Shown here: positions 1-22,019 of the stretch, piece after piece
Layout: the number at the start of each line of letters is the position of its first letter
Position numbering within the stretch: position 1 is the stretch's first letter
Source: a virus
DNA: 22,019 nucleotides
Virus record (IMG/VR): IMGVR_UViG_3300044675_002013
Coordinates: 1-22,019 of that record
Strand: one strand, 5' to 3'
Notes under the pieces: generated by a model
Seen by the model: the letters and a program-made list of their open reading frames with translations, nothing else
Told to the model about the DNA's origin: nothing
Database searches by the model: none
Translations under genes and position numbers: made by a program

Positions 1-207
1 AAGACCGTGAGCTGTTTTGGATATTGTTACCGTGGTTCCAGAGCGACCGTATGTAACGCTTGAAGTTACTGGGGCTGAGGTTGAATCAAACAAAACCAAA
101 GTCCCGCTACCACCAAAAAAAGAAACGCCTTTAACGCGGTTTCTTCCAAGAACAAAAAACCCACTCTGGTTTAGATGTCCTTGTTTTACGTCAGTTTGCA
201 TGCCCAT
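1..207 (-). CDS. Partial phage protein, probable virion component (N-terminal 69 residues)
   Basis: The reading frame opens at ATG 205-207 and runs off the left edge without a stop. The ATG has a good ribosome binding site (AGGAG, six bases upstream). A second in-frame ATG lies two codons in. The product begins MGMQTDVKQGHLNQSG and is rich in Gly, Ser, Thr and Val, which is typical of beta-rich phage structural proteins. I recognise no domain. It is the last visible gene of the leftward head operon, downstream of the capsid genes, so a virion role is inferred from position only. A hairpin lies between it and the preceding gene. Confidence 0.6.
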   Translation of the reverse strand, partial: MGMQTDVKQGHLNQSGFFVLGRNRVKGVSFFGGSGTLVLFDSTSAPVTSSVTYGRSGTTVTISKTAHGL

Positions 208-224
208 ATCAATCTCCTGTAAAG

Positions 225-243
225 CAGGGGCCGAAGCCCCCTG
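225..243 (-). terminator. Intergenic hairpin with TTCG loop, weak terminator or processing site
   Basis: On the minus strand GGGGC, a TTCG tetraloop, then GCCCC form a perfect five-pair stem (227-240), flanked by a further CAG/CTG pairing. It lies just after the stop of the 250-783 gene. Only a short, broken T tract follows, so full termination is doubtful. Partial termination or mRNA 3' end protection is equally possible. Confidence 0.4.
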
Positions 244-249
244 AGTTGA

Positions 250-783
250 TTAAGCGTCAGCAAACGGAGTGACAACAGAGCCAGAGGCCAGCAAAACACC
301 AGTGACCATGTACTTGTTAGCCGCCAAGACAGTCACAGTGATGGTGGAGCCAGCAATACCGCCAGTGGTCGAGCCGTCCAAGTTGATGACATCGTTGGTT
401 GCGCCGGGGGCAAAAGCCGTCACTGCGCCAGAGCTGTCGGTGTCAACCATGATAATGGAGCCAACAAACTTGTCAGTGCCGTTGGTCTTGATAGCCACGG
501 CAGTGGCAGCAGTCTCAATGACAAACGTGTAGCTTGTACCCACGTTGTTAGAGGTGCTTGGGTCTTGGCCGGGACCAGATGTCACAGGATTGGCTGTGGC
601 ATTGATGGTAGGTAGTGTGATGACCAGCGTAGCGTCATTGGTACGAATGGTCTTGCCAGCGTACGAAGCCACATCCAGAGTCACGGTATTGGTGCCGTTA
701 GCCAGATTGACAATAGAAGCTGGGCCTTGGGTAATAAAGCCAGCCAATGAACGGACTGGGCCTTGGAAAGTAGTCAGAGCCAT
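250..783 (-). CDS. Probable virion protein, 177 aa, unknown function
   Basis: The ATG at 781-783 is preceded by GAGGAA about six bases upstream, so the start is well supported. The product is strongly enriched in Thr, Val, Ala, Gly and Asn, has few charged residues, and shows no signal peptide or membrane segment. That composition fits a beta-sandwich head decoration or fibre-like protein. I recognise no named family. It follows the major capsid gene, separated by a strong terminator, so it probably has its own promoter or depends on readthrough. Virion assignment is inferred from composition and neighbourhood. Confidence 0.75.
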   Translation of the reverse strand: MALTTFQGPVRSLAGFITQGPASIVNLANGTNTVTLDVASYAGKTIRTNDATLVITLPTINATANPVTSGPGQDPSTSNNVGTSYTFVIETAATAVAIKTNGTDKFVGSIIMVDTDSSGAVTAFAPGATNDVINLDGSTTGGIAGSTITVTVLAANKYMVTGVLLASGSVVTPFADA

Positions 784-850
784 GATGATTCCTCACATGC
801 GAGTTGAGGCGTCCTGTCTGCATGTCGTCGGCCCGGAGCCGTCAGGAACG

Positions 851-863
851 CCGGATAGTCCGG
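851..863. other. Short inverted repeat CCGGA-TAG-TCCGG
   Basis: A perfect five-base inverted repeat with a three-base spacer lies in the 146-base gap between the capsid gene and the 250-783 gene. It is immediately followed by a GTTTAAAC octamer (864-871). It could be an RNA hairpin or a protein site. I see no clear sigma70 promoter in this gap. Confidence 0.3.
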
Positions 864-880
864 GTTTAAACAAATATACA

Positions 881-910
881 GCAAAAGAAAAGGCCCCACA
901 AGGGGGCCTT
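881..910 (-). terminator. Rho-independent terminator of the major capsid gene
   Basis: Read on the minus strand, AAGGCCCC (910-903), a five-base loop, GGGGCCTT (897-890) and then TTCTTTT form a classic intrinsic terminator. It begins 20 bases after the capsid stop codon, which fits a highly expressed capsid message ending here. Confidence 0.85.
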
Positions 911-929
911 CTCAAATAATCCCGAAGGA

Positions 930-1835
930 TTAAGCGCCGGGGGAACCGAACACGCCCAGTGGGTCAGAGACGCCGAAGCTATAACGCTCACGGGCCTTGT
1001 AACGCACGTTGCCTGTGTCGAAATCGCCGTCCATGCTGTTAGCCAGCGGGGAACGAACGAAGTGCTTCAGGCCGTTGGGCACATCAGTCAACAGGAACCA
1101 AGCGTTGGTGTCAGTCAAGAAGTTGTTGACTGTGTAACCACCGGGGATGGAGCCGTTGTTCTTGATGGCGTTGATGTCGTTGTCAGCAGTGCCGACGCGG
1201 AGTTCAGTTTCCAACAAGCGGGTTGCAACGAATTGCAGCGATGGAGGAACCACCAGCTTCTTAGGCTTAGCTGCAATCAGCAGGCCGCGTTCGTCTGTCC
1301 AAGCTGCGATTTGAATGACGGCGTTTTCCAACGAAGTCTCGTTCAAGTCGGCTGCTGTAGAAGGACGGTTGCTGTTGACGCCACCAGACACCAGAGGGTG
1401 CGCAGTCGAGAACAAGGTCACGCCGTCACCGTAGGTGGGGCCGGTGAAACCGGTGTTCAGGATGGCAGCGGCTTTGACCTGCTTGGTGTAAGACATACCA
1501 CGGGCCAGAGCTTTGGTGTATCGGCTGGACAAGCTGTCATACAGGTTGTCTTCGATGGCCTCTTCAGTGATGGAGAAGCCCAAAGCGATGGTTTCGTGGG
1601 TGTAGCGAGCTGTAAAAGCTTCCTGAGCATTGTCATAAGCGATGGCTGCGCCTTCGTTCTTGACAGGAGCTGCGGAGAAGCCGGACAACTTAACTTCCTC
1701 TTCAAAGCTACGCTCTGAAGTCTCGGTCTCGTAGATTTCCTTGTGCTGCTCGCCGTATTTAGCGTACTCCAAACCGAACAAAGCGTTCAAGCCGGGGAGA
1801 AGTTCTTTCAGCAGTTGTGCGCGTGAAATAGCCAT
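930..1835 (-). CDS. Major capsid protein (HK97-fold, Mu gpT-like)
   Basis: This 301-residue protein is the probable building block of the phage head. It has the features of gpT-like major head subunits: an N-terminal helical region with an acidic E/K-rich stretch, a central helix-rich segment around residues 85-125 ending in AAAILNTGF, and an LFSTAHPL stretch near residue 140 that is typical of this family. Its length is normal for an HK97-fold capsid protein without a large cleaved delta domain. The start at 1833-1835 follows AAGGAG with seven-base spacing. It lies downstream of terminase, portal and scaffold-like genes, in the usual order, and is followed by a strong terminator. The assignment rests on motif recall, not a search. 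Confidence 0.85.
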   Translation of the reverse strand: MAISRAQLLKELLPGLNALFGLEYAKYGEQHKEIYETETSERSFEEEVKLSGFSAAPVKNEGAAIAYDNAQEAFTARYTHETIALGFSITEEAIEDNLYDSLSSRYTKALARGMSYTKQVKAAAILNTGFTGPTYGDGVTLFSTAHPLVSGGVNSNRPSTAADLNETSLENAVIQIAAWTDERGLLIAAKPKKLVVPPSLQFVATRLLETELRVGTADNDINAIKNNGSIPGGYTVNNFLTDTNAWFLLTDVPNGLKHFVRSPLANSMDGDFDTGNVRYKARERYSFGVSDPLGVFGSPGA

Positions 1836-1845
1836 GATTTACTCC

Positions 1846-2442
1846 TTAGACACCAGTGGTGTTGTTGTACTGGTGTGTGTTGATTTTCACCAACAACTCG
1901 GTGAAAGTGTCAGCAGCAGTAGCTGTCTCAGGCACAACGTCGATCACACGGATTGGAAGGGTGGCAGTAGTGCCAGCGCCAGTCAAAGTGACGGCGAAAG
2001 CAGAATTACCGGTGGTGGTGTTTCCAGCGTTCAGGACGAGCGCAAGGTTAGTACCAACAACAGTACGGCCAGCGGTGCCCATGGTCGTGCCAGAGGTTAC
2101 GACAGCAACCTTGAACAGAGCCATCGGGTCGTCAACAACGTAGGCCAGCGCCAGATTGGTGGACGTAGATGCCAAAGCGGGAATGAATTGACCTTGAACG
2201 GTTTGACCGCTCGAGTTCACGTATTGCCCGCCCATGCACACGCCAACAATGTTGCCAGAGTCAGTTGTGGTGGATTTAACGAGAAAACCATCGCTGTTGA
2301 TTACAACGGTATCGCCATCAAAGATGGCAGTGCCGAAGCCAGCAGCTACGGGAATCTGACGAATTGCACCTGCGTACGGCATGCCATCAATACGATTGAT
2401 TGCTTGCAGGCCGAAGGGTGCCGAAACGGTGGGGTAAGCCAT
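1846..2442 (-). CDS. Probable head-associated structural protein, 198 aa
   Basis: The product begins MAYPTVSAPFGLQAIN and is rich in Thr, Val, Gly and Ala, with alternating hydrophobic and polar residues suggesting beta strands. Proteins of this kind sit directly before the capsid gene in many environmental phages. A head decoration or capsid-stabilising role is plausible, but I cannot name a family. The start at 2440-2442 follows TTGGAG with an eight-base spacing. Only ten bases separate its stop from the capsid gene, so the two are very probably co-transcribed. Confidence 0.75.
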   Translation of the reverse strand: MAYPTVSAPFGLQAINRIDGMPYAGAIRQIPVAAGFGTAIFDGDTVVINSDGFLVKSTTTDSGNIVGVCMGGQYVNSSGQTVQGQFIPALASTSTNLALAYVVDDPMALFKVAVVTSGTTMGTAGRTVVGTNLALVLNAGNTTTGNSAFAVTLTGAGTTATLPIRVIDVVPETATAADTFTELLVKINTHQYNNTTGV

Positions 2443-2460
2443 GTTTGGACTCCAAAAAAA

Positions 2461-2922
2461 TTAAATGCCTTTACCGAAAGTGACCTTTGTGCTGCGCTCT
2501 TTGAAAAGCGGCATACGCGGGTCGTTCTCTCGCATGTAGGTGTTATCCACTGATTGCATCTGCGCATCTGCCTGTTGGGCGTAATACGCGTTCCGCTGCT
2601 CGGTGAACTCCACAGGTGTTTTGCAAAGCAACAAGCCACCAACTTCGATGCTGTCGGGGTAGTGGTTTTGCCCACTATTAAACAAGCGAATCTCAGGATG
2701 ATCTGATGCTTTAACGGGCTCCCAGCCCTCTCGCCATTTGCCGGAAGCGTTCATGGCATCAGCCTTGCCAAGCGTGGCAATCCGAATCCAGCGATAAGCG
2801 TAACCCTCTTCCGGTGTCGGATCGGGCAAAAGCTGGGGTGGCATCCATTTTTTTGGACGCTCGGTTGTTTCACGCGTTTGCAGAGCACGAGGCTCGCGGT
2901 TATCAAGTTCTGTTTTAGCCAT
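2461..2922 (-). CDS. Conserved-looking phage protein in the head operon, about 153 aa
   Basis: There are two possible starts. ATG at 2926-2928 overlaps the upstream stop as ATGA, but its GAGGAA ribosome site touches the ATG. ATG at 2920-2922 has GAGG at eight-base spacing and gives a protein starting MAKTELDNREP, which I prefer. The product is hydrophilic with a basic N-terminal part (TTERPKKW), a Trp/Tyr-rich middle (YAYRWIRIAT) and no recognised domain. It sits between the scaffold-like gene and the probable head structural gene, so a role in head assembly is inferred from position only. Confidence 0.75.
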   Translation of the reverse strand: MAKTELDNREPRALQTRETTERPKKWMPPQLLPDPTPEEGYAYRWIRIATLGKADAMNASGKWREGWEPVKASDHPEIRLFNSGQNHYPDSIEVGGLLLCKTPVEFTEQRNAYYAQQADAQMQSVDNTYMRENDPRMPLFKERSTKVTFGKGI

Positions 2923-2924
2923 TT

Positions 2925-3881
2925 TCATTTCCTCATTTCTGCCGCAACTGCACGGGCGTACTGCTCATTCGTCAGTCCCAACCGCTTAGCGAGTTCCACC
3001 TGCGTCCTTGTCAGCACGATCTTTTTAGGCGCTGTGCTGCGAGTTGCTGGTGCAACAACATTCGATTTCTTTGGAGAAGGAGTCGCATCCCCCAAAACTT
3101 CAGTATCCCCGGACTCGAACGCATCCGGAAAGACTTGTTTCATACGAGCATCGATGCGCTCGTAATATTCAGACGATGACGGCGTAATTCCAGATTTAAC
3201 CAGCTTGTTGTGGAACCCCAATGCAAAGCTGGTCATCTCGTCGTCATTGCCAAACCATGTGTTCTTATCTGTCCATTCCTGAGTTTTCGCATCAAGTTTG
3301 GGCCGAACTGGTTCAGCGGTAGGTATTTGTACCTGTTTTTCCTGCTCTTGTACAGGTGCTGGCCGAAAATTGTTTACACGCTCAGCTTTCATCTGAATCG
3401 AGGTCATTTTCAACTGGGCCGCAGTCAAGGCGTCAGAATCGCCACTTTCGTGAGCGGCCTTGAACTCTCGCTGCGCGTCCGCCAGCTCACTGGCTACAAC
3501 CTTTTTAGCCTGCTCGAGGAGGGCGCTCTGGCCTTGGTGCAAGCTGCCTTTGAGTTTTTTGTTCTCTTCGACAACCTGCTGGGCAAGACGTACGGCCTCT
3601 TCGCGTTCCCGCAAAGCAGACTCTTTGGCTCTACGCTCTTCGTGGTAGCCCTTGGTGAAGTGCTGAATGCGTTTACGAACGCCCTCGTCGTACTTGGAAA
3701 GCTCTTCGTCGGTTACATCCTTAGGAGGCTCTTCCATTGGCTTTCTGCCACGGTCCTCCTCGGGGGTGTCGTCAACAATCTCAACTTCTGGCTCGGCCTC
3801 TACAGCCTTTGATCCAGCGCGGGATTGCTTTTCCTCCACCTCGTCGGGGAAGGTAAATTCGGTTTTGTCAATTTCTGCCAT
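2925..3881 (-). CDS. Putative capsid scaffolding protein, 318 aa
   Basis: The composition is that of a scaffold: a strongly acidic N-terminus (residues 1-60 rich in Glu and Asp), a long charged coiled-coil region (about 75-170, many Glu, Lys, Gln and Ala), a low-complexity middle, and a basic C-terminus that could contact the capsid shell. It lies between the portal and capsid genes, where scaffolds are usually found. AAGGAGG four to five bases before ATG 3879-3881 is the strongest ribosome site in the operon. The stop codon of the upstream GroES-like gene is embedded in it, which suggests coupled translation. No enzyme motif is seen. Confidence 0.7.
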   Translation of the reverse strand: MAEIDKTEFTFPDEVEEKQSRAGSKAVEAEPEVEIVDDTPEEDRGRKPMEEPPKDVTDEELSKYDEGVRKRIQHFTKGYHEERRAKESALREREEAVRLAQQVVEENKKLKGSLHQGQSALLEQAKKVVASELADAQREFKAAHESGDSDALTAAQLKMTSIQMKAERVNNFRPAPVQEQEKQVQIPTAEPVRPKLDAKTQEWTDKNTWFGNDDEMTSFALGFHNKLVKSGITPSSSEYYERIDARMKQVFPDAFESGDTEVLGDATPSPKKSNVVAPATRSTAPKKIVLTRTQVELAKRLGLTNEQYARAVAAEMRK

Positions 3882-3890
3882 GGTTCCTCC

Positions 3891-4292
3891 TTAAACGCGC
3901 TGAATGCCGCGTGGGTCTTCGACCACAGCCTCGACAGAGTCATCGTTGATGATCCGCCACTCGGTCCCGTGAATCTTCATTCGCGTTCCAGTGTTGGGTC
4001 TCACGATCACAAAGTCACCCACCTTGCAGCTTGGGCCGCTTGGGAAACGTTTCTCATCTTTGAATGCATCTGGCCCGATCTTTGCCACAAACAGCACGGG
4101 CGACAGCAGCTCTTCAAACTGCATTGTCTGGTTGGCTTTAAGTAAGCCGCCCTCGTACTCTTCCTTGGCTTCTGGGAGCATGCACAGAAGATGGTAGGTT
4201 TGCGGGTCTGGAATCTGTGTGGCCTTGTCCTCAACAGTCTTGTTGAGAAGGCCAGACAGATCAACCGCCTGAACATCAAAGTTAGTCGTCAT
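3891..4292 (-). CDS. GroES-like co-chaperonin (chaperonin-10 family)
   Basis: This 133-residue protein aligns by eye with GroES. YHLLCMLPEAKEEYEGGLL (about residues 33-51) corresponds to the first strands and the GG-hydrophobic mobile loop that docks on GroEL. VLFVAKIGPDAF (66-77) and KVGDFVIVRPNTGTRM (90-105) match the family's V-x-x-V-G and K-V-G-D-x-V core. DDSVEAVVE near the C-terminus matches the DILAIVE ending. It is longer than GroES because of about 30 extra N-terminal residues. Phage co-chaperonins such as T4 gp31 replace host GroES so that GroEL can fold the capsid protein. Its place just upstream of the scaffold and capsid genes supports that role. The ribosome site is weak, so translation probably depends on the overlapping upstream gene. 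Confidence 0.75.
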   Translation of the reverse strand: MTTNFDVQAVDLSGLLNKTVEDKATQIPDPQTYHLLCMLPEAKEEYEGGLLKANQTMQFEELLSPVLFVAKIGPDAFKDEKRFPSGPSCKVGDFVIVRPNTGTRMKIHGTEWRIINDDSVEAVVEDPRGIQRV

Positions 4293-4479
4293 TGTCGTCT
4301 TTCAGTTTACGCACGAGGTCGCCAATTTCACGCTGTGCGGTCTGGAGACCTCGGATGACCCCGCACAACTCTCGGTAGTTGGCATAGTCTTTCGACTGGC
4401 CCACCACCAAAGCTTCTGAATGACTTTTGACATGCTCCTCAATTCTTTTGTTGAGAAGCTCCAAAATTTGGTTGTCCAT
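4282..4479 (-). CDS. Small coiled-coil protein, 65 aa, unknown function
   Basis: The short, highly charged product (MDNQILELLNKRIEEHVK...) is predicted by eye to be helical with heptad-like leucines. It has no membrane segment or known motif. ATG 4477-4479 follows GAGGAAA, and the portal stop codon lies inside that ribosome site. Its 3' end overlaps the GroES-like gene by 11 bases in another frame, which suggests translational coupling. A head assembly helper is possible from position alone. Confidence 0.7.
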   Translation of the reverse strand: MDNQILELLNKRIEEHVKSHSEALVVGQSKDYANYRELCGVIRGLQTAQREIGDLVRKLKDDNDD

Positions 4480-4487
4480 GTTTCCTC

Positions 4488-6989
4488 TTAGTTCTCCGGC
4501 GATTTAGCAGCCGGTCTGTTTAAACGCTCCATCAGCTTAGCCTGCATCTTGGCGGATGCTTCCTGTTGCTTTTGGCTCATCTTTTGTTCAAACTCCTGCT
4601 GACGCTGAGCCATCTCTTGCTCGTGCAGTTGTCTGTCCATGATCATTTCTTGCTGCATTTTTGCTGCGGCAACCTCCGGGTTCTCGCCCTGACGGTTTGC
4701 GGCCTCTTGGGCTTTGAGCTGAAGTTCTTGCTGGCGGACAGCCAAGTCGCCCTGAACCTTTTGCTCTTTGATTGAGGCGTCTTTCATCTTGATCTGCAGC
4801 TCTTGTTGCTGCATTTGGACCAGTGGGTCTTGGGCTTGTTGCTGGGCTTGCTGCTGAGCAGCCTGACCTTTGCTCTGAGCTAGAACCTGCTGGGATGCTT
4901 GAGCAACCAGACGCGACAACTGAACCTCAACATCCTCTGGCAGGTCTTCATCGGGCTTGGGCATGGGCACGCCCAACTGCTCTTCGACCTTCTTGCGGTA
5001 GGCAAATGCCAAGTGCTCTGAGATGTGGGCCATGATTTCGGCCTGCATCTTTTGCGCTTGTGGGTTCTGACCAATCTGCGCGGCCATCAGGGGGTCTTGC
5101 ATCAAAGCCATGTGGACTGCGATGTGTGCGTCATGGTCTTGGTAGATGAACGCCTTGGTGGGCTTTCCGTTCAGAAATGCCATGTTCTCGCTGACTGGGT
5201 CGCGTGGCTTCATGTCATCATCAATTGGAACCAGCTTGTCTGCGTTCTTGATTCCCAAGACCTCGATCATCTGACGGTGCAACTGCGGTAGGTCATAGAT
5301 TTGAGGAGCCTGCGCGGCCAACTGAATCACAGCTTGGTACTGCATGATCCGCTGGGCCATTGTGGAGCTGTTTGGATCACTGACCGGGATAACCTCGACC
5401 ATGTCGTAGTCTTCCCGCTTAGCCATGCGGTCACCGCCTTGGGGCTCGTACTCGTATTCGCTTGGGGTGTTGTCGCGGATGATTTCCTTGAGCAGTTTAA
5501 ATTCCTGCTTCATGGCGTAGTGGACCCGGGCTTGAACTGCGCTCATGGTTTTGAGTTGACGCTCCAGCAACGCCAGAGTTGTGCCGACAGGAGAGTTGGC
5601 ACTCATGTCGCTGATGTTCATATCAGCGATGGAGCCCAGACGGCGGCCCTCTTCTGTGATGCGGTCAAGCAGAACAGCCAGAACTTGTGACGGCTCCTTG
5701 TATGGCAGGGGCATGATGTTGTCACGCACTGTGCCACCGGGCACGTCCACATCTCGCCATTCTCCGGGAGCGATTGGGGTGTCATCTCCTTTAATCCGCA
5801 GACCACGCGACTTCAAGCCACCGGGCAGGTTGGACAGAGTTCCTGCGTCCACCAACTGACGGATCAGGGATGTACCCGCACGGGCATAGCCGCCGATCAG
5901 GTGGATGTAGCCGAAACCATAAGCGCCAAAACCGGGTACGTAGTCATACTGAACGAAATGCTGGCGCTTGATTTTTTTCTTGTCGGTCTCGTTCCAGTTA
6001 CGGTAGACCGACAGAACCTTGCTGGTTCCCTTGTCGATGGTAACGATGTAAGGAAGAGCAATGCCATCCTTGTCCTCGTACCCGGGCATGTCGTAGTCCA
6101 CTTGAATCTCAAGGAACTGATAACGCTCGTCTTCGGTGACGGAGTAGCCCTGCTCTTCGGCTTTCTTTTTCTCCACATCGTTGTGGATCATGACGGGCTC
6201 ACCCAGCTCAACATCACGGTAGAAGCCTGCGACCTGAAGCTTCTTGACATCGTTCTTTGTCTTGCGCATCACATGGGTAACGCGCTCGGCAGAGCGAGCA
6301 CCCGATGAGCCGTAGGGGATGACGATGTCTTCGGCGGGGCAGAAGATGGCTACCTGACGGCCAAGGCCGGGATCGAAGTAAACCTTCTTGAAGGCGGAGC
6401 CTGCCAGACCCAAGTTGAACAGCATGCGCTCATGCTCCGGGCGGTATTCAGGCATGCCGTCAACCAACTGGAAGTTCATGTCGGTGCGGACTCGCTCGGC
6501 TGCGTCTTCTTTCAATTTGTCGATTGCGCCAATGATCTGCGTTTTGACGGGGCCTTGAGCGGGGAAGGTCTCAATGATGGTCTCGGACTGGAAGCGGACT
6601 GCGGCTTCTGTCAGGAGGGTGGAGAAGACGCCACAGGCCCCCGTCCAAGGCTCGGTGCGCTCCTCATACTTCATGCCAAGGACCTCGAGCCCTCGCACAT
6701 ACATCTCTACCCATTCTTTACGAGATGAGATGTCAGATTCCACTTCTCCTACCAAGTCAGAGCCAAGCTTTTCAAGCTCACCCTCATCCATAAACTCTGC
6801 CAAGTTGGCCTCGAACGACTCCTCTTCTTCTGGCATAAGGTCGATTGCCATGCCGTCGATGCCGATGATTACATCGTCGGGGTTCTCGATGATGATCTCC
6901 ACTGCGGGGGTGTCATCTTGAATCATGTCTGAGAAATCAATCCCCTCAGGGGCCGGGGAGAGAGACGAAACCATGCTGCTTGTTGCCAT
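4488..6989 (-). CDS. Portal protein, 833 aa
   Basis: The portal forms the dodecameric ring at one head vertex through which DNA enters. Evidence is its size, its position directly after terminase large subunit, and a mixed alpha/beta core of about 620 residues (for example EPWTGACGVFSTLLTEAA near residue 115 and GYIHLIGGYARAGTSL in the middle) like long podovirus or P22-type portals. The final 150 or so residues are a Gln/Lys/Met-rich coiled coil, comparable to the C-terminal barrel extension of such portals. ATG 6987-6989 follows AAGGA with eight-base spacing. The 3' end overlaps the next gene's ribosome site. The subfamily is uncertain. Confidence 0.85.
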   Translation of the reverse strand: MATSSMVSSLSPAPEGIDFSDMIQDDTPAVEIIIENPDDVIIGIDGMAIDLMPEEEESFEANLAEFMDEGELEKLGSDLVGEVESDISSRKEWVEMYVRGLEVLGMKYEERTEPWTGACGVFSTLLTEAAVRFQSETIIETFPAQGPVKTQIIGAIDKLKEDAAERVRTDMNFQLVDGMPEYRPEHERMLFNLGLAGSAFKKVYFDPGLGRQVAIFCPAEDIVIPYGSSGARSAERVTHVMRKTKNDVKKLQVAGFYRDVELGEPVMIHNDVEKKKAEEQGYSVTEDERYQFLEIQVDYDMPGYEDKDGIALPYIVTIDKGTSKVLSVYRNWNETDKKKIKRQHFVQYDYVPGFGAYGFGYIHLIGGYARAGTSLIRQLVDAGTLSNLPGGLKSRGLRIKGDDTPIAPGEWRDVDVPGGTVRDNIMPLPYKEPSQVLAVLLDRITEEGRRLGSIADMNISDMSANSPVGTTLALLERQLKTMSAVQARVHYAMKQEFKLLKEIIRDNTPSEYEYEPQGGDRMAKREDYDMVEVIPVSDPNSSTMAQRIMQYQAVIQLAAQAPQIYDLPQLHRQMIEVLGIKNADKLVPIDDDMKPRDPVSENMAFLNGKPTKAFIYQDHDAHIAVHMALMQDPLMAAQIGQNPQAQKMQAEIMAHISEHLAFAYRKKVEEQLGVPMPKPDEDLPEDVEVQLSRLVAQASQQVLAQSKGQAAQQQAQQQAQDPLVQMQQQELQIKMKDASIKEQKVQGDLAVRQQELQLKAQEAANRQGENPEVAAAKMQQEMIMDRQLHEQEMAQRQQEFEQKMSQKQQEASAKMQAKLMERLNRPAAKSPEN

Positions 6990-6997
6990 GACGATCC

Positions 6998-8491
6998 TTA
7001 ATAGAAGGCGGTTTTGCGCCGGAAATAACGCTGCTCTTCGGGCTCATCAGATTCAATCTGAATGAATCCACCTCTTCTAAATCGAAGCAAGGCTTGGCTT
7101 GTTGAGTCCACAAGGTCGTCGTTTTCGCCGTTTGGGAACGCGGCCAACTCCTCCATCAACTCATCTGCCCATCGGGTTTCTGGACACCAAACAACTCCGG
7201 AAGCGAAAAGGTCTGAGATAGCGTTTACACGCGCAATCTTATCGCTTCCTTTGCCCGGTGTGTACTCCTCAAGCAAGATTCCTGTCTGCCGAAGCTCATA
7301 GATCAGCGGAGCGCCTGCCGCTTTCTTCTCCACAATCAGGGTATCTGGCTCCCATTCCTTGTACATCTCAAAAGCTTTTTGTTTAAGCTCAGGAAACTCC
7401 ATGCGAGCTTTAAACGCATCCAGACAGATGATGTTGGTCTTCAGATTGCCCAAGCTGTCGGGGTGCTCGAAGATTCCCCACGTTGTGCAGGCTGAATAGT
7501 CTGCCCTGTTGGACTTTTCAAAGGCGGTATCCCAGCTTTGGATGATGTAATCGCACTGCGGAGCGGTGTCCGACTCCCAAATGCGCCACTGATCACGCTT
7601 AATGATCGCGCCTTCTTCGGATGTGGGGTTCTGTTGGTACTGCGCTTCCCATTTGGCGACAGGAATCTCAGCCTTGATGGCTTCAAGTTCCGTTTTCTTC
7701 CAAAATCCGGGCCACAAAGGGGTTCCTGAGGGCAAAATCGCAGGAAACTCTATAACTTCCCAGTCATCCACGCCATCTTTTGAGGCATTTTTAAGAATCT
7801 GCCCAGTCAAATCTCTCTTTGACCAGCGCGTCATCACGATGATGATCGCTCCCCCGGGCTGTAAACGCTGACGAGGGCCGGATGTGTACCACTCATACAC
7901 GTTGTCATACACAGCGGGGTTGCCTTGCTTGGCCTCCTGCTCCGAATGCGGGTCATCAATGATCAGAAGGTCGGCTCCCTTACCCGTGACGGCTCCGCCG
8001 ACACCAATAGCGAAGTAGTCGCCGCCTGCGTGGGTGTTCCAGCGACCTGCTGCCTTTGAATCAGAGGACAGTTTGGTGTCAAACACCCGGGAGAAGGCCT
8101 CAGAGGAGACCAAGTTCCTCACCTTCCGGCCAAAGCCTACGGCAAGTTCTGCGGTGTGGGCAGTCTGGATGATCTTTTTCTCCGGGAATCTGCCCAAGAA
8201 CCACGCAGGCAGGAGGTAGGAGGCAAACTCAGACTTGGTGTGCCGAGGAGGCATGTTGATGATGAGCCTCTTGAGTTGCCCCTTGGCAACTCTCTCAAAA
8301 GCATTCGCCATGATCTGGTGGTGCTTCCCAGAGATAAACCCCGGCCACATGTGGGAGGCGTAATAAATGAAGGACTCTTGGCACTTCTCCACTCTGTCGT
8401 ACTCAAGAAGCATCATGATCTTGGCACGCTCCGCCTCATCCACAAGAGGAATCAATGCCCGGTAATCCTCCACCTCCTTACGGCTCATCAT
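6998..8491 (-). CDS. terL: Terminase large subunit
   Basis: This 497-residue packaging motor has all the main landmarks. The Walker A-like loop is MPPRHTKSE (residues 80-88). Walker B is LLIIDD (175-180). The coupling motif TRW is at 221-223. The RNase H-like nuclease domain has D321 in SWDTAF, E388 in IVEKK and an NDDLVD acidic cluster near 458-462. Length is normal and the gene looks intact. The start ATGATG at 8486-8491 overlaps the preceding stop as ATGA. The ribosome site is poor, so translation is probably coupled to the small winged-helix gene. It cuts and pumps phage DNA into proheads together with the small subunit encoded at 9019-9657. Confidence 0.95.
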   Translation of the reverse strand: MMSRKEVEDYRALIPLVDEAERAKIMMLLEYDRVEKCQESFIYYASHMWPGFISGKHHQIMANAFERVAKGQLKRLIINMPPRHTKSEFASYLLPAWFLGRFPEKKIIQTAHTAELAVGFGRKVRNLVSSEAFSRVFDTKLSSDSKAAGRWNTHAGGDYFAIGVGGAVTGKGADLLIIDDPHSEQEAKQGNPAVYDNVYEWYTSGPRQRLQPGGAIIIVMTRWSKRDLTGQILKNASKDGVDDWEVIEFPAILPSGTPLWPGFWKKTELEAIKAEIPVAKWEAQYQQNPTSEEGAIIKRDQWRIWESDTAPQCDYIIQSWDTAFEKSNRADYSACTTWGIFEHPDSLGNLKTNIICLDAFKARMEFPELKQKAFEMYKEWEPDTLIVEKKAAGAPLIYELRQTGILLEEYTPGKGSDKIARVNAISDLFASGVVWCPETRWADELMEELAAFPNGENDDLVDSTSQALLRFRRGGFIQIESDEPEEQRYFRRKTAFY

Positions 8492-8718
8492 AGCGAAGCA
8501 ACTTCCCGAACACTGCGGTCAATTACCCGGATGGAGTTGAACTGGTACGGCTTCACCGCAACCAATCCCTCATCCTTCAATTTATGGATGATCCGGTGAA
8601 TGTTGGACTTACTGCGCATGCTGAGACCCTTGGCAATCACAGCATAAGACGGCGATACACCATGAAGCTTGATGTAAGCCTTGATGAAGTCCAGCACCAA
8701 TTTATGTTTCTCCGGCAT
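8488..8718 (-). CDS. Small winged-helix DNA-binding protein (LexA N-domain-like)
   Basis: The 76-residue product starting MPEKHKLVLDFIKAYI resembles the LexA DNA-binding domain: an opening helix, GVSPSYAVIAKGLSM as helix-turn-helix, then IHRIIHKLKDEGLVAV as recognition helix and wing. It has no LexA protease part. I chose ATG 8716-8718 because GAGG lies five bases upstream; a longer frame from 8775 has no support. It lies between the terminase genes and overlaps terL by four bases. It could be a transcription regulator, perhaps acting on the near-perfect palindrome at 8758-8777 just upstream of it, or it could help recognise DNA ends in packaging. Both roles are inference. Confidence 0.75.
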   Translation of the reverse strand: MPEKHKLVLDFIKAYIKLHGVSPSYAVIAKGLSMRSKSNIHRIIHKLKDEGLVAVKPYQFNSIRVIDRSVREVASL

Positions 8719-8744
8719 AGCCACCTCGTGTAAACAGCGGTAGT

Positions 8745-9002
8745 TTAAACGCAAAACGAACGTTCGTGCGAACATTCTGAAAAATATATATACCCCCGGG
8801 GGGTGGGGAATTTGGAAGCAATGGGGGTATGTTGGGGAATGTGATGGGATGTGTGGATTACAGCGTAAGCGGGAGCGGGGCCGTCAGCGAGCATTTGGGG
8901 TGGTGGGGGATGGGTGGGGTCGCCGTCCCAGCCGTTTACACGCACCGCCTGCCAGCCACAGGTGATAGTTCCCCCTCCCTGATGACCGTTGCCCTTCCCC
9001 AT
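8745..9002 (-). CDS. Doubtful small ORF (85 aa) between the terminase genes
   Basis: An open frame starts at ATG 9000-9002, 16 bases after the terS stop, with GGGGAG about six bases upstream. The product is low-complexity (a run of prolines encoded opposite the G-rich tract, many His, Gly and Cys), has no recognisable motif, and runs over the candidate operator and promoter of the next gene. The good ribosome site is the only positive evidence. The stretch may instead be a noncoding packaging or regulatory region. Confidence 0.25.
   Translation of the reverse strand: MGKGNGHQGGGTITCGWQAVRVNGWDGDPTHPPPPQMLADGPAPAYAVIHTSHHIPQHTPIASKFPTPRGYIYFSECSHERSFCV
8758..8777. promoter_or_regulatory. Near-perfect 20-base palindrome, candidate operator
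   Basis: The two half-sites GAACGTTCG and CGAACATTC face each other around TG, with one mismatched pair. On the minus strand the palindrome lies just downstream of a TATATATA tract (8785-8792) that could be a -10 element. The -35 candidate (TTCCAA, 8817-8812) is weak. It is 40 bases before the start of the winged-helix gene, so autoregulation is a natural guess. Confidence 0.45.
8793..8960 (+). other. G-rich tract with quadruplex potential between terS and terL
   Basis: The plus strand has many runs of three to six G. Four runs at 8897-8900, 8905-8909, 8912-8914 and 8916-8919, separated by one to four bases, meet the usual rule for an intramolecular G-quadruplex. Other runs are at 8798-8808, 8823-8827 and 8834-8837. 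Its location between the terminase small and large subunit genes makes a packaging signal (pac or cos) possible, but no defining cut-site feature is visible. Confidence 0.4.
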
Positions 9003-9018
9003 GCCTCTCCCCTTGCGT

Positions 9019-9657
9019 TTACACGGCCTTGGCCTTGAGTGGCTTCACGTTGTCCAGTAGCTTGAGGTGACCTGAGAGTTCCTTACGCAACTGCTCTGCG
9101 CTGACCTTCTCAGTGGTCTCTGCGGCCTGTGGTTGGAACATCCCTGCGGCTCTGCCCATGAGTTCCAAGGCCTTTAAACGGGAGCCTTCTTGCTTGCCTC
9201 CCTTGCTAAGTGCCAAAAGCTCTTTGAGCACATACCGTTTGGTTGCGGATACGTCTTCGGCTAAGACCTCGACTGTCTCCCCCCAAGCTTCCTGAAGTGC
9301 CTTCTGTATCCGTTCATCCTTGCTCAGTCTGTATGCACTGGATGTGATCACCTGATCATTGCCCTTGGCGTTTGGGTATGCATCCCTGTAGGCTTGTCTC
9401 ATGGTTTTCCCAATGATCATGCCCTTTGTGAATTCCATCTGGCTTGCTGTCAATGGCTTGGGTCTGCTGTATGCATCTGCTCCCTTTGGCTTTCCATCTA
9501 CTCTCATAGGCGGTGGGCTTGCGTGAGCGGCTAACCGTTCCGCTTCGCTCAGTTCTGCCTCATCCTCCCAGCCCTCGCCGTCTGTTTCATCCATCGCCTC
9601 CAGTGCGTCCAACAGTTCGTTTTTGCTGGCCCGTCCCGGCATCCTTGTCTCATCCAT
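9019..9657 (-). CDS. terS: Terminase small subunit
   Basis: This 212-residue protein is the probable DNA-recognition subunit of the packaging enzyme. An acidic, disordered N-terminal third is followed by a helix-turn-helix region at about residues 75-118 (LTASQMEFTKGMIIGK, then TMRQAYRDAYPNAKG, then VITSSAYRLSKDERIQ). That arrangement is typical of Terminase_2-like small subunits: a short helix, an AYR-AYP motif and the S-AYRL-K helix. A helical oligomerisation segment follows (about 130-170). ATG 9655-9657 follows AGGGGA. It is first in the leftward head operon, downstream of the promoter at 9711-9738. The extra acidic N-terminus is longer than in many relatives. Confidence 0.8.
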   Translation of the reverse strand: MDETRMPGRASKNELLDALEAMDETDGEGWEDEAELSEAERLAAHASPPPMRVDGKPKGADAYSRPKPLTASQMEFTKGMIIGKTMRQAYRDAYPNAKGNDQVITSSAYRLSKDERIQKALQEAWGETVEVLAEDVSATKRYVLKELLALSKGGKQEGSRLKALELMGRAAGMFQPQAAETTEKVSAEQLRKELSGHLKLLDNVKPLKAKAV

Positions 9658-9710
9658 CGCAGTTCCCCTGTAGTTTCATCCAGCCTGTGTGTTTACACAG
9701 CACCGTTCTC

Positions 9711-9738
9711 ATTATCCACAGCCTGTGCATAACGTCAA
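9711..9738 (-). promoter_or_regulatory. Leftward sigma70-like promoter for the packaging and head operon
   Basis: On the minus strand TTGACG (9738-9733), a 16-base spacer and GATAAT (9716-9711) form a good promoter. Predicted start is near 9704, about 47 bases before the terS ATG. One DnaA box overlaps the -10 and another fills the spacer, so DnaA bound to the cluster could block this promoter. Confidence 0.55.
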
Positions 9739-9806
9739 GTTATCCACAGCCACCTGTGGACAGTGTGGATAACCTTGTCCACACCTTATCCCCAGCTTTA
9801 TTCACA
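9712..9806. promoter_or_regulatory. DnaA-box cluster, putative phage replication origin
   Basis: Five exact matches to TTATNCACA occur within 95 bases: 9712-9720 (+), 9724-9732 (-), 9740-9748 (+), 9764-9772 (-) and 9798-9806 (+). Two more sites differ by one base at 9775-9783 and 9786-9794. An AT-richer stretch follows near 9850-9900 and could serve for unwinding. This density is like bacterial oriC. No replication initiator gene is seen beside it. Confidence 0.75.
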
Positions 9807-10004
9807 CCCTCTCTTTTGTGTACCACAGTGCTACTGCAACCATCAAATGTAAGCGCGAACTGTATAAACATACATGGCTCTAGAATCGATTTAAACAGGC
9901 CTTCCAGCCACTTTGACCCTTACCCGCCACTACCCCCCTAGCTTCTCATTTGACCCCCCTTGCTGGCCGTTTTAACGAATATCAGTACTTGCTTATCCTT
10001 AACG

Positions 10005-10032
10005 AAAGTACTCAGTTTCATGTGAGTACTTT
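10005..10032. repeat. Perfect 10-base inverted repeat with 8-base spacer
   Basis: AAAGTACTCA (10005-10014) and TGAGTACTTT (10023-10032) are exact reverse complements, followed on the plus strand by further T bases to 10034. It could be a weak AT-rich terminator for a rightward transcript, an operator, or part of the origin. The core also resembles the SlmA site (GTGAGTACTCAC), probably by chance. Confidence 0.5.
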
Positions 10033-10165
10033 TTAGTCCAACTCACCAGAATGCACCCAACATATATAGATACACACCATCTGGCAGTCACCCTGTAGAC
10101 CCCCTCACCATCAGCACCCAGCACCTCATCATCTGGAGTACCCACACGGTTTACTCGGGTATTGT

Positions 10166-10196
10166 TTGACACCTGTTTACACACTAGTGGTATCAT
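10166..10196 (+). promoter_or_regulatory. Rightward sigma70-like promoter with extended -10
   Basis: TTGACA (10166-10171) is a perfect -35. TATCAT (10191-10196) is a good -10 preceded by TGG, an extended -10. The 19-base spacer is longer than ideal and holds a GTTTACAC octamer (10175-10182), which could be a regulator site. The predicted start near 10203 leaves a leader of about 235 bases before the first gene. Confidence 0.5.
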
Positions 10197-10202
10197 TCGT
10201 CC

Positions 10203-10437
10203 ATGCACTAGCAATAGCGCTCCGGTGATCTCACCAGACCCTGTCCCCGGACAGTCAGTCAGCGGACAGCCCGCTCTAAGGTTGGTCTGAGGCGATACCC
10301 GCAAGGGAGCAAGTCAGACAGGGTTTAGCCCTGTAGCTGTCCACTGTGACGCTAGATAAAACTCTGACATAGATGCAACCGTCAAGCCCACTCTGTGGGC
10401 TTCGCAGTGCCATCTTGCACATAACTGGAGAGACCAC
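10203..10437 (+). promoter_or_regulatory. Structured 5' leader of the rightward operon
   Basis: Successive pairings are visible: CTGTC/GACAG (10241-10254), AGCGG/CCGCT (10261-10275), GTCTGA/TCAGAC (10285-10319), ACAGGG/CCCTGT (10318-10334), AAGCCCAC/GTGGGCTT with a three-base loop (10384-10402), and GTGC/GCAC (10407-10420). The ribosome site ACTGGAG follows. There is no T tract, so this is not a normal terminator. It may protect the RNA, control translation, or be a processed small RNA. Confidence 0.45.
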
Positions 10438-10683
10438 ATGACCAAGACTCAAATCGCCAAAGCCTACGCCGCCCTGCAAGCCATCGGCGCACCAGTGTTC
10501 AACAAGCCTGACTGGTTTGTGATCAGCGGTGAAGACAACTACGACAAAGACACCAAGGAATACAAAACTTGGGCACTCGCAGAGTTCGACTTCATGCACC
10601 CTGACATTGTCGCCATCCTGAAAAAGAACGGCCTCAATTACGAATGGTATGACGGCGGCACTGCAAAAATCTTCGCCGCCTGA
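10438..10683 (+). CDS. Unknown small protein, 81 aa
   Basis: First gene of the rightward operon. ATG 10438-10440 follows ACTGGAG. The product (MTKTQIAKAYAALQAIG...) is acidic and aromatic-rich in its second half (NYEWYDG), soluble, with no recognised domain. The N-terminal Ala-rich helix followed by a compact alpha/beta part could be a small host-takeover protein, but that is only position-based inference. Confidence 0.75.
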   Translation: MTKTQIAKAYAALQAIGAPVFNKPDWFVISGEDNYDKDTKEYKTWALAEFDFMHPDIVAILKKNGLNYEWYDGGTAKIFAA

Positions 10684-10692
10684 CATTTCAGC

Positions 10693-10714
10693 GGTCAGCC
10701 CTACGGGGTTGACC
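10693..10714 (+). other. Leader hairpin before the second rightward gene
   Basis: GGTCA/TGACC with an inner CCC/GGG and loop TAC lies between genes, followed by GTGC-N6-GCAC and the ribosome site ACTGGAG. The same order (hairpin, TGCA-rich linker, ACTGGAG) recurs before several neighbouring genes. Confidence 0.5.
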
Positions 10715-10742
10715 AGTGCAATGTCGCACTACTGGAGAGACC

Positions 10743-10937
10743 ATGCAAAAACTCATTGACCGCTATCGTGCCAACCCCACTGAAGCAAACGCCCGTGCCG
10801 TGCTGGCCTACGACATCAAGCACCCCTTCTCTTCCCTGCTGTTGGACAAGAAAGACGTTGTCTTGCTGGCCCGCCTGTTGGTTACCGATTGGGCAACCGA
10901 TAACTGGTTGCCGATTGAATCAATCGAGGGAGTCTGA
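10743..10937 (+). CDS. Unknown small protein, 64 aa
   Basis: I place the start at ATG 10743-10745 because ACTGGAG lies five bases before it; an in-frame GTG at 10716 lies inside the leader hairpin region. The product (MQKLIDRYRANPTEANARAVL...) begins with a helical TPR-like stretch and then a LLLDKKDVVLLARLL helix. It is soluble and no family is recognised. It is followed after two bases by the next gene. Confidence 0.7.
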   Translation: MQKLIDRYRANPTEANARAVLAYDIKHPFSSLLLDKKDVVLLARLLVTDWATDNWLPIESIEGV

Positions 10938-10939
10938 CC

Positions 10940-11110
10940 ATGACCAGAGCACAACGTGCAATCCACAACTTCAACTATTGGTTCAACTGGCACGGGCACT
11001 GGATGTACAGCACAAAAGAGGCGGCATTCAAAACGTGGGTTGACCGAGGCATTATTGACTTGGATGACGCACCCGCTGGCATCGCTTTTGCCGACTTGAC
11101 CACAGCATGA
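10940..11110 (+). CDS. Unknown small protein, 56 aa, aromatic-rich
   Basis: A short gene two bases downstream of the preceding stop. ATG 10940-10942 has GGAG at eight-base spacing. The product is rich in Trp, His and Phe (HNFNYWFNWHGHW at residues 9-21) with an acidic C-terminal half. I know no family. The unusual cluster of aromatic residues could form a compact binding surface. Codon use and the ribosome site support it as a real gene. Confidence 0.65.
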   Translation: MTRAQRAIHNFNYWFNWHGHWMYSTKEAAFKTWVDRGIIDLDDAPAGIAFADLTTA

Positions 11111-11133
11111 CTGATGAGGCCTGACGGGCCGAA

Positions 11134-11147
11134 ACCCCTGCGGGGGT
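11134..11147 (+). other. Leader hairpin ACCCC/GGGGT
   Basis: A strong GC-rich hairpin lies in the gap between genes, preceded by a GGCC/GGCC pairing (11118-11130) and followed by ATGCAACTA and ACTGGAG. It belongs to the same recurring leader type as at 10693 and 11687. Confidence 0.5.
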
Positions 11148-11173
11148 CTCATGCAACTAACTGGAGAGACACC

Positions 11174-11476
11174 ATGTCCATCAATGCCGCCCATCTGCAA
11201 ACCCTGAATGAAGCCGCTGGCCTGATCAAGCTTGAATTGGTCGCCGCCCAAAAGGCGTTTAACAAACTGCCCAACTCCACCAACTGGCAGGTGTGCCTTC
11301 GGGCCATGTTCTCCCACCAGCAGATCGACCATGCCGTCCGCTCCCACACCGTTGACCGAGCCAAGCTGGCCGTTGATCTGCACACAAGCGCCCGGGGCGA
11401 GTGGCAGAACATCATATGCCGAGCCACTTTGGGCCTTGGCATTCGGGACTGCATTCAAGAGTTCGCCGTTTTCTAA
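11174..11476 (+). CDS. Unknown protein, 100 aa
   Basis: The start at ATG 11174-11176 is set by ACTGGAG seven bases upstream. The longer in-frame extension to 11114 runs through the leader hairpin and is unlikely. The product is mainly helical (HLQTLNEAAGLIKLELVAAQKAF), soluble, with two Cys (residues 61 and 93) and no recognised motif. It lies in the run of small unknown genes that precede the SprT/AAA+/VWA module. Confidence 0.7.
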   Translation: MSINAAHLQTLNEAAGLIKLELVAAQKAFNKLPNSTNWQVCLRAMFSHQQIDHAVRSHTVDRAKLAVDLHTSARGEWQNIICRATLGLGIRDCIQEFAVF

Positions 11477-11493
11477 TTCACTGGAGACCAACC

Positions 11494-11673
11494 ATGAACA
11501 ACATCAACGCCCGTGATGCAAAACGCATCATCCGAGAACTGCGCCTGATCCTGTCAGCCACACCGATTGATGCCCTGCCCCATGTAGCCAAGGGGTTGGC
11601 TCAGTCCTACAACCTGCCCCAGCGGGTCATGCTCAAGGCAATGGCCCGATTCACCCGTACCCAGCGCAACTGA
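11494..11673 (+). CDS. Unknown small basic helical protein, 59 aa
   Basis: ATG 11494-11496 follows ACTGGAG at seven-base spacing. The product is basic (many Arg and Lys) and predicted helical by eye, with ARDAKRIIRELRLIL near the N-terminus and LPQRVMLKAMARFTRTQ at the C-terminus. It could bind nucleic acid, but no domain is recognised. A hairpin (11687-11700) follows directly. Confidence 0.65.
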   Translation: MNNINARDAKRIIRELRLILSATPIDALPHVAKGLAQSYNLPQRVMLKAMARFTRTQRN

Positions 11674-11686
11674 TTCCACCGTGATG

Positions 11687-11700
11687 CCCAGCGTGCTGGG
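11687..11700 (+). other. Leader hairpin CCCAGC/GCTGGG
   Basis: A perfect six-pair stem with a two-base centre lies between genes, followed by TGCAGTGCA, a GTTTAAAC octamer (11717-11724) and ACTGGAG. There is no T tract. It is one of the recurring leader hairpins of this operon. Confidence 0.45.
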
Positions 11701-11742
11701 TATTGCAGTGCAACCTGTTTAAACACCAACTGGAGAATGACC

Positions 11743-11949
11743 ATGAAATTTGTACACCACGACACGGGCGAATGGGTTCGCCACAACCACAACACTGCGG
11801 CAACACGCACATCCAGCAGTGTCGTTGAATACGAAAACCTCAACGACATCGACAACAACTTTGTGCGGGACACCTTTGCATGGATGCTGGACAACGGCAT
11901 GACTGTGACTAACTGCGGCTCCAGCGTGTTTCAAATTCGCACCGCTTGA
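11743..11949 (+). CDS. Unknown small protein, 68 aa
   Basis: I chose ATG 11743-11745 (MKFVHHDTGEW) because ACTGGAG is seven bases upstream; ATG 11737 is too close to it. The product is polar, rich in Asn, Thr and Ser, with a single Cys and an acidic middle (EYENLNDIDNNF). No family is recognised. Its TGA stop overlaps the -35 element of the promoter for the next operon. Confidence 0.7.
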   Translation: MKFVHHDTGEWVRHNHNTAATRTSSSVVEYENLNDIDNNFVRDTFAWMLDNGMTVTNCGSSVFQIRTA

Positions 11950-11975
11950 CCCCTTCCATTTAAACAAGATACAAT
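11946..11975 (+). promoter_or_regulatory. Sigma70-like promoter for the SprT/AAA+/VWA module
   Basis: TTGACC (11946-11951), an 18-base spacer and TACAAT (11970-11975) match the consensus at five of six positions each. Predicted start is near 11982, giving a leader of only about 15 bases that is mostly the ribosome site ACTGGAG. The spacer contains an ATTTAAAC word, one base from the repeated octamer. Confidence 0.55.
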
Positions 11976-11996
11976 CACTAGCACTGGAGAATTGAT

Positions 11997-12575
11997 ATGA
12001 CTACAACCAACCGTGAAGACTGGCTTTCAGCCGCCGTGAGTGAACTGCGCCCCTTCTTCGATGCAGTGGGTGCGCCCCTGCCAGCGAACGTTCGTGTGAC
12101 CTGTGGTTTCCCGTCCAACGCCAAGCGCTCGGGTGCGATTGGTGAATGCTGGGCAGACACTGCCTCCGCTGATCAGACCTTTGAGGTTTTGATCAGCCCT
12201 GTGCTGGATGACCCCTTGCGGGTGTTCGATGTGCTGGTGCATGAGTTGTGCCATGCCACTGCTGGGGCAATGAACCACGGTGTCAACTTCCAAAAGGTTG
12301 CCGCCTTGATGCACCTTGTGCCGAGCGCTGGCCCCAAGGGCTGGAAAGCCACTGGCCCGTCAGCCTCATTCATCCCTACATTCGGGTCAATCATTGACTC
12401 GCTGGGCTCATACCCTCATGCCGCCCTGACCATGTCCAACCGCAAGGTGCAGACCACAAGGATGCTCAAAGCAGTGTGCCCGTCCTGTGGGTACACCGTG
12501 CGCCTCACCTCTAAGTGGGCGGCCCTTGGCCTCCCTTCCTGCCCCGTCGATTCCGACACCCTCAACCTCGCTTAA
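11997..12575 (+). CDS. SprT-like zinc metallopeptidase
   Basis: The 192-residue protein has the SprT signature HELCH (residues 82-86) within VFDVLVHELCHA, followed by NHGVNF with H94 as the likely third zinc ligand. A C-terminal zinc-ribbon remnant has C161-PS-C164 and C182-P; the expected fourth Cys is missing. SprT/Spartan-family proteins cut proteins, often those crosslinked to DNA, and phage members are common but little studied. ATG 11997-11999 follows ACTGGAG, with a good promoter directly upstream. It heads a three-gene set with a MoxR/CobS-like ATPase and an HExxH-VWA protein. A shared function in protein remodelling or proteolysis is inferred. Confidence 0.8.
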   Translation: MTTTNREDWLSAAVSELRPFFDAVGAPLPANVRVTCGFPSNAKRSGAIGECWADTASADQTFEVLISPVLDDPLRVFDVLVHELCHATAGAMNHGVNFQKVAALMHLVPSAGPKGWKATGPSASFIPTFGSIIDSLGSYPHAALTMSNRKVQTTRMLKAVCPSCGYTVRLTSKWAALGLPSCPVDSDTLNLA

Positions 12576-12588
12576 TTGGAGACCTGCC

Positions 12589-14052
12589 ATGACTGACCTG
12601 CAACTCAAAATCAAAATCTTGGAATTGCCCATCGCAGTGGTGCTGGGTGCTCATGCCCAGTATGGGCGGGGCACTTTTTCGGGCACACCGTCCGAGCAAA
12701 AGTCCAAGGCCGCTGATTACCTGATCTCTTGCATTCGGGCCAACAACCTGACCCTTGATGAAATCAGGAACGCCACACCCGTGAAGCCCGTGTCCACATC
12801 CGCTCCATCGGTGGATGTGTCTGCCATCACCGCCGTTGCCAACCGTGCCGAGGCGTCTGCCCTTGATGCCCACTCCAGCCTGAGTGCCTTGCGACTCACC
12901 CTGCGGGATGTGGAGAGCCAACTCACCTGTGAGATCAGAGACCGCCGTGATGACATCCTTGATGTCAAAGATGCCCTCGACAAGATGGCCTTCCAAGTCG
13001 GACAGGTTTCCATTGATGACCGTAAGGTTCAAGATGCCGTTGCCAAGGTGGTCGCTGATGCGTTTAAACCCTTTGAGCAAGCCGTGAAAGCCGCCGGGGC
13101 TCAGGCTGTAGTCGCAGACCTTGCATCTGTCCAAGTGGTGGATGTCAAAACCTGCTATGACGCTTTTGGTGTCGATGTGGTGGATACCAAGGGAAACCCC
13201 CTGAACGTGAGCATCTGGAATGACCCGTCTGCCCCTGCGGTTGACCCTCACTTCATCTGGACTGATGACATTCTCCAGCACCTGATCTTGTCTCAGGACT
13301 CGGGTGAGTCGGTCTGGTTCGGTGGGCCAAAGGGTACAGGTAAATCCGAGACCGCCCGTCAGTTTGCCGCCGTTACGGGCCGTGCGTTTAAACGCATCAA
13401 CTTCCACAAGTACACCAGCGCCGAGGATTACATCGGTGCGGTGGGTTTGGAAAACGGGCAGACCGTGTTCAAGCGAGGCGACTTCCTCGCCGCCTTTACG
13501 CACCCCTCGACCGTCATCCTGTTGGATGAGGTGACCAACGCTGACCCCGGTGAACTGGCCCCGTTGAACGGCTTTTTGGAGCCCAACAGCGCCGTGTCAT
13601 TCGGTGGGTCTGTCCAGACCCGTGCCCCCGGTGTGCTGGTGTTTGCCGCTGACAACACGCTGGGCAATGGTGACGATACAGGCCGCTACGCTGGCACACG
13701 CCAGATGAACAGCGCCCTTGTTGACCGCTTCGCCCGTGTGGTGCAGTTTGACTACCTGCCCCTAGCCTCTGAGGTGGAAGCCTTGGTGCGTCACACTGGA
13801 TGCAACCCCAAGCTTGCCCTGCACATCCTTGAGGCTGTCCATGTGGCTCGGCGTCAGGTGCTGACAGGCGAGGTGATAGATGCTCCCTCCATTCGGTCGG
13901 TGATCGCCTTCATTCGTGCCTTGCGTGTCTTGCCTGTAGACAAGGCATGGGCGACAACCATTGCCGCCCGTCAACCAGCCGAGTCCCTTCCGGGCTTGTC
14001 TGCTATCTATGCGTCTTGCATCTGCGAGACAACAATCAACAACTACTTGTGA
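12589..14052 (+). CDS. MoxR/CobS-like AAA+ ATPase
   Basis: The 487-residue protein has an N-terminal region with a long coiled coil (about residues 80-160) and a C-terminal AAA+ domain. Walker A is GPKGTGKS (246-253). Walker B is VILLDE (309-314). The sensor-1 region is FAADNTLGNGDD with N356, and the arginine finger is in SALVDRF (R380). The FKRGDF insert before Walker B and the overall pattern fit the MoxR/CbbQ/CobS branch, which works with a VWA-domain partner, and such a partner is the next gene. ATG 12589-12591 follows TTGGAG; an upstream extension overlaps the SprT gene and is unlikely. It presumably powers remodelling of a protein or metal-cofactor complex. The target is unknown. Confidence 0.85.
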   Translation: MTDLQLKIKILELPIAVVLGAHAQYGRGTFSGTPSEQKSKAADYLISCIRANNLTLDEIRNATPVKPVSTSAPSVDVSAITAVANRAEASALDAHSSLSALRLTLRDVESQLTCEIRDRRDDILDVKDALDKMAFQVGQVSIDDRKVQDAVAKVVADAFKPFEQAVKAAGAQAVVADLASVQVVDVKTCYDAFGVDVVDTKGNPLNVSIWNDPSAPAVDPHFIWTDDILQHLILSQDSGESVWFGGPKGTGKSETARQFAAVTGRAFKRINFHKYTSAEDYIGAVGLENGQTVFKRGDFLAAFTHPSTVILLDEVTNADPGELAPLNGFLEPNSAVSFGGSVQTRAPGVLVFAADNTLGNGDDTGRYAGTRQMNSALVDRFARVVQFDYLPLASEVEALVRHTGCNPKLALHILEAVHVARRQVLTGEVIDAPSIRSVIAFIRALRVLPVDKAWATTIAARQPAESLPGLSAIYASCICETTINNYL

Positions 14053-14059
14053 GGTTCCC

Positions 14060-15673
14060 ATGAACATCGAAACCATCCTGACCCGCCCCTCTGTGCGTGG
14101 TCTTGAATTCCGTCTCGGCCTTGAAGCCTACGCCCACAAGGTGGGGTCTGCCCTTGGCCTGTCCCGTGTGCGTGTCCTCTGGAGGGCAGATGTCCAGACT
14201 GCTGGCATCAATGCCAACGGCGACCTGTACTTGGCGGGTGTGCCTGATGATGCCAAGGTGAGCCGCGCCTTGGTGGTCAAGTACGCCGCCTATGTGGTGC
14301 ATGAGTTGTTGCACCACAAGTACACCGACTTTGATGTCATGTCCCCTGAACAGTACATTCGCACCCTGCACAATGCGGTGGAGGATGGCTGGATTGAGAA
14401 CACCGGGATTGCCTCTGGCTTGCTGGGTAACATCGGCCCCCTGCTGGGTGAGATGATCGACACCATGACCCGTGAGGCTTTGGCGACCGTCAAGGATTGG
14501 AACGATCCCCGCCAGTACCCCTACATCCTCGCTGTGCATTGCCGTAAACACGCCACTGTCAAGTGCCCCACCAACCCCAAGTTGACCGCCATCTTCGATG
14601 AGGCCGCACGTTGGTGCTTGACTGCAAAGGACAGCAACCAGACCCTCGCAATTGCCGAGTGGGTTTATGAGCAGATCAAGCAAGCCAGCAAGGATGAGCC
14701 CAAGGGTGATGGCAAGAAAGACAAGGACAAGGACGGCAAGGACGGCCCAAGCAAGCCCTCAGACGGGCCTACAAGCCCCGATCAGCCCGAGGGTGAGGAC
14801 AAGGGTGCAGACAAGGCCGATAAGGGCTCTGACGGCCCCGCTGGCCCCGTGCAATCACCCGAGGGTGTCGAGGCCGACCCCGTGGAGCCCAAGCTTGGCG
14901 AGGGTGGCATTGCTGGCGCTTACTCCACTGACGTTTCACTCAGGGATGAGCGCTTCCACCTGTCCAGCCGCACCATCCCTGACTTGGTCAACGCACCCGT
15001 CCCTGCCAAGCTTCGCTATGAAGTTAAGCGCCTGTTTGATGACTCGGGTCTGTCTGACTTCACCCGCAACCGCAAGGCCGGGGTTGTCAACATCCATGCC
15101 CTGCCAACAGTGGCCACTGGCAACGACCGTGTGTTTAAACGCCGCCTTGAGGTGGAGGGCATTGACTCTGCGGTGGTGATCTGCCTTGATGTCTCGGGCT
15201 CCATGTTTGAGGTGGAGTCTTGGAGACCAAAGCCCCTGATCGGCCCCGCTGTTCAGGCTTGCCGTGCCCTGCTGGAGACGCTGGATGCGGCTGGGGTCAA
15301 GACTGCAGTGCTGTGCTTTGGTGGGCAGATTTCAGTGCCCAAGGGCTTCAACAAGAACGTCAAACAGGCAAGCACCCTGCTGGGCACGGTACAGGCTGGC
15401 GGTGGTACGAACGACTACGCCGCCCTGCGCTACGCCCACCAGATGCTGGCCCAGCGCCCCGAGCGCCGCAAGATCGCCTTTGTGATCACTGACGGGTACG
15501 GCAAGCCTGATGCTGTGAAACAGCAAGTCGCATCGGGTAAAGCCTTGGGTGTGACAACCATCGGCATCGGCATCGGTGCTGATGTGTCGTGGATATACGG
15601 GCAAGCAGTGACTGTCCGGGACATTGCCGACCTCGGCAACGCAAGCTTCAAGCAGATCAAGCTTGCGGCATAA
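14060..15673 (+). CDS. VWA-domain protein with N-terminal HExxH motif (CobT-like)
   Basis: The 537-residue product has three parts. An N-terminal domain carries HELLH (residues 81-85) within YVVHELLHHKYTDF and a later LHNAVEDGWIE that could supply the third metal ligand. A disordered Lys/Asp/Gly/Pro-rich linker spans about 208-282. A C-terminal VWA domain has an intact metal-binding MIDAS: DVSGS (377-381), GGTND with T450, and ITDG with D478. CobT is similar in its linker and VWA part but is not known for an HExxH site. ATG 14060-14062 follows GAGG, which overlaps the stop region of the ATPase gene, so the pair is translationally linked. A hairpin follows the stop. Confidence 0.8.
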   Translation: MNIETILTRPSVRGLEFRLGLEAYAHKVGSALGLSRVRVLWRADVQTAGINANGDLYLAGVPDDAKVSRALVVKYAAYVVHELLHHKYTDFDVMSPEQYIRTLHNAVEDGWIENTGIASGLLGNIGPLLGEMIDTMTREALATVKDWNDPRQYPYILAVHCRKHATVKCPTNPKLTAIFDEAARWCLTAKDSNQTLAIAEWVYEQIKQASKDEPKGDGKKDKDKDGKDGPSKPSDGPTSPDQPEGEDKGADKADKGSDGPAGPVQSPEGVEADPVEPKLGEGGIAGAYSTDVSLRDERFHLSSRTIPDLVNAPVPAKLRYEVKRLFDDSGLSDFTRNRKAGVVNIHALPTVATGNDRVFKRRLEVEGIDSAVVICLDVSGSMFEVESWRPKPLIGPAVQACRALLETLDAAGVKTAVLCFGGQISVPKGFNKNVKQASTLLGTVQAGGGTNDYAALRYAHQMLAQRPERRKIAFVITDGYGKPDAVKQQVASGKALGVTTIGIGIGADVSWIYGQAVTVRDIADLGNASFKQIKLAA

Positions 15674-15680
15674 ACCAACC

Positions 15681-15694
15681 GCCCCTTCGGGGGC
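15681..15694 (+). terminator. Hairpin GCCCC-TTCG-GGGGC after the VWA gene
   Basis: A perfect five-pair stem closed by a TTCG tetraloop begins seven bases after the VWA stop. CTTTCAAGGAG follows, so the T tract is short. It is probably a partial terminator or 3' end stabiliser separating the module from the next genes. Confidence 0.45.
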
Positions 15695-15711
15695 TTTCAA
15701 GGAGAATTGAA

Positions 15712-15891
15712 ATGAACGCAGAACATGAATGGCACATTGAGTTGGACTACATCCTGAGCAAGGTGCGCTACGCCAAAGAGATTCTCGGTGAGGGCGGTCT
15801 CGACTGCGCCTACCGAGCCAACAAGGAACTGGAGCCTGTGCTGTTTAGGCTTCAAGAACTGTGCGAGATAACCAAAGGAGAGACAGCATGA
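15712..15891 (+). CDS. Unknown small protein, 59 aa
   Basis: ATG 15712-15714 follows AAGGAG with seven-base spacing. The acidic, helical product (MNAEHEWHIELDYILSKVRYA...) has two Cys and no known motif. Its TGA overlaps the next ATG as ATGA, so it is translationally coupled to the oxygenase gene. Confidence 0.7.
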   Translation: MNAEHEWHIELDYILSKVRYAKEILGEGGLDCAYRANKELEPVLFRLQELCEITKGETA

Positions 15892-16643
15892 AGACATTCA
15901 CACCAGACTGGATTGCATGGATCAAGACCAACGTGGAGGCTGGTGTAAACAAGGATGCCATCTTCAAGATACTGCTGGACGCTGGTCATGCTCACGACTA
16001 CATCCAAAAGGAGATGGGCTACACACCCAGCCTTTGGCTTGGAGTGTCAGACAACCCTCGCAGGGCATTGCATGAATTCCTTCCGAACTACACCCGCACA
16101 GGCTTTACAAAGCTTCCAGCCCCGACCCTTTTGTTTCGCAAGATACTGGAGTTTTATCGTGTGGGGCTGGAGTCTCAAAAGGACGAGTTTGTGGAGGGGG
16201 AGTTCATTGTCAACCCCTCCACGCCGAGCCGAGCGCCCAGCACCCTGATTGACCTGCCTGATGAACTGCGCACAGAGATACACGACACCCTCAAGCCACT
16301 GATTGAGGCGTGGTGCGGCCTGTCTGTTGAGCCGTCCTATGTGTACGGGATTCGCCTGTACAGGGACAAGGCCGTACTCAAGCCGCACCGTGACCGCATT
16401 GAGACCCACATCTTTGGGGTCATCTTGAACGTTGACCAGAACGTAAGGGAGGACTGGCTTTTGATGATTGAGGATCATGCGTACAACGAGCATCAAATCA
16501 CCCTCAAGCCGGGGGAGATGTTGTTCTACGAGAGCGCCCGTTTAAAGCATGGCAGACCAATCCCGCTCGAGGGTAGCGTCTTCGCCAATATCTTTTCCCA
16601 TTTCACACCCACTGGTTACATACCGCCAAAGGAGACAACATGA
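15888..16643 (+). CDS. 2-oxoglutarate/Fe(II)-dependent oxygenase (prolyl 4-hydroxylase-like)
   Basis: The 251-residue protein carries the iron facial triad of this superfamily: H167-R-D169 in LKPHRDRIETH and the distal H221 in SARLKHGRPIPLEGS, within a predicted double-stranded beta-helix (residues about 150-240). The HGRP-x-PL-x-G and NIF-x-HF-x-P pattern recalls prolyl-hydroxylase-like enzymes. The basic residue usually found about ten positions after the distal His is not present; R223 may replace it. Such enzymes hydroxylate amino acids or modified bases using O2 and 2-oxoglutarate. The substrate here is unknown. ATG 15888-15890 follows AAAGGAG and overlaps the preceding stop. It overlaps the next gene as ATGA. 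Confidence 0.75.
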   Translation: MKTFTPDWIAWIKTNVEAGVNKDAIFKILLDAGHAHDYIQKEMGYTPSLWLGVSDNPRRALHEFLPNYTRTGFTKLPAPTLLFRKILEFYRVGLESQKDEFVEGEFIVNPSTPSRAPSTLIDLPDELRTEIHDTLKPLIEAWCGLSVEPSYVYGIRLYRDKAVLKPHRDRIETHIFGVILNVDQNVREDWLLMIEDHAYNEHQITLKPGEMLFYESARLKHGRPIPLEGSVFANIFSHFTPTGYIPPKETT

Positions 16644-16759
16644 GACATGACCCGTTTGAATTCCACGGACTTACCCGTGCCGAGCGATGGTGGCGAATCG
16701 TTTTCTTGGTGGCCCTCATCGCCGTGCTGGGCCTTGATGTTTTTTACTGGAGACCCTGA
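16640..16759 (+). CDS. Small single-pass membrane protein, 39 aa
   Basis: ATG 16640-16642 overlaps the oxygenase stop (ATGA) and has AAAGGAG upstream. The product MRHDPFEFHGLTRAERWWRI is followed by one hydrophobic segment (about residues 19-37, VFLVALIAVLGLDVFYW). A basic patch before it predicts an N-in orientation. Stop and next start share a base (TGATG). It is too short for a typical holin, and no lysis partner is nearby, so the role is unknown. Confidence 0.6.
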   Translation: MRHDPFEFHGLTRAERWWRIVFLVALIAVLGLDVFYWRP

Positions 16760-16992
16760 TGACCGTAGAGCAGGTGACAGATGATGACTTGTTTAAACGC
16801 ATGAGCAGTGCGTACGACCAAGTGGTGGCGGTGCTTGATGCGCACAAACTTGACAGGGATGAGGGCTTTTCCTTGATGGCGCAGATTCTCTGCCAGTTGT
16901 CGCATGACAACCGTGAGGACTTTATATGGAAGATGGACAAGTTTTACAGCATGGAGCGCTTTTTGCGCCCACAACCAACGGAGGTGCATTGA
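16759..16992 (+). CDS. Unknown small acidic protein, 77 aa
   Basis: ATG 16759-16761 follows ACTGGAG at six-base spacing and overlaps the preceding stop by one base. The helical product begins MTVEQVTDDDLFKRMSS and has no recognised motif. It contains a GTTTAAAC octamer (16791-16798) coding Leu-Phe-Lys-Arg. Its TGA overlaps the next ATG by one base. Confidence 0.7.
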   Translation: MTVEQVTDDDLFKRMSSAYDQVVAVLDAHKLDRDEGFSLMAQILCQLSHDNREDFIWKMDKFYSMERFLRPQPTEVH

Positions 16993-17222
16993 TGATAGAA
17001 CTGATTCAAAAACTGCGTGACGAGCATCTTAAGGTCACGATCCACGACATTGGCGAGGACAAGCCCGTGTTTGCTCTGGCTGTTGTGATTGACGAGCCTT
17101 TAGACGTTTGGTATGTGGCATTTGCGATAGGGTATGGGTTCACGCCTAAAATTATCGGCAAACTGCTGGTGTTCCCGCAATTGGTGGTGGACGTAAAGAC
17201 CTACGACTTCATCTGTGCGTAA
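16992..17222 (+). CDS. Unknown small protein, 76 aa
   Basis: ATG 16992-16994 is preceded by GGAGG at about seven bases and shares a base with the preceding stop, so I prefer it to an upstream in-frame extension. The product (MIELIQKLRDEHLKVTIHDIG...) is a mix of hydrophobic beta-like stretches and charged loops, probably a compact alpha/beta domain. No family is recognised. Confidence 0.65.
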   Translation: MIELIQKLRDEHLKVTIHDIGEDKPVFALAVVIDEPLDVWYVAFAIGYGFTPKIIGKLLVFPQLVVDVKTYDFICA

Positions 17223-17448
17223 GGTCTCGACCCTGATTGACCCCTGCCCTCACTTTGCCCGACAGGCCTTGAAATACTCCCACCTTCTGGAGATCACCAA
17301 TGACACAACTAACGTCAAGCGAAACGAGCGGTTCATCAGGTACAACCCAACCCGGCAGGTCTGGTGCGTTTACACGCAATCAACGACTCCCCAAATCTAC
17401 GGGAGATATACCAACGTGATGAGCGCCGTGTTTCATGCGCTCAAATGA
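17215..17448 (+). CDS. Unknown protein, up to 77 aa, uncertain start
   Basis: This frame ends at TGA 17446-17448, three bases before the terminator stem. A GTG at 17215 overlaps the preceding gene's stop but has no ribosome site; a TTG at 17269 is an alternative. The protein looks genuine (RFIRYNPTRQVWCVYTQ and YTNVMSAVFHAL, aromatic and balanced). In another frame, an ATG at 17300 has an excellent CTGGAG site but encodes only a 39-residue polar peptide ending at 17419. One of the two is probably translated, or both overlap. Confidence 0.5.
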   Translation: MRKVSTLIDPCPHFARQALKYSHLLEITNDTTNVKRNERFIRYNPTRQVWCVYTQSTTPQIYGRYTNVMSAVFHALK

Positions 17449-17450
17449 AA

Positions 17451-17488
17451 GGGGGGAGAAGTTTCGGCTTCTCCCCCCTGTTTTTTTT
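17451..17488 (+). terminator. Strong, probably bidirectional, intrinsic terminator
   Basis: A perfect 11-pair stem (17451-17461 with 17468-17478), a six-base loop, TG, and eight T in a row (17481-17488) end the rightward operon. Read on the minus strand, the same stem is followed by TTTCATTT, so it can also stop the convergent primase-helicase operon. Confidence 0.92.
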
Positions 17489-17500
17489 CGTCTGTACTTT

Positions 17501-19195
17501 TCAGAAATTGTCCAGATTCTCCGAGTACGTCCCTGCGGTCTTGTTGAAGATCAGGGTTGTCTCGCCTTGAGTGCCTACCCAGCGGTAGCGACTCTTCCAG
17601 ACTGCCAACTCCGTGTAGGTGTCCTTGCGGTGTATCGTAATGCCGCAGTCTGTCTTCGCCCACCATGCCATCGACCCACTGATTGACATCCCGTCTGGAC
17701 GGGGTTGCTCAACACCAGAGCGGTTGATCTTGCTTGGATGGGCGACAAACCATGTGTGAACGTCATGTGCCATGCAGAACTTCTTGACCCGTGTCAGCAT
17801 ATCGCTGATGGCATTGGTCTCGGTCTTGTCCTTGCCTTCCATCTCAATGTAGTTGTACGGGTCAATCACCAGACCCCTCACCCCCATTCTCTTGACCGCC
17901 GCCTTGGCCCTTGTGAGGATTGAGTCCAAGGTGCTGGGCTCTTCGCCGTTGGTGTCGATGAAAAGGAAGTGGTCATTCACCCAGTTAAACGCATCCTTCT
18001 TCACCTGATCGGACATCCTGTCCCGGCCCTCATAGAACGATTGGTGGCTGTACAACTCCATCAGGCGGGTGATGTGGACTTCGGGTTGATTCTCAAAGGA
18101 GCAGATCGCAAACTTCCAATCGGATGATCTTGCGAGGTTGACCATCAACTGATCAACAAAGTTGGACTTGCCTGATGACGGGTAACCTGTGACCACCGTC
18201 AACTGCCCCGGCGCTACGGTGTAAATGTTGTCCACCGATGGGTAGCCAGTGCTGAACCCCTTGCCCGTACCCTTGTTGTACAGGTCGTTGATCTTGTCAA
18301 AAAATGTTGATGCTTCTGAAATGCCGTTGATGGGATAGGCTTCTGCGCCTTCGATGATTTTGTTTAAACGTTCCTTCGGGCCGTCGTCAGCCGTCGGGTC
18401 GTCGTCCATCCATGCTTCGTTTAAATCCTTCCATGCAAACTTGGCGAGTCGGCATTTCTCTTTTCCGATGCGTCTTGCCAGTTCCTCTGCAAGAGCCTGT
18501 CCCGGCCCGTCCTGATCGGTGGCGAGGACAACGTAGGGGGCGGCATCGATGATCTCTCTGGCGTTCCACACAAAGGCAAACTTCTTGTCTTCGGTCGGCA
18601 GCACTTTGCCATCTGCGACCTTGACGGGAGCGCCGCCCGGAACACTGACCACATTGTTTAAACCTGCTTCGATGGCGGTCAAACAATCCATCTCTCCTTC
18701 GACAATGATGATCGGTTCACCCTTGACCACCTGATCGATCCCAAAGAAATCGTGGGCTCCACCTGCGTCCTGTGTGAAGTCCTTCGCTTCGATACTTCGG
18801 TACTTTGCCGAGACGAGCGCCCCGCCTCTGTAATAGGGGAACCCAACTGCCTGTGTGGGTTTGCTGAGACGGGAGAAAAACTTTTCTGCTGAGAACAACC
18901 GCATCCTGTCTGCGGTTTCTTTTGAGATGCCCCGAGACTTGAGCCAGTCGTAGTGGGGAGGTGATAGTTTGTTGCTGGTTATCGTTGGTGACGGGACGGC
19001 GGTCAATTTAAACTCCTTGGGTTGCACCGATCCTGATGCAGAGCAGTGATGGCAGTGGTAGACAACGGCCCCGTCCGTCTTGCGGGTCAGCGTCATGTCT
19101 TTGATGTTTTGTTTTCTGCGGTCTGGAGAACAGAACGGGCAGATCACTCGGGTTGTTTCGTTGAAGTACGTCTCTTGGACGAGGGCTTCAATCAT
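17501..19195 (-). CDS. DNA primase-helicase (T7 gp4/Twinkle type)
   Basis: The 564-residue protein combines primase and replicative helicase. The N-terminal zinc-binding motif is C19-PF-C22 with C48-HH-C51. The TOPRIM primase core has IIIVEGEMD (E166) and ATDQDG (D227, D229). A linker helix region follows. The RecA-like helicase has Walker A GYPSSGKS (337-344), Walker B LVIDPYN (442-448) and a VAHPSK motif (484-489). Length and order match T7 gp4. ATG 19193-19195 follows AGGGG and overlaps the preceding stop as ATGA. It is the last gene before the shared terminator and points to phage-encoded replication, although no DNA polymerase is in the window. Confidence 0.93.
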   Translation of the reverse strand: MIEALVQETYFNETTRVICPFCSPDRRKQNIKDMTLTRKTDGAVVYHCHHCSASGSVQPKEFKLTAVPSPTITSNKLSPPHYDWLKSRGISKETADRMRLFSAEKFFSRLSKPTQAVGFPYYRGGALVSAKYRSIEAKDFTQDAGGAHDFFGIDQVVKGEPIIIVEGEMDCLTAIEAGLNNVVSVPGGAPVKVADGKVLPTEDKKFAFVWNAREIIDAAPYVVLATDQDGPGQALAEELARRIGKEKCRLAKFAWKDLNEAWMDDDPTADDGPKERLNKIIEGAEAYPINGISEASTFFDKINDLYNKGTGKGFSTGYPSVDNIYTVAPGQLTVVTGYPSSGKSNFVDQLMVNLARSSDWKFAICSFENQPEVHITRLMELYSHQSFYEGRDRMSDQVKKDAFNWVNDHFLFIDTNGEEPSTLDSILTRAKAAVKRMGVRGLVIDPYNYIEMEGKDKTETNAISDMLTRVKKFCMAHDVHTWFVAHPSKINRSGVEQPRPDGMSISGSMAWWAKTDCGITIHRKDTYTELAVWKSRYRWVGTQGETTLIFNKTAGTYSENLDNF

Positions 19196-19440
19196 TTCAT
19201 AGCCCCTGAGCTTGTGCGTTTAAACGAGCGGTTGGCTGACGCGGGCTTGGCCACGATGTTGCTGCGGGTTGTTGTGCCACCTTTCGAGAGGGGCCGCTTG
19301 TGGTCTACGTCCTTGCCGTCACCCTTTTGGACAACCCCTTCACGCTCCAACATTCTTCGGGCCTTGTTTCTCTGCGCTCTTTTCTTTTTTACTTCGGGTG
19401 TGCCGTCATAGTTGGCATACTCGGCTTTGTAATCTCTCAT
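19192..19440 (-). CDS. HNH-like nuclease or basic DNA-binding protein, 82 aa
   Basis: I use ATG 19438-19440 because AGGAG lies six bases before it; the longer frame to 19545 overlaps the neighbour and a leader hairpin. The basic product has RAQRNKARRMLEREG and then GKDVDHKRPLSKGGTTTRSN (residues 42-61). This resembles the D-H...N core of short phage HNH proteins, with a later Asn (N70) in ASANRSFKR. The zinc-finger cysteines of larger HNH enzymes are absent. It overlaps the primase-helicase start by four bases. It may nick DNA in replication or packaging; nuclease activity is unproven. Confidence 0.6.
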   Translation of the reverse strand: MRDYKAEYANYDGTPEVKKKRAQRNKARRMLEREGVVQKGDGKDVDHKRPLSKGGTTTRSNIVAKPASANRSFKRTSSGAMK

Positions 19441-19495
19441 GGCTTCTCCTGTTCGAGAGGGGCGGGGTACTCGCTGCGTCTGTGCTTGCTGTATT

Positions 19496-19510
19496 CCCAG
19501 CAAAACTGGG
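19496..19510 (-). other. Leader hairpin CCCAG/CTGGG before the HNH-like gene
   Basis: A perfect five-pair stem with a five-base loop lies in the 101-base gap between the 71-residue gene and the HNH-like gene. There is no T tract on the minus strand. It resembles the leader hairpins of the rightward operon. Confidence 0.35.
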
Positions 19511-19541
19511 CAGGGCACAGCATCCGCTTTCCCCCGATTAA

Positions 19542-19757
19542 TCAATAGTCCATTGCTTGGCGAATGTCACGAATCCGCATCTTCAAAAGCGGAGCCAAGT
19601 CCTGCTTGCTCTGTTGCAATCGCTCAATCTCAGCCTGAAGATGACGAATTTTAATGTCAATGTTTTCTTCAACGGTTGGGTTTACATCTACTGCGCTAAT
19701 TTGGTTTGCGTAGTGCCGATGTTTTTCTTGCATTGCGTACAGTTGTTGTTCAACCAT
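19542..19757 (-). CDS. Small coiled-coil protein, 71 aa
   Basis: ATG 19755-19757 follows AGGAG at seven-base spacing. The product is helical and charged, with a clear heptad pattern in IDIKIRHLQAEIERLQQSK (residues about 33-51). Its function is unknown. It belongs to the leftward replication operon, upstream of the HNH-like and primase-helicase genes. Confidence 0.75.
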   Translation of the reverse strand: MVEQQLYAMQEKHRHYANQISAVDVNPTVEENIDIKIRHLQAEIERLQQSKQDLAPLLKMRIRDIRQAMDY

Positions 19758-19772
19758 GTCTTCTCCTGTTGG

Positions 19773-19922
19773 TTAAAAGCAGTTGGTGGTGCAGTTGCTG
19801 CCGTAGCAGCAAGTCGTGCAAGTCACAAACCGACCGTTCATGGTGTAGCTGTGGGTGGTGCAAGATGCCCACGCCATGGTGGCGAGGGTGGCGATGTAAA
19901 CACCGATGATTGCTTTCTTCAT
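19773..19922 (-). CDS. Small secreted Cys-rich protein, 49 aa
   Basis: ATG 19920-19922 follows TTGGAG at eight-base spacing. The product starts with a signal peptide (MKKAIIGVYIATLATMAWA, cut expected after WA or WAS). The mature part of about 30 residues holds six Cys (21, 35, 38, 39, 44, 48) among Thr, Ser and Asn. The residue before the first Cys does not fit a lipoprotein box. It is probably periplasmic and disulphide-bonded. Similar tiny Cys-rich proteins recur in phages without known function; a role in superinfection exclusion or envelope change is speculation. Confidence 0.65.
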   Translation of the reverse strand: MKKAIIGVYIATLATMAWASCTTHSYTMNGRFVTCTTCCYGSNCTTNCF

Positions 19923-19936
19923 TTCAGTTCTCCAAT

Positions 19937-20143
19937 TTAAGGGCGGGGTGGTGCGGGGTTGATGAAAGAGCCAACATAGTTGCCCCTTGGTTGGTCAAAG
20001 AAGACACGATCCTTGAGGCTGCTCTCGGTGTGGAACAGGTCTGGGCGCTCCTCATGAACTCTGCGGATGGTTGCATCCAAGATTGAAGTCTTGGCGGCAA
20101 ACTTCAAATTGTTTTGCAATTGAATTGGCAAAAGGGAGTGCAT
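19937..20143 (-). CDS. Unknown small protein, 68 aa
   Basis: ATG 20141-20143 follows GGAGAG at seven to eight bases. The product (MHSLLPIQLQNNLKFAAKTS...) is basic and soluble, with RRVHEERPDLFHTESSLKDRV in the middle split between charged helices and a Gly/Pro-rich tail ending APPRP. No family is recognised. It sits between the Cys-rich protein gene and the 71-residue gene at 20147-20362. Confidence 0.7.
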   Translation of the reverse strand: MHSLLPIQLQNNLKFAAKTSILDATIRRVHEERPDLFHTESSLKDRVFFDQPRGNYVGSFINPAPPRP

Positions 20144-20146
20144 GGT

Positions 20147-20362
20147 TTAACTCTCCAAGTTGAGTTCAGATTGATCGGGGTCACGGTAGTTCTCCACTGT
20201 AATGCCAGCAGACACCGCCTCAACGATGTCATCCTGCGTTGCCTTGCGGACAACAAACAAGCTGTTGGCTACATGGGACAAAGCTTGCTGTCGGTTTGTG
20301 GAACGCACCAGACGGACATTGTTGCCCGGAGTGCCGATAAAGTAAATACGAACGTTGCTCAT
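20147..20362 (-). CDS. Unknown small phage protein, 71 aa
   Basis: The start is ATG 20360-20362 with AAGGA five bases upstream; a longer frame overlaps the previous gene and is not needed. The product begins MSNVRIYFIGTPGNNVRLV and continues with a helix RQQALSHVANSLF and TQDDIVEAVSAGITVEN. This beta-helix-beta pattern is shared by small accessory phage proteins that annotate or modulate other proteins, but I cannot name a function. Confidence 0.75.
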   Translation of the reverse strand: MSNVRIYFIGTPGNNVRLVRSTNRQQALSHVANSLFVVRKATQDDIVEAVSAGITVENYRDPDQSELNLES

Positions 20363-20370
20363 GGTTTTCC

Positions 20371-20604
20371 TTAAGTTGAAGTGCCTTGCGGCTCTTGGTG
20401 TGATTGGTTGATCTGCGTCACCTTTTTTTGTATCTCCCTGTAGATTTCTTTGAACCTCTTCTCGTCTATCTGCCAGTGTCTGTTCGCCGCCAAGATGTCC
20501 GATGCCTCCCTCTTGGTCAGCCATATCAATGGCTTCCTCTTCCTGTATTCGAGGTGATCCCGTAACTCTTGCGTGACCGCCTTGTAGTATTCCTCAGAGG
20601 GCAT
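20371..20604 (-). CDS. Unknown small basic protein, 77 aa
   Basis: I set the start at ATG 20602-20604 with AAGGA about six bases upstream. The longer frame to 20709 would translate the leader. The product (MPSEEYYKAVTQELRDHLEYR...) is helical and highly charged (KPLIWLTKREASDIL, then KRFKEIYREIQKKVTQ). It could bind nucleic acid or another protein. It is the first gene of the leftward replication operon. Confidence 0.7.
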   Translation of the reverse strand: MPSEEYYKAVTQELRDHLEYRKRKPLIWLTKREASDILAANRHWQIDEKRFKEIYREIQKKVTQINQSHQEPQGTST

Positions 20605-20760
20605 TTCTATCCTTGATACGCCGGATGGATAATTTCCACCCAAAGACCCCCTACCCCACGGGATGTGAGGCGAGGGGAAGGTTCCACCCCTGCAAAGCAG
20701 GATCATCATGTTACGGATTGTCCGTATACCCTCGGCTTGATGATGCGACCAGCCGCACGG

Positions 20761-20788
20761 ATTATTCGGGAACTGCCCCCTAGACCAA
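20761..20788 (-). promoter_or_regulatory. Possible leftward promoter for the replication operon
   Basis: On the minus strand TTGGTC (20788-20783), 16 bases and AATAAT (20766-20761) give a moderate sigma70-like match. The -35 lies in a small palindrome (GACC-AA-GGTC, 20783-20792). It is downstream of the structured RNA's terminator, so it could supply the operon independently. Confidence 0.35.
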
Positions 20789-20878
20789 GGTCATACCGTG
20801 TCGCGGTTTTCTTCCGAGCGGCCCCACTTGCGGCCCCTGCTGTCGTGCGGAGTACGGAAGGCGTGGAAAGTACAGACG

Positions 20879-21002
20879 AAAAAAAGCCGCTTGCAACTGC
20901 GATCCCGGTAGCAACCTTGCCTAATACCTCTCAACAGAGCATTAGGAAAGGCGGAATCGCATGTGTAAGCGGCCTCAATTTTTCGTTACTTGCTACGGCA
21001 AC
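20879..21002 (-). ncRNA. Candidate structured small RNA ending in an intrinsic terminator
   Basis: On the minus strand, a promoter (21037-21009) predicts a start near 21002. About 30 bases later GCCGCTT (20973-20967) pairs with AAGCGGC (20892-20886), immediately followed by seven T (20885-20879): an intrinsic terminator with a long closed interior. Inside, GCGATTCC (20960-20953) pairs with GGGATCGC (20906-20899) with one wobble. An apical hairpin CCTAAT/ATTAGG (20946-20941 with 20925-20920) encloses CTCT/AGAG. A 5' segment GTAGCAA can alternatively pair with TTGCTAC near the 3' side, suggesting a pseudoknot or switch. The RNA would be about 124 bases. The family is unknown to me. Confidence 0.55.
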
Positions 21003-21008
21003 AGCTTC

Positions 21009-21037
21009 ACTGTATCACAGCTTTTTGGAACTTGCAA
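21009..21037 (-). promoter_or_regulatory. Leftward promoter of the structured RNA
   Basis: On the minus strand TTGCAA (21037-21032), a 17-base spacer and TACAGT (21014-21009), preceded by TGA as an extended -10, form a plausible sigma70 promoter. It lies about 40 bases downstream of the tRNA 3' end in the same direction. Confidence 0.5.
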
Positions 21038-21079
21038 TAAAAGATTGCGAACGTTCTTAGGGGTTTACCCTATACATGT

Positions 21080-21154
21080 TGGTTGCGGAGGACGGACTCG
21101 CACCGTCGATCTTCTGGTTATGAGCCAGACGGATTACTTCTTTCCCACCCCGCA
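21080..21154 (-). tRNA. tRNA with CAT anticodon (Met or Ile2), CCA encoded
   Basis: The minus strand folds as a tRNA. Acceptor TGCGGGG (21154-21148) pairs with CTCCGCA (21090-21084) with one G-U pair. The anticodon stem is TCTGG/CCAGA with loop CTCATAA (21124-21118). The T stem is GACGG/CCGTC (21107-21103 with 21095-21091, in minus-strand order). Discriminator A is followed by CCA. The D arm is short (GGA/TCC with a nine-base loop lacking GG), and the T loop TGCGAGT departs from TTCRANY. It may be a divergent phage tRNA or a tRNA mimic. CAT could read Met, or AUA if lysidine-modified. Confidence 0.75.
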
Positions 21155-21189
21155 GTTAAAGTTTAAACGATGGTGGCTCAGCCTGCAAG

Positions 21190-21225
21190 CTCATCTGGTG
21201 AGCCTGCGTGCAAGCCTGCGTGCCT
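21190..21225. repeat. Short direct repeats of GCCTGCGTGC
   Basis: The ten-base word occurs at 21202-21211 and 21215-21224, with a partial copy (GCCTGCAAGC) at 21181-21190. They lie between the tRNA and the RusA-like gene, near GTTTAAAC (21161-21168) and GTGTAAAC (21229-21236). Their role is unknown; they could be protein sites or remnants of recombination beside the tRNA. Confidence 0.35.
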
Positions 21226-21233
21226 TTCGTGTA

Positions 21234-21265
21234 AACTGCACTGGCGGGAACCTCCCCCCGCAGTT
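21234..21265 (-). terminator. Hairpin after the RusA-like gene
   Basis: AACTGC (21234-21239) and GCAGTT (21260-21265) are a perfect six-base inverted repeat with an inner GGGA/TCCC pairing. It starts ten bases after the RusA stop. On the minus strand no long T run follows, so it is a weak terminator or an RNA-processing hairpin before the tRNA. Confidence 0.4.
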
Positions 21266-21275
21266 GCTTCTCCTT

Positions 21276-21710
21276 TTAGCCCCGGCCCTTGCGCTGGGGC
21301 TTCTTTTTTGGGGCAACCTCTTCTATCTTCTCGATCATGATCTCTGCCCGAGGGTTCTCAGGATCAAGGCCCCAGTACGCATGGCGCTCTTTGACCTGAC
21401 GGTCGTTCTCATATATCAGTCCCTGCATCAGGTCGAGGATCAGCGTCTCGTCCAAGTCAGGTCTGCGGCTTGCGTAATAGATATGCAGCGTCACCCGAAG
21501 GTCGCCGGTCATAAGGCAGGCGAGCGGCCTGCATTGCTGTTTAAACACATCTGAGTAGTTGAGCGCCTTTTCGGACTTGATGAGCCGGGACACCCCGCCG
21601 AAACGTACCATCCTGCGACTGTTGCTTTTTGATGCTGGCTCACCAAAAATAATTTGCACTAGGGCTTGCAATTCTGTTGTATCATCACTATTATTGAGTT
21701 TCTCAGTCAT
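21276..21710 (-). CDS. RusA-like Holliday junction resolvase
   Basis: The 144-residue protein has the RusA catalytic pattern: RRPDLDETLILDLMQGLIYENDRQV (residues about 82-106, shown here only to mark the motif). It aligns with the RusA core R-DLDN...D-x-QV, with D85, D87 and D103 as the probable metal-binding acids. A basic C-terminus (KKKPQRKGRG) follows. RusA-family enzymes cut branched DNA made in recombination and replication, before packaging. ATG 21708-21710 follows AAAGG. It is transcribed away from the PD-(D/E)XK nuclease gene only 20 bases off. Confidence 0.85.
   Translation of the reverse strand: MTEKLNNSDDTTELQALVQIIFGEPASKSNSRRMVRFGGVSRLIKSEKALNYSDVFKQQCRPLACLMTGDLRVTLHIYYASRRPDLDETLILDLMQGLIYENDRQVKERHAYWGLDPENPRAEIMIEKIEEVAPKKKPQRKGRG
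21666..21694 (+). promoter_or_regulatory. Rightward promoter inside the RusA-like gene
   Basis: TTGCAA (21666-21671), an exact 17-base spacer and TATTAT (21689-21694) form a good sigma70-like promoter for the nuclease gene at 21731. Predicted start is near 21701, giving a leader of about 30 bases. The promoter lies within the first codons of the divergent RusA-like gene, so the two genes may compete. Confidence 0.5.
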
Positions 21711-21730
21711 ACAAACCTTTTGGAGATGTA

Positions 21731-22019
21731 ATGGAAGTTACGAACGTTCATGGTGTACCAGAGCCTCTGGTCACCCTCGCAAAGCGGGAATACTACAGCA
21801 AGGGGGACTCGCAGTACAGCGTTACTGAGATCATGTCTCCCCCGAAGATTCGCAGGATGCGGGAAAAATACAACGACCAGATCAAGCAGGACGCAAGCGA
21901 TATGTTGTGGACTCTGCTTGGCTCTGCCCTCCACGTTGTGATGGAGAGGGGCGAGACACCCGGGTGGCTCAAGGAAGAGCGCATCTTTACGGAGGTCAAT
22001 GGGGTCAAGATCAGCGGGG
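21731..22019 (+). CDS. PD-(D/E)XK-family nuclease, N-terminal part (cut by window edge)
   Basis: ATG 21731-21733 follows TGGAG. The first 96 residues are visible. The segment QYSVTEIMSPPKIRRMREKY (residues about 28-47), followed by DASDMLWTLLGSALHVVMERG (54-74), matches the start of RecB/Cas4-like phage nucleases: a Ser-Val-Thr strand, a PP-R-I turn, then the helix with the conserved GSALH (like G-x-A-x-H) motif. The catalytic D...E-x-K residues would lie beyond the edge. Such enzymes act as exonucleases in recombination or in degrading host DNA. Confidence 0.7.
   Translation, partial: MEVTNVHGVPEPLVTLAKREYYSKGDSQYSVTEIMSPPKIRRMREKYNDQIKQDASDMLWTLLGSALHVVMERGETPGWLKEERIFTEVNGVKISG

Follow-up and report, generated by a model that had tools for sequence, protein, structure and literature searches.

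A short DNA word, GTTTAAAC, together with its relative GTTTACAC (complement GTGTAAAC), is scattered in large excess through the genome of an uncultured phage, and sequence comparison across phages and plasmids predicts that its reader is very probably a SprT-like protein encoded in the same genome. We consider it probable that the words are binding sites of this protein, most likely serving as operators and roadblocks. The original prediction had offered several explanations for the excess, and the one that named a phage DNA-binding protein recognising the word is now the best-supported, with the comparison pointing to the SprT-like protein; neither the gene for this protein nor its tail motif had been noted in that prediction.

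The window, which is the whole stretch of 22,019 nucleotides that was analysed, is a fragment of a phage of ~62 kb. It contains 13 copies of GTTTAAAC (the PmeI site), against 0.18 expected from an order-2 Markov model, and this is the top over-represented 8-mer of the window. The copies lie at 864..871, 4518..4525, 8743..8750 (the upstream region of a LexA-like gene), 11717..11724, 13062..13069 and 13386..13393 (both within an AAA+ gene), 15133..15140 (within a VWA gene), 16791..16798, 18362..18369 and 18656..18663 (both within a primase/helicase gene), 19218..19225 (on the upstream side of the primase/helicase gene), 21161..21168, and 21539..21546. The 10 copies of GTTTACAC/GTGTAAAC, against 0.45 expected from the same model, are found on the plus strand at 3372..3379, 7223..7230, 8934..8941, 9017..9024, 9691..9698, 10175..10182, and 17368..17375, and on the minus strand at 8728..8735 (closely upstream of the LexA-like start codon), 15943..15950, and 21229..21236. 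Every position had been given correctly in the original prediction. In 100 dinucleotide shuffles the two word forms together reached a mean of 0.75 and a maximum of 4. The check it proposed with Markov models of order 4–6 was run and 'predicted' 5–14 sites; this is not a valid null, because such models are built from the word itself.

The extended consensus of the word is YGTTTAMACR, and since the GTGTACAC form is absent, one intact GTTTA half is needed. The majority of the sites in the window are intragenic. Word sites occur in both coding frames that avoid an in-frame TAA (73 and 70 sites), on either strand, and between genes, and an origin as a by-product of codon bias was rejected on this ground. 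Their spacing is near-random, with no regular spacing or phasing found. A promoter scan of window positions 8500–12100 returned two promoter-like matches only, not above chance.

The excess continues in the remaining genome and in relatives, where the original prediction had proposed to look for it: 23 copies of the word are present in a contig of 63.4 kb that matches 21 kb of the window at 99.9% identity, and relatives of 55–63 kb carry 21–54 copies of GTTTAAAC each (near-complete genomes of the GTTTAAAC type) against 0–3 of a reversed control word. At 78% DNA identity, 71% of words are conserved vs 20% of control 8-mers, a contrast with background that had likewise been proposed as a check and from which word sites are seen to be under selection. 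A strongly over-represented octamer palindrome recalls HIP1 in cyanobacteria (PMC4390886), and the words might on that analogy be a host-wide repeat or a restriction-modification or methylation mark, an explanation that we regard as scarcely credible. A 3 Mb Burkholderiales MAG that carries a relative, and is a candidate host, has 68 GTTTAAAC against 109 copies of the reversed control; the suggestion of a host-wide word is not supported because this MAG lacks the excess, phages that carry the word infect many different hosts, and within the family the word vanishes upon loss of the SprT gene. Methylation is not supported either, because the gene shared by word carriers is SprT, with no common methyltransferase seen among them, and because the word tolerates A or C and its outer base changes between clades; actinophages, moreover, are dominated by the non-palindromic GTTTACAC.

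The proposed reader is a protein of 192 aa (11997..12575, plus strand) whose designation as SprT-like denotes resemblance only, since the Pfam SprT-like profile matches it at E=0.004 and 17.5 bits, below the cut-off of 25.6. It is matched by phrog_6361, a family of unknown function (E=1.6e-39), the members of which often go by the name 'transcription elongation protein SprT' or SprT-like protease, the latter being the annotation of relatives. The AF2 model (pLDDT 94.9) has abylysin (4jiu) as its best PDB match in Foldseek, with a probability of 0.99 but E=4.5e-3, and the protein is likely to consist of a minigluzincin-like domain followed by a C-terminal zinc ribbon. Residues Q152, T154, R155, C161, R169, and C182 are invariant among 36 homologs, and Q152-x-T154-R155 with R169 falls in the ribbon (12438..12548, plus strand), the putative reading head, where loss of the motif goes with loss of the word. 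The HExxH of a possible metalloprotease active site is intact in the window protein (HELCH; 12240..12254, plus strand). In the window's phage family the SprT gene is adjoined by two partner genes on the plus strand, which encode a MoxR/CobS-type AAA+ ATPase (12580..14052; PF07728, E=1.6e-14) and a CobT-like VWA protein (14060..15673; PF13519, E=8.8e-13), with an HExxH motif in 51 of 52 homologs of the latter.

Presence of the SprT-like protein tracks the word. Among contigs spanning TerS to primase, 65 of 66 have SprT, AAA+, and VWA together with the word excess, and the sole exception, G031, has none of these three genes and no excess, yet keeps the LexA-like protein and a ribbon-helix-helix (RHH)-like protein. 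The loss in G031 is a single event that takes out all three genes. Unrelated phages with SprT alone are also enriched, including Zeta1847 (71% GC; 22 words vs 0.08 expected), Bogota (39 vs 0.04), R5C (9 vs 0.02, in 48 kb), Mica (7 vs 0.09), and Venkman (34 vs 1.71), and the word is present as well in plasmids bearing SprT. The association depends on the tail motif: 16 of 21 records with Q-x-T-R are enriched and 0 of 11 SprT relatives without it (Fisher P=7e-5, uncorrected for relatedness), with Alexa, ep3, KA2-1, L582, and L583 being Q-x-T-R phages weakly or not enriched at the threshold used. In a prospective test, 57 contigs selected by the protein motif contained 278 words vs 12.9 expected, with the reversed control at 15 vs 31.4. 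The variable residue of the motif also matches the variant of the word, in clade counts uncorrected for phylogeny: QG/S/TTR proteins go with GTTTAAAC (43–71x, with ATTTAAAC at 3–7x), QATR proteins are intermediate (GTTTAAAC 27x, ATTTAAAC 15x), and QPTR proteins go with the shifted word ATTTAAAC (35x vs 10x for GTTTAAAC), with L117 as an exception in which a QGTR protein accompanies the shifted word. Residue 100 of SprT, which changes from K/R to A in shifted-word clades, was also considered and is suggestive only, because three of the five shifted-word clades form one lineage.

Association differs from binding, and phages have other DNA-binding genes, so that SprT might simply accompany a different reader. 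This is improbable, since the link hinges on the SprT tail motif, whose x residue tracks the word variant, and since no other common DNA-binding gene was seen across very different phages, plasmids, and hosts. Another candidate reader is the LexA-like winged-helix protein of 76 aa (8488..8718, minus strand; PF01726, E=2.2e-8) as an autoregulated repressor, its own upstream region being the densest site cluster (5.4x the mean density, with sites at −15 and −35 to −46). It is very unlikely to be the reader, as near-complete word-bearing marine relatives (G041 and G042) have SprT without it and the word-less G031 retains it intact; the dense upstream sites therefore mark the LexA-like gene as regulated, and it is a probable target of the words. 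8-bp palindromes are suited to RHH dimers, and an RHH-like protein of 107 aa encoded outside the window turns up in almost every freshwater genome of the family whose sequence includes its region. That it reads the palindrome is nevertheless hardly to be expected: the searched marine genomes that bear the word lack it, the word-less clade has it, and it shows no DNA-facing change in shifted-word clades. The MoxR/VWA pair was rejected as reader as well, since annotated SprT-only phages have the word and all tested CobS/CobT phages without SprT (ICP2, CRP-810, T5S1, and Mae-Yong1326-1) lack it; the AAA+ gene is lost together with SprT in the word-less clade, and the fully read annotations of word-bearing phages from other families do not contain it.

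What the comparison shows is the word excess and its conservation, a link between protein and word that depends on the tail motif, and a correspondence of motif variant with word variant; that the protein binds the word directly, that it represses, and that proteolysis plays any part are inferences. The zinc ribbon (Q-x-T-R ... R) of the SprT-like protein would read YGTTTA(A/C)ACR in double-stranded DNA, selection would spread and retain sites over the phage genome, and bound words would act as operators at promoters and as roadblocks elsewhere. A single protein could thereby control many transcription units, as with mycobacteriophage stoperators, and in the window's phage family the AAA+ and VWA proteins would probably remodel the SprT-like protein on its sites or take it off them. 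Only Zeta1847 shows a clear operator arrangement: 16 of its 22 sites are no more than 45 bp away from gapped gene starts (1.6 at random), and most of them occupy the spacer of a single recurrent promoter. The arrangement is weaker in MaGuCo (4 of 15). The words could instead be sites at which a SprT-like protease is both loaded and activated, so that it clears proteins (host silencers, crosslinks) off phage DNA, with AAA+/VWA unfoldase helpers and no role in transcription. The minigluzincin metalloprotease fold with its zinc ribbon, the AAA+ and HExxH-bearing VWA partners, and the description of SPRTN as a DNA-dependent metalloprotease (PMC5127644) favor this, but it is rather unlikely given that sites in Zeta1847 lie inside promoters and that 19 of 105 SprT homologs have lost the HExxH triad, many from word-rich genomes including G005 with 54 GTTTAAAC; catalysis is therefore dispensable for word retention. 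More tentatively, and with some doubt, SprT-type zincins whose zinc ribbon serves as a reading head for a short DNA word may form a class of regulators that is widespread on mobile elements. These protease-fold, sequence-addressed master regulators would take the place of HTH repressors, could cleave themselves or be removed by MoxR/VWA machines so that the genome is switched on, and would have degenerated into pseudo-proteases in some lineages.

The comparison ties phrog_6361 to one defined DNA word in phages and plasmids that are unrelated to one another, and the DNA target of the family therefore becomes predictable from sequence and testable in the cultured phages Zeta1847, MaGuCo, Bogota, R5C, Mica, and Venkman. 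No description of the word in phage genomes, or of its link to SprT, was found in the literature searched. Should binding be confirmed, a SprT-type zinc ribbon that reads a specific DNA sequence would be a novelty, with Q-x-T-R as the position of a candidate specificity code. The SprT-like protein is also a candidate for genome-wide regulation in phages where no such regulator is known.

Among known systems, SPRTN/SprT shares the metalloprotease sequence, the C-terminal zinc-binding part, and the link to DNA; SPRTN is not known to read a sequence, whereas the protein described here predicts, by its presence, one specific word, and some of its homologs can do without the active site. Phage MoxR/CobS–VWA/CobT pairs resemble the partners adjoining SprT in the window's family, and differ in that the four phages tested without SprT have no word. 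HIP1 (GCGATCGC) is likewise a massively iterated octamer palindrome, but it is cellular and methyltransferase-linked, whereas the present word is mobile-element-borne and SprT-linked. A parallel in layout is with cluster A mycobacteriophages (L5, Bxb1, and Trixie), which carry stoperators genome-wide, some in promoters and most not, with a site consensus that drifts along with the repressor protein (PMC6550527). The phage family studied here likewise carries a single short site in numerous conserved copies, and the pairing of QPTR with ATTTAAAC and of QG/S/TTR with GTTTAAAC is a comparable drift (uncorrected for phylogeny). Stoperators are 13-bp asymmetric sites that for the most part point the same way relative to transcription, whereas the sites here are 8–10 bp near-palindromes; GTTTAAAC of the window's family is palindromic, and GTTTACAC shows an orientation skew in Zeta1847 (16:6) and in MaGuCo (11:4) and none in Bogota (18:23). 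The cluster A repressor is an HTH protein that gives immunity and blocks elongation; here the predicted reader is a SprT/zinc-ribbon protein that would repress, and no lysogeny genes were seen in the window's phage family. Unlike cluster A stoperators, the words described here span unrelated phages and plasmids.

All 23 copies of the short word GTTTA(A/C)AC listed in the original prediction are present at their positions in the window, where the palindromic form GTTTAAAC is the top over-represented 8-mer (13 vs. 0.18 expected, order-2 Markov model) and its relative and complement, GTTTACAC/GTGTAAAC, occur 10 times (0.45 expected, same model); dinucleotide shuffles never gave more than four of both forms together. 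The site consensus with flanks is YGTTTAMACR, with a weak contribution from the flanking Y...R. The terminase, portal, and capsid genes of this 22 kb virus record have kin in HTVC027P, 023Pt_psg01, and DSL-LC04 (terminase identity ≤58%), and no word excess occurs in any of these three. The search for the excess in relatives, which the same prediction had proposed, found nearly all of the >120 fetched from IMG/VR to be enriched, with 21–54 GTTTAAAC per near-complete contig of the GTTTAAAC type and 0–3 reversed controls; one contig (G001) matches 21 kb of the window at 99.9% identity. The clade of contigs G017 and G035 has 0–1 GTTTAAAC and the shifted word ATTTAAAC in its place (22 and 32), with a tendency in this direction also in G032, G033, and L117. 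ATTTAAAC in G035 (records L342–L344) and G032 (L335–L338), at 32 and 34 copies, far exceeds both GTTTAAAC (1 and 2) and ATTTAAAT (5 and 5); the preference is for an asymmetric site, not for independent half-sites. The clade of G031, G027, G029, L305, and L308 has no excess. We infer the host of the family from one MAG.

Conservation of the sites, likewise put forward for checking, is evident between genomes at 78% DNA identity, where 12 of 17 GTTTAAAC are unchanged vs. ∼20% of equally AT-rich 8-mers, and several replaced sites are variants such as GTGTAAAC and ATTTAAAC. Both reading frames that avoid an in-frame stop are used (73 and 70), and spacing is near-random. Taken with the conservation, this makes the sites probably functional at their positions rather than a by-product of composition.

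Other repeats occur in this set of records. Word-less relatives carry non-palindromic repeats of their own, ACCTAACA/CCTAACAA in L445–L446 (13–14 vs. about 1) and AGGATGCC in L447 (11 vs. 0.5). A relative lacking this SprT, the 62.5 kb contig of a Porticoccaceae MAG (L429–L432), has AATTGAAC (36/2.8, observed/expected) and TCAATTGA (17/1.8) and a different ATPase that resembles MoxR (L180 3–1040), perhaps a second kind of word system. Two CobS/CobT phages show moderate excesses, Microcystis phage Mae-Yong1326-1 (L346) of CCAGGACA (51/4.4) and Roseobacter phage CRP-810 (L345) of CGCAGACG (30/4.5). A 2889-aa protein fills one seventh of the genome of contig G002 (13818–22487; L143–L144) and has homologs in most of the family.

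The densest site cluster lies at the start region of the LexA-like wHTH gene (8488–8718, minus strand). Neither this protein nor the 107-aa RHH-like protein encoded outside the window fits as the reader, as the word-less clade retains both with conserved DNA-binding elements and the near-complete marine relatives G041 and G042 hold 38–40 GTTTAAAC without either. Between TerS and the LexA-like gene (8757–8811, minus strand), and upstream of that gene in many relatives, lie a conserved CCCCCCGGGGGTATATATATTTTT and then the palindrome GAACGTTC, both terminator-like; AACGTTCG is in its own right over-represented in the window (7 vs. 0.43). The word-less clade lacks a three-gene block encoding the SprT-like protein (192 aa, 11997–12575, plus strand), a MoxR/CobS-type AAA+ protein (12580–14052), and a VWA/CobT-like protein with an HExxH motif (14060–15673). 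All three are present in 65 of 66 contigs spanning the region, the exception being the word-less G031, which falls inside the freshwater family in the primase tree; with genes and words present in marine relatives, G031 would most simply have lost both. The AAA+ and VWA proteins are partners in the window's family, any role assigned to them being a guess.

The AlphaFold2 model of the SprT-like protein (pLDDT 94.9) combines a mixed helix–strand domain with a short tail, rich in strands, that comes after it. Its best solved Foldseek match is the minigluzincin metallopeptidase abylysin (very high match probability, E = 4.5e-3), with zinc-ribbon proteins ranked lower; the Pfam SprT-like profile matched only below cut-off, and the assigned family, phrog_6361, is without known function. 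The tail is the putative reading head: in a comparison of 36 homologs, Q152, T154, R155, and R169 of the window protein never vary. Word-less SprT relatives (CN1, PSA20, Dismas, Eden, and Franklin22) share the N-terminal domain and have lost both the Q-x-T-R of the tail and the arginine after it. L536, whose SprT shares 51% identity with the one in Dismas, has QGTR and carries the word. Among 32 records, enrichment is present in 16 of the 21 that have Q-x-T-R and in 0 of the 11 that lack it (Fisher P = 7e-5, relatedness ignored); of those with the motif, Alexa, ep3, and KA2-1 are weak or fall short of the enrichment threshold. A pattern derived from the tail, applied prospectively, picked contigs from beyond the terminase/AAA family, and the 57 usable ones hold 278 words vs. 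12.9 expected (reversed control, 15 vs. 31.4). Residue x correlates with word form in counts that ignore relatedness: QGTR, QSTR, and QTTR go with GTTTAAAC at 43–71x and ATTTAAAC at 3–7x, QATR with 27x and 15x, and QPTR with 10x and 35x, a pattern broken by L117 (QGTR with the shifted word).

Unrelated carriers were found by searching named phages for the SprT-like protein. GTTTACAC is enriched in Zeta1847 (71% GC; 22/0.08), MaGuCo (15/0.22), Crewmate (18/0.06), and Bogota (39/0.04), and GTTTAAAC in Mica (7/0.09), R5C (9/0.02 in 48 kb; 17 over the entire genome), and Venkman (34/1.71); plain counts are 33 words in Honk and 16 in Pan1. Seven named phages without SprT have zero or background counts. 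For Zeta1847, MaGuCo, and Mica, whose annotations were read throughout, a MoxR/VWA partner is not listed. SprT-bearing plasmids of Sphingomonas, Sphingobium, and Caulobacter hold 3–6 words per 22–32 kb (reversed control 0). In three of three plasmids (L493, L494, and L495), sprT itself contains one GTTTAAAC (record positions 7634, 2491, and 4667).

In Zeta1847, 16 of 22 sites lie ≤45 bp from gene starts preceded by a gap (1.6 by chance), many at the same spot of a recurrent promoter, gacttgcgcgagtGTTTACACgcgtgtatgat, between −35 and −10, and some MaGuCo sites lie 3′ of −10 (elements read by eye), a placement that reads as operator architecture. Less probably, the words serve protease loading, as SPRTN is a DNA-dependent protease (PMC5127644), but catalysis is dispensable in some homologs, the HExxH triad being missing in 19 of 105. 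As the probable reader of the words, the SprT-like protein would repress or block transcription on binding. Cluster A mycobacteriophage stoperators offer a parallel, in which one repressor binds sites in promoters and elsewhere and the consensus drifts with the repressor (PMC6550527); here, too, promoter sites are accompanied by many sites within genes.

Follow-up and report, generated by a model that had tools for sequence, protein, structure and literature searches.

Near the right end of the window, by which we mean the whole 22,019-nt stretch analysed here (a 22-kb virus record of an aquatic phage; the genomes of its relatives measure about 61-64 kb), a short interval of the minus strand separates a tRNA gene from the replication genes. 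Does this interval hold an RNA gene of its own and, if so, what could such an RNA do for the phage? The order on the minus strand is a RusA-like Holliday junction resolvase (21276..21710; Pfam PF05866, PHROG 34 and 140), a tRNA-Met(CAT) gene (21080..21154; Rfam and ARAGORN), the interval in question, and then replication genes with a primase-helicase. An earlier note on this DNA had proposed a structured small RNA, not described before, that brings along both a promoter and a terminator. Our comparative data support this proposal, and the RNA, here called RNA1, is almost certainly a member of a real structured RNA family.

Architecture of RNA1 and its promoter

RNA1 (type I small RNA, 124 nt) runs on the minus strand from 21002, its inferred 5′ end, to 20879, with the 3′ end in the U run. 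The promoter with an extended -10 box, the fold and the seven-T terminator, reported earlier in this order, are all present in the sequence. The promoter is of the sigma70 type: the -35 box TTGCAA (21032..21037, minus) is separated by a 17-nt spacer from the extended -10 box TGATACAGT (TGnTACAGT; 21009..21017, minus), which stands 6 nt before the first base of RNA1. It scores 8/12, hence is unlisted by a generic promoter scan, and its support is comparative. Among the matches listed, a -10-like box lies 5-8 nt before the first hairpin in 109/109 relatives, with at least four of six matches in 107 and an exact TATAAT in 37 of them. An exact TTGACA occupies the place equivalent to the -35 box in 72/109, while control positions in the same 109 relatives gave no exact TATAAT or TTGACA. 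Because the -10 box keeps a fixed distance from this hairpin, the transcript probably begins at the hairpin's first base.

That hairpin, P1 (GTTG[CCGTAGCAAG]TAAC; 20985..21002, minus), was missing from the elements listed in the earlier note. Its four pairs are all formed in 73/73 relatives, and its loop holds the 5′ strand of a pseudoknot (GTAGCAA; 20990..20996, minus). The 3′ strand (TTGCTAC; 20908..20914, minus) occupies a single-stranded junction between P4 and P3, and the two strands are complementary in relatives. This seven-base pairing had been noticed before and taken for an alternative fold; the pairing does exist, but it is a pseudoknot compatible with the other stems. The 7-bp outer stem GCCGCTT/AAGCGGC, the 8-bp inner stem and the apical hairpin described earlier are also present. 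The outer stem does close the structured body: it is part of P2, the terminator-closing stem (5′ strand AGGCCGCTTACA, 20964..20975; 3′ strand TGCAAGCGGCTT, 20884..20895; both minus), whose 12 pairs are 99.7% paired in the alignment of relatives, with changes on both sides at 6 of the 12. The inner stem is P3 (GCGATTCC, 20953..20960; GGGATCGC, 20899..20906; both minus), which is supported by covariation, and the apical hairpin is P4 (20915..20951, minus), placed by fold and alignment and differing in length among relatives. The terminator ends in a run of seven T (20879..20885, minus); in all family members examined but one, a T run of 4-9 (mode 6) is found. Positions 20872-20995 (minus) fold with a minimum free energy of -55.5 kcal/mol, compared with -33.0 ± 3.8 kcal/mol for 200 dinucleotide shuffles (z = -5.93), and none of the 200 shuffles folded as well.

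The features that characterise the new family, all of which RNA1 displays, are thus a 5′ hairpin with a loop-to-junction pseudoknot, the terminator-closing P2, P3 and P4, and a sigma70-type promoter 5-8 nt before P1.

Comparative evidence and distribution

Two sets of homologues carry the comparison. The relatives in set (a) were fetched through the neighbouring RusA protein alone, that is, independently of the RNA sequence. A strong model match was found downstream of RusA in 50 of 80 loci, 41 of them distinct, and in 41/41 the two halves of the pseudoknot can pair over seven bases or more, in 17 different sequences. In this unbiased set, 17 of 28 pairs have changes on both sides. Three of the measures (paired fraction, covariation score and changed-cell count) were reached by 0/500 shuffles, and the remaining two by 7/500 and 20/500. 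Set (b) was defined by an exact conserved-core pattern, which occurs in at least 120 viral contigs and represents at least about 110 distinct main-type members, including those members of set (a) that hold the exact core. Among the matches listed, 107 of 109 distinct relatives have a perfect pseudoknot (7/7), which is spelled in about 20 different ways, compared with a mean of 8.4 and a maximum of 16 in the shuffled control. Changes on both sides occur at 23 of 35 helix pairs in set (b), and 0/500 shuffles reached any of the five measures. All helices of RNA1 covary above both shuffles and slid controls.

Since an exact core was the condition for entering set (b), the invariance there of the most conserved internal-loop motif, ACACAUGC/GCAGUUGU, is partly ascertainment. 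In set (a) the motif varies (for example, UUACUCAUGC/GCAGUAGUAA and UUAAUUCUAC/GUAGAGCUAA), and in Vibrio phage NF a continuous helix, judged by inspection, stands in its place. The positions conserved in sequence lie mostly in helices, and the unpaired stretches vary. The window RNA1 matches the covariance model R1 at 1.2e-14, a value to be read with the window copy being one of the model's seeds; independent support for R1 comes from the RusA-fetched set. Of 20 phage records searched from end to end, 19 had one copy each. Weaker matches on the opposite strand were rejected as a second gene, as they mirror the near-palindromic stem of RNA1 itself.

The earlier note had named two observations that would speak against an RNA, namely a lack of compensatory base changes in homologues and a conserved protein in the plus-strand frame. 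Compensatory changes proved abundant, and the antisense strand proved non-coding: an antisense open frame is present in 38 of 73 relatives, close to the 32 expected after shuffling, and lengths vary out of register, from 99 to 136 nt. Plus-strand coding over RNA1 was therefore rejected. Likewise, that there is no RNA here, only a chance stem or an inverted repeat acting at the DNA level, is hardly credible, as it is contradicted by the fold z score, the covariation and the conservation of promoter and terminator. In deposited genomes RNA1 is either unannotated or lies beneath ORFs. Two such ORFs (4709-4822 in L253, phage BS5, and 7912-8271 in L258, phage MW202484) are deposited as hypothetical proteins and are probably spurious.

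Searches for known families returned only tRNAs. At the gathering threshold, the 4227 families of Rfam 15 matched nothing but the tRNA in the window, and the same held for window positions 20600-21200 at E values up to 5; on 27 relative loci Rfam reported tRNAs, none of them on RNA1. A tRNA or tmRNA identity of RNA1 itself was rejected, ARAGORN finding only the neighbouring tRNA-Met, a gene that was not found in most relatives scanned. Neither Rfam 15 nor the literature searched yielded a named family of this architecture. What appears to be new, judged from sequence comparison, is both the RNA family and its architecture, which match no known family.

Against cultured phages, blastn gave tRNA-type matches only for the window RNA and no match for a main-type member, and with a long-type member it found Vibrio and Pseudoalteromonas phages. 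This longer form, which has a second pseudoknot-like helix, is carried by Pseudoalteromonas phages BS5, HS2 and Pq0, by five Vibrio breoganii phages and by Vibrio phage NF. RNA1 is also carried by the metagenomic spring phage MW202484 (Manatee Spring phage). The closest relatives of the window terminase (51-58% identity) are in phage DSL-LC04, phage 023Pt_psg01 and Pelagibacter phages HTVC027P/HTVC023P; no model match was present in the 41.5-49.8 kb searched of each of DSL-LC04, 023Pt_psg01 and Pelagibacter phage HTVC027P. Two pattern scans of about 85,000 GTDB bacterial and archaeal genomes, which required the core together with the terminator (which a CRISPR repeat would not have), yielded no credible RNA1 member. 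The scans gave zero matches and then one, and this sole match (L257) was rejected from the family, as it is without the family's stems. For the core searched, neither cellular chromosomes nor prophages gave any sign of harbouring it. The family is large and apparently undescribed, with members in well over a hundred phage contigs.

The genomic context of RNA1 varies. In the clade of the window it belongs to the replication module; NF has it in the early region, Pq0 behind the major capsid gene, and BS5 ahead of a second RNA and head genes; in Vibrio 1.085.O a tRNA-Trp gene begins right behind the terminator. RecE- and RecT-like proteins are neighbours at other loci. No defence or counter-defence gene was recognised in the neighbourhood within the 22-kb window, which is part of a genome, and Pfam and PADLOC found no toxin family among the RNA1 neighbours examined. 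Elsewhere in the window, a MoxR-like AAA ATPase stands beside a VWA (CobT-like) protein (12487-15673, plus strand), a chelatase-like pair in a phage.

RNA2 and the exchangeable slot

Directly downstream of RNA1 lies a second structured noncoding RNA, RNA2 (type A; 20857->20647, minus), recognised from an alignment of 40 sequences. A stem (ACTCC/GGGGT) closes it, further helices and a pseudoknot lie inside, and 14 of its 27 pairs have changed on both sides in this alignment; 0/500 shuffles reached four of the five measures of covariation. Its single-sequence fold is unremarkable (z = -0.31). The internal pseudoknot shows covariation of the ATCATCA/TGATGAT type. RNA2 is also present at 1277-1486 of the contig L001 and in the relatives aligned. 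RNA2 of type A was found in at least 120 viral contigs, and no Rfam model matches RNA2 itself.

In most loci RNA1 is directly upstream of RNA2 and co-directional with it, and RNA2 begins about 20-30 nt after RNA1, with no obvious promoter of its own. Other phages have downstream RNAs of sequence types B-H in the place of RNA2, and the type I RNA1 is followed by downstream RNAs of at least seven sequence types, an approximate count from a short-motif classification. In the L269 phage, RNA2 (3327-3442, minus) contains an embedded tRNA-like domain that Rfam scores as tRNA at 33.7 bits and that ARAGORN does not call. By inspection, an RNA2 with such a domain is also present in L308 and L338; the domain has the T arm GGTTCGATTCC and a large insert in the D region, and sits inside a long stem. 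In 19 of 113 loci (L020, L026, L030, L057 and others), RNA1 and RNA2 have a third element between them, a palindrome about 90-100 nt long (CTAGG...GGGTTAGCGCC...CCTAG). For a 112-aa ORF of the window (20371-20709, minus), the listed start at 20709 falls inside RNA2; the ATG at 20604, with the ribosome site AAGGAT, is the likelier start.

The place of RNA1 upstream of RNA2 is itself a slot in which the RNA is exchanged. Three contigs (L006, L039 and L011) share with the window the promoter (93-96% identity) and the downstream sequence (95-98% identity; two blocks of 95% in L011), and between these they carry an unrelated RNA, type II, as the body. Conversely, L041 has the body in common with the window (88%) and not the promoter. 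Type II RNAs also have a covarying loop-to-junction pseudoknot, complementary over at least seven bases in 36 of 41 compared with 6.6 after shuffling. Among 91 loci that have a type A RNA2 and at least 480 nt of upstream sequence, a match to the type I model lies just upstream in 59. Of the remaining loci, the non-redundant ones examined carry terminator-ended structured small RNAs of types II, III and IV or singletons, with types III and IV assigned by inspection only. Small RNAs of types II, III and IV with promoter and terminator occupy the slot in L006, L011, L039, L261, L266 and L269, and further carriers are L270, L280, L293, L299, L304 and L317. Types III and IV had no match among cultured phages.

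Possible function and relation to known systems

Overall, we provide a tentative picture of how RNA1 may work. Host RNA polymerase would make RNA1 as an independent transcript, which would be stable, its structure locking both ends. The RNA would then act through its shape and bind a protein, serving as decoy or scaffold when the phage takes over its host early on or counters host defences. That RNA1 acts in trans seems to us likely. That it is a protein-binding decoy or scaffold for host take-over or counter-defence is the reading that we favour, while granting that it may well be wrong. We favour it because a fixed slot (promoter, terminator, then RNA2) exchanges unrelated pseudoknotted RNAs. 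Such exchange is commonly seen in components that hosts or competing phages drive to diversify; it could also come from mosaic recombination without host pressure. More speculatively, many aquatic lytic phages may carry a two-RNA cassette, in which a promoter and a slot for an exchangeable pseudoknotted RNA (types I-IV, RNA1 being type I) precede the larger RNA2, sometimes with an embedded tRNA. The slot RNA would then be the specificity part of an undescribed RNA-based system for host take-over, counter-defence or rival exclusion.

Other explanations have to be weighed against this decoy or scaffold reading. With RNA2 only about 20-30 nt behind and having no obvious promoter, RNA1 could be a leader under regulation or end in a terminator that leaks. 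In that reading it would be a cis-acting attenuator before RNA2 and the early or replication operon, with the pseudoknot controlling read-through. The co-directional arrangement in most loci and a terminator stem in essentially all relatives agree with this. We nevertheless consider it rather unlikely, because the gene context of RNA1 varies: the downstream genes are unrelated between phages, and in Vibrio 1.085.O what follows the terminator is a tRNA gene. Moreover, inspection revealed no competing partner for either strand of the terminator, and the pseudoknot is compatible with the terminator, with P2 close to 100% paired across relatives. The leader switch for the replication operon suggested in the earlier note is thus not favoured; of the marks of a riboswitch or attenuator leader, RNA1 shows neither a mutually exclusive antiterminator nor a conserved downstream gene. 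An antisense-pairing form of the regulatory small RNA suggested there is disfavoured as well, because a conserved unpaired seed is lacking, the conserved columns lying mostly in helices. The third suggestion of that note, a decoy, agrees with the reading favoured here.

It is also doubtful that RNA1 and RNA2 form a two-RNA complex, for example a structural particle like those of GOLLD or ROOL, with RNA1 as the exchangeable piece. A type I or other terminator-ended structured RNA does stand upstream of type A RNA2, and RNA2 is pseudoknotted, with a tRNA-like domain in the L269 copy such as GOLLD linkers sometimes have. However, with at least seven downstream RNA types the type I RNA1 has no fixed partner. 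We judge it quite improbable that RNA1 is an antitoxin or decoy for one defence family, be it type III toxin-antitoxin, AbiF-like or a CRISPR effector as with Racr. Such RNAs are small, structured and protein-binding, and phages express Racr RNAs from a promoter dedicated to them (PMC10651486), but RNA1 has no tandem repeats and no neighbouring toxin or Cas protein was found. In addition, the exact core with the terminator is in no bacterial genome scanned, although a mimic need not share sequence. RusA and primase-helicase adjoin RNA1 in the window, and RecE- and RecT-like neighbours occur at other loci, as would suit a replication-linked RNA (an origin primer or an R-loop RNA). Yet RNA1 lies among head genes in Pseudoalteromonas phages BS5 and Pq0, and a strong terminator and a very stable fold disfavour a primer, which makes this role very unlikely.

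The RNA1 family is a part of phage biology that protein-centred annotation has overlooked. The swap of the body behind a common promoter offers a direct handle on the target or opponent of RNA1, and the cultured Vibrio and Pseudoalteromonas carriers put it within reach of testing now.

Compared with known systems, RNA1 resembles several and coincides with none. 6S RNA is a stable rod-like bacterial RNA with a long closing stem and a large central bubble that binds RNA polymerase. RNA1 would likewise be stable and rod-like, and the logic of phage take-over would fit it, but it has a 5′ hairpin-loop pseudoknot, lacks the large central bubble and has no Rfam match. The RNA antitoxins of type III toxin-antitoxin systems (ToxI-like) are small pseudoknotted protein-binding RNAs. 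Their mark is tandem pseudoknot repeats beside a toxin gene, and a type III antitoxin is disfavoured because RNA1 is single copy, with no toxin gene found beside it. A likeness of the RNA1 core to the ribosomal decoding site or SRP RNA was considered and dropped, evidence being lacking. Racr RNAs are phage-encoded, solitary CRISPR repeat units with their own promoter, which act in trans by mimicry with no adjacent cas genes (PMC10651486). RNA1 is also a small noncoding phage RNA that has a promoter to itself and lacks neighbouring cas genes; unlike a solitary repeat unit, it is 124 nt long, pseudoknotted and terminator-closed, with no known likeness to a CRISPR repeat. The viral RNA-guided repeat system VIPR, whose RNAs are tandem GGY/NN repeats (PMC13142463), was set aside. 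GOLLD and ROOL are ornate pseudoknotted phage-encoded RNAs whose function is unknown and which frequently lie close to tRNA genes, and GOLLD sometimes carries linked tRNAs (PMC12286853), which recalls the tRNA-like domain of the L269 RNA2. In contrast to both, RNA1 is only about 100-136 nt long, and it has no counterpart among the 4227 Rfam families. Catalogues of candidate structured RNAs (PMC2864571, PMC8040213) came from the same kind of comparative discovery, and the RNA1 family could be an unnamed entry among them.
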